Below are positions 1-61,190 of a DNA stretch of 61,190 bases, in pieces. Each line of letters begins with the position of its first letter. Position 1 is the stretch's first letter. A program made the position numbers and the translations under genes. The notes beneath the pieces are model-generated. The model did no database searches. It was not told where the DNA came from and worked only from the letters and a program-made list of their open reading frames with translations. The DNA is from Alistipes sp. (GTDB lineage Bacteria; Bacteroidota; Bacteroidia; Bacteroidales; Rikenellaceae): assembly GCA_017483225.1 (NCBI GenBank), contig JAFULF010000023.1, positions 1 to 61,190 on the forward strand, in the 5' to 3' direction.

Positions 1-141
1 AACGAGAGTTACGAAAGTATATTAACTACTATAATAACGACCGTATCAAACTAAAATTAAACGGAAAGAGTCCGGTACAATACCGAACTCTTTCACATCA
101 AATCTAATGTTTAATCCGTCCAATCTTTTGGGGTCAGTACA
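1..141 (+). mobile_element. Right end of an IS3-family insertion sequence (partial)
   Basis: The window opens inside an insertion sequence. A transposase C-terminus (3-107) is followed by a terminal repeat at 118-141, whose outer end on the minus strand reads TGTACTGACCCC; I recall this as typical of IS3-family (IS150-like) ends. The left end lies outside the window, so the target duplication cannot be checked. The element ends at or near 141, where the family A repeat region begins. Confidence 0.75.
3..107 (+). CDS. IS3-family transposase, C-terminal fragment
   Basis: The frame starting at base 3 is open for 34 codons to TAA at 105-107. It contains YYNNDRIKLKLNGKSPVQYR, the hallmark C-terminal stretch of the DDE integrase domain of IS3-family OrfB proteins (Y-x-N-x-x-R-I-x-x-x-L-x-x-x-SPVQYR). 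The gene is cut by the window edge and the catalytic DDE residues are not visible. A hairpin at 65-93 (AAAGAGT paired with ACTCTTT) lies inside this coding region. Whether the copy is active cannot be judged. Confidence 0.8.
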   Translation, partial: RELRKYINYYNNDRIKLKLNGKSPVQYRTLSHQI

Positions 142-185
142 TAGACCTCTTTTTTTGTACCAAGTGTGTTACCTACCCCCCAAAA

Positions 186-462
186 AAAAACATTTGCCCC
201 CGACCTTACCTGACCTTACTCGACCTTTTCGTTGCGCAACAAAAAAAAGGTTGTTAAGGGATATTAAAGGCTATTAAGGGAAGCGCAGGTGGTTTTAGCT
301 CGGGGGGGGGTATCGTTGCGCTTGTCATTTAAGCAACCGCTGGTTGCGACGCCATTCGATGCCATTAAATGTCATTCATTACCATCTCTTTGCGCAACAT
401 TAACATCCATTAATCTCCCTTAACCTCCGTTAATAGCCTTTTACCTTTCGTTGCGCAACAAA
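186..462. repeat. Family A intergenic repeat, copy A1 (10-bp phased modules)
   Basis: Between the IS end and the terminator at 465 the DNA is made of short modules with a 10-base period. GACCTTACCT-type units start near 201, GGTTGTTAAG/GGATATTAAA/GGCTATTAAG units lie near 249-280, GCCATTAAAT-type units near 350-390 and CATTAACATC/CATTAATCTC units near 397-450. TTGCGCAA palindromes separate the modules (near 232, 390 and 450). No ORF in this stretch looks like a protein. The same modules recur near 23117, 30058, 44795 and 51647. Confidence 0.8.
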
Positions 463-503
463 CAGCGAGCCCGTCTAACAACAAAATTGTTAGACGGGCT
501 CGC
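455..503 (-). terminator. Strong hairpin terminator after the small lipoprotein gene
   Basis: 465-481 and 487-503 form a perfect 17-bp stem with a 5-nt loop. On the minus strand it is followed by a T-rich tract (TGTTTGTTG). It begins 14 nt after the stop codon at 517, closing the minus-strand protease/lipoprotein unit. Confidence 0.85.
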
Positions 504-516
504 TTTATACTCTCGC

Positions 517-1047
517 TTACAGGAATCGAGTAAAGTTATAAACCTCCTCGCCACGGGTTGTCATCGACTGCGCTCCGTCGGTAACCTCCGAAGGTATCTC
601 CGAAACACGCTCATAAACGCTCACGTCGCTCGACATATCCACCTTGGTCAGGGTCAGAGTCTTGCCATCCTCGCTCACCTCAACATCGTAGGAGGAGCCC
701 ATCTCCTTGCCGTCGCTATACGTGCCGTTCAGCACATCGTCAACAACGAGGCAATTACCCGCATATCTGGTATAGTAGATATAAGGCATACCCTTCTGAT
801 AAATCTCGAAGGTTGCATTATCGTTAAAGCGAATCCACACGTCGAGGTGCTCCAACAGCTCGCCATCAACACCATTATCGGCAAGCGTAGCAGCCTCGGC
901 ATCAGCAGCGCTGCCTGCCCACTCCACAAGGTGCCAAGAGCCGACAATCTGCTTATGGGTCGTACTGAGTTCTATCGTCTTGTCGCCACAGCCCACCAGA
1001 GCAGCCACGCCGAGCAACATTACTAAAAGGTTTGTTATCTTCTTCAT
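517..1047 (-). CDS. Small lipoprotein, lipocalin-like fold suspected
   Basis: A 176-residue exported lipoprotein. The start is set at MKKITNLLVM because the longer frame runs back into the upstream gene; the remaining gap to that gene's stop is 16 nt. A signal peptide ends in a lipobox (LVGC) and the mature Cys is followed by GDKTIELS. The mature part has IVGSWHLVEW near its N-terminus and alternating strands (IRFNDNATFEIYQKG, GKTLTLTKVD), as in the small lipocalin-like lipoproteins common in Bacteroidetes; that family link is an inference. It is last in the unit with the subtilisin-like protease, followed by a strong terminator. No specific function can be given; a role as inhibitor, chaperone or partner of the protease is only suggested by position. 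Confidence 0.75.
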   Translation of the reverse strand: MKKITNLLVMLLGVAALVGCGDKTIELSTTHKQIVGSWHLVEWAGSAADAEAATLADNGVDGELLEHLDVWIRFNDNATFEIYQKGMPYIYYTRYAGNCLVVDDVLNGTYSDGKEMGSSYDVEVSEDGKTLTLTKVDMSSDVSVYERVSEIPSEVTDGAQSMTTRGEEVYNFTRFL

Positions 1048-1063
1048 AATCATCATATTCTTT

Positions 1064-3199
1064 TTACAACCAACCACCATTTGATGCTACACCACGTGCG
1101 ATGATAGCAAATTTCTTCTCCAACATCATACCGCCCGTAGCGCTATCGCCACCCTCGGTATTACCGCCAGCGATAAAGCGCACGGTAACAATCGCCGAGC
1201 CGGGCTTGGTACATTGTATCGACATACGGCCCGTATTGGAGATTGTAGGGGTCTCCTTGATGCCGAGCTTCGCCATATCCTCCTCCGAGATTTGGATAGC
1301 ATCGTCAGCAAAGGTATATTTCGAGGCTCCGCCGCCAATCTGGTTTGTGATATCCACAGCCTGTTTGCTACCGATACGGACAGGTACACAAGGGGTACCC
1401 TCGACATTCATCAGCACACGGAACGCATCAATATATCCCGTACCCATATTGGTCTGGTAGCCACTCAGAGGCAAATCCACGATGTAGTTGTTGGCATCGA
1501 GCGTAACCTTCTTACCTGCACAGTAGCGGTCGATGCTGTTCACCGAGGTAAGCAGCAGAGTCTTATACTCATCGACGGTAAACTTCTTGCCGAGAGCCAA
1601 AGCGTGCGAGAGGCCGAGAGCTGCGACACCCGAAACGTGAGGGCAGGCCATAGAGGTTCCGTTGTTATAGTTATAGCCGTGCTCATCGGTAATACCTACG
1701 GCGTATCCTGTCGAATAGACCGTAGAGATAAGCAAGTCGTTGGTCAGCTTGCCATCTTTCAAGCCTGCGCTATAACCGATATCGCCAAATGCTTGGAGGT
1801 AGTCACCGCCCGGAGCACTGATATTCACGCCCTTGCCATAGTTTGTATAGTATGCCGGCGTGAAGTCGCACGACATTGCGGCAACGCTGATATAGTCGTG
1901 ATAAGCACCCGGGTAGCAGGAATAGTTCAGAGCCTGATTTCCTGCGGCAAAGACAACCAAGCCGCCATCCAATGCATCACAACCTCCATTTGCAACAAAG
2001 TACTCAACGGCCTCGTGCTCCACGGTGTTGGCCTCACGATAGGCCTTATCGGACAGATACGAAGGTCTGCCATCCTGAGACTCACTACCATAGCTACACT
2101 GCGCTATCGCAGCTCCATTGTCGGCAGCGTACTTGAAGGCACGTGCGATATTGCTCGGAGAAGCACTTGCACTTGCCCACGAGTTATCGCTCTGCTTCTG
2201 GAAGAAGATTTGGCAACCCATAAGGCGCACGCCATCGCCGTTGCCCGTACCTCCGGCAACGCCACAGCCACCGATGCCGTTGTTATTCACAGCTGCCACA
2301 GTACCTGCCACGTGAGTTCCGTGGTCAGTCATATAGTTTCTGGCACTATTGAGCGGTTGGTTGCTATAAAAGTCGTGACCATAGACGTCGTCTATATATC
2401 CGTTACCATCGTCATCTCGTCCCGTAGCGCCACTCTTCTCTGCCGTATTTATCCACATATTGGCAGCCAAATCTGGGTGGTCGTACTTCACGAAGTTGTC
2501 GATAATGGCCACAACGACACGAGGGTCACCCGCAGTGATAGGCCATGCCTCCAAGCAGTTTACGTCAGCACCCTGACGGATGCCGGAGTAGATGCTCTGG
2601 TCACCCGTGTTGATATAGTGCCACTGACGGTGCAGCTGTGGGTCATTGAATGCCGGATATGGCGATGCTACGGGCGCAGCAGCACGTGTCGCAACCTCCG
2701 TAGCAGGGGTTGCAGCGGCTGCGGCAGCAGGCAGTGCCATCTGCGTCTCATCGGCCAGCGACTTATAGCTTGTAGCGTACTCCACGAGGCTCACTTCGCC
2801 AACCTCCGCCATAGCCAGAGCCGCAGCATCGAGGTCGCTCGACTCATCGAAGACCACCTCATACCAGCGGTGCAGACCCGCCGCACGAGTTCTCTCCTCG
2901 TGGCGAATATCTACGGGGAATATACGTTGGAGTGTCACGGCACCGATTCCGTCAAGCACCGTATCGAAAGCCTCGATACCCGAGCGAGTGGACTCCGTGC
3001 GAGAAACACCGGCCTCAACGCTCTCAACAGCCTCCTCTCCGAACTTGACGATAAGCGTACCCGGAATGGTCACAGCGTTATCCAGACGAACAATTTTCGA
3101 CTGCGGAGCACTCTCTACCGACGATACGCCCTGCTCTGTCAGGTCCTGCGTACAGGAGACGAGCAGTGCCATTGCCAGTAAAACAAAAATCTTCTTCAT
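1064..3199 (-). CDS. Subtilisin-family (S8) serine protease lipoprotein
   Basis: 711 residues. The signal peptide ends in LVSC, so Cys16 is probably lipidated. Residues about 40-150 look like an inhibitor-I9-type prodomain (GTLIVKFGEEAVES). An Ala/Thr/Pro-rich linker covers about 155-180. The S8 domain carries Asp234 (AIIDNFVKYDHPDL), His293 (TDHGTHVAGT), oxyanion Asn421 (FAAGNQ) and Ser516 (NGTSMACPHVSG), so the triad is complete. The Asp motif is unusual: D-N-F where most subtilases have D-S/T-G. A C-terminal extension of about 120 residues follows, possibly a beta-sandwich. The gene lies behind the SusC/SusD genes, but a hairpin (3331-3363) and a canonical promoter (3246-3276) separate it from them. 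It probably acts at the cell surface or periplasm, supplying or processing peptides. Confidence 0.93.
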   Translation of the reverse strand: MKKIFVLLAMALLVSCTQDLTEQGVSSVESAPQSKIVRLDNAVTIPGTLIVKFGEEAVESVEAGVSRTESTRSGIEAFDTVLDGIGAVTLQRIFPVDIRHEERTRAAGLHRWYEVVFDESSDLDAAALAMAEVGEVSLVEYATSYKSLADETQMALPAAAAAATPATEVATRAAAPVASPYPAFNDPQLHRQWHYINTGDQSIYSGIRQGADVNCLEAWPITAGDPRVVVAIIDNFVKYDHPDLAANMWINTAEKSGATGRDDDGNGYIDDVYGHDFYSNQPLNSARNYMTDHGTHVAGTVAAVNNNGIGGCGVAGGTGNGDGVRLMGCQIFFQKQSDNSWASASASPSNIARAFKYAADNGAAIAQCSYGSESQDGRPSYLSDKAYREANTVEHEAVEYFVANGGCDALDGGLVVFAAGNQALNYSCYPGAYHDYISVAAMSCDFTPAYYTNYGKGVNISAPGGDYLQAFGDIGYSAGLKDGKLTNDLLISTVYSTGYAVGITDEHGYNYNNGTSMACPHVSGVAALGLSHALALGKKFTVDEYKTLLLTSVNSIDRYCAGKKVTLDANNYIVDLPLSGYQTNMGTGYIDAFRVLMNVEGTPCVPVRIGSKQAVDITNQIGGGASKYTFADDAIQISEEDMAKLGIKETPTISNTGRMSIQCTKPGSAIVTVRFIAGGNTEGGDSATGGMMLEKKFAIIARGVASNGGWL

Positions 3200-3245
3200 A
3201 ACTATCTATCAATTAATTTATTCTAATCGTATAACTTTCAACACG

Positions 3246-3276
3246 CAAAGTTACTACTTTATTGCAATCTTTCAAA
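3246..3276 (-). promoter_or_regulatory. Bacteroidetes-type promoter for the S8 protease gene
   Basis: On the minus strand, TTTG (3273-3276) and TAACTTTG (3246-3253) are separated by 19 nt, matching the -33/-7 consensus. It lies 47-77 nt upstream of the protease start codon. Confidence 0.8.
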
Positions 3277-3330
3277 TTTTTCACAGAGGTTTCACACTCT
3301 ATTATTGTCGTTTGACCGACACTTAAACAA

Positions 3331-3363
3331 GTGAGCCTGCTCGACATCACTCGGCAGGCTCAC
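3331..3363 (-). terminator. Hairpin between lipoprotein and protease genes
   Basis: GTGAGCCTGC (3331-3340) and GCAGGCTCAC (3354-3363) form a perfect 10-bp stem with a 13-nt loop, 22 nt after the stop of the upstream minus-strand gene. The following T tract is weak (TTGTTT), so it may terminate only part of the transcripts. Confidence 0.6.
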
Positions 3364-3384
3364 TCGCTCATATATCACACTCGA

Positions 3385-5991
3385 CTACTCGACTGCAATC
3401 TTCGCACGGCTGTAAGGCTGTGGCTCAACATCTGCCATACCTACCGACTTGCTCTTTGGCACGAATGCTCGGCCAAGTTGGCGAACCGGCTTGGTGGCAG
3501 GCTGGAATGCACGTGTGCCTACCGAGGACATAAATACCTGCGGCATAGAGGCCGAGAGGAGGTCTAACGACAACTCTTGGTCGAATTTGAGCACCTCAAC
3601 ACTCAACGTACCATCCTGAGGGTAGATACCTACACCCGGAACGTAGTAGATGAGGTTAAAGGCTATCTCCTTGGTCGATGCCGAGTAGTTCGACTGCGTA
3701 ATCTGGAAGTTCTCCTCAATCTCTGCCCAAGTCATACCATAGCCGAACATATCGTTGATATAACCTGCACCGTCCATCACGGTAAAACTTAGGTCTGCAT
3801 ACTGCGAGGTTGGGTCAACCTTGCCATAAAGGACCTTGGTGTCGTGGATACCGTTCAACTCAATCTTGTTGGTCGTGCGATTCCAGTAGAACTCCAAGTC
3901 GGCATCGCTACCCTCTGCACGCAGATAGTCATCAATGCGATACAAATCCATAGCCTCCGTCTTATATACCTTCAAGCCCTCATCCGGCACCTCGATACCA
4001 ATCTCGTCATAGTGGAACACGCTGCGATACGATGCTGTACCAACCTCGTACCATACATAGTTCCAGAGCGACTCCTTGGTAGTGACGCCATAGCTTGCAG
4101 GGTATGCTGCGCTGACATCGAAGCCATCCTTCGAGGTGAAGAGGCAGTTGAGGAAACAACCATAGTCGGCATTCACCGTACCGCTCTCGATAGTGACATA
4201 TACAGGCACTCCGAAGATTTCGGTTCCCATCTGCTGCATACCAATTTCATCCGGCAGAACTACTTTGCCATCCTTGTCGGCGCAGAAGTAGATATCATAG
4301 CCGTCGGCATAAGCGTTGCGGATGCGATATACGCCCGCATACTCCTTCTCGAAGGCCTCCTTCTTATCCTCGTTAATGCAGGTACCCTTCTCGAATACGG
4401 CATCACGGGTCTTGATATTGTTAAACTTCGAGTTGAACTTACCGGTAAATACGCTCTCATAAGCGAAGTCCTCCTTGAAGTTGATGCTGCCACCACCTAC
4501 GGTGAAGTCAGGCTCCTCGGAAGAGAGCACCTCACGATACAGACCGTAGTCGAAGTAAATCTTGTACATATCGCCACCGAGGAAGTTCGACACGAGAGTC
4601 AGCTCGCAAGTCTGCGGGTCGAAGGTCGATTTCTCGGTATTCACAACCAGATATACGTACATACCGCCTTCGAGGTGACCCGTAAGCTGATACTGGTAGT
4701 CAGGGTGCATAGTGAATGCTCCATCCTTATACGAGAAGTAGATAGGGATAGGACGGCCCGCATTGTCAGTATTGTAAGGGTTTACCAGACGATAGAGTGT
4801 TCCGTAGCGGTTGTAGAAGTCACGGTGAACATCGTTCGTCGTCACGTTAGGCTCGCCCTTCTCCAACACTACGGTACGGCTCTCCTGACGAGCCTCCGAG
4901 TAGAAGGTCTTATCCTCTGCTACGGGGGTGAAGGTGAAGTCGCCATCGTCGAAGTAAGGCATATCCAACTCATAGACCGCCGACGTAGGCGAAATCTCCA
5001 CTCGAAAGGCGTAGTTAGGATTACCATACAGGTAGCTATTTTCTGTACGGTCACTCAACGCATAGAGAATCACGTCGTAGTCGAAGACGATGCTGCCGTT
5101 GCGGATTGCACCGAAGTACTGCGCATACAATTCGAGAGGGTCGGCACCATTGTCAAGCTCGTAAGCCGCCAGCGAATATACGTAGGTCGAGAGCGTTCCG
5201 CCATTGATAATCAAATCGACGGTGGTAAGCGGGATATAGACCTGATTGATGTTCATCGCATTGATGACAACGTAGCTATCAACACCGGCGTGAGAGATTG
5301 TGTTCTGGCCGATTGTGGTATCGCCGGCAAACGGACCTGCATTATAAGGGTTTACCAGACGGTAGATACCCGCCAAATCCTCATCCGAGCCATTGCCGTT
5401 CTTCGCTGCGAGCAGCGCATCCATATCCTTCACGGTATCCTCACGCACCTGCAACTCAACAGGGTAGGTAACCGACTGACCCGTCAAGGCAGAGTAGATG
5501 ATGTCGTCCGTATAGTTAATCATACCGAGCGTGCGCCAAGTTACACGGGTAACGCTGATGCGGTGCGACACCGGCTTCGAAGCGTCAGAGGTGTAGATAG
5601 GCACGAAGCGAGAGTCGGTAACGCTGATGCCGAGGTCATACGACTCACCAATCACGATATCATCCGAGAGGGTGACGGTAATCTCCGCCTCGTCGCTTCC
5701 GTCGTAGAACACAGCCTCCGAAACGGTAAACTTATTCTGCGTGTTGATGTCGATATTCAGCGGAACGACAACGTCGCCGTCGATATTCTCACGACACAGG
5801 ATAATCGAGAACTCCAAGGCATCCGTAGGGTTAATCTCCATATTGCCGGAAACCTCCTGCTCCGGGAAATAGACATTATAGCAATCCTTCGGCTCCTGCT
5901 CACCGGGAGTCCACTCCTGATTGGTACACGAGCTGAGACTCAGGCCAATCAGCAGCAATGTTGCATATACATATTTCATTATAGTCTTCAT
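3385..5991 (-). CDS. SusD-associated surface lipoprotein with four internal repeats
   Basis: 868 residues. The signal peptide ends in LSLSSC, so Cys22 is the likely lipid anchor. Residues about 35-150 resemble an Ig-like/Calx-like sandwich (VYFPEQEVSGN then LEFSIILCRENIDGDVVVPL). After that a motif recurs: GIYRLVNPYN at about 208-217, TLYRLVNPYN at 398-407, GVYRIRNAY at 553-561 and DLYRIDDYL at 682-690. Each motif is followed by strands rich in Tyr, Phe and Asp, suggesting four related domains. The gene starts 21 nt after SusD, the usual place of a SusE/F-like or surface-glycan-binding-like lipoprotein. I do not recognise a named family. Ligand binding at the cell surface next to the SusC/D transporter is inferred from position and architecture. 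Confidence 0.85.
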   Translation of the reverse strand: MKTIMKYVYATLLLIGLSLSSCTNQEWTPGEQEPKDCYNVYFPEQEVSGNMEINPTDALEFSIILCRENIDGDVVVPLNIDINTQNKFTVSEAVFYDGSDEAEITVTLSDDIVIGESYDLGISVTDSRFVPIYTSDASKPVSHRISVTRVTWRTLGMINYTDDIIYSALTGQSVTYPVELQVREDTVKDMDALLAAKNGNGSDEDLAGIYRLVNPYNAGPFAGDTTIGQNTISHAGVDSYVVINAMNINQVYIPLTTVDLIINGGTLSTYVYSLAAYELDNGADPLELYAQYFGAIRNGSIVFDYDVILYALSDRTENSYLYGNPNYAFRVEISPTSAVYELDMPYFDDGDFTFTPVAEDKTFYSEARQESRTVVLEKGEPNVTTNDVHRDFYNRYGTLYRLVNPYNTDNAGRPIPIYFSYKDGAFTMHPDYQYQLTGHLEGGMYVYLVVNTEKSTFDPQTCELTLVSNFLGGDMYKIYFDYGLYREVLSSEEPDFTVGGGSINFKEDFAYESVFTGKFNSKFNNIKTRDAVFEKGTCINEDKKEAFEKEYAGVYRIRNAYADGYDIYFCADKDGKVVLPDEIGMQQMGTEIFGVPVYVTIESGTVNADYGCFLNCLFTSKDGFDVSAAYPASYGVTTKESLWNYVWYEVGTASYRSVFHYDEIGIEVPDEGLKVYKTEAMDLYRIDDYLRAEGSDADLEFYWNRTTNKIELNGIHDTKVLYGKVDPTSQYADLSFTVMDGAGYINDMFGYGMTWAEIEENFQITQSNYSASTKEIAFNLIYYVPGVGIYPQDGTLSVEVLKFDQELSLDLLSASMPQVFMSSVGTRAFQPATKPVRQLGRAFVPKSKSVGMADVEPQPYSRAKIAVE

Positions 5992-6012
5992 ATTTCTATC
6001 TCCTAATCTTTA

Positions 6013-7638
6013 TTACTCTTTCCAAGTTTCAACCGTGTTGGAAGGGTCCGGGTTGTTGGTCTCGCTCAGAGCCTTGTTCTCATCGGCCTCATAGCCGTTG
6101 ATACAGAGGTTGAACCAAGGAGCCAAGCCGTCGCAGTTAAGACGAGCTCCCTCAAAGTGGTTGGTACCCTTATAACCACGTTTAATGGAGAGAATCTCAG
6201 GGCAACGCTTGTAGTCCCAGAACATAACACCCTCGCCCCAGAACTCGATACGCTTCTGCAAGAACATCTCGTAGAGAAGCTGGTCGCCACTCAGGTTAAC
6301 CGAGTATTGCGGGTTACGAGTCTTGACAATCTCACGCAGAGTGGTGGTCTCGCCACGGCGGCACTCACACTCGGCGATGATGAACTTCATCTCCTCCATA
6401 CGCATCATAGGGAAGTCGGTAGCAGCACCCGTGATATAGTCGTTAGGATTAGCACCACCCGGACGGAACTTCACGTTAGCCAACTCCGGCAGGTACGAAG
6501 GACCCGGGTAGTCGGTCTGCGAGGTTCCCGATGCAGGGATGTACGGAACGGTGATACTTACATCCGAAGTTGGTTTCCACGACTTCTTGCGGAAGTCGGT
6601 GTCGGCAATCTTCGAGTAGAGGTCTGCATCGCAAAGGCGCACAGCACCCGCACCTACGCAGCCACCATAACCGAAGGTGGTCTCCGAACACATCCACGAC
6701 GAGAAGTTGATAATCGGGCTGAGCTTGATAAGGCTACTCTCGCTCGACAGACGGGTGCAGAGCATCCACGACTGCTGCGAGTCGGCATTGTTGAAGCCGG
6801 TGCGGATATCGGTCCACTGCGCCTCGGTAAGCTCCGAGTAGGCACCCTCACGCAGAGCTGCATAAGCAGCATCCTCAGCCTCATCGTAGTTGCCCTCGTA
6901 CATCTTGGCACGTGCCAGAATACCGTAAGCAACAGGCAGCGTAGGGAGAGTCTTGGTTGTGGACTCAAAGCCCGGCAACAACTCGATAGCAACATCGAGC
7001 GACTCGTAAATGTGCTCCAATATCTCTGCCTTCTTCAAACGAGGGTTGAAGCGTGCGCTATCCTCGGTGATATTCTCGTGCAGGTAAGGGATGGTATAGC
7101 CCTCAACGCTCGGCTTGCTGGTGTACTTATTAGGCTTAAACTCATAGAGCTGGGCCATTTCGAGCCATACCAGCGCACGGAAAGCATACGCCGCACCTAC
7201 ATAGCCGCTCTGCGCCTCTGTAAGAGCATCAACATCCGGATACATACGAATAATCTCGTTTGCCAACGACAACGCCTTGGTGTACATCAGCCAAACAATC
7301 TGCGGATGCAACTGTGTTGCACTACCCGACTGGTTCTGCGCCTCCAACTGGTAGTTATCGTAGATAGACTCCGTAACTGCCATATCGTTACCCCATACCT
7401 CACGCAGGAAGCAGAGCGAAGCATAACCATAGGCGGTGTGAGTAGAACTTGCCCAGTTCGAGTTGGCGAGATACTGCGAAATTGCGCCCGTCATAGCCTC
7501 CAACGACTTATCGGAGGATGTAGCCTGGTCACGTGTGATTGCAGCACCGACAGGCTCAAACGTCTCTATACAACTTGTCGTACATACCGACGACAAGAAG
7601 ACGAGCACGAAGGAATATTTCAATATATTTTTCATCAC
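6013..7638 (-). CDS. SusD/RagB-family nutrient-binding lipoprotein
   Basis: 541 residues with a signal peptide and lipobox (TTSC, Cys23). The N-terminal part has the helical TPR-like layout of SusD (AYAFRALVWLEMAQLYEF, then TYPE-like PYLHENITEDSARFNPRLKKAEILEHIYESLD). The C-terminal third has the usual features: a late MRMEEMKFIIAECECRRGE helix, the KRIEFWGEGVMFWDYKRC region, and an end at a surface tail. SusD proteins lid the SusC barrel and bind the substrate before import. The gene sits 19 nt after susC and 21 nt before the next lipoprotein, so all three are probably one transcript. The substrate is not readable from the sequence; the nearby protease makes peptides possible, as for RagB of Porphyromonas. 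Confidence 0.95.
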   Translation of the reverse strand: MMKNILKYSFVLVFLSSVCTTSCIETFEPVGAAITRDQATSSDKSLEAMTGAISQYLANSNWASSTHTAYGYASLCFLREVWGNDMAVTESIYDNYQLEAQNQSGSATQLHPQIVWLMYTKALSLANEIIRMYPDVDALTEAQSGYVGAAYAFRALVWLEMAQLYEFKPNKYTSKPSVEGYTIPYLHENITEDSARFNPRLKKAEILEHIYESLDVAIELLPGFESTTKTLPTLPVAYGILARAKMYEGNYDEAEDAAYAALREGAYSELTEAQWTDIRTGFNNADSQQSWMLCTRLSSESSLIKLSPIINFSSWMCSETTFGYGGCVGAGAVRLCDADLYSKIADTDFRKKSWKPTSDVSITVPYIPASGTSQTDYPGPSYLPELANVKFRPGGANPNDYITGAATDFPMMRMEEMKFIIAECECRRGETTTLREIVKTRNPQYSVNLSGDQLLYEMFLQKRIEFWGEGVMFWDYKRCPEILSIKRGYKGTNHFEGARLNCDGLAPWFNLCINGYEADENKALSETNNPDPSNTVETWKE

Positions 7639-7657
7639 TTTTTCTCCTCTCTTTTAA

Positions 7658-10600
7658 TTAGAACGTAACATTTACACCACCCGAAATTGTACGCATTGGC
7701 GAGTAGTATGCAGCCGAAGCTCCACCCGTAATACTCTGGCGTGGGTCAAGACCCTTACGCTGCGACCATAACCATACGTTCTCGCAGGCGAGATAGATTC
7801 TGAGCTTCGAGATATGAGCCTTCGACATCCACTTGGAAGGGAAGGTATAACCGAAATTGATATTTTGCAGACTCAAATAAGAGGCATCGGTCACAAATCG
7901 GTCGGAAGATGCAGCGGTGTACATATCTCCCATCACGAAGCGTGGAACATCGGTAACCTTATTCTGCGGAGTCCAAGCCTTATAGATATCCTTGTGGTAT
8001 GCATTACCGACGGTCGAAGTCGATGGGCTGCTCATATAGAAGGCGTAGTCGCTATCATATACGGTACCACCAATCTGATATACGAAGTTGAGCGAGAGGT
8101 CGAAGCCGTATGCGCTGAACGTCGTACCGAAACCACCATAGAGGTCAGGCAACGAGGTGTCGAATACGAAGTAGTCGGCATCCGAAGCGTAGTCGGTAGT
8201 CTTGTACATCTCCACGTCGGTCTTGCCCGTAACTCGATTGACGAACTCACGACGAGCCCAGAACAGAGGCTTACCCGTCTCCTCCTCTACACCTGCATAG
8301 GCCTTATACACCTTGGTATAGAGTGCCTTACCCAGACCGTAGAAGTTCGAGCCGTCACGGTAACCGTAGTACTTGTTACCCTCCAAGTCGTAGTAGCTCT
8401 CCGTTACGGCCGAGTCGGCGAGTTTGAGCACCTTATTGTTCACATAGGTTGCATTCAGGTTGAAGTCCCACTGGAAGTTCTTCGTGCGGATAAGGCCTGC
8501 ATTGAGTGACAACTCGACACCCTGGTTGGCCATATCGCCGACATTCTTGTAGTAGCCCGAGTAACCCATCGAAGCAGGAACGGTAAACCACGACAACATA
8601 TCCGAGGTCTTACGATAGAAGTACTCCAAGGTACCGGAGAGGCGGTATCCGAACAAGCCGAAATCGACACCGGCGTTGAAGTTGGAGTTGGTCTCCCACG
8701 TGATATACTCGTTACCCTTCTGCGCAAAACTTACAGACCAGTTGTCCGTACCGTCATTTGCGATTGAGTAGAGGTCCATATAGAGGTAGTTACCAATCTG
8801 GTCGTTACCCTGCGAACCATACGAAGCCTTAACCTTCAACTCATCGACCCAGCGAGCGTTGAACCAACTCTCACGATTGATAAGCCATCCGGCAGATACC
8901 GACCAGAAGTTACCCCAGCGGTGCTTTGGATGGAAACGTGAGGAGGCATCACGACGGAACGATGCGGCAGCAAAGATGCGGCCTGCGTAGTCGTACTGCG
9001 CACGGAGGAAGTAACCCTCGTTGCTGTAACGTGAGATTGACGACGACATACTCGACATCTTCAACGCCTGCGAGAGCTCCGTTGCGTCGGTAGTGAAGAG
9101 GCCCGACTTGCTGGTGCTCATAGAGCGTGACATATCGTAGTTGTTCTCGTGACCAATCATCGCATCTACCGTGTGCTGGCCAAACTGGCGGTTCCACGAG
9201 AGAATCTGCTGCAAGGTGTAGCTCCAAGCGATACCCGACACACGGTCGATATAACCACCCGTCATTGCGCTCTGTCCATAGAGGATATTACCCGTCGAGA
9301 GCGACTCGCCCTGCGACATCGACACACCGCCGTTGAACGAGAACTTGAAGCCCTCCGGGAGGATGATGTCGGCAAAACCGTTGAACGATGCCATATTGGT
9401 CGTAGAGTTATGCTTGTCGAGCAGGTGGTCGCCGTATGCGTTGGTATTAGGCATAAACGGACGAACAAGACCCGCATTCGAGCCGGCGTTGGTAGCCGTA
9501 CCGTAGTCGTAAATCACGTGACCACGCTCATCGTACATAATATTGCCCTCACCGTCACGCACATAGAGCGGATAGATAGGTGCAATCTGCGTGGTGAAGT
9601 TGAAGATGTTACCCGACGAGGAAGAGTCACCCTCCGCTGTTGCCACATTGCTGTAAGCGTGCGAGTAGGATGCGTTACCACCAACCTTCAACCACTTCTT
9701 CGCCTGATAGTCGGCACGCAGACGAGCCGTATAACGCTCGTAGCCCGTAGCCTTGACGATACCCTCGTTGTTCAGATAACCAAACGAGCCGTAGAAGTTC
9801 GACTTGCCGGTCGAAGCGGCAACATTCACGTTATACTCCTGACGAATGCCGTCCATATAAATCTCATCGGTCCAGTTATCCGGCGTGAGCAGGTAGCTCT
9901 GACCATTGTAGGTCACCTTACGGCCCAAAGCAGCGTTAGGGTTGAGCTTGCCGTTAAGACCAATCAGGTTCTGACCTGCCGGCAACTCATAGACATTGTA
10001 ACCCAAACCACCATTGGTCGCAGTCGTGAGGACTCCGTTTGCGCTGATGTGCGCATTGTATGAGGACTGACCCTGCTCCCACTCGTAGTAGTTCTTCAAG
10101 AGAGAGTAGTGAGCCTCGTAGTGCTCGCCCGGATTCTTGATAATATCGTAGTCCTGCTTTGCACGCTGATTCACACCCACCTTGATATCCACGTTCACGA
10201 TAGCCTCCTGCGACTTCGCACGCTTGGTAGTGATGAGGATGACACCATTGGCACCACGAGAACCGTAGAGTGCCGCAGCTGCCGCATCCTTCAACACCGA
10301 CATAGACTCGATATCCGAAGGGTTGATATCGTTCAAGCCACCGGCAAACGACATACCGTCCAAGATGATGAGCGGGCTTGTTCCTGCGTTGATGGAGCTG
10401 AAACCACGAATGACAACCGTAGGCGACGATGCTCCCGGCTGACCCGAAGCGTTGAGAATCTGCAAGCCCGGAACCTTACCATTCAGCGCATCCACAGCGT
10501 TGGAAGTCTGGCTCTTAACCAAATCCTCCGACTTAACCATAGCCGCAGAACCGGTAAAGGCCTCACGCTTTGCCTGACCATAAGCCGTCACAATGATATC

Positions 10601-10906
10601 CTCTATACCCTGTGTCGATTCCTGCAACACAACGTCGATAGAGGTCTTGCCATTGACAGGAACCTTCGCATCCTCATATCCGATAAACGACACGAGCAAC
10701 ACGCCGTCGGCCGGAACATCCAGAACATACTGTCCCTGCAAATCGGTAGATGTTCCGATAGTGGTACCGTCAACTACGACCGTCGCTCCGATAATAGGAG
10801 CACCGTCCGAGCCGGTAACCGTACCGGACACCTGCTTATTCTGCGCCAGCGCAACCGCACACAGCATCAGAACCGAAGCAACCGATAGTACAATTTTTCT
10901 AACCAT
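7658..10906 (-). CDS. SusC/RagA-family TonB-linked outer-membrane transporter
   Basis: 1082 residues with a Sec signal peptide cut after about residue 21 (CAVALAQ). A CarboxypepD_reg-like domain covers about 24-100 (VSGTVTGSDGAPIIGATVVV, SFIGYEDAKVPV). A TonB-box-like segment follows (EDIIVTAYGQAKREAFTGS), then the plug with the SusC signature (SIESMSVLKDAAAAALYGSRGANGVILITTK) and a 22-strand barrel ending in F (GGVNVTF). No STN domain is present, so it is not the type that signals directly to an anti-sigma factor. Length is typical of the family. It imports, with TonB energy, the ligand captured by the downstream SusD. A consensus promoter lies at 10945-10976; no sigma/anti-sigma pair or hybrid two-component regulator is present in the window. 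Confidence 0.97.
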   Translation of the reverse strand: MVRKIVLSVASVLMLCAVALAQNKQVSGTVTGSDGAPIIGATVVVDGTTIGTSTDLQGQYVLDVPADGVLLVSFIGYEDAKVPVNGKTSIDVVLQESTQGIEDIIVTAYGQAKREAFTGSAAMVKSEDLVKSQTSNAVDALNGKVPGLQILNASGQPGASSPTVVIRGFSSINAGTSPLIILDGMSFAGGLNDINPSDIESMSVLKDAAAAALYGSRGANGVILITTKRAKSQEAIVNVDIKVGVNQRAKQDYDIIKNPGEHYEAHYSLLKNYYEWEQGQSSYNAHISANGVLTTATNGGLGYNVYELPAGQNLIGLNGKLNPNAALGRKVTYNGQSYLLTPDNWTDEIYMDGIRQEYNVNVAASTGKSNFYGSFGYLNNEGIVKATGYERYTARLRADYQAKKWLKVGGNASYSHAYSNVATAEGDSSSSGNIFNFTTQIAPIYPLYVRDGEGNIMYDERGHVIYDYGTATNAGSNAGLVRPFMPNTNAYGDHLLDKHNSTTNMASFNGFADIILPEGFKFSFNGGVSMSQGESLSTGNILYGQSAMTGGYIDRVSGIAWSYTLQQILSWNRQFGQHTVDAMIGHENNYDMSRSMSTSKSGLFTTDATELSQALKMSSMSSSISRYSNEGYFLRAQYDYAGRIFAAASFRRDASSRFHPKHRWGNFWSVSAGWLINRESWFNARWVDELKVKASYGSQGNDQIGNYLYMDLYSIANDGTDNWSVSFAQKGNEYITWETNSNFNAGVDFGLFGYRLSGTLEYFYRKTSDMLSWFTVPASMGYSGYYKNVGDMANQGVELSLNAGLIRTKNFQWDFNLNATYVNNKVLKLADSAVTESYYDLEGNKYYGYRDGSNFYGLGKALYTKVYKAYAGVEEETGKPLFWARREFVNRVTGKTDVEMYKTTDYASDADYFVFDTSLPDLYGGFGTTFSAYGFDLSLNFVYQIGGTVYDSDYAFYMSSPSTSTVGNAYHKDIYKAWTPQNKVTDVPRFVMGDMYTAASSDRFVTDASYLSLQNINFGYTFPSKWMSKAHISKLRIYLACENVWLWSQRKGLDPRQSITGGASAAYYSPMRTISGGVNVTF

Positions 10907-10944
10907 AAATACAATATTTTATTATTACATACAATATTCCGTCG

Positions 10945-10976
10945 CAAAGGTAATCATTGCATACGAGAATGACAAA
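10945..10976 (-). promoter_or_regulatory. Bacteroidetes-type promoter for the susC operon
   Basis: On the minus strand, TTTG (10973-10976) and TACCTTTG (10945-10952) are 20 nt apart. The -7 box is 38 nt upstream of the susC start codon. Confidence 0.8.
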
Positions 10977-11357
10977 TAAAATATGAATAAATTTGCAGTG
11001 CACTAACAGAATTAAACCAAAGAGGAGAATTATAGTTTCAAATCGTAAGCAATACCGCCCCGTTTCGGGCAAATAATAACAACTTTGCCCCACTATTTAA
11101 TTAAATTTTATAATAATTACCTATTTACGAGCAAGTAAAAAGCCAAAAATCGAGATACGAATTTTTAACCACAAAAGGGGCAATAGATGTAGAAAAGGTG
11201 TATAAAAAAATCCCAAAATCAATAGAGAGGCGACTTGTCGAGGGGCTATTTATGCACGGGCAGGAGAGTTTAATGCATAAATATACATTTATTCATTTTG
11301 CCTCATATTTCGTTTCTCCGCCGTCGTTATATAATATATATAGGTATAGGTATGGGC
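10977..11357. other. AT-rich gene-free spacer
   Basis: About 380 bp between the susC promoter and the mutB terminator. It is A/T-rich with a run of ATATATAGGTATAG-type sequence near 11335. I see no credible ORF, no RNA structure and no repeat of families A or B. It may hold upstream regulatory sites for susC. Confidence 0.5.
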
Positions 11358-11391
11358 ACAAAAAACAAGGAGAGGCACAGCCTCCCCTTGT
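11358..11391 (-). terminator. Intrinsic terminator of the mutA-mutB operon
   Basis: 11365-11376 and 11380-11391 pair in 11 of 12 positions around a 3-nt loop. On the minus strand they are followed by TTTTTTG. This is a textbook terminator, 46 nt after the mutB stop codon. Confidence 0.9.
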
Positions 11392-11437
11392 CACATATTT
11401 CGGGTGGTGGCAGTCACCTGCCCCACCTCGCACGACC

Positions 11438-13561
11438 TTAATCGTTCAGAATCTCCAACATCTTGATAGCCGATGCCGACACCTTCGAACCAGGGCCGAA
11501 GATAGCCGCTGCGCCATCACGATAGAGCTGCTCGTAGTCCTGTGCAGGGATAACACCACCAACGATGACGATGATATCCTCACGACCGAGCTTCTTCAAC
11601 TCCTCGATAATCTGCGGAACGAGTGTCAAGTGACCTGCTGCGAGCGAAGATACACCCACGATATGCACGTCATTCTCAACAGCCTGCTTAGCAGCCTCGG
11701 CAGGGGTCTGGAACAGATGTCCCATATCCACATCGAAGCCGATATCGGCATAACCCGTTGCTACAACCTTGGCACCACGGTCGTGACCGTCCTGACCAAG
11801 TTTCGCAATCATAATACGTGGCTGACGGCCCTCACGCTTTGCGAACTCTGCGCACATAGCCTTCGCCTTTTCAAACTCTGTATCCTGTTTCATTGCTGAA
11901 CTATAAACACCCGAAATTGAACGAATAACTGCATTGTAGCGGCCTACAACAACCTCGCAAGCATACGAAATCTCACCGAGGGTTGCACGTACCTTCGCAG
12001 CCTCAACAGCCAATTCAAGCAGGTTGCCCTCACCGGTCTCAACGCACTTGGTAATTGCTGCCAACGCTGCATCTACGGTTGCCTGGTCACGGTTAGCCTT
12101 CAACTCATTGAGTCGCTTAATCTGGCTCTCACGAACTGCGGTGTTATCCACAGCAAGGATGTCGATTGGCGCCTCCTTTTCAAGGCGGTACTCGTTCAAG
12201 CCGATAATCTTCTGCTCACCGGAGTCAATGCGGGCCTGTGTACGAGCAGCAGCCTCCTCGATACGCATCTTAGGAATACCCGTCTCGATAGCCTTCGCCA
12301 TACCGCCGAGCTTCTCAACCTCCTCGATGAGTGCCCACGCCTTGTGTGCAATCTCGTTGGTGAGGCTCTCAACATAGTACGAACCTGCCCAAGGGTCAAC
12401 CGAGCGGCATACGTTGGTCTCCTCCTGAATGTAAATCTGGGTGTTACGAGCAATACGTGCCGAGAAGTCGGTAGGAAGGGCGATAGCCTCATCCAACGCA
12501 TTGGTATGCAACGACTGGGTGTGACCGAGAGCGGCACCCATAGCCTCGATAGCGGTACGACCTACATTGTTGAATGGGTCCTGCTCCGTAAGCGACCATC
12601 CCGAAGTCTGGGAGTGGGTACGCAATGCGAGCGACTTAGGATTCTTAGGCTCGAACTGCTTAACAATCTTCGCCCACAACATACGTGCAGCACGCATCTT
12701 GGCAATCTCCATAAAGTGGTTCATACCGATAGCCCAGAAGAAGGACAAGCGTGGCGCAAACGCATCAATAGACATACCGGCATTGATACCTGCACGCAGG
12801 TACTCCAAACCGTCTGCCAGAGTGTATGCCAACTCGATATCTGCCGTAGCACCTGCCTCCTGCATATGGTAGCCGGAGATGGAGATAGAGTTGAACTTAG
12901 GCATATTCTTCGATGTGTACTCGAAGATGTCGGCGATAATCTTCATCGAGAACTTCGGAGGGTAAATATAGGTGTTACGCACCATAAACTCCTTCAAAAT
13001 ATCGTTCTGGATGGTACCTGCCAACTGGTCGAGAGTACAGCCTTGCTCCAAACCGGTAACGATGTAGAATGCCAGAACAGGCAGCACGGCACCGTTCATA
13101 GTCATCGACACCGACATCTTGTCGAGCGGAATACCGTCGAAGAGCACCTTCATATCCTCAACCGAGCAGATAGATACACCCGCCTTACCTACGTCACCAA
13201 CTACACGAGGGTGGTCGGCATCGTAGCCACGGTGTGTCGCAAGGTCGAAGGCTACCGACAGACCCTTCTGACCGGCAGCGAGGTTACGACGATAGAATGC
13301 GTTGGACTCCTCGGCAGTAGAGAAACCTGCATACTGACGGATAGTCCAAGGACGCATAACGTACATAGTGGAGTAAGGGCCACGGAGGAACGGTGCAACA
13401 CCCGCTGCATAGTTCAGGTGCTCCATACCTTCGAGGTCTGCCGCAGTGTAGCCATCCTTAACAGAGATTTGCTCTGCGGTAATCCAAGGCTCCTTAACAG
13501 CCTCGGTCGAGTGGCAAGCAGCGCCACCCTCATATTTCAATTCTGCAAATTTTGCTCTCAT
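11438..13561 (-). CDS. mutB: Methylmalonyl-CoA mutase, large (alpha) subunit
   Basis: 707 residues, the usual length. With adenosylcobalamin it interconverts succinyl-CoA and (R)-methylmalonyl-CoA, the key step of the succinate-propionate pathway. The N-terminal TIM barrel includes [20 protein letters not shown] and later [19 protein letters not shown]. The C-terminal cobalamin domain has the base-off histidine motif [20 protein letters not shown] and the GGVIPAQDY segment. It lies 18 nt after mutA on the same transcript and is followed by a strong terminator. No methylmalonyl-CoA epimerase, decarboxylase subunits or meaB lie nearby. Confidence 0.98.
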
Positions 13562-13579
13562 TTCTCTAATCCTCCTTCA

Positions 13580-15430
13580 TTAGATACCCATCTGTGCAAG
13601 GTAGCCACGCAATGTTTCAAGTACGTTGCTCTTCACACTGATAAAGTTGTTAATACCCTTTGCTTGAAGCTCCTCTGTGCAAGCAGGAGCACCCGCTACT
13701 ACGAGGATAGCCTTCTCGCCGAGAAGTTCCTTCGCCTTTGGAGCAAGCTCTGCATAGTCATCATCCGACGCACAGATTACAACAATCTCCGCCTTCGATT
13801 CGAGGGCCGCCTTAACGCCATCCTCAACCGACTTGAAGAAGTTGTTATCCTGAACACGGATACCTGCGCAAGCGAAGAAGTTGCAAGAGAACTGCGCACG
13901 TGCACGTGCCATCGCAAGGTTTCCGCAAGTGAGCATAAATGCCTTTGGCTCCTTGCCGCTGCGGTCAACACCCAGACGCATAGCCTCGAATGCCATAGCA
14001 CCACGATATGGGGTGAGCACATTGCCCTCGCCTGCCTCACGGGTTACAACCTCGGCCGAAACGCCGGCATCGGCAACCTCCGTGAAGTTAGGATACTGGT
14101 TTGCACCCAGCAGAATCTGACGACGTGTAGCGATAGCCTTATCCTTCGCCGCTGCCGAAGCCTTCACACGCTCTACCACGTAGCCGCTCTTGAATGCCTC
14201 AACATAGCCACCCTTCTCCTCCAATTCGAGGAAGAGCTTCCAAGCCTCCGAAGCGATGCAGTCGGTCAGGTTCTCGATGTAGTACGAGCCACCGGCAGGG
14301 TCAACCACCTGGTCGAAGTGCGACTCGTGCTTCAACAGAAGGCTCTCATTGCGAGCGATACGCTGCGAGAACTCTGTTGGCTCGCTATACGAGTGGTCGA
14401 ATGGAAGAACCTCCAACGAGTGTACGCCTGCGATAGCAGCCGACATCGCCTCGGTAGTTCCACGCAACATATTTACGTAAGGGTCATAAACGGTCTGGTT
14501 CCAAGCCGATGTACGAGCGTGTGCCAGCATCTTGCACGAGCAGTCACAAGCAGGCTCATACTTCTTAACGATGTTGGCCCACAGCAGACGTGCTGCACGG
14601 AACTTCGCCATCTCCATAAAGTAGTTCGAGGTAACAGCAAACGAGAAACGAATCTTCTTCGCAGCCTCGTCGATGGTAAGACCTGCCTCCATAAGGCGTA
14701 CCAGATATTCGTGAGCCACCGACAGACCGAAGCCGAGCTCCTCAACGATGGTGGAGCCTGCATCCGAGAATACATTTGCCGATACGTTCACAACACGAAC
14801 ACGCTTGTACTCTGCCGTAGCCTTTACCAACTCTGCAATCTTATTGATGCACTTGCCCTCCTGACAATCCTCACACCAAGCGCCCTTCTGCGAAAGGTGC
14901 TTTACGAGTGGGTCGATGCAGAAGTTCACACGGAGCTCATCCTTCGCTACGCCCTCCTTCTCTGCCTTTGCCAGCACGAGAGCGACGAGCTTGCCTACAC
15001 CCTTACCACAGAATGTAAGCTCTACTGCCGGAAGAACGATACCCGAGAGGAGTTGGTCGAGCTCCTCGGCCGAGAGTTCTGCGCTGAGGCAGAAGCCGAG
15101 CGAGTCAACACCCGCCTCCAACATCTTCAATGCGGTAGCGTTTGCCTCCTTCGGACACTTCACCGCCACGGTCTGGTGGGTAAGCCAACTGTTGTCGCCG
15201 CTTACACCTCTCAAATAAGGGAACTCGCCAGCCTGAGTACCCAATGTTTTAAGACCTTCGAGGTTCTCGGCACGATAGTATGGACGAAGATTAAAACCCT
15301 CGTTAGTACGCCATACCAACTTGCGCTCATAGTCGGCACCTTTAAGGTCAACAGCTATCGCCGCCTCCCAAGTCTCGGTCGAAACCCCCGGAAACTCGGC
15401 GAATAACTTCTCTTGATTGGTTGTTGCCAT
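13580..15430 (-). CDS. mutA: Methylmalonyl-CoA mutase, small (beta) subunit
   Basis: 616 residues from MATTNQEKLFAEFPG. An upstream in-frame ATG (15472) would add 14 residues (MKIFPKHNKINLKT) that do not look like the family's N-terminus. The protein is homologous to MutB (WANIVKKYEPACDCSC, HARTSAWNQTVYDPYVNML) but lacks the DGHDRG cobalamin motif in its C-terminal domain, as expected for the non-catalytic partner. A Cys-rich insert (CEDCQEGKC at about residues 180-200, and CDCSC) could bind a metal; I do not know it as a general family feature. The -7 box at 15504-15511 gives a leader of only about 65 nt, too short for a cobalamin riboswitch. Confidence 0.95.
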   Translation of the reverse strand: MATTNQEKLFAEFPGVSTETWEAAIAVDLKGADYERKLVWRTNEGFNLRPYYRAENLEGLKTLGTQAGEFPYLRGVSGDNSWLTHQTVAVKCPKEANATALKMLEAGVDSLGFCLSAELSAEELDQLLSGIVLPAVELTFCGKGVGKLVALVLAKAEKEGVAKDELRVNFCIDPLVKHLSQKGAWCEDCQEGKCINKIAELVKATAEYKRVRVVNVSANVFSDAGSTIVEELGFGLSVAHEYLVRLMEAGLTIDEAAKKIRFSFAVTSNYFMEMAKFRAARLLWANIVKKYEPACDCSCKMLAHARTSAWNQTVYDPYVNMLRGTTEAMSAAIAGVHSLEVLPFDHSYSEPTEFSQRIARNESLLLKHESHFDQVVDPAGGSYYIENLTDCIASEAWKLFLELEEKGGYVEAFKSGYVVERVKASAAAKDKAIATRRQILLGANQYPNFTEVADAGVSAEVVTREAGEGNVLTPYRGAMAFEAMRLGVDRSGKEPKAFMLTCGNLAMARARAQFSCNFFACAGIRVQDNNFFKSVEDGVKAALESKAEIVVICASDDDYAELAPKAKELLGEKAILVVAGAPACTEELQAKGINNFISVKSNVLETLRGYLAQMGI

Positions 15431-15503
15431 AGTTTTTAAGTTAATTTTATTGTGTTTAGGGAAAATTTTCAAAAAATCACACCTCTGTTCTTAAAAGAAC
15501 AAG

Positions 15504-15531
15504 CAAAGTTAGCAATCTTTTCTCGAACAAA
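15504..15531 (-). promoter_or_regulatory. Probable mutAB promoter
   Basis: On the minus strand a TAACTTTG box lies at 15504-15511 and a TTTG at 15528-15531. The 16-nt spacing is shorter than the usual 19-21, so the -7 box is the more reliable half. Confidence 0.55.
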
Positions 15532-15594
15532 GAAATTTTATCACACTTTTTTCACCTATCGGGAAGCCGCATCGGAAGTTTTCTAAATTTTTCA

Positions 15595-15668
15595 TTATTT
15601 ATCGTTTTTCGATATATTATTTTATTTGCGATTTTGCTTCGCCTGTTTTATTTATCGTTTTTCGATAT
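15595..15668. repeat. Two perfect 21-bp direct repeats with palindromic cores (putative operator)
   Basis: The 21-bp sequence at 15595-15615 recurs without change at 15648-15668. Each copy contains TATCG-TTTTT-CGATA, a 5-bp inverted repeat around a T tract. The copies are 53 bp apart (about five helical turns, so on the same DNA face) and lie between the divergent mutAB and glnN promoters. The arrangement suggests a regulator binding site serving one or both genes. Confidence 0.7.
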
Positions 15669-15701
15669 GCCGATAATATTTTTAATCACTTTTTCGACGT
15701 T

Positions 15702-15736
15702 TTTGGAACACCTTTACTGAAATTGTAATATATTTG
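15702..15736 (+). promoter_or_regulatory. Probable glnN promoter
   Basis: TATATTTG at 15729-15736 fits the -7 box. A TTTG at 15702-15705 is 23 nt away, slightly long. The -7 box is 22 nt upstream of the chosen start codon, and the 21-bp repeats lie just upstream. Confidence 0.65.
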
Positions 15737-15758
15737 CAACACGCAAACACAAATGATT

Positions 15759-17933
15759 ATGTCACTTTTACGATTCAAAATGCTGGAAACGGCATTGTCG
15801 CACACGGCAAAAGAGGTCGCAGCACCAAGCTCCAACCCCTCGGATTACTTCGGCGAGTTGGTATTCGGAAGGAAGCAGATGCGCAAGTATCTCAACACGC
15901 AGACGTACAATGCGTTGATTGACACCATAGAGAACAACACCCCGCTCACGCAGGATGTTGCCGATGCCATTGCGGCAGGTATGCGCCAGTGGGCTTTGGA
16001 GCACGGAGCAGACCACTACTGCCACTGGTTTCAACCTCTCACGGGAGGTACCGCCGAGAAGCACGACTCGTTTGCCGAGCCTGACGGATACGGCAACGTG
16101 ATAGAGGAGTTCTCCGGCAAGGTGCTCATACAGCAGGAGCCCGATGCCTCGTCGTTCCCGAGCGGAGGCATTCGCAACACCTTTGAGGCACGAGGGTACT
16201 CGGCGTGGGACCCTACGTCGCCGGCATTTATCGTAGATACAACACTCTGTATTCCAACGCTTTTCATCTCCTACACGGGAGAGGCTCTGGACTACAAGAC
16301 ACCACTACTGCGCTCCATCTCCGCCGTAAGCAAGGCGGCGACCGAGATATGCCGATACTTCGACAAGAATGTCGAGCACGTATATACATTTCTGGGGTGG
16401 GAGCAGGAGTACTTCCTCATAGACGATGCGCTCTGGGCAGCACGTCCGGACCTTGTACAGACGGGCCGAACACTAATGGGCCACGAGGCGGCGAAGAATC
16501 AGCAGCTCGACGACCACTACTTCGGCGCAATTCCGTCACGTGTGCTTGCGTTTATGAAGGACTTGGAGTACGAGTGTCTGAAACTCGGTATTCCTCTCAA
16601 AACCCGCCACAACGAGGTTGCACCAAACCAATTTGAGTTGGCTCCCGTATATGAGGAGATGAATCTGGCCAACGACCACAACCAGCTCATTATAACCATA
16701 ATGCACAAGGTTGCTCTGCGCCACCACTTCCGAGTATTGCTGCACGAGAAGCCATTTCAGGGCATCAACGGCTCCGGCAAGCACAACAACTGGTCGCTCG
16801 GCACAAACACCGGCGTAAACCTGCTCAGCCCGGGCAAGACCGCCTTCGAGAACTTGCAGTTCATAACATTCCTTGTGAATGTCATCGCTGCCGTACATAA
16901 GCACAACGGGCTGTTGAAAGCCTCGGTGATGAGCGCAACCAACGAGCACCGACTCGGTGCCGGCGAGGCCCCTCCGACGATAATCTCGACCTTCCTCGGC
17001 TCGCAAATCTCCTCCGTGCTCGACAAGATTGAGTCGTCACGTTCCAGCGAGGATATACGCTTCGATGCCAAGAATGTCTTCCGTATGAGCGGCCTGTCGC
17101 AGATTCCGAGCCTGCTGCTCGACAACACCGACCGCAACCGCACCTCGCCGTTTGCCTTCACCGGAAACCGTTTCGAGTTCCGTGCCGTAGGCTCCTCCGA
17201 CAACTGCGCCGAGGCGATGATTGTCATCAATACCGCCGTGGCGGAGCAGCTCGCCGAGTTCAAACGGATAGTAGATGCCAAGATTGAGCGTGGCGAGAAG
17301 AAGGAGAAGGCGATATACGAGAGCATCCGCCAAACAATCAAGCAGTGTAAGGCGGTGCGCTTTGACGGCAATGGCTACTCCGACGAGTGGCGTGCGGAGG
17401 CGGCAGAGCGAGGCCTCGACTGCGAGACCTCCACGCCGATAGTATTCGACCGCTACCTCGACGCATCGACCGTCGAGATGTTCAGCAAGATGGGCGTATA
17501 TAACAAGATTGAGTTGGAGGCCCGCACCGAAATCAAGTGGGAGATGTACGTCAAGAAGGTGCAGATTGAGGCCCGTGTATTGGGCGACCTTGCGATGAAC
17601 CACATCGTGCCAATCGCCTCCAAGTATGGCGGCGTGCTGCTCGACAAGGCGTGGAAGATGAAGGAGTTGGGTATCAGCTCCAACACCGACATCGAGTTGA
17701 TAGAGATGATTCAGCGACGTACCGCCAAGATTCAGACGCTGGTGCGTGAGATGATTGACAGCCGCAAGAGGGCCAACCGCATCGAGGATATGCGTGAGAA
17801 GGCGATTGCGTACCACGACACCGTATCCGTATATTTGGAGCTGATACGTGACGAGATTGACCATCTGGAAGAGGTTGTCGATGACCAGATTTGGACTCTC
17901 CCGAAATACCGAGAGATACTATTTATCAAGTAG
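15759..17933 (+). CDS. glnN: Glutamine synthetase type III
   Basis: 724 residues, the size of GSIII enzymes and far longer than GSI or GSII. It makes glutamine from glutamate, ammonia and ATP in the cytosol. The start is set at MSLLRFKMLE, two codons after the first ATG, because family members begin with MS-x-LRF. GSIII features include PLTGGTAEKHDSF near residue 90, the EVAPNQFELAPVYEEMNLA segment, the ATP-site stretch INGSGKHNNWSLGTN and the long C-terminal helical extension. Two 21-bp repeats upstream suggest regulation, plausibly by nitrogen supply. The gene stands alone and ends in a terminator. Confidence 0.97.
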   Translation: MSLLRFKMLETALSHTAKEVAAPSSNPSDYFGELVFGRKQMRKYLNTQTYNALIDTIENNTPLTQDVADAIAAGMRQWALEHGADHYCHWFQPLTGGTAEKHDSFAEPDGYGNVIEEFSGKVLIQQEPDASSFPSGGIRNTFEARGYSAWDPTSPAFIVDTTLCIPTLFISYTGEALDYKTPLLRSISAVSKAATEICRYFDKNVEHVYTFLGWEQEYFLIDDALWAARPDLVQTGRTLMGHEAAKNQQLDDHYFGAIPSRVLAFMKDLEYECLKLGIPLKTRHNEVAPNQFELAPVYEEMNLANDHNQLIITIMHKVALRHHFRVLLHEKPFQGINGSGKHNNWSLGTNTGVNLLSPGKTAFENLQFITFLVNVIAAVHKHNGLLKASVMSATNEHRLGAGEAPPTIISTFLGSQISSVLDKIESSRSSEDIRFDAKNVFRMSGLSQIPSLLLDNTDRNRTSPFAFTGNRFEFRAVGSSDNCAEAMIVINTAVAEQLAEFKRIVDAKIERGEKKEKAIYESIRQTIKQCKAVRFDGNGYSDEWRAEAAERGLDCETSTPIVFDRYLDASTVEMFSKMGVYNKIELEARTEIKWEMYVKKVQIEARVLGDLAMNHIVPIASKYGGVLLDKAWKMKELGISSNTDIELIEMIQRRTAKIQTLVREMIDSRKRANRIEDMREKAIAYHDTVSVYLELIRDEIDHLEEVVDDQIWTLPKYREILFIK

Positions 17934-17963
17934 CAAGACAACCGGATGGAGGTCTGACAGAAT

Positions 17964-18000
17964 AGAGAACGGGGTCGCTGAAACCCCGTTTTCTATTTTA
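17964..18000 (+). terminator. glnN terminator
   Basis: AACGGGGT (17968-17975) pairs with ACCCCGTT (17983-17990), extended by AGA/TCT, and is followed by TTTTCTATTTTA. It starts about 30 nt after the glnN stop. Confidence 0.8.
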
Positions 18001-18001
18001 T

Positions 18002-18040
18002 GGTAATGATGCAAAAATCGGCACTTTTTGCATCATTACC
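18002..18040. terminator. Hairpin between convergent genes
   Basis: 18002-18017 and 18025-18040 form a perfect 16-bp stem around a 7-nt loop, touching the stop codon (TAG, 18040-18042) of the minus-strand gene. A T-rich tract follows on the plus strand only, so it backs up the glnN terminator and blocks read-through into the opposing gene. Confidence 0.75.
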
Positions 18041-20847
18041 TATTTTATCAGGCTCGCATATTCAACCTCTATATTAGTATGGCTGCGGCACAACTCTCCC
18101 TCGTCGGTAATTCCCTCTACCACCACATCGTAGGTGCCGCTTCGGTCGGCGGTATAGAATGAGATGGTGGCCAAGCCCGCCTCATTGGTGCGGATGACAG
18201 GCTCCCAAGCGATTGTCGAGCGCATATCCCGCACACTCGACAGACGGTCGTCGAAGGTCGGGTACTTCGGCTTATAGAACGCCGCAGGCTTCTGACAGGC
18301 ACGCACCACAACACGAGCCATAGCATCACTCGACACGGTATTGTAGAGCCCCTCCTGACTCACCTCCATAAGGATTGCACCCGCCGGAGCCGACAATCCG
18401 AGCATATATGCCGACTTGCCATCCACAAAAGAGAGTCGCTCGATATACTTGGTTTCGTAGGAGTCGATAAAGTTTATATCGGAGATATTACCATTGACGT
18501 AGAGCTCCGGCACATTCAGGTCGTCGTCGAAAACGGAGGTCACCTGCGAGAAACTCTCCTCGACAACCTCCCCGCTGCCGTCATCCGACATCGTCTCGGC
18601 AACGCCGGCAGACTCCACATCCAGCTCGCTCTCGACATATCGCTTGACGGTGGTGATGTTGTTACCCAGAACATTTAGCTCCTTGAATGTCGATAGCGCA
18701 TCGTACACCGTAGCAAAGCGTGAGAGGTCGCCGTGCAGCAGACTGCCCGAGTTTGCCGTCGTGAAGAAGCCCGAGGAGCGTTTACGCCCCACGACTACCA
18801 CCTCGTCGATGTCGATGATACGCTCACCGCCCTCGTAGAAGTACTTCTCCTTGGCACGGGTGAGGAAGTTCTCCGGAATTATATTCTCCTGCTCCTTGTA
18901 GTACTCTCGGCGGTGGTCGCTGACAACCGTCGGGTAGTTCTCGGTCTCAATCTCGATGCGCACCGAGTTATCTCGGCCCTTCTTATTGAGCGCCTGCACG
19001 ATATAACTCGTCGTAGAGAAGGCATCAAGGCCCGAGATTATGAAGTTGTTATACTCGTTAAGCTCGAACTGCTGCACGAACTTCGTCTTGGGGTCCATAA
19101 CCACCACGCTCGGCTTCTTCGCCTTGCCGAACAGCCCGAATACCGAGCCCATAATTCGTTGCGAATCCTCCACCGGATAGTTTATATGCGGAAACTCGTG
19201 CGCCATAACCGAGGCGAGGGAGTACCTTCGCCAGCCGTTGGTCATCATAACAAGGTCGAGGTTATCGAGCGTACGGGGCGAATCATCGACGAAGTATTGT
19301 CCGGCATCCTCCACCTCGCCCTTCAAGTCCGACGAGAGCAACATATAGGAGAGGATATTCGGCGCACTGTCGTCTATGGTGACCACGTTGCCATCCGTAA
19401 CCGAGAGGGCGAAGTTACCCTTTGCCGGCTTGCCGTCGGAGTCCTTCACTTCGAGCGTCATAACCACCTTGTCACGCTGCTCGTAGCGGCCCCTCTCACT
19501 CTTCACCTCCGCCGTGGCGTAGCGTCTGTCACGCACATAGAAGAGTCGCTCGGCGACAATCATTCGTGAGGCACGGTTCACTACCGACACCTGCGCTATG
19601 CCGTCAAACATATCCTTATTGAGCAGTCGTGCCGGATGCGACAGGTCGTTGATAACCGTCATCACGGCACCTCTCGAATGTACCACTGCGGCGTAGTCTG
19701 CGATATCGAGGTCCGGCGTGGCCTGCGCCATAAACCGCACACCCTCGCCCTGATACATCACTCGCAGGGCGACACCCGACGGTGCCACCTCCGGCAGGTC
19801 GAACCTCTTATTCGGCCCTTCGTGAACCGACACCTCGGCATAATAGGTTTGGCCGGCAAGAGGGCGCAACACGAAGCGACCCATACCGCAATGGCTGCTC
19901 TTCATCTCGGCAACAACCTCTCCCGCAGCATTATAGACCTTGCCCGACACCTCCTTCGCCTTGCCATTGGCCGCCTGCGCCTTGAACGCCACAACCTGCA
20001 CCATACCGCCGACGAGGTTTCCTCCCTCCGGACAGAACTGCACGTCGTAATCCTCCGAGAACGACGGCATCTGCACGAAGCGGCTCAGCTCTCGACTATT
20101 GGCCCTGATATTCAACTCGATGCAGTCGTTAGGGTTATCCGACGGGCGGAACTTTATCTCTATCGTTCCGTTGTTATCCGTTCTATCCACACCACTCTTC
20201 GAGCGGGTATCCACAACCGTGCGGTAGCGCACCTGTGTCGAGACCAGCGGCAACGAATATTGGTCGGAGAAGCGAACAAAGGCGGAGACCGTACCGTTAG
20301 GGTTGGTGCGATAGCTTACCGCCGTATGGATTGCATCGTCGATATAGTTACCGATAACCACCTCCTTCGTGAAGAAGTAACCCATATCGAAGTTGGTCAT
20401 CCAGCGAGAGTAGGCTCGCAACGTATATCGTCCCGAGGTCAGACGTGGCGAGAGGGCGAAGGTGCCGACAAAGTGTTTATCCTCGGCACAAATCTTCACT
20501 CGCTCAACCAGACGGCCTTCCGGACTTATGAGCTCGGCATATATAAACTCCGTATCGGAGATACGGGTCAGCAGCGTGGCGTGTACCAGAAATCCACTGA
20601 AATAGAGCGTCTCGCCAGCACTGTAATAGGGCTTGTCGGTCATCAGGTAGAGCTTCTCGAAGACACCTCCGCTCCGGTAGAACTGCGCATAGTCCTCACG
20701 CAGCTGCTCCACGAAGTTCTTGGGTGGGGTCTGCGCCTCCACCGCCTCGCTCTCCTTGCTATCCTTGCTATCTTTATGACGTTGTGCCGAGGCGATGCCC
20801 ACTCCGAGCAGCCACACCAGCAACAAACATACGACATATCTTCTCAT
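18040..20847 (-). CDS. Large secreted MG2-domain protein with plug-like C-terminal region
   Basis: 935 residues from ATG at 20847; the longer frame would need a TTG start inside the -7 box. A signal peptide ends near GIASAQ. Residues about 50-160 match the macroglobulin MG2 style (KLYLMTDKPYYSAGETLYFSGFLV, SGRYTLRAYSRWM). Several Ig/macroglobulin-like modules follow (KDSDGKPAKGNFALSVTDGN near 480). Around 690 the segment IIDIDEVVVVGRKR looks like the entry to a TonB-receptor plug, and YVNGNISDINFIDSYETKYI / SAYMLGLSAPAGAILMEV near 810-860 resembles the plug strand before a barrel, but no barrel follows. The thioester CGEQ of true macroglobulins is absent. Related proteins occur widely in Bacteroidetes; their function is unknown to me. 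Confidence 0.85.
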   Translation of the reverse strand: MRRYVVCLLLVWLLGVGIASAQRHKDSKDSKESEAVEAQTPPKNFVEQLREDYAQFYRSGGVFEKLYLMTDKPYYSAGETLYFSGFLVHATLLTRISDTEFIYAELISPEGRLVERVKICAEDKHFVGTFALSPRLTSGRYTLRAYSRWMTNFDMGYFFTKEVVIGNYIDDAIHTAVSYRTNPNGTVSAFVRFSDQYSLPLVSTQVRYRTVVDTRSKSGVDRTDNNGTIEIKFRPSDNPNDCIELNIRANSRELSRFVQMPSFSEDYDVQFCPEGGNLVGGMVQVVAFKAQAANGKAKEVSGKVYNAAGEVVAEMKSSHCGMGRFVLRPLAGQTYYAEVSVHEGPNKRFDLPEVAPSGVALRVMYQGEGVRFMAQATPDLDIADYAAVVHSRGAVMTVINDLSHPARLLNKDMFDGIAQVSVVNRASRMIVAERLFYVRDRRYATAEVKSERGRYEQRDKVVMTLEVKDSDGKPAKGNFALSVTDGNVVTIDDSAPNILSYMLLSSDLKGEVEDAGQYFVDDSPRTLDNLDLVMMTNGWRRYSLASVMAHEFPHINYPVEDSQRIMGSVFGLFGKAKKPSVVVMDPKTKFVQQFELNEYNNFIISGLDAFSTTSYIVQALNKKGRDNSVRIEIETENYPTVVSDHRREYYKEQENIIPENFLTRAKEKYFYEGGERIIDIDEVVVVGRKRSSGFFTTANSGSLLHGDLSRFATVYDALSTFKELNVLGNNITTVKRYVESELDVESAGVAETMSDDGSGEVVEESFSQVTSVFDDDLNVPELYVNGNISDINFIDSYETKYIERLSFVDGKSAYMLGLSAPAGAILMEVSQEGLYNTVSSDAMARVVVRACQKPAAFYKPKYPTFDDRLSSVRDMRSTIAWEPVIRTNEAGLATISFYTADRSGTYDVVVEGITDEGELCRSHTNIEVEYASLIK

Positions 20848-20865
20848 ACGGCTCAATAGTTTATG

Positions 20866-20873
20866 CAAAAATA
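20866..20873 (-). promoter_or_regulatory. Possible -7 box for the MG2-protein gene
   Basis: TATTTTTG on the minus strand, 18 nt upstream of the start codon. No matching TTTG is seen at the -33 position, so support is weak. Confidence 0.35.
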
Positions 20874-21045
20874 CTCTTTTTTGCGAAAATCCAATATAAA
20901 ATAAGATACTTATAACGCCTCAAAGTTAAATTTTCAGCCCCCCGCACGCTCTGCTGTGTCACAGCGGTCGCCACAAGCACCTCTCTGCACCACATATATT
21001 TACGATTTATGCCGTCAAATATGAATATTTTACAAGAAAAATGTT

Positions 21046-21053
21046 TATATTTG
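21046..21053 (+). promoter_or_regulatory. -7 box for the esterase gene
   Basis: TATATTTG, 49 nt upstream of the start codon. No clear TTTG is seen near -33. The 200-bp divergent gap from 20874 to 21045 shows no gene. Confidence 0.55.
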
Positions 21054-21102
21054 CGGATGGATTCATCCGAACAGAGGAGAGTACAACCAAAATTATTATA
21101 AT

Positions 21103-23040
21103 ATGAAAAACTTAAAGAAGATTTTTGCAGTGGTGCTCCTCGCACTCTTTACTGCACTGAACGTATCGGCGCAAGAGTTGCCGACAACTCTTACCCTTCC
21201 ATCTGCCGTGAGCGACAATATGGTGTTGCAGCAGAATGCCCTGATTAACATTTGGGGCTGGGCGAAGCCAAAGGCGAAGGTTGCCGTGACCGTAGATTGG
21301 AGCGCAACGAAGCTCGCCACCAAGGCCGACAAGGAGGGTTATTGGTGTGTATCCGTACAGACCCCTGCCGCAAGCTACGACCCACACTCCGTGACCATCG
21401 TTGCAGGCAAGGAGAGCCGCACGCTCAACAACATCCTCATCGGTGAGGTTTGGCTCTGCTCCGGACAATCCAATATGGAGTTCAAGGTGCGCCAGACTCT
21501 CGATATGAAGCATCTGCTCGAAGGCGAGATGAACCCTTACATCCGCCTCTACTGCACAGGCCGCATCTCTCACGAGACCCCGCAGAACGACGTTCCTGCA
21601 CACGACCTCGGCAAGGGTAACCGCAACCACGCTTGGGTAGAGTGCAACCCTACCGACCTGGCAGAGTTCTCCGCCGTGGGCTACGGCTTTGGTGCCGAGT
21701 TGCAGGAGACCCTCGACGTACCGGTAGGCCTTATGGATGCCTCGTTTGGCGGTACATACATCGAGGGATGGATGAAGAAGGAGGTTATCGATGCCGACGG
21801 CAAACTTACTGCCGATTGCAGCAAGATTAAGCACAAGGTGTGGGCAGGCAAGCCTTCACACCTCTATAACGCAAACATCTACCCTATCCACCACACCTCG
21901 ATTGCCGGTGTCATCTGGTATCAGGGTTGTGCAAACGTATCCTCCTCGCCTCGTGGCTACGCTCACGCTTTGGAGGTTCTCGTAAACTCGTGGAGAGAGG
22001 AGTTTCGCAATCCGGAGATGCCTTTCTATCTCGTTGAGATTGTGCCTCATACATACGCAGGCATCAAGGGTGCCCAGCTGCGTGAGTCGCAGATGAAGGC
22101 GGCCAACAAGATTGACCACTGCGAGATTGTATGCACCAACGACCAGTTGGAGATTCCGGGCGATATTCACCCACGCTTGAAGGCCGACATCGCACACCGT
22201 CTGGCACAGTGCGCCCTGGGCGAGCACTACGGCAAGCAGGTAGGCGAGTTCCGCTCCCCTGCATACGAGTCGATGACGGTCGAGGGTGACAAGATTCGTG
22301 TCCGCTTCAAGAATGTTCCTACATCGCTCATAGCTAAGGGCGAGGAGATTGTAGGCTTCCAGATTGGCTCGAAAGACCCTGACAACGAGAAGCGCATCAA
22401 CTTCGTTTTGGCGAAGGCCGAGATTGCCGGCGAGAAGGAGATTCTGGTATCGGCAGAGGGCGTGACAGCACCTGCGGCAGTACGCTACTGCTTCAACGAA
22501 GCTGTCGGCAACGTATTCTCCGCCGAGGGTCTGCCTTTGGCAGCATTCCGCACCGACAAGAGCAACGCATCGCCAAGCGCACGTCCATACGTTGAGAAGC
22601 CTTGCGAGGCAGAGATTACCTTCGAGGGTAAGGGTTACACCCGCAGCACCTTCACCAAGGGTGCGCATATGTGGCCAAACCTCAAACAGAAGCTCAGCAA
22701 CGTATATCCGGCAGAGTTCGAGGGCTTCGAGATGCTGACCGCACCTTCCGTAAAGAAGGTTAAGACCCCTGGCGGCACAATCACCGCTCACGAGGACGGC
22801 TACGTATATTGTCTGGTGCGCAACACCAAGGATATGCTCAAAGTGCAGTGGAACAGCGACTGGCGACTCATCGTGCCTACATACACACGTGCCATCACTC
22901 CTGACGGCAAGCTTATCTCCACGCAGTATGTTGCCTGCCACAAGGTTAAGGCCGGCGATGTGGTTAAGTTGCCACGTGTGAAGGACCACTACTCCGTCTT
23001 TGTTCTGGCAAAGAAGATTAACTATATCGAGCAGGAGTAA
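21103..23040 (+). CDS. Sialate O-acetylesterase (SASA/SGNH family)
   Basis: 645 residues with a signal peptide cut near NVSAQ. An N-terminal beta domain starts LPSAVSDNMVLQQNALINIWGW. The catalytic domain opens with GEVWLCSGQSNMEF, whose Ser is the nucleophile; block GVIWYQGCANVS and the DIHP motif (DQLEIPGDIHPRLKADIAHRLA) supply the oxyanion and Asp/His residues. The family removes 9-O-acetyl groups from sialic acids of host mucins, and some members deacetylate plant or pectic glycans. No sialidase, nan gene or SusC/D partner adjoins it, so the substrate is not fixed by context. A C-terminal beta-rich tail of about 130 residues follows. Confidence 0.92.
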   Translation: MKNLKKIFAVVLLALFTALNVSAQELPTTLTLPSAVSDNMVLQQNALINIWGWAKPKAKVAVTVDWSATKLATKADKEGYWCVSVQTPAASYDPHSVTIVAGKESRTLNNILIGEVWLCSGQSNMEFKVRQTLDMKHLLEGEMNPYIRLYCTGRISHETPQNDVPAHDLGKGNRNHAWVECNPTDLAEFSAVGYGFGAELQETLDVPVGLMDASFGGTYIEGWMKKEVIDADGKLTADCSKIKHKVWAGKPSHLYNANIYPIHHTSIAGVIWYQGCANVSSSPRGYAHALEVLVNSWREEFRNPEMPFYLVEIVPHTYAGIKGAQLRESQMKAANKIDHCEIVCTNDQLEIPGDIHPRLKADIAHRLAQCALGEHYGKQVGEFRSPAYESMTVEGDKIRVRFKNVPTSLIAKGEEIVGFQIGSKDPDNEKRINFVLAKAEIAGEKEILVSAEGVTAPAAVRYCFNEAVGNVFSAEGLPLAAFRTDKSNASPSARPYVEKPCEAEITFEGKGYTRSTFTKGAHMWPNLKQKLSNVYPAEFEGFEMLTAPSVKKVKTPGGTITAHEDGYVYCLVRNTKDMLKVQWNSDWRLIVPTYTRAITPDGKLISTQYVACHKVKAGDVVKLPRVKDHYSVFVLAKKINYIEQE

Positions 23041-23057
23041 TCCCCTCTCGGAGTGAA

Positions 23058-23100
23058 AGAGAGCGTGCCCAACGAGTTTTGGGCACGCTCTCTGTTTGTC
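23058..23100 (+). terminator. Esterase gene terminator
   Basis: 23058-23071 and 23080-23093 form a perfect 14-bp stem with an 8-nt loop, followed by GTTTGTC. It starts 17 nt after the stop codon. Confidence 0.85.
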
Positions 23101-23116
23101 GGTGGTGGTATATTCT

Positions 23117-23292
23117 GCGCAACGGCAAAGGCTGTTAAAGGCAATTAAGGGTGATTAAGGGAAGCGCAGACGGTCTGGGCAAGGCTGTACGAATCCGGGG
23201 CGCAGACAATGGCATAAATGACATTCATTATCATCTCGGCGCTCGACCTTACCTGACCTTACTCGACCTTACCTGACCTTTTGTTGCGCAAC
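23117..23292. repeat. Family A intergenic repeat, copy A2
   Basis: Modules in order: GCGCAAC; GGCTGTTAAA/GGCAATTAAG/GGTGATTAAG with exact 10-base spacing; GCGCAGACGG and the core variant AAGGCTGTACGAATCCGGGG; CATTCATT-type units; four GACCTTAC-type decamers from about 23245 to 23280; and the closing palindrome GTTGCGCAAC (23283-23292). It lies just past the esterase terminator. No ORF is convincing here. Confidence 0.8.
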
Positions 23293-23350
23293 GGCAAAGC
23301 AGCCTTATCAGAGGCCCTTTATGCCAAACGCACATTTTTCTCCTATTTCC

Positions 23351-23382
23351 TTTGGAAATAAATTATTTTCGTATTATATTTG
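23351..23382 (+). promoter_or_regulatory. Promoter of the rimP-nusA-infB operon
   Basis: TTTG (23351-23354) and TATATTTG (23375-23382) are 20 nt apart, an exact consensus promoter. It is nearly 400 nt upstream of rimP and no closer promoter is visible, implying a long leader. Confidence 0.8.
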
Positions 23383-23473
23383 CACTCGAAAAGACGAGGA
23401 AGCGAGTGAAGGGGACAGCAAGTCCCCTTCTTTCGTGTAGTCACAGAGGGGGGGGGCAGACGGAGGCAGACGG

Positions 23474-23528
23474 AGTAAGACAAAGGCGGACAGAAGCAAA
23501 CATAGTAAGACAAAGGTGGACAGAAGCA
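23474..23528 (+). repeat. 25-nt tandem repeat, period 30 bp, in the rimP leader
   Basis: 23474-23498 and 23504-23528 are identical except for one C/T difference. The shared unit contains AGTAAGACAAAGG and GGACAGAAGCA. Confidence 0.8.
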
Positions 23529-23648
23529 TCCGTAGATTGCGAAGGAGATTGCGAAGGGAGGCTTAGTCGCTACCGTTCCGAGAGAGTATGTGACTGTCAG
23601 ACCCCACGCAAACAAAGACGGCAGTTGCCACTAAAAAGCGGAAAGAGT

Positions 23649-23774
23649 TTTTTTTAATTTTTAGGAGGCAAATGCAACGCTGTCGAGTATGCCTTGGCAG
23701 GAGCATACTTGGCGTATGTGACTGTCAAGGCACACGCAGACAAAGGCCGCAGTTGTCACTAAAAATTAAAAAAA
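23649..23774 (+). repeat. Family B structured element, copy B1 (abuts rimP)
   Basis: Terminal inverted repeat of 16 bp (23649-23664 with 23759-23774, TTTTTTTAATTTTTAG paired with its complement). Inside are the conserved box GCAACGCTGTCGAGTA, then a hairpin with GCCTTGGCAG/CTGTCAAGGC outer stem, GAG/TGA internal loop and CATAC/GTATG inner stem, then CACGCAGACAAAGG. The right arm ends one base before the rimP start codon, so if folded as RNA it would hide the A-rich ribosome-binding region. A partial second copy lies directly upstream (about 23585-23638). Confidence 0.8.
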
Positions 23775-23775
23775 G

Positions 23776-24240
23776 ATGGATATTGTAAAGGTAAAAGAGA
23801 TTGTAGAGAGCAAGTTGGAGGAGACAGATATGTTCGTGGTTGATTGCACGATAAACCCTTCAAACGAGATTATGCTGACACTGGACAGCGACACAAGAGT
23901 AACAATTGATGCGTGCGCAGAGTTGAGCCGTGCGGTGAATGAGGCATTCGACCGTGATGAGGAGGACTTCTCGCTGACGGTAGCTTCGGCAGGCATTGGC
24001 GAGCCGTTGAAGATGGTGCGCCAATACAGCAAGGTTGTAGGCTCTCCTGTGGAGGTGTTGCTGACAAACGGCATAAAGCTGCTGGCGACACTCGATGCTG
24101 CCGACGAGCAGGGTATAACGATATCCTACGACGAGAAGGTAGCGGTAGAGGGTAAGAAGCGCAAGGAGTTACAGCACACCGTGCGCACATACACCTACGC
24201 CGAGATAAAGTCCGCCAAGGAGTACCTCGACTACAAATAG
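23776..24240 (+). CDS. rimP: Ribosome maturation factor RimP
   Basis: 154 residues, normal for the family. It assists late 30S subunit assembly. The N-terminal alpha/beta domain holds FVVDCTINPSNEIMLTLDSD and VTIDACAELSRAVNEAF; the C-terminal SH3-like domain starts with VGSPVEVLLTNGIKLLATL and ends in the ITISYDEK region. The order rimP-nusA-infB is conserved across bacteria and supports the call. The start follows a family B element directly (see 23649-23774). Confidence 0.96.
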   Translation: MDIVKVKEIVESKLEETDMFVVDCTINPSNEIMLTLDSDTRVTIDACAELSRAVNEAFDRDEEDFSLTVASAGIGEPLKMVRQYSKVVGSPVEVLLTNGIKLLATLDAADEQGITISYDEKVAVEGKKRKELQHTVRTYTYAEIKSAKEYLDYK

Positions 24241-24294
24241 CGGACAAGCAAGATTTGCAAACAAAGACAAAAAAACAATAAAAACACAAACAAG

Positions 24295-25551
24295 ATGACA
24301 AAGAAAGTTGACAATCTTAACTTAATCAGCAACTTTGCAGAGTTTAAGGAGCTGAAAAACATCGACAAATCGACGATGATTGGTGTTCTTGAAGATGTCT
24401 TCCACCACGCACTGCAAAAGCAGTACGGCACGGATGAGAACTTCGACGTGATTATCAACGCCGACAAGGGCGACCTCGAAATCTGGCGCAACCGCACAGT
24501 GGTTGCCGACGAGGATTTTGCGGATGCCGTGCGTGAAATCAAGTTCTCGGAGATTCAGGAGATAGACCCTTCATTCGAGATTGGCGATGAGTACACCGAC
24601 CAGATATCGTTCGCATCGTTTGGTCGTCGTGCCGTTCTGTCGTTGCGCCAGAACCTCGCCTCCCACATCCTCGACCTCGAAAAGGCAAACCTCTTCGAGA
24701 AGTACTCGTCGAAGGTTGGCGAGATTATCTCGGGCGAGATTTATCAGGTGTGGAAGAAGGAGGTGCTGCTCGTGGACGACGAGGACAACGAGCTCATCCT
24801 GCCTAAGTCGGAGCAGATTCCGAGCGACTTCTACCGCAAGGGCGACACCCTGAAAGCGATTGTCAAGAGCGTGGAGATGAACAACAACACCCCACGCATC
24901 ATCCTCTCCCGTACCGCCAACCAGTTCTTGGAGCGTCTGTTTGAGGCGGAGGTACCGGAGATTTTCGATGGTCTTATCACCATCAAGAAGATTGCCCGCA
25001 TCCCGGGCGAGAGAGCCAAGGTGGCTGTGGAGTCTTACGACGACCGCATCGACCCTGTTGGCTCCTGCGTAGGTGTCAAGGGTTCCCGTATCTACTCCAT
25101 CGTCAAGGAGTTGCGCAACGAGAACATTGACGTTATCAACTACACCTCCAACACCAAACTGCTCATCCAGCGTGCGCTCAACCCTGCCAAGATATCGAAC
25201 ATCGTGCTTGACGAGGAGAAGATGACCGCATCGGTATATTTGAAGCCGGAGGAGGTTTCGGTGGCAATTGGTCGTGGAGGTCTCAACATCCGTCTGTCGA
25301 AGATGCTCACCGGTTACGACATCGACGTATATCGTGAGATTGAGGAGGAGGATGTTGCTCTGAACGAGTTTGCAGACGAGATTGAGCCTTGGATTATCGA
25401 TGCACTGCATCGTGCCGGCTACGACACCGCAAAGAGCGTTCTCGACCTCTCGATAGAGACTATCGCCGCACGTGCCGACCTCGAAATCGAGCAGGCGGAG
25501 AAGATTGTCGAGATTCTGCGAGCAGAGTTCGATACAGAGGTGGAGGAGTAG
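24295..25551 (+). CDS. nusA: Transcription termination/antitermination factor NusA
   Basis: 418 residues, the short Bacteroidetes form. It binds RNA polymerase and modulates pausing, termination and antitermination. The N-terminal polymerase-binding domain includes VLEDVFHHALQKQYG. S1 domain: GEIISGEIYQVWKKEVLLVD. Two KH domains follow: DPVGSCVGVKGSRIYSIVKE and SVAIGRGGLNIRLSKMLTG. A C-terminal helix-hairpin-helix stretch (HRAGYDTAKSVLDLSIETIA) ends the protein. It starts 54 nt after rimP. Confidence 0.97.
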   Translation: MTKKVDNLNLISNFAEFKELKNIDKSTMIGVLEDVFHHALQKQYGTDENFDVIINADKGDLEIWRNRTVVADEDFADAVREIKFSEIQEIDPSFEIGDEYTDQISFASFGRRAVLSLRQNLASHILDLEKANLFEKYSSKVGEIISGEIYQVWKKEVLLVDDEDNELILPKSEQIPSDFYRKGDTLKAIVKSVEMNNNTPRIILSRTANQFLERLFEAEVPEIFDGLITIKKIARIPGERAKVAVESYDDRIDPVGSCVGVKGSRIYSIVKELRNENIDVINYTSNTKLLIQRALNPAKISNIVLDEEKMTASVYLKPEEVSVAIGRGGLNIRLSKMLTGYDIDVYREIEEEDVALNEFADEIEPWIIDALHRAGYDTAKSVLDLSIETIAARADLEIEQAEKIVEILRAEFDTEVEE

Positions 25552-25653
25552 TCCTCCGTGCGGCGGCGCCGAGGATGGCACGCCACACCGCACCCCACCG
25601 AACAAGGCGGTGCGAGCAAACGTAAGTTGATAACGAAAAAAAGTAGAATAAAT

Positions 25654-28413
25654 ATGGAGAATGGAAAGAAGTTACGCCTTATACAGGTAGCCAAGGAGTT
25701 CAAGGTCGGCTTGAACACCATCACGGACTATCTGCGTAAGAAGAACGTGAACATTGAGAGTTCGCCCAACACGTCGATTGACAGCGACACCTATGCTCTG
25801 ATTGAGAAGGAGTTTGGCAATAACCGTTCCAGCGCAAATGCTCGTGACAGCGTGCGTGAGAAGATTGCAGCCAAGCAGACCACCGTATCTATCAAGGAGG
25901 ATAAGCCTGCACCGGTCAAGAACATCGAGGTAAAGAGCGAGATTGCGCAGCCGAAGATTCTTGGCAAGGTAGAGATAGACAAGAGGGGCAACATCATCCA
26001 GTCGAAGCCACAGGAGGCGAAGGTGGAGACACCGAAGGCTGAGCCTACCCCTGCACCGAAGGTGGAGGAGAAGCCGCAGCCGGCCCCTGCACCTGCACCA
26101 AAGCCGCAACCACAGCCTGCACCAAAGGCGGAGGATAAGCCTGCGCAGACGGCGCCGCAGGCAGCACCGGCACCTGCGCAAGCTCCAAAGCAGGAGCAGC
26201 AGCGTGATGTGCCGCAGTTCCGACCTACGGAGGCACCTACGCTCGCCGGCCCGCAGATTCTGGGCAAGATGGATGTATCGGGAATGGTTCCGGGAGGCAA
26301 GCACCGCCGCAAGCGCTTGGAGAAGGAGAAGGTGGATATCGCCCGCCAGAGCCAGCAGCCACAAGGCAAGAAGAATAAGGGCAACGGAGGTAACGCCAAC
26401 GGCAATGCCAACGTGCCAAACAACAATAAGGGTAACAACAACCAGCCACAGGGTGGTGGCAAGAAGAATAAGCACCAGAATCCTGCACCGAAGCCTGTTG
26501 TACGTCCGGAGGTAAGCGACGAGGAGGTATCAAAGCAGGTTAAGGATACACTGGCACGTCTGACCGCCAAGGGCGCAAAGAGCAAGGGCGCAAAGTACCG
26601 CAAGGAGAAGCGTGAGGAGGTTCGTGAGCGTATGAACGAGGCGGTAGAGCGCGAGGAGATGGAGCGCAAGGTGCTGAAAGTGACGGAGTTCGTCACAGTA
26701 AGCGAAGTTGCGACGATGATGAATGTCTCGCCTATGGATGTCATCTCGGCGTGTATGAACCTCGGTCTGATGGTATCCATCAACCAGCGTCTGGACGCCG
26801 AGGCATTGGTAGTCGTGGCCGAGGAGTTCGGCTTCACCACCGAGTTCGTATCGGCAGAGATTCAGGAGGCTATCGGCGAAGAGGATGCCGACACTCCGGA
26901 GGATTTGTTGCCACGCCCACCTATCGTGACCGTTATGGGACACGTTGACCACGGTAAGACCTCCCTGCTCGACAATATCCGTAAGACGAATGTCATCGCC
27001 GGCGAGGCGGGAGGTATCACACAGCACATCGGTGCATACTCCGTGGAGTTGAACGGACAGAAGATTACCTTCCTCGACACGCCGGGTCACGAGGCCTTTA
27101 CAGCGATGCGTGCCCGTGGTGCGAAGATTACCGACGTGGCGATTATCATCGTGGCAGCCGACGACAAGGTGATGCCGCAGACCATCGAGGCTATCAACCA
27201 CGCCCAGGCGGCAGGTGTGCCTATGGTCTTTGCAATCAACAAGATAGACAAGCCTGCTGCAAACCCTGACGCAATCAAGGAGCAGCTGGCAAATATGAAC
27301 CTCCTCGTAGAGGATTGGGGTGGCAAGTACCAAAGCCAGGATGTATCGGCAAAGAAGGGACTTAACCTCGACAAGCTGCTCGAAAAGGTGCTCTTGGAGG
27401 CGGAGATGCTCGAACTGAAAGCCAACCCTAACAAGCGTGCCAAGGGTACCATCATCGAATCGACGCTCGACAAGGGTCGTGGCTACGTCTCGACGGTGCT
27501 CGTTCAAGATGGTACGCTGCGTGTCGGCGACGTTGTTCTGTCGGGAATCTACACGGGTCGTGTCAAGGCTATGTTCGACGAGAATGGCAACAAGCTCAAA
27601 GAGGCCGGCCCATCGACACCTGTCCAGCTGCTCGGCCTTAACGGCGCACCGCAGGCGGGTGACCAGATTAACGTGATGGAGGATGACCGCTCGGCACGTG
27701 AGATTGCCAACAAGCGTGAGCAGTTGCAACGTATGCAGGGCATTATGACCCAGAAGCACGTGACACTCGACGAGATTGGTCGTCGTATCGCCATCGGCTC
27801 GTTCAAGGAGCTCAACATCATCGTCAAGGGTGACGTGGACGGCTCCGTGGAGGCTATGTCGGGCTCGCTCATCAAGCTCTCGAAGGAGACCGTGCAGGTC
27901 AATGTTATCCACGCTGCCGTGGGTCAGATTTCGGAGAGCGACGTACTGCTCGCCGCAGCCTCAAATGCTATCATCGTGGGCTTCCAGGTACGTCCTTCGG
28001 CGGCGGCACGCAAGGTTGCCGAGCAGGAGGAGATTGAGATTCGCCTCTACTCCATCATCTACGATGCCATCAACGAGATTAAGGATGCCATCGAGGGTAT
28101 GTTGGAGCCGGTGATGAAGGAGGAAATTGTCTGCTCCATCGAGGTATTGGAGACCTTCAAGATTTCGAAGGTGGGAACTATCGCCGGAGGTATGGTACGT
28201 GAGGGTAAGTTGCAGCGCAACACCCTTATCCGTGTCATCCGTGACGGTATCGTTATCCACACAGGCCGCCTCGGCTCCCTCAAACGCTTCAAGGATGATG
28301 TCAAGGAGGTAGTATCGGGCCAGGATTGTGGTCTGAACATCGAGTCCTACAACGATATCCGTATCGGCGATATCATCGAGGGCTACGAGCAGGTAGAGGT
28401 AAAGAGAAAGTAA
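25654..28413 (+). CDS. infB: Translation initiation factor IF-2
   Basis: 919 residues from ATG at 25654 ([16 protein letters not shown]). An upstream GTG-started extension (from 25558) is Arg-rich and unlike the family. The N-terminal IF2_N helix is followed by about 200 residues of Pro/Ala/Lys/Gln-rich linker with [13 protein letters not shown]-type repeats and Asn/Lys-rich stretches. The G domain carries [20 protein letters not shown] and AINKIDKP; domains II-IV close the protein. It brings fMet-tRNA to the 30S subunit and promotes subunit joining. Part of the rimP operon. Confidence 0.98.
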
Positions 28414-28447
28414 ACAACAACCTAAAACACACTAATTTACAAACGCT

Positions 28448-29761
28448 ATGATTAAGTTCGTAACACCGGAAGAGGCCGTCAAAGTAATCAAGTCGGGCGA
28501 CCACATCCATTTGAGTTCCGTGGCTTCGGCGCCACAATGTCTTATCAAGGCTATGTGCGAGCGTGGCCGCAACGGCGAGTTTAAGGATGTACACATCCAC
28601 CACCTCCACACCGAGGGCCCTGCACCATACGCAGACCCTGAGTTCGAGGGTGTATTCCAGCTCGACTCGTTCTTCGTGGGCGGCAATGTCCGCAAGGTAA
28701 CCCAGAGCGGCTATGCTGACTACATTCCAATCTTTTTGAGCGAGACACAGAAGCTCTACCGCAGTGGTGCTGTGCCTTGTAACGTGGCGATGATTCAGGT
28801 CTCAACCCCTGACAAGCACGGCTATGTATCCCTCGGCACCTCGGTAGATGCAACTCTCGCAGCCGTAGAGTGCGCCGAGCACGTTATCGCCGTGGTGAAC
28901 AAGTATGTGCCACGTGCCTTCGGTGACGCTATGATTCACTCGTCGCAGATTGAGTTCTTCGTGCAGGATGACCAGCCACTCGAAGAGGCTCACTTCACCG
29001 AGCCAAACGAGACCGAGGTTAAGATTGGTAAGTACTGCGCAGAGCTTATCGAGGATGGCGCAACCCTCCAAATGGGTATCGGCGCAATCCCTAACGCAGT
29101 GCTCGCACAGCTCGGCGGCCACAAGAACCTCGGCGTACATACCGAGATGTTCGCCGACGGCGTACTCCCTCTTGTAGAGAAGGGCGTAATCAACGGCGCA
29201 GCAAAGAATATCGACAAGGGCAAGATGGTATCTACCTTCCTGATGGGCTCGCAGCGTGTTTATGACTTCATCGACGACAACCCTGGCGTGCTGATGATGG
29301 ACGTGGGCTACACCAACGACCCATATATCATCTCGAAGAACGACCGTGTGACTGCCATCAACTCGGCATTGCAGGTTGATATCACCGGTCAGGTATGTGC
29401 CGACTCCCTCGGCCGCAAGTTCTACTCGGGCGTGGGTGGTCAAATCGACTTCATCTATGGTGCATCCCTCTCCAAGGGCGGTAAGGCCATTATCGCTATG
29501 CCGTCAATCACCAACAAGGGCGTATCGAAGATTTCGGATGCTCTGACCGAGGGTGCCGGCGTGGTAACTACCCGTAACCACATCCACTGGTTCGTGACCG
29601 AGAACGGAGCCGTTGACCTCTATGGCAAGAGCTTGCAGGAGCGTGCCCGCCTCATCATCTCTGTTGCTCACCCATCAGCACAGGAGGCCCTCGACGAGGC
29701 AGCATTCAACCGCTACGGCAGCCACCACCACTATATTAAAAGCTATATGGACAAGAAGTAA
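28448..29761 (+). CDS. Acetyl-CoA hydrolase/transferase family CoA-transferase
   Basis: 437 residues. Family I CoA-transferases of this type move CoA between acetate and acyl-CoAs such as butyryl-, 4-hydroxybutyryl-, propionyl- or succinyl-CoA. The catalytic Glu is in GVHTEMFADG near residue 240. Gly-rich CoA loops GIGAIPNAVLAQLGG and GVGGQIDFIYGASLS are visible. In this organism, which carries methylmalonyl-CoA mutase, a propionyl-CoA:succinate or acetate CoA-transferase role in fermentation is plausible but not proved. It starts 34 nt after infB with no visible promoter, so it probably reads from the rimP operon. Its last codons form a 20-bp inverted repeat with 29818-29837. Confidence 0.9.
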   Translation: MIKFVTPEEAVKVIKSGDHIHLSSVASAPQCLIKAMCERGRNGEFKDVHIHHLHTEGPAPYADPEFEGVFQLDSFFVGGNVRKVTQSGYADYIPIFLSETQKLYRSGAVPCNVAMIQVSTPDKHGYVSLGTSVDATLAAVECAEHVIAVVNKYVPRAFGDAMIHSSQIEFFVQDDQPLEEAHFTEPNETEVKIGKYCAELIEDGATLQMGIGAIPNAVLAQLGGHKNLGVHTEMFADGVLPLVEKGVINGAAKNIDKGKMVSTFLMGSQRVYDFIDDNPGVLMMDVGYTNDPYIISKNDRVTAINSALQVDITGQVCADSLGRKFYSGVGGQIDFIYGASLSKGGKAIIAMPSITNKGVSKISDALTEGAGVVTTRNHIHWFVTENGAVDLYGKSLQERARLIISVAHPSAQEALDEAAFNRYGSHHHYIKSYMDKK

Positions 29762-29783
29762 TAACCCCGAAAGGGATTCCATA

Positions 29784-29824
29784 AAGGGAGGTTGTCGATA
29801 ATGCGATGACCTCCCTTGCTTTTA
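29784..29824 (+). terminator. Terminator after the CoA-transferase gene
   Basis: 29784-29797 and 29804-29817 form a 14-bp stem (two G-U pairs) with a 6-nt loop, followed by GCTTTTAA. Confidence 0.85.
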
Positions 29825-29828
29825 ATAT

Positions 29829-29865
29829 AGTGGTGGTACGGCCTTCGGCCACCACCACTTTTTGT
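29829..29865 (+). terminator. Second hairpin terminator
   Basis: AGTGGTGGT (29829-29837) pairs with ACCACCACT (29851-29859), with an inner GGCC-TTC-GGCC stem, followed by TTTTT. The same left arm can also pair with the end of the CoA-transferase coding sequence (29724-29743). Confidence 0.7.
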
Positions 29866-30057
29866 GTTACCTATCCCCCACCCCCCCTTTGACCTTCGGT
29901 CTTCCTCCTTCGCACCTCTGCATAGTGCAAACGAGTTTTGCCCTCTGCTCTCGGTTTGGCGTCGGTTCTGTAAAGGGGGCTTATATTTCCCGAAGCAATA
30001 CTCATCAAGCGTAGCGCACAGACAAGTCCTTTGCCACTCTTTTTTTTGTAGCGGGAG
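29866..30057. other. Gene-free spacer between convergent genes
   Basis: About 190 bp with C-runs (near 29877-29886) and a T-run near 30041. The ORFs crossing it are low-complexity and have no family resemblance. It leads into the family A repeat. Confidence 0.5.
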
Positions 30058-30328
30058 AGCGCAGGCAGTTGGGGGTAAGGCCGTAAGAGCCCACAACCTA
30101 ATGCACAACATTAACAACCTTTAACTACCCTTACCCCCCTTAACAACCCTTAAACTCTTTTGTACTCGACCTTTCGTGCGCAACGAGAAAGGGTTGTTAA
30201 AGGGCATTAAAGGCTATTAAGGGTAACGCAAGCAATTTGAGTAGGGTCGTAAAGTCCGCAGCCTTTTGCGCATCATTAACAGCCCTTGATTCCCCTTAAT
30301 CTCCATTAACAACCTTAATCCTTGCGCA
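30058..30328. repeat. Family A intergenic repeat, copy A3 (two cores)
   Basis: Two core units are present: AAGGCCGTAAGAGCCCACA near 30077 and AGGGTCGTAAAGTCCGCAG near 30243. Right-arm decamers CATTAACAAC/CTTTAACTAC/CCTTACCCCC/CTTAACAACC start near 30109, left-arm decamers GGTTGTTAAA/GGGCATTAAA/GGCTATTAAG near 30192, and a final right arm near 30272-30320. GTGCGCAAC and TTGCGCAA flank the units. The repeat sits between the 3' ends of the CoA-transferase and ppiD genes. Confidence 0.8.
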
Positions 30329-30398
30329 AAAAAAAGACAGCCATCCACGGTGACTGTCTTGCCATTTAAGCGTAACGAAGTATTTTCATCTAATGCTC

Positions 30399-30525
30399 AA
30401 AAAATTATTTCGAGGCGAAAAGTGCAACGCTGTCGAGTACGACGTGGTAGGAGCATACTGGGCGTATGTGACTATCACGTCGCACGCAGACGAAGGAAGC
30501 AATTTCCCCTCGAAATAGTTTTTTT
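30399..30525 (+). repeat. Family B structured element, copy B2 (ends in the ppiD stop codon)
   Basis: Terminal arms 30399-30415 and 30509-30525 pair over 17 bp with one G-U. Conserved box GCAACGCTGTCGAGTA; hairpin GACGTGGTAG/CTATCACGTC with GAG/TGA internal loop and CATAC/GTATG inner stem; then CACGCAGACGAAGG. The right arm's last T residues are also part of the ppiD stop codon (TAA on the minus strand, 30524-30526). The element is antisense to ppiD in the orientation shown. Confidence 0.8.
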
Positions 30526-32557
30526 AGAAGAAGGATACAGACTCATCCACAACCTCCGCCAACTCCTGCACTGCATAGAGTGCTCGGGAAGCGGCGTTGC
30601 GCTCGGCATCAGCCTGTGCCTTCACCTTCTCAGCCTCGGTGGTCTGTGGCTCTGCCGCAGCAGCTACCTCGTCCACGCATACCACGAAGACACCACTTGC
30701 GCCCTGCATAGGTGCGGAGAGCTTACCTACCTCTGCGGATGCTATGGCACCGAGGATACGTGGCTCCACGCCGATACCAGGGATATAGTATGCACCGAGC
30801 TTCACGTCGTCGAACTCCTGAACCTTCGCTCCGGCAGCCTCGGCAGCCTCCTCGATGGTTGCGCCCTCGAACTTGGATGCCAGCACCTCGAATTTCTTAT
30901 CACGGAGCAGGATGGTGCGAATCTGCTGAGCTACCTCCTTCACGCTCTTGTACTCTGCGTCATTTACGGCGGTGAGGGTTGCGATAACGTATGCATCATC
31001 AACCTTGATGATGTCAGACACGTCGCCTACCTTTGCCTCGTTAGCCCAACGTACAACCTCTACCGAGTTGCCGTCGATACCACGCACGAGGCGCTCGCCA
31101 CGCTGTACGTTCATCGAGCGGCTCGACAGGTTCTGTGCCGACACAGCCTCGTTGAACTTCTCCACCGAACCCTTGGCAGCAACTGCAAGGGTGCTTGCGT
31201 TGTTGTGGATATTGCGCTTGGTATCCTGCGAAGCCTCAACCTTGTAGTTGAGGGTTGCGATGCGGTAGTGCTTCTTTGCTGCGCTGAGTGACTCGACCTT
31301 CATCAGCTGGATAGAGTTGCCGAGTACCACCTTCACAACCTGACCCTTGCGCACGCCCTTGAAGGCATCCGCAAACTCAGGTGCAAAGCTTGCGTATGTC
31401 ACCTCGCCGATGTTACCGCCATCAGCAGCGGTCTCTGCGATAGAGTGCTCCTTGGCCAGTGCCTCGAAAGATGCGCCCTTGCGCAACTCTGCGAGCAGCT
31501 CCTCAGCCTTTGCATCCTCGGTATAAGGGAGGACGATGTGACGGAGGGTAAGCTTCTCCGGTGCGGTGCGAGTCTCCACAACACGTGTAGCGTGCCACTC
31601 GTCGCCAACCAACTCCGGACCGTATGTGCGGCCTGCTGCCAGAGCCTTTGCCTCGTCCTTGCCGTAGCCATCAAGGGTCACAAAGGTCTGTGCCACAGAT
31701 GCGTGGCGGTTATCACGAGCATAAGCCTTCACGTCCGCAGCCGCAGCGAATGCCTCCGTAGCGGTCTTCACCTCTGCCTCCACAGCAGCCTTATCTGCCT
31801 CGGTAGCCTCTACGTCGAATACCACGTATGAGAGGGTGCGGTAAGGGGTCTGCTTGTACTGCTCCTTGTTAGCCTTATAGTAAGCCTTAATCTCCTTGTC
31901 CGACACGTTTACGAGCGAGTCAGCCACGGTGTGGTAGCGAAGCATTGCGTAGCGGCCCTTGTATGTGTTGTTCTCGGCAGCGACACCACGCTCCACCTGC
32001 AACGAGTTGGCGTATGCGCTGTTACGCACCAGAGCAACATACTTTGTGAGGGCACGGTCGAGCTTCGCCTGCTTCTGGATAAGGCGCCACATCTGCGCTG
32101 CCTGCGGGTTGCTCTCCACCTGCTTCAAGAACTCGGTCACAGCCTCAACGCTATACTCGCCGGTCTGTGGGTTACCGAATACGCTTGCATATACGTTAGA
32201 GGCCTGCTCGCCTTTAAGCATTGCGGTATGCTCTGCATTGGACACCTCAATACCCATATCCTCCAAGCCCGGAGTGAGCACGTGGTCAGCCACAAGGCTC
32301 TGCCAAGTAGCCGAGAGCAGCTGTGCGGCCTGCTGCTCGTCGTAAGCCTCACCGCCCATCTGTGCCTTAACATCATCATACGCTGCGAGGAACTCCGAGT
32401 AGAGTATCTTCTCGCCATCAATCACGCCAACCTTAGGGTCGTTACCGGAGAATCCCATCTCTGTTTTGAGAGAGAGGATAAAAGCCAAAAGCGCACCTGC
32501 AATAACTGCTGTAAGAAGGATGCCGAATTTGGTTCTCAAAGTGTTCAAACTTGCCAT
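30524..32557 (-). CDS. ppiD: PpiD/SurA-type periplasmic peptidyl-prolyl isomerase
   Basis: 677 residues. One N-terminal transmembrane helix (about residues 12-30, GILLTAVIAGALLAFILSL) anchors the protein in the inner membrane with the rest in the periplasm. A SurA-N-like region follows (VGVIDGEKILYSEFLAAYDDV, a pattern typical of PpiD in Bacteroidetes). A parvulin domain near residues 340-430 contains LRHIVLPYTED, ASFEALAKEHSIAETAADGG and FADAFKGVRKGQVV. It helps fold outer-membrane and secreted proteins. The gene is last in the envelope cluster and has its own -7 box at 32598. Its stop codon overlaps family B copy B2. The symbol is by resemblance to PpiD architecture. Confidence 0.88.
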   Translation of the reverse strand: MASLNTLRTKFGILLTAVIAGALLAFILSLKTEMGFSGNDPKVGVIDGEKILYSEFLAAYDDVKAQMGGEAYDEQQAAQLLSATWQSLVADHVLTPGLEDMGIEVSNAEHTAMLKGEQASNVYASVFGNPQTGEYSVEAVTEFLKQVESNPQAAQMWRLIQKQAKLDRALTKYVALVRNSAYANSLQVERGVAAENNTYKGRYAMLRYHTVADSLVNVSDKEIKAYYKANKEQYKQTPYRTLSYVVFDVEATEADKAAVEAEVKTATEAFAAAADVKAYARDNRHASVAQTFVTLDGYGKDEAKALAAGRTYGPELVGDEWHATRVVETRTAPEKLTLRHIVLPYTEDAKAEELLAELRKGASFEALAKEHSIAETAADGGNIGEVTYASFAPEFADAFKGVRKGQVVKVVLGNSIQLMKVESLSAAKKHYRIATLNYKVEASQDTKRNIHNNASTLAVAAKGSVEKFNEAVSAQNLSSRSMNVQRGERLVRGIDGNSVEVVRWANEAKVGDVSDIIKVDDAYVIATLTAVNDAEYKSVKEVAQQIRTILLRDKKFEVLASKFEGATIEEAAEAAGAKVQEFDDVKLGAYYIPGIGVEPRILGAIASAEVGKLSAPMQGASGVFVVCVDEVAAAAEPQTTEAEKVKAQADAERNAASRALYAVQELAEVVDESVSFF

Positions 32558-32597
32558 ATTACTTTTTGTTTTGATTAAAATATTCGTTTTTAGCCTC

Positions 32598-32605
32598 CAA
32601 AGATA
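32598..32605 (-). promoter_or_regulatory. -7 box for ppiD
   Basis: TATCTTTG on the minus strand, 40 nt upstream of the ppiD start codon. No -33 TTTG is seen. It lies in the 80-nt gap after the CBS/CorC gene, so ppiD may have extra independent expression. Confidence 0.5.
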
Positions 32606-32637
32606 GTCAATTTATTTAGAAATCGTATCGTTTTTCG

Positions 32638-33906
32638 TCACTTTTTGATACAACGCACCTTTGCCAACTCAATACGGGAGCGTGTCGTGCGCATAATCTT
32701 GATACGCAGCGAGTCAAACTCCATCTCCTCACCTGCCGACGGAAGCTCTCCGTGGCGGGAGATAATATATCCTGCGAGCGTGTCATACTCATCGCTCTCG
32801 GCGATGCCGAGCGAGTATTTCTCGTTGAGATACTCCACCTCCAAGCGGCACGAGAGCATATACTCATCCTCGGAGAGTTGCTGTTCGATAAGCTCGTCTT
32901 CGTCGTGCTCATCCTCAATCTCGCCAAAAATCTGCTCCAAGACATCCTCCAATGAGATTATTCCCGCCGTACCTCCAAACTCGTCAATCACCACGGCGAC
33001 GTTGCTCTTGCGCTTGATGAACTGTTCGAGCATCTGTTGCAGGGGCAGCGTCTCCGCCACATAATCGACCTTCATCAGCACCTGCTCCAAGTTCGACGGC
33101 TCGGTAAAGAGGCTCTTCGAGTTCACGTAGCCCACGATGTCGTCTATGGTCTGGCGATAGACGAAGATGCGGGAGTATTTCGACTCGACAAATCGTGCCG
33201 TAAGCTGTTCGAGCGAGGTCTCCTCGACATCCACCGCCTCGACATCCACACGTGACACCATACAGTCACGCACACGCAGGTCGGCGAAGTCGAGAGCGTT
33301 CTGGAACATCTTTATCTCGGTTTCGGTCTCGGTCTGCGGCTCGGCATTATTAGCATCGAGCAGGCTCTCCAAGTCGCTCTTATCGAAGACCATCTTCGGC
33401 TCCACAGCCACAGGCTTGCGACCAAAGAGGCGCAGCAGTCCGTATGAGAGCAGCGTCGTGAGGCGTGCTATCGGGTAGAGAATGAGATAGAAGGCGTATA
33501 TCACAGGCGAGAAGAAGCGGTAGTAGAAGTTGGGGTTACCACGCACGACCGACTTCGGCAGGTACTCAGCCACAAATATCACTATCACGGTCGGAATAAT
33601 CGTTTCGAGGATAAACGAGCCGTGGTTATATATATCGTGCCACCCCAGCGTGAACGCTATGCCACGTATGAGTTGCGACATACACATCGAATAGATTACC
33701 AGCGTGATGTTATTTCCAACCAGAATCGTAGTTATATATTGTCCCTGATTGCGAGAGAAAACATCCGCAATAAAGTCGAACATACGATTCTGCTTGCGGT
33801 CGATTTCGAGTTTGAGTCTGTTTTTATTCAAAAACGCCAACTCCATTCCCGAAAAGAATGCCGACAGCAGCAACATCAATACTATTATTATAATAGAGGT
33901 TACCAT
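32638..33906 (-). CDS. CNNM/CBS/CorC-domain membrane protein (hemolysin C/GldE type)
   Basis: 422 residues. An N-terminal DUF21/CNNM membrane domain with three to four helices begins IIIIVLMLLLSAFFSGMELAFLN. Two CBS domains follow (about 200-330; VRDCMVSRVDVEAVDVEETS, VVIDEFGGTAGIISLEDVLE) and then a C-terminal CorC_HlyC domain (GYIISRHGELPSAGEEMEF). Relatives transport or sense Mg2+/Co2+, or in gliding Bacteroidetes act as GldE. No gliding-motility genes are seen here, so a general ion-transport or envelope role is more likely. It lies 28 nt after lptC in the cluster. Confidence 0.92.
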   Translation of the reverse strand: MVTSIIIIVLMLLLSAFFSGMELAFLNKNRLKLEIDRKQNRMFDFIADVFSRNQGQYITTILVGNNITLVIYSMCMSQLIRGIAFTLGWHDIYNHGSFILETIIPTVIVIFVAEYLPKSVVRGNPNFYYRFFSPVIYAFYLILYPIARLTTLLSYGLLRLFGRKPVAVEPKMVFDKSDLESLLDANNAEPQTETETEIKMFQNALDFADLRVRDCMVSRVDVEAVDVEETSLEQLTARFVESKYSRIFVYRQTIDDIVGYVNSKSLFTEPSNLEQVLMKVDYVAETLPLQQMLEQFIKRKSNVAVVIDEFGGTAGIISLEDVLEQIFGEIEDEHDEDELIEQQLSEDEYMLSCRLEVEYLNEKYSLGIAESDEYDTLAGYIISRHGELPSAGEEMEFDSLRIKIMRTTRSRIELAKVRCIKK

Positions 33907-33934
33907 ACTCCTTCGTTATGCATCATTACCTGAC

Positions 33935-34807
33935 CTACTTCGCCCGTTTCCAGCGTGATTGTTCATCCAACGACTCCCCCTCGGGTACACTTTGTCCCTC
34001 CTCCGCCGTGCTCACCTTGCCCTGCGCTGCGGGGCGGGCCACCGGTCGGCGGGCATTATTCGCTGTGCCTACGGCTCCACTTCGGCGTGGCGTACTATCA
34101 CCACTCTCCGACACCGTTTTCGCACCTTCGACACCGGTCTCGACTCCCTTGGTTGCCCCCTTGTCTGCCCCCTTGGTTGCCTTGTCTGTCCCCTTGTCTG
34201 CCCCTTTGTTGTCCACGGAGGTAGAGTCTTTTGACTTCATAGCATCCTCCTCGAATGCCATCTTACCCTTCCAGCGACGGAATTTCAACTCTATGAGCTC
34301 CTCGTCGGAGTCGAAGCCCTCGCAGTAGTGGGTATCGGATGCCGTTACGACCTTGGTATCGACATTCGAGTATATTCGTTTGGTTGTCGAGTCCCAGAAG
34401 AGCTGTTGGGTATAGAGTTTTGTGCCGTCGAACTTCACCACTCGCACATTGCCCTTCGCCTCCCAGAGTTTTCGCTTCTCGTAGTAGATGGCGTAGTTGG
34501 CATCGAGCGTAGCATTGACCGTCACGAGCGAGTCATCCCTATATGTTATGATTCTCACCCCCTTGCGGAACTCTCGGTATGGGTCACGGCCCAGCGTATA
34601 TCCCTCCAACAGAGGTGTCGAGAAGCGGTACGAGCGACGACCATTCTCCGACATCACCACCGTAAGGTTCTGACTCTCCTCGGTTTTGAGCGTGTCGAGC
34701 GACTCCTCGTCAACCCTCTTCTGCTCTTTACACGATGAAAGCAAGATAGCACTCCCTGCAAAAAGGAGTGCTACCATTGCATATTTTATGACTCTTCGTG
34801 TAACCAA
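33935..34807 (-). CDS. lptC: LPS export protein LptC with a long basic tail
   Basis: 290 residues. It starts with MVTRRVIKYAMVALLFAG and has a possible lipobox (LLSSC). The LptC beta-jellyroll covers about 30-185: SQNLTVVMSENGRRSYRFST, YPREF-like DPYREFRKGVRI, ANYAIYYEKRKLWEAKGNV and TKRIYSNVDTKVVTASD, the usual pattern. LptC links the LptB2FG transporter to the periplasmic LptA bridge. Unusually, the last 90 or so residues are a Lys/Gly/Thr-rich low-complexity tail with DKGADKGTDKATKGADKG repeats and then an Arg/Pro-rich end. The tail looks disordered and repeat-expanded. The gene follows the TPR gene by 21 nt. Confidence 0.88.
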   Translation of the reverse strand: MVTRRVIKYAMVALLFAGSAILLSSCKEQKRVDEESLDTLKTEESQNLTVVMSENGRRSYRFSTPLLEGYTLGRDPYREFRKGVRIITYRDDSLVTVNATLDANYAIYYEKRKLWEAKGNVRVVKFDGTKLYTQQLFWDSTTKRIYSNVDTKVVTASDTHYCEGFDSDEELIELKFRRWKGKMAFEEDAMKSKDSTSVDNKGADKGTDKATKGADKGATKGVETGVEGAKTVSESGDSTPRRSGAVGTANNARRPVARPAAQGKVSTAEEGQSVPEGESLDEQSRWKRAK

Positions 34808-34828
34808 AGTGTTATATCGTTTTCTTAA

Positions 34829-36190
34829 TTACTCACGAGGGCGCACCTGCGTAGCGATACCACGAGCATAGCCGCAGTTTACAACGTATGTGCTGCCATC
34901 GTTCAGCTCCGCAAAGAAGCACTCCTCCTTGGTAGGGAATACCTTGCGGTATGTTGCAGCGAGCTTGCGGGCATTCTCTGCGGTCTCCACGCCCTCACCC
35001 TCAGGCAGAGCCTCCAACATAGGAGCCGCCTTCATAAGCAGGTCGTAAGCCACCCAATATACGGCATCGTGAGCCAAGCCCGAGCAAGCCTTCGCACCCG
35101 AAACGTAGCACTGAGCCAAGAAGTAAGGCACGTATGCGTTGTCAGGGTTAAGGTTGCGCACCTCGCCAAACGCCTCAACAGCCTCGCCGATGTTGTTCAT
35201 AGACATATCGAGGATACCGATACGCACGTAGAGCTTCTCACGCTCGGCAGGGTCGGTCTCTGCGGCGAGAGCCTCACGCAGGTACTGGTTAGCCTTGTCG
35301 AAGTTCTTGTTGTTCTGGAACACCTGTGCCAGACGCATAGCCACATCCGACGATGGCTTAATAGAGTAGTACTTCTCCGCTACCTGAATGAAGAAGTCGC
35401 TCTCGCACGAAGCACGAGCGAGCAGACCAAACGCCTGCGACAGAGTTGCCTCATCGTTAGGGTTGTCGGCCAGCTTCTTCGAGAAGATAGCCTCGATATT
35501 CTCGCACGAAGCGGCACCGCTGGTAGCGAAGCAGGTCTCAAACTGCTTCTTGAACTCCTCCTGCTCCGGAGTGATATTCTCGAAGAACTTTGCGTTAGCG
35601 TCATAGATATTTACCACGGTCATTGCATCTACGATGTCATTCGAGTAGTCGTCGCAGATGTTCTTGAAGTAGATGGCAACCACTTCAGGGTCAGCCACGC
35701 CGCTTGTCTCCACCTGTGCAGCAATAGCAGCCTCAAAAGCCTCTGCTACGCCCTCACGGTCGCTATCCTTGTAGGTGAGGTACTCACGAGCCTTGCGCTC
35801 CAACAGGTAAGCCTTACCACGCTTCGGGTGAGAAGCGAAGTGCTGCAAACGAACATCGTAGAGCCAGAGCAACGAGTCCACGTATGTACGCTTCTCGGCG
35901 AGGGTCTCCGCACGGTTAATCTTCTGCTTGTAGAGCTTCACACCATTTGCGTAGATGTTCTCCGATGCAGCAGGGCAGTTTACGATAAGCTGCTGCAAGA
36001 ACGCTGCTGCCGAGTTGAAGTTGTGGTTATCAACCTCCTCCTTCAAATAGGAACTTGCAAGGATGTTCTCCTTACGCTGCTCCGGAGTCTCACCCCACTT
36101 TGCATAGCGTGGGTCGCTAAAATCCTGGGCCACGGCCGACATTGCAGTCGCACCCAAAACCATTGTCATTAAGAATTTGATTACTTTCAT
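34829..36190 (-). CDS. Exported tetratricopeptide-repeat protein
   Basis: 453 residues with a signal peptide cut after AMSAVAQ. The mature part is all-helical with TPR-like units, for example KNFDKANQYLREALAAETDPAEREKLYVRIGILDMSMNNIGEAVEAFGEVRNLNPDN split over two repeats near residues 300-360, ending in VPYFLAQCYVSGAK. Such a TPR protein between coaX/OMP and lptC is a recurring arrangement in Bacteroidetes (remembered, not searched). It is probably periplasmic and a scaffold for envelope assembly, but no specific partner is known. Confidence 0.88.
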   Translation of the reverse strand: MKVIKFLMTMVLGATAMSAVAQDFSDPRYAKWGETPEQRKENILASSYLKEEVDNHNFNSAAAFLQQLIVNCPAASENIYANGVKLYKQKINRAETLAEKRTYVDSLLWLYDVRLQHFASHPKRGKAYLLERKAREYLTYKDSDREGVAEAFEAAIAAQVETSGVADPEVVAIYFKNICDDYSNDIVDAMTVVNIYDANAKFFENITPEQEEFKKQFETCFATSGAASCENIEAIFSKKLADNPNDEATLSQAFGLLARASCESDFFIQVAEKYYSIKPSSDVAMRLAQVFQNNKNFDKANQYLREALAAETDPAEREKLYVRIGILDMSMNNIGEAVEAFGEVRNLNPDNAYVPYFLAQCYVSGAKACSGLAHDAVYWVAYDLLMKAAPMLEALPEGEGVETAENARKLAATYRKVFPTKEECFFAELNDGSTYVVNCGYARGIATQVRPRE

Positions 36191-36254
36191 ATCTATAAAA
36201 CCTTTTGTTAAATTATTTGTTTCTCCATTTTAGGCGGCATCGCCACACGCAGTG

Positions 36255-37658
36255 TTAATCAATCTTTGGACGTACAAACCAATAGTCCTCGCCAAAGAGT
36301 GAGAAGCCGAGAGTCACCTTCGCATAGTTCTGGCGAATCAGACCCACCTTCGTCACCACGCCCGTATCGCCGGTATGCTGTACCGGTGAGAGTGTGCCTC
36401 GGCCACCGACCTCAACGCCGACATTGATACCCGTAGCACCCATAAAGCGGAGCGGGAATCCGAAACCTGCCGTCACCGCCCACTGGTCTATGCGCTTGCC
36501 ACCGAAACTCTGGTAGTAGTCGCCGTAGCGGGCACCGATGCGGTAGGAGATGCGGCGCATATAGTTACGCACATCGAAGCGGTTAGGCGTATATTCGAAT
36601 CCGAACTTATACGTGTGGGTATTCTCATACTTTACCTCCATACCTCCGTAGGCTCTCTCCGAGAAGTTGTTGTCGCTGCCCCAGTTACGATACTCGTAGT
36701 CGAAGCCCGTCGTGAACTTGGCATCCTGATACATCACACCGGCATTTACCGTATGAGGCACGGCCATCTCACTGCTCTCCTCTCGATTTATCACCGTCAC
36801 CTGCGTCGAGGCGTTGGTGGTTATGGTCTTTGTAATCTTCGGGCGCAACGAGCCTCCGTAGTCGTATGTAGCACCCAACGTGAGGATGCGCTTCTCGCTC
36901 TTTATTACGCTGTACTGCACACCCACCTGAAACTTAAAGTTCGATATGGCGTAGGAATCAAGACCTGCGACGGTGTTCGTCACACCCTCGCCCACGTAGT
37001 CGTTTGTCGCCGTGGCGGAGTATCCTCGCTGGATATTTCCCCAGTAGTACTTTGCCGCAACACCTATCGAGAAGCCCTTGAATGCCTCCCAGCCGATACC
37101 CGCCTTAACCTCGGTAAGGTCGCCCGTACCCTGATAGATGTACTGCACACTGCCAATCTCGGCCCACGTATCGTCGCTCTGCTCCGTCGAGGTCATATTG
37201 TAGCCCACGCTACCGTATGGGGCAAGGCTCAAACCGAAGCCGAGACCCTTTGCCAGCGGGAACTGAATCGCCACCTCACGGAAGTTGACCGTATTCTTGG
37301 CATTCTTGGCACGGCGCAGGTAGTTACCCTCGGCGTCGTACTTATTCTGCACATTCTGCAAGAAGTAGCCCTCGGCACCCACATCGAGGATGAAGGACTT
37401 GCGCAGCGTTGCGCTGTAACCCGCAGGATTGAGCAGGCTCGCCATCTGCGAACTGCGCCAAGCCACGCCGACACCACCCATCGTGCGGTTTACGGCATTG
37501 CCGTGCGTACCCAACTCGCCGATGCCATACATCGTATATGGCGAGTAGGCATTTATGCTGGCATCTTGCTGCGCCTGCGCCTCCACAGCGGAGAGCACTC
37601 CGACAGCCGACACAAGCACCGTCATCAACAACTTTTTATATCTGTTCAAGAGTTGCAT
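36255..37658 (-). CDS. Outer-membrane beta-barrel protein
   Basis: 467 residues with a signal peptide cut near VEAQAQ. The start of the mature part (SINAYSPYTMYGIGELGTHG, then NRTMGGVGVAWRSSQMASLLNPAGYSATL split by strands) recalls FadL/PorV-type barrels with a membrane-spanning strand set. Alternating amphipathic strands with Gly/Tyr turns run to the C-terminus. No enzyme motif is seen. The start codon lies inside the end of coaX (23-nt overlap), implying translational coupling. Function unknown; possibly a hydrophobic-substrate channel or surface scaffold. Confidence 0.85.
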   Translation of the reverse strand: MQLLNRYKKLLMTVLVSAVGVLSAVEAQAQQDASINAYSPYTMYGIGELGTHGNAVNRTMGGVGVAWRSSQMASLLNPAGYSATLRKSFILDVGAEGYFLQNVQNKYDAEGNYLRRAKNAKNTVNFREVAIQFPLAKGLGFGLSLAPYGSVGYNMTSTEQSDDTWAEIGSVQYIYQGTGDLTEVKAGIGWEAFKGFSIGVAAKYYWGNIQRGYSATATNDYVGEGVTNTVAGLDSYAISNFKFQVGVQYSVIKSEKRILTLGATYDYGGSLRPKITKTITTNASTQVTVINREESSEMAVPHTVNAGVMYQDAKFTTGFDYEYRNWGSDNNFSERAYGGMEVKYENTHTYKFGFEYTPNRFDVRNYMRRISYRIGARYGDYYQSFGGKRIDQWAVTAGFGFPLRFMGATGINVGVEVGGRGTLSPVQHTGDTGVVTKVGLIRQNYAKVTLGFSLFGEDYWFVRPKID

Positions 37659-38382
37659 TATATTCCAAAATTTCGTTTAGTCCGCTATACATCATATTGC
37701 GACCTGCAAATATCGCATTTTTAATTCGATTAACAAAATATTCGGCATCGCCACCGATAAAAATTATCAATATATTTTCATTTTTTCTCTCAAAATCGGA
37801 AATATACCCTTTTACTTCGTAAAAAACGCTCTCCATTACGCCGTTTCGTATCGCCTCCTCGGTCGAGTGTCCCAACTGCGGAGCCTCCCCCTCCAACACC
37901 TTCGGAGAGCAGAGAGGCAACGATGCCGTACCACGCTGCAACGCCTCGAAACGCATATCGACTCCCGCCGAGATATTGCCTCCTCGCAGAACCCCATTGC
38001 TGACAAAATCGAAGGTCAGCGCCGTGCCTGCATCAATGATAAGCATCTGGTGCTCTGCACCATACTTCTTCACTGCACCCACGGCCGCCGCTATGCGGTC
38101 GCTGCCGAGCGTCGCACGGTTGTAATCGACACCGATGGGCAGTGGCGTTGTTCCATCCAGACAAAGAACCTTTGCCACCCTCCCCCTGAGCAGTGACTCG
38201 CACTGCCGAGCATCTGCACGTGTCGAGGAGATGATTGCCTTCGAGGGGCGGAAACGAGAACAAAGTTCATCGGCCATCGTTGCCGTGAACTCCTCCCCCT
38301 TCCACTCATAAATCACCTCATTTTCTTCTATAACGGCGATTTTGGTAAAAGTATTGCCTTTATCAATGATTAAGTTTGCCAT
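37636..38382 (-). CDS. coaX: Type III pantothenate kinase
   Basis: 248 residues from MANLIIDKGNTFTKIAV. It phosphorylates pantothenate in the first step of CoA synthesis. ASKHA-fold motifs are present: phosphate-1 DKGNT near the N-terminus, GVDYNRATLGSDR, and DAGTALTFD; the C-terminal IFIGGDAEYF closes the fold. Longer upstream frames run through a duplicated 5' region (38495-38583) and are not used. It is first in the envelope cluster coaX-OMP-TPR-lptC. Confidence 0.95.
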   Translation of the reverse strand: MANLIIDKGNTFTKIAVIEENEVIYEWKGEEFTATMADELCSRFRPSKAIISSTRADARQCESLLRGRVAKVLCLDGTTPLPIGVDYNRATLGSDRIAAAVGAVKKYGAEHQMLIIDAGTALTFDFVSNGVLRGGNISAGVDMRFEALQRGTASLPLCSPKVLEGEAPQLGHSTEEAIRNGVMESVFYEVKGYISDFERKNENILIIFIGGDAEYFVNRIKNAIFAGRNMMYSGLNEILEYNATLEQI

Positions 38383-38583
38383 ATCCATCTTGCTTCTATT
38401 TATGTCGGCACCTATCGCCGTCATCTTTTCATATTTACATTCCCTCCAAACCTCCCTTTGGCAAAGGGAGGCTTTGTCGCTACGCTCCAATCTCGGTAAA
38501 AGTATTGCCCTTATCAATGATTAAGTTTGCCATATCCATCTTGCTTCTATTTATGTCGGCACCTATCGCCGTCATCTTTTCAT
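38344..38583 (-). repeat. Direct duplication of the coaX 5' region
   Basis: 38344-38432 (start codon, first codons and leader of coaX) recurs at 38495-38583 with one mismatch over 89 bp, offset 151 bp. The outer copy still encodes MANLIIDKGNTFTEIGA and then stops, so it is a 17-codon remnant. Between the copies lies about 62 bp holding the hairpin CCTCCCTTTGGCAAAGGGAGG (as two 9-bp arms around a short loop) and a family C segment. Confidence 0.9.
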
Positions 38584-38624
38584 TAAATGCTACTCGCTGC
38601 ATTCTCTGCCATCAAAACTCCGCC

Positions 38625-41600
38625 CTACTCCTGCGCAAGTCGTTGCAGCACCTCCACAGCCTCGGCGACACCGGCCACCCTGCGCACGGTCATCGCCAGA
38701 CGGCCGTCACGCTGTTTGAGCACAAACCTGTCAGGCTCGGCAGTAACCTTACGCAACATATTCATAAAGAGGTCGCTACGGTAGAATGGCGAGGAGTCAT
38801 CGCCCACAAACTGCACTATCATCAGCGAGTTTTTGACCTTCACCCTCTCCATACCGAGGGCCATAGCTGCCCAGCGCAAGCGCACCACATTGAGCAGCTC
38901 CACGGCCTCATCCGGCAGTGCACCGAAGCGGTCCGTGAGCCTCTGCTCAAAGGCCCGCAACTCCCTCTCCTGCGTGATGGCATCCAGCTCACGATAGAGG
39001 CGCAGACGCTCCGCCTGCTGTCGCACATACGACTCCGGCAACTCCGCCTCCACGCCGAGCTCTATGGCCACATCATCGACGTAGGTCATCTGCTCGACCA
39101 CCGACTGCTCCTCGTGGCTGAGACCTGCCACATCGAGGCCCTCGGCACGCAGCTCGGCAATAGCCTCATTCATAATCTTCTGGTAGGTCTCAAAGCCTAT
39201 GTCGGCGACAAAGCCGCTCTGCTCGGCACCCAGCAGGTTACCCGCACCACGGATATCCAAGTCCTGCATCGCAATATTGAATCCCGACCCCAAATCCGAG
39301 AACTCCTCGATGGCCCTCAGCCTGCGGCGTGCATCATCCGAGAGGAGTTGGTCGGGCGGCGAGAGGAGGTAGCAGTAGGCCTTGCGGTCACTACGTCCCA
39401 CACGGCCTCGCAGCTGGTGCAGGTTGCTCAGGCCGAAGCGGTCGGCATTGTTGATGATTATCGTATTCACATTCGGGATATCCACACCGCTCTCGATGAT
39501 TGTCGTCGCCACCAGAACATCGAAGTCGCCATAGATGAAGTCCATAATCAGCTTCTCGACCTCCACGGGCTTCATCTGTCCGTGCGCCACACAGACCCTC
39601 GCCTTCGGGCAGAGGCGGGTAATCATACCCTGAATCTGCATCAGGTCCTCCACCCTATTATGGATAAAATAGACCTGTCCGCCACGAGAGAGCTCCTCCT
39701 CCACGGCATCACGCACCAACTCCTCGGAGAAGGTGTGCGACTCGGTGATTATAGGCTGTCTGTTTGGCGGAGGCGTGGATATCACGGAGAGGTCACGAGA
39801 GCCCATAAGCGAGAACTGCAACGTGCGAGGTATAGGCGTAGCCGTCAGCGTCAGCGTATCGACACTCACGCTCATCTGCGTAAGCTTCTCCTTCGCCGCC
39901 ACGCCGAATCGCTGCTCCTCATCTACGATGAGCAGGCCCAAATCCCGAAACTTGACCCCACTGCCGAGCATCTTATGCGTGCCTATCAGTATATCTATCT
40001 TGCCCTGCTCCAAGTCGGCAAGTATCTCCCGTGTCTGCTTCACGCTCTTGGAGCGGTTCAGGTACTCCACCCTCACGGGCAGGTCACGCAGTCGCTCCGT
40101 GAAGGAGCGGTAGTGTTGCAGTGCGAGTATCGTTGTCGGCACCAGCACCGCCACCTGCTTGCCATCCACCGCCGCCTTGAAGGCTGCACGAATCGCCACC
40201 TCGGTCTTGCCGAAGCCCACATCGCCACAGAGCAGTCTGTCCATCGGGCGTGGCGACTCCATATCAGCCTTGACCGCCTCCGTAGCACGCTGCTGGTCAG
40301 GGGTATCCTCCCACTGGAACGATGCTTCGAGGGTCTGTTGCAGATAGCTGTCGGGCGAGAAGGCAAAGCCCGGCGAGGCCTTACGCTTGGCGTAGAGAGC
40401 AATGAGCTCCCTCGATATATCCTTGACCGCCTTCTTGGTCGCATTTTTGAGTTTCTGCCACGCTCCGCCGCCGAGTTTATAAATCTTCGGAGGCGCACCG
40501 TCGCCACTCTTATAGCGTGAGATGCGGTGCAGCGAATGCACATTCACAAAGAGCACATCCCCATCCTTATAGACGAGTTTTATCGCCTCGTGCATCTTGC
40601 CGTTCTCCTCAATCTTGACCAGACCGCCGAAGCGACCCACGCCGTGGTCTATATGCACCACGTAGTCGCCCACCTGCAAGGCGTTGAGCTCCGCCACGGT
40701 CATCTGCTCACTACGGCGTATCTCGCCATTGATGCGGTAGCGTTGGTAGCGGTCGAATATCTGATGCTCGGTGTAGAGTGCCAGACGCATATCCTCATCG
40801 ACAAAGCCCTCGTGCAGAAGCAGTTTCAGGATTTTCAACTTCGCCTCCACACGCCCTATCTGGTGAAATATATTATCCAGACGCTCCGTCTGCGCCCTGT
40901 TCTCGGAGAGTATTCGGCAATCAAATCCTCGCTCCGTATGCGCCACGACATCGTCGGCAAGCATCTCGAAGTTTTTGTTGAATCGAGGCTGCGGACGTGT
41001 GTGGAAGAGTATTGTCGCACGGGCCGGTCGCTCCGCAAGGTTATTGCGCAACGAGAGTATCGTGCTCGTCCCCATACCCTCCAACAGCGACTTGCGAGAG
41101 GTCAGGTGCAGAGTCACCTGCTCCGGCTCCTCGCACTCCAACAGAGCCTTGCGTCGCACCTCGTCAACCTTGCGCAGCACAAACTCCGCATCGTAGAACC
41201 AGTAGTGCGGACCCTCGCCTGCGAAGGTGGCAAAATCGACCCTGCGACCCTCCGTGCGGTTTATATTGGCGATGATATCCACCCCCTGCAAGCGGTCGCA
41301 GGAGAGCTGGTCGCCAATCTCAAAACGTCGTATAGACTCCACCTCGTCACCAAAGAAGTCCAGACGATATGGGCGTGACTCGGCGTAGGAGAAGATGTCG
41401 AAGATACCGCCACGCAGCGAGTACTGCCCCGGCTCATAGACGAAGTCCACCGGCACAAAACCCAGAGCCTCAACGATATCCACCAACTCGGCAACACGCA
41501 ACTGCTCGCCCACCTCCACGTGCAACGACTCGGCACCGAGCCCCTCGGCATCGGCAACAGCCTCCGCCAAAGCCTCCGGATAGGTGCAGACCACGAGGTA

Positions 41601-41951
41601 CTCCTCCGCCATACGATTGCGTATGGCATTCATCGTATTGGTGCGCATAACCACGCTCTCGGCATCCTCCCGCCCATAACTTATCGAGCGCTTATAGGCC
41701 GACGGGAAGAAGAGCACACGCTTCTCGTCAAGCAGCGCATAGAGGTCATTCAGCGCATAGGCAGCAGCATCCCTGTCCTCGGCGACAAGTACGTGTAAAC
41801 CACCCCTTTGCACCACCGTTGCTGCCATATAAAACGAAAGAGCCCCGCCGACTAACTCGTTGAGATAGACGGTGTTGCTCCTTTGTTTCAACTCTTTTTG
41901 CAGTTGCGAGAAGGGTTGTGTTCCCTCCGCCACATTCAGTATTTCGTGCAT
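38625..41951 (-). CDS. mfd: Transcription-repair coupling factor Mfd
   Basis: 1108 residues, full length. It recognises RNA polymerase stalled at DNA damage, pushes it off and recruits UvrA. The UvrB-like N-terminal domains are present (VLFFPSAYKRSISYGREDAE). The RNA-polymerase-interacting CarD-like domain is VGDYVVHIDHGVGRFGGLVKI. The helicase core has Walker A LLCGDVGFGKTEVAIRAA, DEEQRFG, TLTATPIPRTL and the QLRGRVGRSDRKAYCYLL motif VI. A C-terminal TRCF domain is present. The gene follows rng after 72 nt. Confidence 0.97.
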   Translation of the reverse strand: MHEILNVAEGTQPFSQLQKELKQRSNTVYLNELVGGALSFYMAATVVQRGGLHVLVAEDRDAAAYALNDLYALLDEKRVLFFPSAYKRSISYGREDAESVVMRTNTMNAIRNRMAEEYLVVCTYPEALAEAVADAEGLGAESLHVEVGEQLRVAELVDIVEALGFVPVDFVYEPGQYSLRGGIFDIFSYAESRPYRLDFFGDEVESIRRFEIGDQLSCDRLQGVDIIANINRTEGRRVDFATFAGEGPHYWFYDAEFVLRKVDEVRRKALLECEEPEQVTLHLTSRKSLLEGMGTSTILSLRNNLAERPARATILFHTRPQPRFNKNFEMLADDVVAHTERGFDCRILSENRAQTERLDNIFHQIGRVEAKLKILKLLLHEGFVDEDMRLALYTEHQIFDRYQRYRINGEIRRSEQMTVAELNALQVGDYVVHIDHGVGRFGGLVKIEENGKMHEAIKLVYKDGDVLFVNVHSLHRISRYKSGDGAPPKIYKLGGGAWQKLKNATKKAVKDISRELIALYAKRKASPGFAFSPDSYLQQTLEASFQWEDTPDQQRATEAVKADMESPRPMDRLLCGDVGFGKTEVAIRAAFKAAVDGKQVAVLVPTTILALQHYRSFTERLRDLPVRVEYLNRSKSVKQTREILADLEQGKIDILIGTHKMLGSGVKFRDLGLLIVDEEQRFGVAAKEKLTQMSVSVDTLTLTATPIPRTLQFSLMGSRDLSVISTPPPNRQPIITESHTFSEELVRDAVEEELSRGGQVYFIHNRVEDLMQIQGMITRLCPKARVCVAHGQMKPVEVEKLIMDFIYGDFDVLVATTIIESGVDIPNVNTIIINNADRFGLSNLHQLRGRVGRSDRKAYCYLLSPPDQLLSDDARRRLRAIEEFSDLGSGFNIAMQDLDIRGAGNLLGAEQSGFVADIGFETYQKIMNEAIAELRAEGLDVAGLSHEEQSVVEQMTYVDDVAIELGVEAELPESYVRQQAERLRLYRELDAITQERELRAFEQRLTDRFGALPDEAVELLNVVRLRWAAMALGMERVKVKNSLMIVQFVGDDSSPFYRSDLFMNMLRKVTAEPDRFVLKQRDGRLAMTVRRVAGVAEAVEVLQRLAQE

Positions 41952-42023
41952 TTTCTCTTCGGCAAACAGATGCCTTGGTTATGCCCTGTCCTACTCTTAT
42001 CCTTTATCCTTTGGCGTGTCGCA

Positions 42024-43631
42024 CTATCGTCTTACACGTCTGCCCTTCTTGCGGTTGCCTTTGCTCCTCTTTGGCTCCACGGGCATCGAGAGCAGGTCAT
42101 TGCCCTCGTTATCAAGATAGCAAACATCCACCATACCGAGGCTCTGCGATGGGCGGACCGAAATCCACACCCCATATTTGAGCATCCATCGCCACACCAG
42201 AGGCAGAACTCCCTTGCGCAGATATGCCGCCACATAAGGGCTCACCTCCAAGCGGATGAAGCGTCGGCCTCTATCCTGCACCAGCAGCGATATTTGATTC
42301 TCAATCTTGCGGTCGAGCAGCACCGTAGGCTCTATCTTGCCCGTACCCCCACACGTAGGGCACACATCCTGCACGGGACGTACCGCCACGGGACGTATGC
42401 GCTGACGGGTAATCTGCATAAGACCGAACTTGGTCAGTGGCAGTATGGTATGTTTTGCTTTGTCGGTTGCCATCAGTCGCTTCATCTCCTCGTAGAGAGT
42501 CTGTCGGCTTTGGGCCGTGTGCATATCGATAAAATCGACAATCACGATGCCTCCGAGGTCACGCAGACGCAACTGTCGTGCTATCTCGGCTGCGGCAGCC
42601 ATATTCACTTCGAGCACCGTATGCTCGTGGTCATTATCGGCGGTGGTTCTGTTGCCCGAATTGACATCGATAACATTCATCGCCTCGGTCGATTCGATAA
42701 TCAGGTATGCACCACGTTTGAGCGACACATACTTGGCAAAGAGCGACTTTATCTGGCGTGTAATATCGAAGTTGTCGAAAATCGGCACCGTACCCCGATA
42801 TAGTTTTACAATCTTCTCCTTCTCCGGATCTACGGAGTGGATGTAGGCCTTGATATCCGTGTACATCGCCTCGTCATCGACACAAATCTGCGAGAAGGAG
42901 CCGTCGAGGTTATCTCGTATGATTGTGTTCGCACGGCTCATCTCCCCCATCAGCAGGGATGGAGCCTGACGGCGACGAATCTGCTGGCAGGTCTTGTTCC
43001 ACTTCTCCACAGCGGCGAGAATATCCTGCTCGACATCGAGGTCGGTGGCATTCACGGCGGCGGTGCGGATTATCACGCCAAAGTTCTTTGGCAGGATGCC
43101 GGCAGCAACACGTTTAAGTCTTTTTTTCTCCTCATTGGAGCGAATCTTCTGCGACAAAAATACTTTCGAGGAGAATGGCACAAGGACAATATTTCGTCCC
43201 GCCAACGATATGTCGCAGGTGAGTCGGGGGCCTTTGGTAGAGATGGCCTCCTTCGATATCTGAACCATAACCTGCTGACCTACGTGCAGGTAGGAGCCTA
43301 TATCTCCGTCACGCTCAATGCCGTCGTCGAGCTTCAACGCCTCAACCTTCACGGCCTTGTTGCCGGGGGCGTTGCTCGCCACAACCTTATCGAGCGACGG
43401 GAAGTGGGTTCCCAGATCCTGATAGTGGATAAAGGCATCACGCTCGTGTCCTATATTCACGAACGCTGCGTTTAGTCCGGGCAAAATCTTGCGCACCTTA
43501 CCGAGATAGATGTCCCCGACAGAGAAGCCCATCTGTGCGACCTCCCTACCCAACTCGACCAGCTTCTTATCCTCACACAGTGCGAGGCTGATTTCGGTCG
43601 ATGTGACGTTAATTATCAACTCTCTATTCAT
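42024..43631 (-). CDS. rng: Ribonuclease G/E family endoribonuclease
   Basis: 535 residues, close to RNase G. It processes rRNA and decays mRNA at single-stranded 5' monophosphate ends. S1 domain: VGDIYLGKVRKILPGLNAAFVNIGHERDAFIHY (two strands of the fold). Catalytic Asp residues lie in AMNVIDVNSGNRT and IVIVDFIDMHT. The Zn-link is CPTCGGTGK. It follows a hairpin (43717-43748) that separates it from the small basic protein gene. Confidence 0.95.
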   Translation of the reverse strand: MNRELIINVTSTEISLALCEDKKLVELGREVAQMGFSVGDIYLGKVRKILPGLNAAFVNIGHERDAFIHYQDLGTHFPSLDKVVASNAPGNKAVKVEALKLDDGIERDGDIGSYLHVGQQVMVQISKEAISTKGPRLTCDISLAGRNIVLVPFSSKVFLSQKIRSNEEKKRLKRVAAGILPKNFGVIIRTAAVNATDLDVEQDILAAVEKWNKTCQQIRRRQAPSLLMGEMSRANTIIRDNLDGSFSQICVDDEAMYTDIKAYIHSVDPEKEKIVKLYRGTVPIFDNFDITRQIKSLFAKYVSLKRGAYLIIESTEAMNVIDVNSGNRTTADNDHEHTVLEVNMAAAAEIARQLRLRDLGGIVIVDFIDMHTAQSRQTLYEEMKRLMATDKAKHTILPLTKFGLMQITRQRIRPVAVRPVQDVCPTCGGTGKIEPTVLLDRKIENQISLLVQDRGRRFIRLEVSPYVAAYLRKGVLPLVWRWMLKYGVWISVRPSQSLGMVDVCYLDNEGNDLLSMPVEPKRSKGNRKKGRRVRR

Positions 43632-43716
43632 TGGTATCGGCTTGATTTTGTACGGTTTGGCGGCCCTGTCACCGCCACGATTTACAGGTAGCGAATCTTG
43701 CTACTTATTAAATAGG

Positions 43717-43748
43717 TAACGCCAAAGAGAGTTTTTCCTTTGGCGTTA
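43717..43748 (-). terminator. Hairpin after the small basic protein gene
   Basis: TAACGCCAAAG (43717-43727) and CTTTGGCGTTA (43738-43748) form a perfect 11-bp stem with a 10-nt loop. On the minus strand a short T-rich stretch follows. Confidence 0.7.
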
Positions 43749-43784
43749 TAATCCTATTTCAAGCAATATGCCGCCCTCGGCACA

Positions 43785-43874
43785 CTACTTCTTCTTGTGA
43801 CGATCCTTGCGCAGACGCTTCTTACGCTTGTGGGTCGCCATCTTGTGACGCTTATGCTTCTTTCCGTTTGGCAT
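43785..43874 (-). CDS. 29-residue Lys/Arg-rich protein, COX24/AURKAIP1-like
   Basis: The protein is MPNGKKHKRHKMATHKRKKR followed by LRKDRHKKK; 18 of 29 residues are Lys, Arg or His. The HKMATHKRKKRLRK core resembles the AURKAIP1/COX24 (mS38-like) domain found as tiny proteins in Bacteroidetes, which suggests a ribosomal or RNA-binding role. It starts 33 nt after the HU gene and ends before a hairpin, so the two form one transcript. Purifying selection in relatives would confirm that it is real; the ORF is clean, with a start codon and a stop. Confidence 0.8.
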   Translation of the reverse strand: MPNGKKHKRHKMATHKRKKRLRKDRHKKK

Positions 43875-43907
43875 AATTGTGATGGTTTTTAAGTTATTTG
43901 AAAATGG

Positions 43908-44180
43908 TTATTTTACCTTTGCAAGGAAAGTCTTTGCAGGCTTGAATGCAGGGATGTTGTGCTCAGGGATGGTGATTGTAGTATTCTTCGAGATATTACG
44001 AGCCACCTTCTGCGCACGCTTCTTAATAATGAAAGAACCGAAACCACGAAGATATACGTTCTCGCCATTGCTCAACGAGCCCTTAACCTCCTCCATAAAA
44101 GTCTCAACGATGGTCTGGATCTGAACCTTCTCCACACCGGTCTTCTTAGCGATTTCGCTAACGATGTCTGCCTTTGTCAT
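43908..44180 (-). CDS. HU-family DNA-binding protein
   Basis: 90 residues. MTKADIVSEIAKKTGV, then GENVYLRGFGSFIIKKRAQK and the DNA-contacting arm RNISKNTTITIPEHNIPAFKP, with the Pro at the arm tip, are the HU/IHF pattern. It compacts and bends DNA without strong sequence preference. A -7 box lies at 44256-44263. Confidence 0.97.
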   Translation of the reverse strand: MTKADIVSEIAKKTGVEKVQIQTIVETFMEEVKGSLSNGENVYLRGFGSFIIKKRAQKVARNISKNTTITIPEHNIPAFKPAKTFLAKVK

Positions 44181-44255
44181 AATTAGTAATCTGTTTTTGT
44201 ATTAATTTCTACTCTTAATTGACTTCCACAGCCCTAAACAAGTGGAAATCGGCGA

Positions 44256-44263
44256 CAAATATA
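44256..44263 (-). promoter_or_regulatory. -7 box for the HU gene
   Basis: TATATTTG on the minus strand, 75 nt upstream of the start codon. The -33 region (TAAAAT) is only a loose match. Confidence 0.5.
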
Positions 44264-44349
44264 CGTCTAATTTTGCAAACGATAAAATAAAACCTCCTTA
44301 ATTTTCACTCTTTTTTACTCTTTTTCACAAAATTAGGCAATAATTACGC

Positions 44350-44754
44350 CTATCTGTTGAATGCGGCGGCAAAAGTCTCGACCGCCTGGTCAAGGCCCTT
44401 CTGAATCTTCCCGCCGACCATCATACGCATCATCATATTCAACTCGGCGTGCAACACAAAGCGTATGCGTGTGTCGTCAGATGTCACCTCGTGCAGCTGA
44501 ATCCAGAAGGTAAAGTCGATAGGCACACCGCCATCGTCGCCCGTGATTTTCACCTGCTTACCCTCAATCTTGTCGAGCATACGCAGCTTCACGACAAAGC
44601 CTTTGACCTTGAAAGAGCAGGAGTCAGGCGTAGCCTCCCACTCCTCCACCTTATCCGCCACAGCGGGGGTCAGCAGCGAGAAGTCGGAGATAAAGGGGTA
44701 TATCTGCATCGCCGACTTGCGTATCTGTTGTTGTTTAGATTCGTACTTCTCCAT
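44350..44754 (-). CDS. SRPBCC (START-like) domain protein
   Basis: 134 residues. Helix-grip fold features: N-terminal SAMQIYPFISDFSLLTPAVA, middle strands CSFKVKGFVVKLRMLDK and PIDFTFWIQLHEV, and a long C-terminal helix (GKIQKGLDQAVETFAAAF) as in polyketide-cyclase/AHSA1 relatives. It probably binds a small hydrophobic ligand; none can be named. The gene is single, with a -7 box 17 nt upstream of its start. Confidence 0.85.
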   Translation of the reverse strand: MEKYESKQQQIRKSAMQIYPFISDFSLLTPAVADKVEEWEATPDSCSFKVKGFVVKLRMLDKIEGKQVKITGDDGGVPIDFTFWIQLHEVTSDDTRIRFVLHAELNMMMRMMVGGKIQKGLDQAVETFAAAFNR

Positions 44755-44770
44755 AATATCTATTTTGCCG

Positions 44771-44778
44771 CAAAGGTA
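44771..44778 (-). promoter_or_regulatory. -7 box for the SRPBCC gene
   Basis: TACCTTTG on the minus strand, 17 nt before the start codon, so the leader would be about 10 nt. No -33 TTTG is clear. Confidence 0.5.
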
Positions 44779-44794
44779 ATAAAATTTTCGAGAG

Positions 44795-45116
44795 GGCGCA
44801 AGCGATTTATGAGCAAGGTCGTAAGAGGCCGCAGGGGCAGGCTGTGGTATCCTTGGCGCAACGGGCTTGGCGCAACAATAGGGAAATTAGGGAGATTAGG
44901 GAATTTAGAGAGCGTAAGGTTATTCTCACTAAACTCCTTAAATTCCTTAAACTCCCTTTTGCGCAACAATAAAGGCTGTTAAAGGTTATTAAAGGTAATT
45001 AAGGGGAGGCGCAGGCGGTTGGAGCAAGGCCGTAAGAGTCCGTAGCGTTTTTGCGCACCATTAACAACCCTTAATATCCCTTAACCCCCTTAATAGCCTT
45101 TAACTTTTTGCGCCCG
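44795..45116. repeat. Family A intergenic repeat, copy A4 (9-bp and 10-bp arrays)
   Basis: A partial core (GAGCAAGGTCGTAAGAGGCC, near 44817) is followed by an array with a 9-base period (AGGGAAATT/AGGGAGATT/AGGGAATTT near 44880) and its inverted partner (TAAACTCCT/TAAATTCCT/TAAACTCCC near 44930). Next come 10-base units GGCTGTTAAA/GGTTATTAAA/GGTAATTAAG (44973-45002), a full core, and right-arm decamers from 45059 to about 45105. TTGCGCAAC and TTTTGCGC flank these blocks. Confidence 0.8.
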
Positions 45117-45139
45117 ACCTACCCTCCTGTACAACCAAA

Positions 45140-45260
45140 AAAATCATTTTAAGTGATGAGTTGCAACGCTCGCCGATATTCGAAGCGATGGGACATACTT
45201 AGCGTATTTCCCATTGCTGAGAATGAGGTAGCGGAAGCAAATCGCTCTTAAAATGGTTTT
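45140..45260 (+). repeat. Family B structured element, copy B3
   Basis: Terminal arms 45140-45153 and 45247-45260 pair over 14 bp with one G-U. Inside: GCAACGCTCGCCGATAT, then hairpin AGCGATGGG/CCCATTGCT enclosing CATAC/GTAT. This copy is the most diverged; its 3' box is changed (GAATGAGGTAGCGG). It stands 21 nt from copy B4 and shares its arm sequence. Confidence 0.75.
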
Positions 45261-45281
45261 CTCCCCACCTGCACAACCCAT

Positions 45282-45405
45282 AAAAATCATTTTAAGGAGG
45301 CAGTTACAACGCTAACGAGTACGCCACGGTGGAAACATACTCGGCGTATGTGACCATCGTGGCGCACGCAAGTTAAGGCAGTAAATGCCCCTTAAAATGA
45401 TTTTT
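45282..45405 (+). repeat. Family B structured element, copy B4 (ends in the epimerase stop codon)
   Basis: Terminal arms 45282-45297 and 45390-45405 pair perfectly over 16 bp, extended by GGCA/TGCC after one mismatch. Inside: ACAACGCTAACGAGTAC, hairpin GCCACGGTGG/CCATCGTGGC with internal loop AAA/TGA and inner stem CATAC/GTATG, then CACGCAAGTTAAGG. The right arm overlaps the epimerase stop codon (45404-45406). Confidence 0.8.
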
Positions 45406-46072
45406 ATTTGGTGATGGCTGCTCGCAACAACGGAATAGACTCATCAAGAGTCATACCCTTGCGATATACGCCGGCAGTACCGCCAACGAATACGTTTGCG
45501 CCCATATCGGTCATCAGCTTTGCACGCTCGCAGCTCACGCTGCCATCCACGCTGATAAGCACCTTCTCGTAGCCACGCTCGTCGAGCCACTGGCGCATCT
45601 CGGCCACCTTGTCGAGGATGCCGTCAACGAGTTTTGCGCCGGAGAATCCCGGGTGTACGAGCATCAGGGTAACCATATCGGTATATGCCATATGCGGAGC
45701 CACCGACTCTACCGGAGTATCAGGATTTACCACCACGCCGAAGAGTGCCCCCTTTCCGTGGATGTCGGCTGCGAACTCGCTCAAATCCTTGTTCAGCTCG
45801 ACGTGTGTCGATACGATATCGCCTGCGTGAACATCAATCTTGGAGCAGATAAACTCCGGCTCCTCACACATAAGGTGGATATCGAGAGGCATCTCGGTCA
45901 CACGGTGCATAGCATTCGGGAAGTCGGGGCCGAAGGTCATATTAGGCACGAAGTGGCCATCCATAACGTCGATATGGAGCCAATCTACGCCATTACGTTC
46001 AAGGGTTTTGATGTCACGTTCCAGATTCATCAGGTCGGAACACATCACGGATACAGAGATTTTGTTTGCCAT
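45404..46072 (-). CDS. Ribulose-/allulose-phosphate 3-epimerase family protein
   Basis: 222 residues, TIM barrel. Metal and catalytic residues are in place: LHIDVMDGHFVPNMTF (His, Asp, Met), PLDIHLM (His) and LISVDGS (Asp). The start ISVSVMCSDLMNLERD and the end ANVFVGGTAGVYR resemble AlsE-type D-allulose-6-phosphate 3-epimerase more than ordinary Rpe, so the substrate may be ribulose-5-P, allulose-6-P or a related ketose phosphate. It is divergent from an operon with a class II aldolase. The stop codon overlaps family B copy B4. Confidence 0.88.
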   Translation of the reverse strand: MANKISVSVMCSDLMNLERDIKTLERNGVDWLHIDVMDGHFVPNMTFGPDFPNAMHRVTEMPLDIHLMCEEPEFICSKIDVHAGDIVSTHVELNKDLSEFAADIHGKGALFGVVVNPDTPVESVAPHMAYTDMVTLMLVHPGFSGAKLVDGILDKVAEMRQWLDERGYEKVLISVDGSVSCERAKLMTDMGANVFVGGTAGVYRKGMTLDESIPLLRAAITK

Positions 46073-46114
46073 AGTTTTATGTTTTTGTGTTTTTGTTCAT
46101 CACATATCTTCGTA

Positions 46115-46122
46115 CAAAGGTA
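46115..46122 (-). promoter_or_regulatory. -7 box for the epimerase gene
   Basis: TACCTTTG on the minus strand, 43 nt upstream of the start codon. Confidence 0.5.
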
Positions 46123-46196
46123 TAAATTTTCGTCTAATAAATCACAACATCCGCAAATTTATCTTTCATCGTCATCAATTTTCGGATATAATTCGC

Positions 46197-46204
46197 TATC
46201 TTTG
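46197..46204 (+). promoter_or_regulatory. -7 box for the GDPD operon
   Basis: TATCTTTG, 35 nt upstream of the GDPD start codon, divergent from the epimerase promoter. Confidence 0.55.
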
Positions 46205-46238
46205 TAGATGGATATGGATACCTAAAAACTATAATTAT

Positions 46239-47039
46239 ATGAAAAAGAGTATTATGCTTGCTATTGCAACACTTATGGCGACGGCTGCCGTTGCCCAGAC
46301 ACAGGTCATTGCCCACCGAGGCTTCCACACGACGAAGGGGTCGTGCCGCAACTCGCTCGCCGCACTCAAAGAGGCGCAGAAGTTGGGTATCTACGGCTCG
46401 GAGTGCGACATCAACCTCACGAAGGATGGCGAGATTGTGGTTGCTCACGGCGGCTACCACCCCGACAAGAGCGTTCACAAGGGGGAGATGGAGCGTGTGA
46501 ACATCCAGAAGAGCACTTTGGCCGAGGTACAGGCTATTCCGTTGGAGAATGGCGAGGTGATGCCTACTCTCGACCAGTATCTGACACAGGCAAAGAGGGA
46601 TAAGAAGACCAAACTCATCATCGAGATAAAGAAGCACTACACCCCTGCCGAGGAGACCGAAATCGTGCAGAAGACCATCGCCAAGGTTGCCGAGTACGGG
46701 CTGAACGAGCAGGTTGAGTATATCGCCTTCCGTCCGTGGGTATGCTTTGAGTTGAAGCGTCTGGCTCCGGAGGGTACCCCTATCGCCTACCTCGACGGCG
46801 ACTACGACCCTACCTACATCAAGGGTATGGGCATCTCGGGTATCGACTACAAGCTCGACATCTTGAAGAAGAAGCCGAAGTGGATTAAGTCGTGCCACAA
46901 GAAGGGCCTCACGGTGAATGTCTGGACCGTAAACAAGGAGGAGGATATGCGCTGGTGCGTGGAGCAGGGCGTGGATTACATCACCACCGACTACCCTGAC
47001 CTCTGCAAGCGTATCATCGCCGAGATGAGTAAGAAATAA
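46239..47039 (+). CDS. Secreted glycerophosphodiester phosphodiesterase
   Basis: 266 residues from MKKSIMLAIATLMATAAVAQ, a clear signal peptide; the longer in-frame extension overlaps the epimerase gene and is not used. GDPD TIM-barrel motifs: VIAHRGFHTTKGSCRNSLAA (His-Arg and metal site), GSECDINLTKDGEIVVAHGG (Glu, Asp, His), KLIIEIK, and C-terminal VNVWTVNKEEDMRW with YITTDYPD. It hydrolyses glycerophosphodiesters to glycerol-3-phosphate and an alcohol, probably in the periplasm. First gene of an operon with a permease 11 nt downstream. Confidence 0.93.
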   Translation: MKKSIMLAIATLMATAAVAQTQVIAHRGFHTTKGSCRNSLAALKEAQKLGIYGSECDINLTKDGEIVVAHGGYHPDKSVHKGEMERVNIQKSTLAEVQAIPLENGEVMPTLDQYLTQAKRDKKTKLIIEIKKHYTPAEETEIVQKTIAKVAEYGLNEQVEYIAFRPWVCFELKRLAPEGTPIAYLDGDYDPTYIKGMGISGIDYKLDILKKKPKWIKSCHKKGLTVNVWTVNKEEDMRWCVEQGVDYITTDYPDLCKRIIAEMSKK

Positions 47040-47050
47040 TCCCCTGAGCG

Positions 47051-48301
47051 ATGAAACTACGTTACGGCGTCGATGAACGCCCCGGCCTCGGTGCTACGCT
47101 CCTATACGGTCTGCAATGGCTAATGATTTGCATTCCGGTCGTGCTCACCAGCACCTTTATCGCCCCAGCCGGCGAGGTTGTCTGCTTCACGCAGAAGCTC
47201 TTTGCGGCTATGGGCGTGACGATGATTGTGCAGGCGCTATGGGGACATCGTCTGCCCCTTGTTGCCGGCCCTGCCGCCGTACTGCTTATGGGCGTGGTGG
47301 CCTCGGCAAGTCAGGGGCACGCACCACAGAGCATCTACCCTGCGATGATTGTCGGCGGAGCCATCATCACCCTGCTGGCTCTCTCGGGACTACTGCGCCA
47401 CCTGCTGCCTATATTTACGCCGAGGATTGTCGTGGCTATCGTCGTGCTTATCTCCTTCACGATGTCGAAACCTATCGTGGGGATGATATTCTCGGATACG
47501 GCCCATCAGGGCACGGCACTGCTCTTTGCGCTGCTCTGCGTGGGTGCTATGGCCGTGGCCAACAACCTCCTGCGGGGCATCTGGAAGAGTATGGTCGTCA
47601 TCGTGGCGATGATTCTCGGGGCACTGATATACTACTGTTTCACGGGCTTCCCGACCCAACTCGCAACCGACACCGCCACCCCGACACTGCTGCTCAAAGA
47701 TATGAGCCTCGATGCGGGTGTGGTGCTCGCCTTCTGCTTCTGCTACATCGCACTACTGATTAACGAGGTGGGGTCGGTGCAGGCACTGGGCGATATGGTC
47801 GAGGCACCCGATATGGCGGGCAGACAGAAGAGAGGAATGGTCATCACGGGCATAGTCAATATGCTGTGTGGAGCAACGGGTATCCCCGGAGCGGTCGATT
47901 ACTCGCTCTCACCGGGTGTTGTGGCCTCCACTTCATGTGCCTCCCGCTACACGATAATCCCTGCCGCCGTGGCGATGATTATCCTATCGCTCTGTCCTCC
48001 GGCTGTCGCCTTCCTGCTGACGATACCTACGCCCGTTATGGGTACGGTACTGCTCTACCTGATGGCTACGCAGGTGGCGGCAGGTCTGCATATGATGCAG
48101 GAGAGCAAGGCCTCGGCGACCTTTATGGATGCGCTGATTCTCGCCATTCCGATTATGTTCACCGTAATTATGTCGTTTGCGCCGCAGTCGGCCATCGCAG
48201 CCATCCCGTCGCTGCTCCGCCCGATTGTCGGCAACAGCTTCGTTATGGGCATAATCATAATACTGCTACTTGAACACGTTTTATTACGCAAAAAGAGATG
48301 A
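47051..48301 (+). CDS. NCS2-family nucleobase:cation symporter
   Basis: 416 residues, an integral membrane protein with about 12-14 helices in two inverted halves. YGVDERPGLGATLLYGLQWL is the typical start of xanthine/uracil permeases. The substrate-binding signatures are GPAAVLLMGVVASASQG in helix 3 and CFCYIALLINEVGSVQALGD near helix 8. The GIPGAVDYSLSPGVVA stretch stands in for the NGG-type motif. Which base is carried cannot be told. Its stop codon overlaps the next start (ATGA). Confidence 0.88.
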   Translation: MKLRYGVDERPGLGATLLYGLQWLMICIPVVLTSTFIAPAGEVVCFTQKLFAAMGVTMIVQALWGHRLPLVAGPAAVLLMGVVASASQGHAPQSIYPAMIVGGAIITLLALSGLLRHLLPIFTPRIVVAIVVLISFTMSKPIVGMIFSDTAHQGTALLFALLCVGAMAVANNLLRGIWKSMVVIVAMILGALIYYCFTGFPTQLATDTATPTLLLKDMSLDAGVVLAFCFCYIALLINEVGSVQALGDMVEAPDMAGRQKRGMVITGIVNMLCGATGIPGAVDYSLSPGVVASTSCASRYTIIPAAVAMIILSLCPPAVAFLLTIPTPVMGTVLLYLMATQVAAGLHMMQESKASATFMDALILAIPIMFTVIMSFAPQSAIAAIPSLLRPIVGNSFVMGIIIILLLEHVLLRKKR

Positions 48302-49116
48302 ATGTAAAGGAACTTTTGAAGGATTGCCAAAGCAAGGGTACTGCGGTTTTGGCGACCAACTTCTACAACTTCGAGACCTTGGAGGGGGTTATGCGTGCGG
48401 CGCAGGCGACCTCATCGCCGGTGCTGCTGCAACTCACCCGCTCCTCGATAGATTATATGGGTCTGCGTCAGGCTGTTGCCATGGCACGTCAGGCCATTGC
48501 CGACCACGACGTGCAGGGGTGGATTCACCTCGACCACGGAGGCTCGGTGGAGCTGGTTGAGCGATGCCTCGACGCCGGCTTCGACTCGGTGATGATTGAT
48601 GCCAGCGAGCGACCTTTCGAGGAGAATGTTGCCACCACACGCCGTGTCGTTGAGTTGGCACGCCCATACGGTGTAAATGTCGAGGCGGAGTTGGGCTATG
48701 TGGCCAAACTCGGTCAGGAGCAGGGCGGCGGCTTCACGACGGCCGAGGAGGCACGTCTGTTCGTCGAGCAGACGGGGGTGGATGCTCTGGCTGTCGCCAT
48801 CGGCTCGGCCCACGGATTCTATAAGCAGACCCCGCATCTGGACTTGGAACGTCTGCGTGAGATTCACGCCGCAACGCCCGTGGCACTCGTTCTGCACGGC
48901 AGTTCGGGCATTCCGCACCCTATGGTGCAGGAGGCTATTGCCGGCGGCATCGTCAAGGTAAACCTCGCCACCGAGATTAAGGATACCTTTATGCGCAACC
49001 TCAAAGGGGTGCTCACCTCCACCGACGAGATAGACCTGCGCAAGGTCTTCCCACAGGCGACAGCCGCCGTCGTGGAGCTGCTCGTCGAGAAGTATAGAAT
49101 GGTGCGAGGCGAATAG
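48298..49116 (+). CDS. Class II (zinc) fructose/tagatose-bisphosphate aldolase family
   Basis: 272 residues. KbaY/GatY/Fba-like features: GWIHLDHGG (Asp and Zn-binding His), DSVMIDASERPFEENVATT, VEAELGYVAKLGQEQGGG, AIGSAHGFYK (Zn His) and LVLHGSSGIP (Zn His and phosphate site), then VNLATEIKDTF. It should cleave a ketose bisphosphate or related phosphate to dihydroxyacetone phosphate and an aldehyde. LHGSSG replaces the commoner LHGGSG. The start overlaps the permease stop by 4 nt (ATGA), so translation is coupled. With the divergent epimerase this could be a small sugar-phosphate route; the substrate is unknown. Confidence 0.9.
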   Translation: MNVKELLKDCQSKGTAVLATNFYNFETLEGVMRAAQATSSPVLLQLTRSSIDYMGLRQAVAMARQAIADHDVQGWIHLDHGGSVELVERCLDAGFDSVMIDASERPFEENVATTRRVVELARPYGVNVEAELGYVAKLGQEQGGGFTTAEEARLFVEQTGVDALAVAIGSAHGFYKQTPHLDLERLREIHAATPVALVLHGSSGIPHPMVQEAIAGGIVKVNLATEIKDTFMRNLKGVLTSTDEIDLRKVFPQATAAVVELLVEKYRMVRGE

Positions 49117-49187
49117 CCAGACACCTCACAGCAGACGAGAGGGTCGCCCCTCACTGCCTTGGCTTGGAATTTGCCGTAGGCAGGGTT

Positions 49188-50123
49188 ATGACGGGCGGCA
49201 AAATCAGATACAATATGGCATTGTTGGCAGCAAACGTACTGTTTGGTGCCAACTTCTCTTTCTACGTGTCGCTGACACGCTACTACTTGAACTTCGAGCA
49301 GATTTTTATGTTGCAGGTACTCACCGCCGCCGCCTTTTTCATCCCCTTTGCTATTCTGTCACGCCGCTCGTACCGCATCACGGTCGAGGATTTCGGTTCA
49401 ATCTTTATAGTAGCTCTGCTTGTAATCTACGGATGGATGTACCTGCTGCTTTGGGGAGCCTCCTGCACCAGCCCCATCGATGCCTCGACCATCGCCACGC
49501 TGGGGCCCGTCTTTACGCTTATCATCGCACGTATCGTGCAGCCGCAAAAGACCTCGTGGGTACGCCTCACGGGCATCGTCATCGCTCTGGCAGGAGCCGC
49601 CGCACTGCTGGTGGATAAGGGGGAGTCGCTCCTTGGCAGCAACACGGAGGCCTTCGGTAATGCGCTGGTGCTCTGCGCCGTCATCTCCATAGCCGCCAAT
49701 ACGGTGCTCATCAAGCCCCAACTGCAACGCTACGGCGCACTGACGGTTATGGGGTGGTACTACATCATCGGCTTCGCTATGGTGGCACCCTTCTTCTGGG
49801 TGGAGATTGACGGGCTGAACCTCCTGCGTTTACCTTGGGGCGCATTGGCAGAGTTGCTCTACATACTCATCTTTGGCACAGTATTGCCGATGTGGCTGTT
49901 ATACCTCGGCTCGGCGCACCTCTCGTCGCTGCACACGGCCCTCTATCGCTATATGCAGCCCGTGGTTGCCACCTGCCTCTCGCTACTGCGGGGGCAAAAC
50001 AACATCGACCGCACCAACATCGTCGGTGCGAGCCTGATTTTTGTCGGGATAATTCTCGTTGCGTCGGGGAATCTGCGCCGCCGACCCGCCACAGAGCGGC
50101 GTGCCGACAACCGAGGGGGCTAA
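49188..50123 (+). CDS. EamA/DMT-family transporter
   Basis: 311 residues from MTGGKIRYNMALLAAN; the upstream TTG extension is not needed. Ten hydrophobic helices form two EamA repeats (NVLFGANFSFYVSLTRYYL, WMYLLLWGASCTSPIDAST, and later GWYYIIGFAMVAPFFWVEID, LGSAHLSSLHTALYRYMQPV). Such carriers export or import metabolites; the substrate is unknown. It follows the aldolase by 71 nt. Its stop TAA (50121-50123) overlaps the stop of the convergent tsaC. Confidence 0.9.
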   Translation: MTGGKIRYNMALLAANVLFGANFSFYVSLTRYYLNFEQIFMLQVLTAAAFFIPFAILSRRSYRITVEDFGSIFIVALLVIYGWMYLLLWGASCTSPIDASTIATLGPVFTLIIARIVQPQKTSWVRLTGIVIALAGAAALLVDKGESLLGSNTEAFGNALVLCAVISIAANTVLIKPQLQRYGALTVMGWYYIIGFAMVAPFFWVEIDGLNLLRLPWGALAELLYILIFGTVLPMWLLYLGSAHLSSLHTALYRYMQPVVATCLSLLRGQNNIDRTNIVGASLIFVGIILVASGNLRRRPATERRADNRGG

Positions 50124-50683
50124 TCTCTGATAATCTTCACCTCGTTATCCTCTCCGAAGGCGATAATTGCGCTCGGCTTACCCGTCGGACGACCCTGAAA
50201 ACGGGGGTTTACCACGAAATCGACACCCTCGATAATCTCCTTCGATACCTCCGCCAGATTGCGAGGTGTCGCCTCGCCGGAGATATTGGCCGAGGTGGAT
50301 ACTATCGGGCGACCGAACTTGTAGAGCAGCCTCTGGCAGAAGTCGTGGTCGGGGACTCTCACGCCCAGCGTACCCTCCTCCGGAATAAGATTCTCGGCAA
50401 GGCCTACGGCTCCCGGGAGGATGAGTGTCAGCGGCTTGGTCGCCATCTCCATAACCTCGAAGGCGATACCCGGCGCCTTGTTCACGTAGCGCACCACCAT
50501 ATCGGCATTGCCGCACAGCACCAGCATCGACTTCTTGTCGGTGCTCTCTTTGAGCGAGTATATGCGCTGCACCGCCTCGGCATTTGTGGCATCACAGCCA
50601 ATGCCCCAGACCGTATCTGTCGGGTAGAGAATCAGGCCTCCACGACGGAGCACCTCCAAAGCAAGTTCAATCTCACGTTCCAT
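50120..50683 (-). CDS. tsaC: L-threonylcarbamoyladenylate synthase (TsaC/YwlC)
   Basis: 187 residues. It makes threonylcarbamoyl-AMP for the t6A37 modification of ANN-decoding tRNAs. Signature: LILYPTDTVWGIGCDA near the N-terminus, KESTDKKSMLVLCG, and RVPDHDFCQRLLYKFGRPIVSTSANISG. It is the short single-domain form without the Sua5 C-terminal domain. Its stop (TAG, 50120-50122) shares bases with the EamA stop. Confidence 0.95.
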   Translation of the reverse strand: MEREIELALEVLRRGGLILYPTDTVWGIGCDATNAEAVQRIYSLKESTDKKSMLVLCGNADMVVRYVNKAPGIAFEVMEMATKPLTLILPGAVGLAENLIPEEGTLGVRVPDHDFCQRLLYKFGRPIVSTSANISGEATPRNLAEVSKEIIEGVDFVVNPRFQGRPTGKPSAIIAFGEDNEVKIIRD

Positions 50684-50706
50684 AATCTCGTTGTTCTATT
50701 CTGCTA

Positions 50707-50714
50707 CAAAGGTA
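50707..50714 (-). promoter_or_regulatory. -7 box for tsaC
   Basis: TACCTTTG on the minus strand, 24 nt upstream of the tsaC start codon. Confidence 0.5.
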
Positions 50715-50787
50715 TGCAAAAATCGGATGTCGAAATATTAGACGACGAATATTTTGATGATTTTTCGCTTTTTAGATGATAATTTTA

Positions 50788-50795
50788 TAATTTTG
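50788..50795 (+). promoter_or_regulatory. -7 box for yebC
   Basis: TAATTTTG, 39 nt upstream of the yebC start codon; no -33 TTTG at the right spacing. Confidence 0.45.
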
Positions 50796-50834
50796 TGGGC
50801 TGATTATGAAGTAATAATTAAAAAACAATATACT

Positions 50835-51554
50835 ATGGGAAGAGCATTTGAGTATCGCAAGGCGAGAAAAATGAAGCGCTGGGGCCATATGGCTCGTGTT
50901 TTCACAAAGATTGGTAAGGAGATTGAAATCGCAGTTAAGGCCGGCGGTCCCGACCCATCGGCAAACACCCGTCTGCGTATCCTTATGCAGAATGCCAAGG
51001 CGGAGAATATGCCGAAGGAGAACGTGGAGCGTGCCATCAAGCGTGCAACCGACAAGGATGCAGCCGATTACAAGGAGGTGGTTTACGAAGGATACGGCCC
51101 TCACGGCATCGCATTCCTCGTGGAGACAGCTACCGACAACACCAACCGCACGGTAGCCAATGTGCGTATGCACTTCAACAAGTGCGGCGGTAACCTCGGC
51201 AACTCGGGCAGCGTGGGCTTTATGTTCGACCACAAGTGCGTATTCAAGTTCAAGGCCGAGGGCGTAGATGCCGAGGAGCTCGAACTCGATATGATTGACC
51301 TTGGCGTTGACGAGTTCTATGCCGAGGAGGACGGCATCACCGTATATGCTCCATACGATGCATTTGGTGCTGTGCAGAAGTGGCTCGATGACCGTGGCTA
51401 CGAAATCGTCTCGGGAGAGAGCGTGCGCATCCCTACCGACACCAAGGAGCTTGATGCCGAGGGTCGTGAGGCTGTCGAGAAGCTCGTCGAGCGTTTGGAG
51501 GAGGACGACGACGTGGTGAACGTATATCACACGATGGCAGAGGTCGAGGAGTAA
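50835..51554 (+). CDS. YebC/PmpR-family protein
   Basis: 239 residues from MGRAFEYRKARKMKRWGHMA, the standard N-terminus; an upstream in-frame ATG at 50754 is in AT-rich promoter DNA. Other family blocks are GPDPSANTRLRILMQNAKAE, NMPKENVERAIKRA, YEGYGPHGIAFLVE and NKCGGNLGNSGSVGFMF. Relatives act as transcription regulators or help translation of polyproline stretches (TACO1-type); the role here cannot be chosen from sequence. Monocistronic, with a strong terminator. Confidence 0.95.
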   Translation: MGRAFEYRKARKMKRWGHMARVFTKIGKEIEIAVKAGGPDPSANTRLRILMQNAKAENMPKENVERAIKRATDKDAADYKEVVYEGYGPHGIAFLVETATDNTNRTVANVRMHFNKCGGNLGNSGSVGFMFDHKCVFKFKAEGVDAEELELDMIDLGVDEFYAEEDGITVYAPYDAFGAVQKWLDDRGYEIVSGESVRIPTDTKELDAEGREAVEKLVERLEEDDDVVNVYHTMAEVEE

Positions 51555-51574
51555 TCAAGACCTGCAACAATACG

Positions 51575-51616
51575 ATATGGGGCTGTCCAAACTTGTTGGA
51601 CAGCCCCATATTTCTT
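51575..51616 (+). terminator. yebC terminator
   Basis: 51575-51590 and 51596-51611 form a perfect 16-bp stem with a 5-nt loop, followed by TTTCTT. Confidence 0.9.
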
Positions 51617-51646
51617 GCAAGACCTCAATAAATTACCGGAGGTTGC

Positions 51647-51817
51647 GTTGCGCAACAATAAAGGTTGTTAAAGGCTATCAAAGGTGATTAAGGGGAACGC
51701 AGGCGTTTGGAGTAAGGTCGTAAGAGTCCGCAGCGTATAGCGCAACATTGATAACCTTTACCCCCCCTTAACTTCCTTAATAACCCTTAAACTCTTGCGC
51801 CCTTCGAAGCGCAACGA
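51647..51817. repeat. Family A intergenic repeat, copy A5
   Basis: The cleanest single unit. GTTGCGCAAC; GGTTGTTAAA/GGCTATCAAA/GGTGATTAAG every 10 bases (51663-51692); GAACGCAGGCG; core GGAGTAAGGTCGTAAGAGTC then CGCAGCG; AGCGCAAC; right arm ATTGATAACC/TTTACCCCCC/CTTAACTTCC/TTAATAACCC/TTAAACTCTT; then TTGCGCCCTTCGAAGCGCAA. It lies between the 3' ends of yebC and the peptidase gene. Confidence 0.85.
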
Positions 51818-51852
51818 GAAAGCGGCCTTGTGAGGCAACTCACATAATCCGG

Positions 51853-53040
51853 CTACAATCCCAGAGCCTTACGTGTCCCCTTCGGAATCGCATTCTTATT
51901 AACCATAAAGGACATAGTCTTATACTCCACGAATGGGCGTGAGAAGTAGTAGTAGCCCTCGTATGGAGGACGAACACCCCACGAGTTCTTAACCTTATAG
52001 TAGAGGTTGCCGCACTGGTCGGTTGCCGTACCGTGGATAACCATTCCGTGGTCATCGGTGGTCTCATAGTTGTCGAAGGCCTCCTGACGCATCTGCTGGG
52101 TAATCTTCTTCTCTCGGCCCGGCTTATCGAAGCTGTACAGAGCCTCCTGACGCTCCTTCTCGGTCATACTGCCCCAACGCTCGGCATCCGTACCGCTCAT
52201 ATTGTCGATATTATCCTCCGGAATCACACCGATAGCCTTCGTGCGATTGAAGCCCTTCTCCGACACGTCGGCAGCCCACATCACCGAGTAGCCACCCTTC
52301 AAGGCGTTATCCAGCACGCCCATCATCTCCTCCATCGGGAGGTTATAGACCGTGCCCCACATCCAGTTGTCAGGCACCTCGATAACGAACTGCTCGTAGA
52401 ACGGGTGGTGGGTATATGAGGATACCGACACGTAGTTGTTCATATCGACAGGCAACGATGCTGCAAACGAGTGCGGCGTGTACTCCTTGCCATTGTAGGT
52501 GAACGTCTCCGGCATCTTGCCAAAGTAGGCATCAAGAATACCATTGAGGCCCGCCTGCCAAGCGGTAGTAAGCTTCTTGTTCGGCGCCTTGATGATAGCA
52601 TCAACGTAGGCCTTCAACACGGCATCAACCTCGTTGAAGTGTGGCAGCTCGGTGCCATAGTTCAGGCCACGATAGACCTCCTCAGGCACGATGCCGTAGC
52701 GCTTGATACCCTCGATAACATCGTGGGCAGCACCGCCGACAGCGAAGTTCAGCGCACCGTGCAGGCGCACATACTTAACCGCCTTCTCGAAGTAGATGTT
52801 GCGGACAATCCACATCTCCGAGAGGTCGAGGCTCTCGCCTCCGGCACGCATAATCTCCTCCTCAATAAACGAGAGGGCCGAGTAGCACCAGCAGGTGCCG
52901 CTGCGGAACTGGTTCTTCACGGAGTTGCTCTTTACAAGGGTGCCGTCGGTAAACTTATACCCCTCCGGCTTGGTCTGCTCCTGCGCCACGGCCGTCGAGA
53001 GCGTAGCGGCGAGCATCAGGGTTACGATAAATCTCTTCAT
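51853..53040 (-). CDS. Secreted C1-family cysteine peptidase (bleomycin hydrolase/PepC type)
   Basis: 395 residues from MKRFIVTLMLAATLSTAVAQ, a signal peptide; the longer frame runs into topA. Papain-like triad: Cys in NQFRSGTCWCYSALSF, His in DDHGMVIHGTATD, Asn in YYKVKNSWG. The overall layout matches aminopeptidase C, which is cytosolic in many bacteria, so an exported form points to periplasmic or surface peptide trimming. It follows topA by 38 nt. Downstream is a family A repeat. Confidence 0.92.
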   Translation of the reverse strand: MKRFIVTLMLAATLSTAVAQEQTKPEGYKFTDGTLVKSNSVKNQFRSGTCWCYSALSFIEEEIMRAGGESLDLSEMWIVRNIYFEKAVKYVRLHGALNFAVGGAAHDVIEGIKRYGIVPEEVYRGLNYGTELPHFNEVDAVLKAYVDAIIKAPNKKLTTAWQAGLNGILDAYFGKMPETFTYNGKEYTPHSFAASLPVDMNNYVSVSSYTHHPFYEQFVIEVPDNWMWGTVYNLPMEEMMGVLDNALKGGYSVMWAADVSEKGFNRTKAIGVIPEDNIDNMSGTDAERWGSMTEKERQEALYSFDKPGREKKITQQMRQEAFDNYETTDDHGMVIHGTATDQCGNLYYKVKNSWGVRPPYEGYYYFSRPFVEYKTMSFMVNKNAIPKGTRKALGL

Positions 53041-53078
53041 ATCTGTTCTAAAATTTCTATTTCTCGTTTCTAAACAGG

Positions 53079-55376
53079 CTACTTCTTCGACGAGGCTACA
53101 ATCTTCTGGCACTCCTCATAGGTGAGCGACTCCGGCTTTGCACTCTTCGGCAGGCGGTAGTTCTTGCCCTTGTATGCGATATATGCGCCATAACGGCCCG
53201 ACTTAATCTGCATAGCCTTATCCTCGGCGAAGGTTCTCAGCGGAGTATTTGCCGCCACATTCTGCTTCTGCTGCTCCTGCAACAACTCCACGGCACGCTC
53301 ATACTGCACCGTGTACGGGTCGTCGCTCTTGGCGAGCGAGGCGAAGGTCTTGCCGTGGCGGACGTAGCCTCCGAACTTACCGATGCCGATAACCACAGCC
53401 TCCCCGTCGAGGGTACCTACGACACGTGGCAGGGCAAAGAGTTCGAGGGCCTCCTCCAAGGTGATGGACTCGATGAGCTGTCCCTTTTTGAGCGAGGCGT
53501 AACGTGGCTTCTCATTCTCGTCGCCCTCAATCTCCGCCATCGGGCCATAGCGACCGATGCGGGCCTTAACGACGTGGCCGCTTACGGGGTCGGTACCCAG
53601 CACTCGCACAGCCTGATGTGAGGACTGCGTGCCGATAGCACTATCCACCATCTCGTGGAATGGGGCATAGAAGTCGTCTATCATCTCGTTCCACTTCAAC
53701 TCGCCGTCGGCGATACGGTCAAACTCCTTCTCGACATTGGCGGTGAAGTTGTAGTCCATAATCATTCCGAACTGCGACTCCAAGTAGTCATTCACAACCA
53801 TACCTATATCGGTCGGCGAGAGGCGATTCTTCTCGGCTCCGAAGTTCTCCGAGGCGCACTTCTCGGTTATGCTGTTGCCTTTGAGTGTCAGCTGAGTGAA
53901 GGTACGCTTCTGCGATGGGCGTGAGCTCTTCTCGACGTACCCTCGTGCGATGATTGTCGAGATGGTCGGAGCGTATGTCGAAGGGCGGCCGATACCCAAC
54001 TCTTCGAGTCGCTTGACCAGCGATGCCTCATTGTAGCGCAGTGGCGGCTGCGTGAATCGCTCCGTGGCGACGATATTCTGCACCAGCAGGTTATCGCCGG
54101 CAGCAAGCAGTGGCAGGTGTGCCACCTCGCTCTGCTCCGTCTGCTCATCATCCGCACTCTCCGAGTAGAGGTGCAGGAAGCCGTCAAAGCGTACAGCCTC
54201 GCCCGTAGCGATGAACTTCTCATTGCTGCCCGAGCGGGCGATGGTTATGGTTGTGCGGTCGATATCCGCCGCCACCATCTGCGAAGCGACCGTGCGCTTC
54301 CAGATAAGGTCGTATAGGCGCTTCTCAGCCGTCGTGCCTTCTATCTCCCTGCGGTCGATGTACGACGGGCGGATAGCCTCGTGAGCCTCCTGCGCACCCT
54401 TGCTGTGGGTGGTATAGTTACGAGCGGCCGAGTACTTCTCGCCAAAGAGCGACGTGATGGCCGTCTTGCAGGCTCCGATAGCCATACCCGAGAGGTTTAC
54501 CGAGTCGGTACGCATATAGGTAATAAGACCCTGCTCGTAGAGCTTCTGCGACACGGACATCGTCTGCGACACCGACATACCGAACTTACGACCCGCCTCC
54601 TGTTGAAGCGTCGAGGTGGTAAACGGAGGTGCAGGATAGCGCTTCGTAGGCTTCACCTCGCAATGCTCGACCGTAAAGGTTGCACCCTTGCACTCTTCGA
54701 GCAGTGTGGCAGCCTCCTGCTTCGTGGCGAACTTCTTCGAGTACTCAGCCTTGAAGAGAATCTTCGAGGCATCGCTCGGAGCGTAGAACTGCGCCACCAC
54801 ACGATAGTAGGAGGTGCTATTGAAGGCGATGATATCACGCTCACGCTCTACGATAAGGCGCACGGCAACACTCTGCACACGACCTGCCGAGAGCGATGGT
54901 CGCACCTTCTTCCAGAGCACAGGCGAGAGCTCAAAGCCCACGATACGGTCCAGAACTCGACGTGCCTGCTGGGCATTCACCAAGTTCATATCCACGGTAC
55001 GGGGAGTCTCGATGGCGTGCAAAATAGCGTTCTTGGTAATCTCGTGGAAGACAATACGTTTGGTTCTATCCACCGGCAAATTCAGCACCTCGGTAAGGTG
55101 CCAGGCGATAGCCTCTCCCTCACGGTCTTCATCGGATGCGAGCCATACGGTCTTGACCTGCTTCGAGAGGCGTGACAACTCCTCAACAACACGCTTCTTA
55201 TCGCTCGATATCTCGTAACACGGGCGGTAGCCATCCTTTATCTCGATACCCAACTCCTTCTTCGAAAGGTCACGGATATGGCCGAAACTCGACTTGACAA
55301 TAAAATCCTTGCCGAGGAACTTCTCGATGGTCTTCGCCTTTGCCGGAGACTCGACTATTACTAAATTTTCCTGCAT
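53079..55376 (-). CDS. topA: DNA topoisomerase I
   Basis: 765 residues, type IA. Toprim domain at the start: NLVIVESPAKAKTIEKFLG and WLASDEDREGEAIAWHL. The catalytic Tyr is in GLITYMRTDSVNLS. The core includes PSLSAGRVQSVAVRLIVERE. The C-terminus carries the short repeat domains (PRVVGTLDGEAVVIGIGKFG, KSGRYGAYIAYKGKNYRLP) rather than Cys4 zinc fingers, the form I expect in Bacteroidetes. It relaxes negative supercoils. Confidence 0.97.
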   Translation of the reverse strand: MQENLVIVESPAKAKTIEKFLGKDFIVKSSFGHIRDLSKKELGIEIKDGYRPCYEISSDKKRVVEELSRLSKQVKTVWLASDEDREGEAIAWHLTEVLNLPVDRTKRIVFHEITKNAILHAIETPRTVDMNLVNAQQARRVLDRIVGFELSPVLWKKVRPSLSAGRVQSVAVRLIVERERDIIAFNSTSYYRVVAQFYAPSDASKILFKAEYSKKFATKQEAATLLEECKGATFTVEHCEVKPTKRYPAPPFTTSTLQQEAGRKFGMSVSQTMSVSQKLYEQGLITYMRTDSVNLSGMAIGACKTAITSLFGEKYSAARNYTTHSKGAQEAHEAIRPSYIDRREIEGTTAEKRLYDLIWKRTVASQMVAADIDRTTITIARSGSNEKFIATGEAVRFDGFLHLYSESADDEQTEQSEVAHLPLLAAGDNLLVQNIVATERFTQPPLRYNEASLVKRLEELGIGRPSTYAPTISTIIARGYVEKSSRPSQKRTFTQLTLKGNSITEKCASENFGAEKNRLSPTDIGMVVNDYLESQFGMIMDYNFTANVEKEFDRIADGELKWNEMIDDFYAPFHEMVDSAIGTQSSHQAVRVLGTDPVSGHVVKARIGRYGPMAEIEGDENEKPRYASLKKGQLIESITLEEALELFALPRVVGTLDGEAVVIGIGKFGGYVRHGKTFASLAKSDDPYTVQYERAVELLQEQQKQNVAANTPLRTFAEDKAMQIKSGRYGAYIAYKGKNYRLPKSAKPESLTYEECQKIVASSKK

Positions 55377-55422
55377 TATCTCTTCTCCTTTATCTTTTTT
55401 CGTTCTCTCTTTTCATACGCAA

Positions 55423-55450
55423 CGAAACCTATGCGCAAACATAGGTTTCG
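55423..55450 (-). terminator. Hairpin after the DUF4270 gene
   Basis: CGAAACCTATG (55423-55433) and CATAGGTTTCG (55440-55450) form a perfect 11-bp stem with a 6-nt loop, 24 nt past the stop codon. The T tract is weak. A TATGTTTG box (55436-55443, minus) overlaps the loop and could serve as the topA -7 box. Confidence 0.6.
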
Positions 55451-55474
55451 AGGTATGAGATTATATTAAATATT

Positions 55475-57205
55475 CTATTTAATCATCGTATAGTTTATCT
55501 CAATCTGTATCGGTGCCGTCGTCGTCTGACTCTCGGTGGAGGCACCCTGCAATACGGTGCGCTTCATCGTGTATGGCGATATGGCCTCCGGTCCGAGCTG
55601 GATGGTGCGAGGCATTCGCTTCTCGTCATAGTCGGCCAGACTCTTACCCTCCTCTTTCAGCGAGCGCACATAGTTGCACAACAGCTGCGTATGCGCCGTG
55701 ATATCCATCACGTAGCAGCCACGGCTACGGTTGAGTTTGCCTCCGTATGCCAACTCCGTATTTTGCTGCTGTTCATACTGGTAGTAGTAGTCCGAGATTG
55801 CCGTCAAGCGGTTGATATTGGTATATGTACCCAGACGAACTATCGAGTTATTGAGCGGTTCGAGCAGCGCAGCGGCATTGCTCTGCGTAGTATTCCAATC
55901 GTAGTCGGCACCCTTCAAATAGACCTTCATAAGGCTCTGGTTGATGGCAACGGCACGGAACTCCTCCCCGTTCTCCGAGTGCATATCCCACAACTGCTGC
56001 AAGAAGTCGTCTGTGAAATATACCTCTGTGACCACTCCTGCCATACCCTCGACATAGCCCTCGCTGACGAGGTCACGCTCCGAGTGAGGCAGACGAGCAC
56101 CCGACTCGTCGTAGCCCGCCATACGCACGGAGGCAAGACGTGAAGGGGCAGAGGTGAGGCTCTTCGAGTAGTCGTGGTCAATCATATTGGCAGACATACC
56201 CAACGCCTTAATCTCCGCCGACGACTCATCCACAAAGTAGTAGGCCATACCTATCGTATCCTTGACCAGCGTAGGGTCCTCCGGATTACGGCTACGGCCT
56301 TGGAGGTAGATACCCGAAGCAGCGAGTTTCACGGCGTAGAGCGAGCCACGTGCCGACTCCTTGACCGAGCTCATATCAGGCTCGATGTAGATGCCGTGGA
56401 AGGCCTTGGCGAACTTGCTCTCGCTCTTATAGAGGGAGTCGTTGTCACGAGCATAGCCATCCCACTCCGAGGTGTTGTAGTTGTCGGGGATAAGCATCAG
56501 GCGACGGATAAAGTCCCACGATGCACCACCCTCGGTCATATCCACAGGCTCCAAGCTCACCGTTGCACTCGACACCACATCCCCCTCGTTGGGGAAGGTG
56601 AAGGTGAAGATAGGCTCACTGCGCTCGATAATCTGCGCAGCGTCGATATCGCTGCAAGTGTATGCCGTGGTATCCTTGTCGCTGATGAGGCTGCCGAGCA
56701 GAGGGCGCTTCAACTCAAAGACGTTATACTTGACCGGCGTGACGGTATCTGCCCCATAGTTCTCGATGGAGAGCACCAATTTGAGCGAGTCGAATATCGG
56801 ACGGTAGCCCCAGCCCGTCGTCTCGTCAACGATGTTCATAAACATCATCGAGGAGGCGAATCGTGCGCTGCGCATACCGAAGGTATCGCTACGCTCCACG
56901 CCCATAAAGCCGTAAGAGACGTTGCTCGACAGCAACGAATCGACACGCAGGAGCGATGTCTCAACGTACTTACAAGGCAGTGAGTCGAGCACAATCTTAT
57001 CTTGGTTGCTTGACGAGGCATTGAAGCGGATGACCTTATCCCCCTTGAAGGTAAGGTGACGCATCTGCATCTTATGGCTCTCAGGAACCAGCTCGAAGCC
57101 CAACTCCGAATCAACCGTGGCAGAACAGCCCACCGCCATCGCCGCAACGGCTATGGCTCCGAATATCTTGGCGGCCATTCGGCGCAGATTAGAACAATTC
57201 ATCAT
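55475..57205 (-). CDS. DUF4270-domain lipoprotein
   Basis: 576 residues from MMNCSNLRRMAAKIFGAIAV; the longer frame runs inside the upstream gene. The lipobox is MAVGC. Family features are TVDSELGFELVPES near the N-terminus, SLLRVDSLLSSNVSYGFMGV and a beta-rich body ending in QIEINYTMIK. The protein is probably outer-membrane anchored. Its function is unknown; it recurs next to the starch-synthase-like gene in Bacteroidetes (remembered, not searched). The start overlaps that gene's end by 17 nt, implying coupled translation. Confidence 0.88.
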   Translation of the reverse strand: MMNCSNLRRMAAKIFGAIAVAAMAVGCSATVDSELGFELVPESHKMQMRHLTFKGDKVIRFNASSSNQDKIVLDSLPCKYVETSLLRVDSLLSSNVSYGFMGVERSDTFGMRSARFASSMMFMNIVDETTGWGYRPIFDSLKLVLSIENYGADTVTPVKYNVFELKRPLLGSLISDKDTTAYTCSDIDAAQIIERSEPIFTFTFPNEGDVVSSATVSLEPVDMTEGGASWDFIRRLMLIPDNYNTSEWDGYARDNDSLYKSESKFAKAFHGIYIEPDMSSVKESARGSLYAVKLAASGIYLQGRSRNPEDPTLVKDTIGMAYYFVDESSAEIKALGMSANMIDHDYSKSLTSAPSRLASVRMAGYDESGARLPHSERDLVSEGYVEGMAGVVTEVYFTDDFLQQLWDMHSENGEEFRAVAINQSLMKVYLKGADYDWNTTQSNAAALLEPLNNSIVRLGTYTNINRLTAISDYYYQYEQQQNTELAYGGKLNRSRGCYVMDITAHTQLLCNYVRSLKEEGKSLADYDEKRMPRTIQLGPEAISPYTMKRTVLQGASTESQTTTAPIQIEINYTMIK

Positions 57206-57998
57206 AGAAACGATTGTAGTTTTCGTAAAATCCCTCTTCGTCCGGCGACCGGTAGTCGAGCACACTCTTGCCCGCCTTACGTGCCTCCTCCAACAGCGAT
57301 GCATCCACATCGGCAGAGCCGGCAACAACACCGTCCGTATGAGTCATAACGTAACGATAGAGATTTTCGTATGAAGGAGTGTCAAGAATCGAGAGATTTT
57401 CATCCTTAACACCCTCACCCTCGATTTTCGAGCGCAACCGCTCGTTGAGCGGCTCCGCAAAGCGGTCGTTGTAGAGCGACGTCACAATCTTCACATCACG
57501 GAAGATAGGGTCGTCGTTGAAGACCTTGCGCAGGTAGATAGGCGCAATGCCAGAGAACCAGCCGTGGCAGTGTACCACGTCGGGAGTCCAGCGCAACTTC
57601 TTGACCGTCTCCAAGACACCACGGGCGAAGAATACCATACGCTCGTCGTTATCCTCAAAGGCCGCTCCTTCGGCATCGGTCAGCGTTGCCTTGCGGGAGA
57701 AGAAGTCCTCATTGTCGATGAAGTATATCTGAATACGGGCAGCCGGTATGGATGCCACCTTGATAATCAGCTGGTGGTCATTGTCGTCAATAATCAGGTT
57801 CATACCCGACAGGCGGATAACCTCGTGCAGTTGATTGCGGCGCTCGTTTACGCAGCCGTAGCGGGGCATAAAGGTACGAATCTCGTTGCCACGCTCCTGC
57901 ATCGCCTGCGAAAGTTGTCGGCACAATAGCGACTCCTCACTCTCCGGGAGGTAAGGTGTTATCTCTTGACAGATATAGAGAATTTTGTGTGTAGCCAT
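57189..57998 (-). CDS. Glycogen/starch synthase N-terminal-domain protein (GT5 half)
   Basis: 269 residues from MATHKILYICQEITPYLPES. Matches the GT5 catalytic N-domain: RQLSQAMQERGNEIRTFMPRYG, FIDNEDFF, DDNDERMVFFARG-like segment and PDVVHCHGWFSGIAPIYLRK. The second Rossmann half (GT1-type, with the nucleotide-sugar site) is missing and no ORF for it lies nearby, so it cannot act alone as a normal glycogen synthase. The frame ends cleanly with FYENYNRFYDELF, so this looks like a short family form and not a truncation. A -7 box lies at 58026-58033. Confidence 0.88.
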   Translation of the reverse strand: MATHKILYICQEITPYLPESEESLLCRQLSQAMQERGNEIRTFMPRYGCVNERRNQLHEVIRLSGMNLIIDDNDHQLIIKVASIPAARIQIYFIDNEDFFSRKATLTDAEGAAFEDNDERMVFFARGVLETVKKLRWTPDVVHCHGWFSGIAPIYLRKVFNDDPIFRDVKIVTSLYNDRFAEPLNERLRSKIEGEGVKDENLSILDTPSYENLYRYVMTHTDGVVAGSADVDASLLEEARKAGKSVLDYRSPDEEGFYENYNRFYDELF

Positions 57999-58025
57999 CG
58001 CTGCGAGTTTTGTTTGTTTATTTTG

Positions 58026-58033
58026 CAAAGATA
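58026..58033 (-). promoter_or_regulatory. -7 box for the GT5-domain gene
   Basis: TATCTTTG on the minus strand, 28 nt upstream of the start codon and between it and the queA stop. Confidence 0.5.
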
Positions 58034-58053
58034 GAAAAAAATCCGAAAAATTC

Positions 58054-59103
58054 CTAAATAATCAGCATCGCATCGCCATAAGTTCCGAAGCGATAACCCT
58101 CCTCCACGGCCACCTTATAGGCCTCCATAACGAGGTCGTAGCCACCGAAGGCAGCAACCATCATCAGCTGTGTGGACTCCGGCAGGTGGAGGTTCGACAC
58201 CATAGCATCGGCCACCGTGAAGTCATAAGGGGCGAAGATAAACTTGTTGGTCCAACCGCTCTGCGGCTTAATCATTCCGTGGGTAGATACCGCCGTTTCG
58301 AGGGTGCGCATTACGGTTGTGCCGATAGCCACAATCTTGTGGCCCTCACGCTTCGAGGCGTTTACCTCCTCGGCCGTCTGCTCCGTCACGAAGAACTGCT
58401 CGGAATCGACCTTATGCTTCGAGAGGTCCTCAACATCCACTGTACGGAAGTTACCCAGACCTGCGTGCAGCGTGACGAACGAACGCTCGATGCCCTTAAT
58501 CTCCATACGTTTGAGCAGGTGCTTCGAGAAGTGCATACCCGCCGTAGGGGCTACCACAGCACCCTCCTTCTCGGCGAAGATGGTCTGGTATCGCTCGGCA
58601 TCCTCCGGCTCCACGGTCTGGCGTACCCAGCGTGGCAGCGGCGTCTCGCCAAGGCGATAGAGTGTCTGCTTGAACTCCTCATAGGAGCCGTCGTAGAGGA
58701 AGCGCAGGGTGCGACCTCTGGACGTGGTATTGTCGATAACCTCGGCACCGAGGATGTCATCCTCGCCGAAGTAGAGCTTGTTGCCGATGCGGATTTTGCG
58801 GGCAGGGTCCACCAGAACGTCCCACAAGCGCAACTCACGATTCAACTCTCGCAACAAGAAAATCTCAATCTCGGCACCCGTCTTCTCCTTATTGCCGTAG
58901 AGGCGAGCCGGGAACACCTTGGTATCGTTGAAGATAAAGCGGTCGCTCTCCTCGAAGTAATCCAAGATATCCTTGAAGGTGCGATGCTCAATCTTGCCCG
59001 TGGCACGATGTACAACCATCAATCGTGAGTCGTCACGATTATCCGTCGGATACTTCGCAATGAGCTCCGGCGAAAATTCAAATCCGTACTGTGATAATTT
59101 CAT
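58054..59103 (-). CDS. queA: S-adenosylmethionine:tRNA ribosyltransferase-isomerase
   Basis: 349 residues from [20 protein letters not shown]. It transfers and isomerises the ribosyl group of AdoMet onto preQ1-tRNA to give epoxyqueuosine. Family motifs: [71 protein letters not shown] (split), and [17 protein letters not shown]. It lies 80 nt after truB on the same strand. Confidence 0.97.
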
Positions 59104-59183
59104 ATCTCTTATTTCAAAATCTTCAAAACGGCGATTCCTGCCCAAAGAACAAGAACACAATCTATTATATTACGAAAATCGAA

Positions 59184-59894
59184 CTATTTTGTTTCGATTG
59201 AGTCTATATTTTTTAGAAAATCATCCAAACTCCACGCTCTCTCCACGTCAAAGTCGCCACTGCGGGTACGTCGCAGCGAGGTGAGGTAGGCCCCGCTGTC
59301 GAGTGCCTCGCCAATCTCCTGCGCCAGCGAGCGTATGTATGTGCCCTTGCTACACTCGACACGAATACGGATGTGCGGCAGGTTGTACTCCTCCAACGAG
59401 ATAGAGTAGATATTTATCAGCGCCTTGCGCAGCTCAACCTCCTCGCCGGCACGTGCAAACTCGTAGGCACGCATACCCTCGACCTTCTTCGCCGAGTAGA
59501 TTGGCGGTGCCTGCAATCGCTCGCCCGTGAGCGATGCCAACGCCTGCTCCACCTTCTCACGTGTGATATGCTCAATGGGATAGGTGGCATCTATCGGGTG
59601 CTCCATATCGAAGCTCGGCGTTGTTGCACCCAGCTCCAACTCGGCAACATACTCCTTGCGCTCGGCCTGCAACTCATCCACACGCTTGGTCGCACGACCT
59701 ATGCAGACGAGCAGGATGCCCGTAGCCAAGGGGTCGAGCGTGCCGGCGTGGCCCACCTTGATTTTGCGGTAGCCCTTGCGCTGCAAGCGGAACTTTATCT
59801 TGCGAACAACATCTGCCGAGGTCCACTCCAACGGCTTGTCGATGACCGCCACATAGCCATCCTCGACGAGGTTTATATCCTTAATACTCTCCAT
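59184..59894 (-). CDS. truB: tRNA pseudouridine(55) synthase
   Basis: 236 residues; the ATG at 59894 is preferred over a TTG three codons earlier. The catalytic Asp is in KVGHAGTLDPLATGILLVCI. GYVAVIDKPLEWTSADVVRK opens the fold and SKGTYIRSLAQEIGEALDSG is also present. It modifies U55 in the T loop of tRNAs. The start codon is 1 nt past the uppP stop, so translation is coupled. Confidence 0.97.
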   Translation of the reverse strand: MESIKDINLVEDGYVAVIDKPLEWTSADVVRKIKFRLQRKGYRKIKVGHAGTLDPLATGILLVCIGRATKRVDELQAERKEYVAELELGATTPSFDMEHPIDATYPIEHITREKVEQALASLTGERLQAPPIYSAKKVEGMRAYEFARAGEEVELRKALINIYSISLEEYNLPHIRIRVECSKGTYIRSLAQEIGEALDSGAYLTSLRRTRSGDFDVERAWSLDDFLKNIDSIETK

Positions 59895-59895
59895 C

Positions 59896-60684
59896 TTAAA
59901 CAAAGTAGGTTATGGTTGCCACGGCACCCGCCACGGCACAATATACGGCAAACCAGATAAGCTTGCCACGGCGCACTATGTCGAGCATAAAGCGGCAGGC
60001 CAGAGCACCCGTAACAAATGCCGAGAGGAAACCCGCCACCAGCGGCCACATCTCGACACCTCCGCCGAAGTTGCCCTTGACGATGTCGAGCAGGGCATTG
60101 CCCAGAATCGGCGGCAGCACCATAAGGAACGAGAACTGCGCAATGCTCTCCTTGCGATTGCCGAGCAGCAGTCCCGTGGCTATTGTCGTGCCACTGCGTG
60201 AAAGCCCCGGCAGCGTAGCCACCGCCTGCGACAAGCCGATGATGAAGGCATCACGATATGACAGCTCCGCCTTCTGGCGAGGCTTGGCGTAGTATGCGAA
60301 GCAGAGCAGGGCAGCAGTCACAAGCAGCATTATACCCACAACAAGGATAGAGGAAAATGCCGCCTCGATATAATCCATAAAGAAGATTCCGACAACGCCT
60401 ATCGGCACCATCGAGATAACGATTTTGAGGATGTACGCCTGCTCGTCGTTGAACTTGCGGGAGAAGAGTCCCCGCAGCAGTCGCCATATCTCCCGCCACA
60501 GTACGACGATGGTACTGAGCACCGTAGCGGCGTGCAGCGTCAGGCTGAACGTAAGGTCACTCTCCGGGTTTAGCGAGGTTCCGAGCAACTCGTTTGCAAG
60601 TTGCAGGTGTCCGCTACTTGATACCGGCAGGAACTCTGTCAGTCCCTGAATTATGCCCAATATGATGGCTTGAATGGTTGTCAT
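59896..60684 (-). CDS. uppP: Undecaprenyl-diphosphate phosphatase
   Basis: 262 residues from [20 protein letters not shown]. It recycles undecaprenyl pyrophosphate for peptidoglycan and O-antigen synthesis. Active-site motifs are [20 protein letters not shown] near the N-terminus and [17 protein letters not shown] in the second half; about seven to eight membrane helices. It is first in uppP-truB-queA, driven by a consensus promoter at 60723-60754. Confidence 0.97.
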
Positions 60685-60722
60685 TTCAGATAAACTTTTC
60701 TCTTTATGCAAAATAAATCGGA

Positions 60723-60754
60723 CAAAGATACCTATTTTTATCTCTTGTACCAAA
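60723..60754 (-). promoter_or_regulatory. Bacteroidetes-type promoter for uppP-truB-queA
   Basis: On the minus strand TTTG (60751-60754) and TATCTTTG (60723-60730) are 20 nt apart, an exact consensus. The -7 box is 39 nt from the uppP start. Confidence 0.8.
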
Positions 60755-60822
60755 TATAATATAGGTAAGAGGCGAAAATTGACATTTTTTACATAAAAAA
60801 GAGAAAAAAAAGTAAGAAATAT

Positions 60823-60853
60823 TTTGCAGAATTAAATTCTTGCCCTATCTTTG
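60823..60853 (+). promoter_or_regulatory. Bacteroidetes-type promoter for tRNA-Glu
   Basis: TTTG (60823-60826) and TATCTTTG (60846-60853) are 19 nt apart, 20 nt upstream of the tRNA. Confidence 0.8.
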
Positions 60854-60872
60854 CACTCGCAATCAAACCAAT

Positions 60873-60944
60873 GGTGGATTCATCTAAGGGCTAGGATACG
60901 TGCCTCTCACGCACGACATAGGGGTTCGAATCCCCTATCCACTA
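60873..60944 (+). tRNA. tRNA-Glu (CTC)
   Basis: A full cloverleaf of 72 nt: acceptor GGTGGAT/ATCCACT (one G-U), D arm ATC/GAT with loop TAAGGGCTAG, anticodon stem CGTGC/GCACG with loop CTCTCAC (anticodon CTC), T arm AGGGG-TTCGAAT-CCCCT, discriminator A. CCA is not encoded. It stands alone with its own promoter and terminator. Confidence 0.93.
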
Positions 60945-60954
60945 CAAAGCAGAG

Positions 60955-60987
60955 CAGACGACTTACAAGTCGTCTGTTTTGTTTTGT
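60955..60987 (+). terminator. tRNA-Glu terminator
   Basis: CAGACGACT and AGTCGTCTG (60955-60976) form a 9-bp stem with a 4-nt loop, followed by TTTTGTTTTG. Confidence 0.85.
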
Positions 60988-61035
60988 GCCATCGCTCACC
61001 AACCCCGACGGTCGGGGATTGCAACAACAATCGGC

Positions 61036-61102
61036 TTATTGGTCAAAATTAGTAGATAAAATCGGGGCAATATCTGTTTATTGGTCAGAATTAGTAGATA
61101 AA
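61036..61102. repeat. 25-bp direct repeat, period 42 bp
   Basis: 61036-61060 and 61078-61102 match in 24 of 25 positions (TTATTGGTCA, R, AATTAGTAGATAAA). The 42-bp period equals four helical turns and also 14 codons, so both DNA-site and peptide-repeat readings are open. No gene is evident in 60988-61190. Confidence 0.75.
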
Positions 61103-61125
61103 TGCGGGTATTTTCCCGCATTTTC
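61102..61125. terminator. Hairpin near the right edge
   Basis: ATGCGGG (61102-61108) pairs with CCCGCAT (61115-61121) around a 6-nt loop, followed by TTTTC on the plus strand. The gene it would terminate is not identified. Confidence 0.45.
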
Positions 61126-61190
61126 TACCTGTATTTTAGCCTGAAATATTCATCTATAAATAGTCTTCGATATCTTCTTGACATACCATT

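Follow-up and report, generated by a model that had tools for sequence, protein, structure and literature searches.

ERIC-type hairpin elements in a gut Bacteroidota genome: probably mobile, conserved in fold more than in arm sequence, and often set in one orientation at stop codons

ERIC sequences are widely used for bacterial typing and are treated as enterobacterial. Excerpts from the literature describe ERIC as a 127-bp MITE of Enterobacteriaceae and Vibrionaceae that has terminal repeats and TA ends and affects mRNA stability depending on its orientation (PMC2229807, PMC10969869, PMC3091717, PMC2759123). In excerpts of the same kind, ERIC is said to duplicate TA at its target, and papers from 2007 call the mechanism of its transfer not elucidated. 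Among the open-licence texts listed, no title or abstract opening contained a report of ERIC in Bacteroidota; other MITEs of Bacteroidota are the subject of two papers (PMC9769881, PMC4596501), and the elements described here may be akin to those, just as an earlier report of ERIC in Bacteroidota may exist elsewhere. Here, we describe a family of hairpin elements in a gut Bacteroidota genome that we interpret, with a probability of roughly three in four, as Bacteroidota members of an ERIC superfamily, that is, as non-autonomous mobile elements of ~119 to 128 bp that are defined by their fold and by a few unpaired and tip bases rather than by their arms.

The window, by which we mean the whole stretch of 61,190 nucleotides that was analyzed (contig C14 of a 1.86-Mb genome in 42 contigs), carries four copies, B1 to B4 (Table 1), whose covariance-model matches lie within 2 nt of the positions given in the original prediction. 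The plan that had been proposed as common to the four copies is real with respect to the terminal arms, the CATAC/GTATG tip, and the conserved G-U pair, but the tip of B3 differs (GGGACATAC...GTATTTCCC). All four members of the proposed family are present, but they are a small part of it: blastn with B2 identified 22 places in the genome, and a broad covariance model produced 54 matches, some of them partial, at 53 places. The right end of B1 is 2 nt before the start codon of rimP (23776), and the degenerate half-copy upstream of B1 is 84.6% identical over 52 nt to positions 65-116 of B1. The right end of B2 directly adjoins the TAA stop (30524-30526) of the antisense gene for a SurA-like PPIase, and B3 and B4 stand in tandem, 20 bp apart. 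The antisense gene next to B4 encodes ribulose-phosphate 3-epimerase, and the end of B4 falls inside its TAA stop (45404-45406).

Table 1. ERIC-type elements in the window and the genes beside them
Feature	Position	Strand	Basis or remark
Degenerate right half-copy of ERIC-type element, upstream of B1	23586..23637	+	sequence comparison
B1, ERIC-type, type-1 tip	23650..23773	+	model match
rimP ORF	23776-24240		RimP_N match
B2, ERIC-type, type-1 tip	30400..30523	+	model match
B2 tip hairpin CATAC-TGGGC-GTATG	30454..30468	+	family's most conserved part
SurA-like PPIase gene, antisense, stop abutted by B2	30524..32557	-	
B3, ERIC-type, variant tip GGGACATACTTAGCGTATTTCCC	45139..45261	+	model match
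B4, ERIC-type, type-1 tip	45282..45405	+	model match
Ribulose-phosphate 3-epimerase gene, stop overlapped by B4	45404..46072	-	

Each copy is a single long hairpin of ~124 nt in which pairing proceeds from a 16-bp terminal arm inward through segments of 4, 4, 1, 4, 2, 11, and 6 pairs, which in the copies from this genome are split by small internal loops at fixed places. Full-length matches span 119-128 nt, a length that agrees with that of ERIC, and the model comprises 48 pairs. In an alignment of 12 copies from this genome, three of them from the window (B3 was left out), the tip GGAGCATAC-n5-GTATGTGAC and the boxes CAACGC and AAGG show little or no variation, and most arm positions are variable. 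A G-U pair occupies columns 48/76 in all 12 copies, and a GA/GA loop and an A-C opposition at columns 40/84 are further fixed places without Watson-Crick pairing. The terminal sequences and outer arms are unrelated between subfamilies and contain no constant box. Many copies in the genome have terminator-like ends consisting of an A-tract and a T-tract, and one copy (C16:152089-152212), whose arms are intact, has its tip in inverted orientation.

It is clear from comparison with shuffles and with slid partners that the arms covary. Among the 12 copies, both sides have changed in 20 of the 48 pairs, and 79 cells are changed on both sides versus 25.1 +/- 3.5 after shuffling, with none of 500 shuffles reaching 79; only 6 cells are changed on one side alone. 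Pairing holds in 90.6% of cells versus 42-53% with a slid partner, and of the 54 unpaired cells (among 576), 30 are found at columns 32-35, a region in which pairing is shifted by one register in nine copies. Covariation this far above the shuffles upholds the original observation that arms of independent sequence stay paired. A second alignment included 76 matches (72 distinct sequences) from Alistipes, Tidjanibacter, Desulfobacterota, Clostridia, Providencia, Arcobacter, and others, and it was fitted to R1, a covariance model built from the 12 copies only, and is therefore biased towards the structure; in it, 46 of 48 pairs have changed on both sides, 1227 cells are doubly changed versus 388.8 +/- 17.0 after shuffling, and 89.2% of cells are paired versus 38-42% with slid partners. 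Conservation of the tip in this multi-taxon alignment stems from the search pattern, as most loci were chosen by their tip, and proves nothing. The covariation in both alignments, together with the shuffled-arm control described below, rules out chance palindromes.

Pairing of this kind might also be kept by templated repair within the palindrome, in which strands switch and one arm is copied from the other, and not by selection on the fold. The preponderance of two-sided over one-sided changes among the 12 copies is consistent with such repair, as are the inversion of the tip relative to the arms in the copy on C16 and the small number of wobble pairs: in the 88 of 244 elements that have a symmetric stem and could be counted without gaps, the 968 stem cells comprise 781 Watson-Crick pairs, 57 G-U (34 of them at one position), 23 A-C, and 107 other combinations, counts that favor neither RNA nor DNA as the folded form. 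However, copying from arm to arm should erase the GA/GA loop, the G-U pair, and the A-C opposition, all of which survive, and the length and the boxes are held across phyla. We consider templated repair as the keeper of the pairing to be possible but rather unlikely.

The original prediction knew of no named family that fits, and in this respect it has to be revised, as the tip, the inner boxes, and links made by two covariance models through Providencia identify the elements as relatives of ERIC. An ERIC half-sequence used as a query was found at 2-14 places per genome in 5375 of 5426 E. coli genomes. Model R1 finds an element in Providencia rettgeri (26.7 bits, E = 8e-4), and in a P. vermicola genome it has 12 matches at E <= 0.01. 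Over 48 nt, the P. rettgeri element shares 88% identity with the E. coli ERIC beside iscX. Against one E. coli ERIC, R1 gave no match at E <= 5; R2, the broad covariance model, which includes Providencia copies, aligns the E. coli ERIC with 22.3 bits (E = 1e-4 in 3 kb) over its middle only, positions 29-99. The tip and inner boxes of the ERIC core are present in the family, and its link to E. coli runs via Providencia and R2. A match to a known MITE or Rfam family had been named as what would speak against a new family; the kinship with ERIC is in part such a match, although no Rfam family reached its gathering score on the window copies and the host range described for ERIC does not extend to Bacteroidota.

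The elements are distributed well beyond this genome. R1 matches 27 of 61 genomes: the one from which it was built, 25 of 36 congeners, and, weakly (3e-4), 1 of 24 further genomes from the order. Weak R1 matches may be any palindrome of that size, because the reverse strands of true copies also score ~40-65 bits; among the matches listed, the weak ones in congeners carry the tip or a variant of it. A scan of species genomes for the exact tip found at least 109 stretches in many phyla, versus ~7 expected by chance from base counts, and the matches listed include Desulfobacterota, Spirochaetales, Clostridia, Myxococcales, Acidobacteriota, Bdellovibrionota, Arcobacter, Pseudoalteromonas, Providencia, and Yersinia. 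Among 17 named genomes of other taxa, R1 had no match in 5, including Yersinia thracica and Pseudoalteromonas. A fold control covered 80 of the at least 109 tip loci, with copies near a contig end or containing N omitted, and compared the elements with versions in which single letters of the arms were shuffled. At least 30 pairs enclose the tip in 60 of the 69 listed elements from outside Rikenellaceae, several of which share one genome, versus 58 of 420 with shuffled arms, and both boxes are present in 32 of the 69 versus 3 of 420. By a laxer measure of span (outermost enclosing pair at least 90 nt apart), 61 of 69 elements qualify and so do 170 of 420 with shuffled arms, a high control, and 8 of the 69, including the one from Yersinia, do not fold far. 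R2 matches 32 of 296 Bacteroidota genomes at E <= 1e-5, with 28 of these from one family of two genera, and seven copies viewed from that family share the boxes and have a tip that is changed yet paired, AGCGTAC...GTACG(T/C)GA. Viral contigs contain the exact tip in 8 stretches, of which R2 matches 3 loci. Blastn with B2 gave no match in plasmids or phages, and a search for an autonomous parent copy gave only an element with another sequence in the tip.

The proposal of a mobile hairpin element with strict structure has gained support, given the many copies, the near-identity of dispersed ones, the differences between congeners, and the strong covariation. Copies that are 99-100% identical occur at different places in the genome, although one near-identical pair, on C28 and C36, may belong to a larger duplicated segment. 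The two nearest congeners have much the same gene order, with 68-83% identity, and the homology is interrupted where the elements lie. Comparison by eye of three sites in two congeners (G003 and G006) revealed filled, empty, and differing sites. Before rimP, G003 has no element and G006 has another subtype further upstream, and at the stop codon beside B2, both congeners carry a different subtype, the two sharing their outermost arms and having different inner stems that both pair. Neither congener has an element right at the epimerase stop, and in both this stop lies at the position seen here, which indicates that the insertion did not shorten the gene.

The position of the elements relative to stop codons is strictly oriented. 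In this genome, an antisense gene has its stop at the right end of 18 of 42 elements, and a sense gene has its stop at the left end of 2 of 42; this count covers 42 of 45 places, three irregular or partial ones having been dropped, including C35:2103-2218, which had a right-hand stop. Among the 25 copies with a close twin, a right-hand stop is found in 9 and a left-hand stop in 1. The same bias is seen in 192 elements from other loci and genomes (tip-pattern loci and genomes chosen for having matches, several per genome; ORFs of at least 100 aa taken as genes), with an antisense stop at the right end in 60 and a stop at the left end in none, and the placement in one orientation holds in several phyla. 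The 60 cases reduce to 53 distinct genes when likely orthologues are removed by C-terminus, and their stops are TAA in 41, TGA in 11, and TAG in 8. A control region 67-120 nt from the center shows no such bias, with 17 stops to the right and 23 to the left. For the E. coli ERIC beside iscX, the stop of the gene is just past the right end, and De Gregorio et al. reportedly described in 2005 one preferred orientation of ERIC at stop codons in Yersinia. As the antisense gene has its stop at the right end, its mRNA would carry the complementary strand of the hairpin. Rescue of the stop codon was weighed as the sole cause of the bias: in many copies from this genome, A follows TA at both ends, so that TAA would be restored in either orientation, yet the bias remains. 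In Desulfobacterales, the left end often would not restore a stop, and rescue may therefore add to the bias there.

The location at gene ends could also mean that the elements are cis-acting parts of mRNAs, such as 3' stabilizers, processing sites, or weak bidirectional terminators, with the fold selected for that role and mobility incidental or past. Many elements do lie at gene ends, many copies in this genome have the terminator-like ends described above, the ERIC literature includes the orientation-dependent effect on mRNA stability, and a fold kept for an RNA role would be expected to show much the same covariation. However, insertion rather than regulation is suggested by near-identical copies lying at different genes, by species differing at the same site, and by elements adjoining the stop codon exactly instead of occupying a broad zone. 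A role of this kind as the reason for the fold is plausible enough to keep in view, but we think it doubtful.

For the ERIC-type mobile elements that we favor, a mechanism can be suggested. Since the arms are free but there is much less freedom in the length, tip, boxes, and mismatches, the element may be recognized in the form of a folded single strand. The enzyme would read the tip together with the two inner boxes and the overall length, leaving the arms to drift as long as they pair. Insertion would occur at stop codons, most often TAA, with the right end towards the gene, which would keep its stop after the insertion and whose mRNA would then carry the complementary hairpin strand. Strand switching is a likely contributor, because the copy at C16:152089 has an inverted tip in intact arms. 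As for enzymes, neither Y1_Tnp nor DDE_3 was found in any of the 37 genomes searched from the genus (26 of them element-bearing), and on these counts, mobilizers of the Y1 and IS630 types were rejected. RVT_1 has two matches in the element's own genome and was not found in 17 of 25 element-bearing congeners (incomplete assemblies); Resolvase was found neither in the own genome nor in 8 of 14 element-bearing congeners (22 congeners searched). Reverse transcriptase and serine recombinase were rejected as necessary agents, as each is missing from element-bearing genomes, and seven element-bearing congeners (incomplete assemblies, 72-96%) had none of the four, so that none of these enzyme classes appears to be necessary.

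These counts bear on three further explanations. In retrotransposition, RNA would be copied into DNA at a nicked stop codon, and such priming predicts the single fixed orientation of the junction; the two RVT_1 matches in the own genome fit as well, but the many element-bearing congeners in which RVT_1 was not found, together with few wobble pairs for a fold selected as RNA, make this improbable. Still less probable is a Tc1/mariner-IS630 type of MITE, mobilized in trans at TA in the way suggested for RUP: junctions at TA or stop codons are common, and the reported duplication of TA by ERIC would agree, but none of the 37 genomes of the genus had DDE_3, and the ends differ in sequence from one subfamily to another. 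In the 42 copies of this genome, TA at matching offsets on both ends occurs in 7 versus 6 for AT, and any TA is present at the left end in 16 and at the right end in 24. A REP/RAYT or IS200-type element acted upon by a Y1 (HUH) transposase would fit recognition by fold, and we take GGAG beside the small hairpin to resemble a REP tag, but the failure to find Y1_Tnp in any of the 37 genomes makes this very unlikely indeed. More tentatively than the reading of the Bacteroidota elements as mobile relatives of ERIC, and at somewhat less than even odds, ERIC may be a single branch within a superfamily of mobile hairpins that is pan-bacterial and in which the sequence is free and the fold is what is inherited; these hairpins would insert specifically at stop codons in one orientation and use machinery beyond the four tested enzyme classes, possibly linked to translation or transcription.

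ERIC was described from gut enterobacteria, and its relatives in the genome of a gut Bacteroidota, and apparently in numerous further phyla, have several implications. The wider family provides many independent copies from which to learn which features have to be conserved, and it makes the search for the enzyme tractable, through comparison of genomes that have copies with genomes that lack them. The elements also offer a bacterial case in which a fold, more than a sequence, appears to spread.

Several other known systems share features with these elements. RUP, Correia/NEMIS, and YPAL are likewise small palindromic, MITE-like bacterial repeats often found near genes, and to our knowledge, they have no tip or boxes in common with the present elements; RUP is tied to an IS630 enzyme, and no such enzyme was found here. 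The attC sites of integrons are also folded single strands with variable arms, extra-helical bases, and a similar length, and they have constant boxes at the base of the hairpin, whereas here the conserved part is at the tip and boxes of the attC type are absent from the base. The Rfam family V_AS5 (RF02818) weakly matches ERIC loci of Providencia and E. coli (37.8 and 31.6 bits), far below its gathering score of 96 bits, and has no match on the window. Beside the left arm of an E. coli ERIC, and possibly over it, the Rfam family AaHKsRNA22 matches above its threshold (L214 1403-1475). REP, BIME, and REPIN elements with RAYT are also palindromic, intergenic, and non-autonomous, but REP elements are shorter, at 20-40 bp (PMC3733652), and the Y1 transposase was not found in the genus sample. 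ERIC, also called IRU or RU-1, is not matched in host range, which is a matter of where ERIC has been reported rather than an intrinsic trait, as the present elements occur in Bacteroidota and other phyla and not only in Enterobacteriaceae and Vibrionaceae, and the arm sequences are unrelated and the tip has subtypes. What the two have in common is a length of ~127 bp, an imperfect palindrome, the tip GGAGCATA..TATGTGAC, the right box (CAGC)CAACGC, the left GGC box, copies at the ends of genes, and an orientation tied to stop codons, the last reportedly so for ERIC.

Some of the ERIC-type elements lie in tandem (table below), and paired tips, the conserved hairpins at the element centre, were also found at a spacing of 113-126 nt at loci of Pseudoalteromonas, Lysobacterales, and Clostridia, among the matches listed in an exact tip scan. 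By eye, the ~20-bp spacer of tandem pairs in the Alistipes genome (G000) is occupied by a degenerate ACCTGYACAACCCAT block, which recurs at the left flank of roughly 20 copies in this genome (e.g., window 45267-45281), immediately left of the subgroup with AAAAATC ends. A second type of intergenic repeat, with runs of CCCTTAA/TTAAGGG units close to TTTTTGCGC, adjoins elements in the window at about 30270-30335 and 45060-45115.

Tandem arrays of elements, with the DNA stretch examined
Genome	Contig: positions	Stretch	Feature
G000	C41:78089-78513	L080	three-element array, one shared orientation
G000	C39:66484-66830	L081	three-element array, one shared orientation
G030	C17:60077-60452	L077	three-element array, one shared orientation

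The tip itself is altered in some copies. At G000 C16:152089-152212 (L035, L087), the outer arms and the tip hairpin are in opposite relative orientation, and this inverted tip would be the expected outcome of strand switching within a palindrome. At positions 1650-1850 of another stretch, L085, a different sequence of roughly 90 nt splits the tip of an element, with the arms still matching. At G000 C39:68496-68546 (L081), a lone tip forms part of a short hairpin that resembles an intrinsic terminator, carries a T-run, and lies shortly past an apparent gene end.

ERIC-type elements are also present in three IMG/VR contigs classed as viral (L206, L208, and L213), with matches to the broad covariance model R2 down to 3.5e-10, and these contigs may be prophage or host sequence. 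Finally, V_AS5 (RF02818), the Vibrio 'antisense RNA' family of Rfam, may be an ERIC derivative, as it weakly matches ERIC loci.
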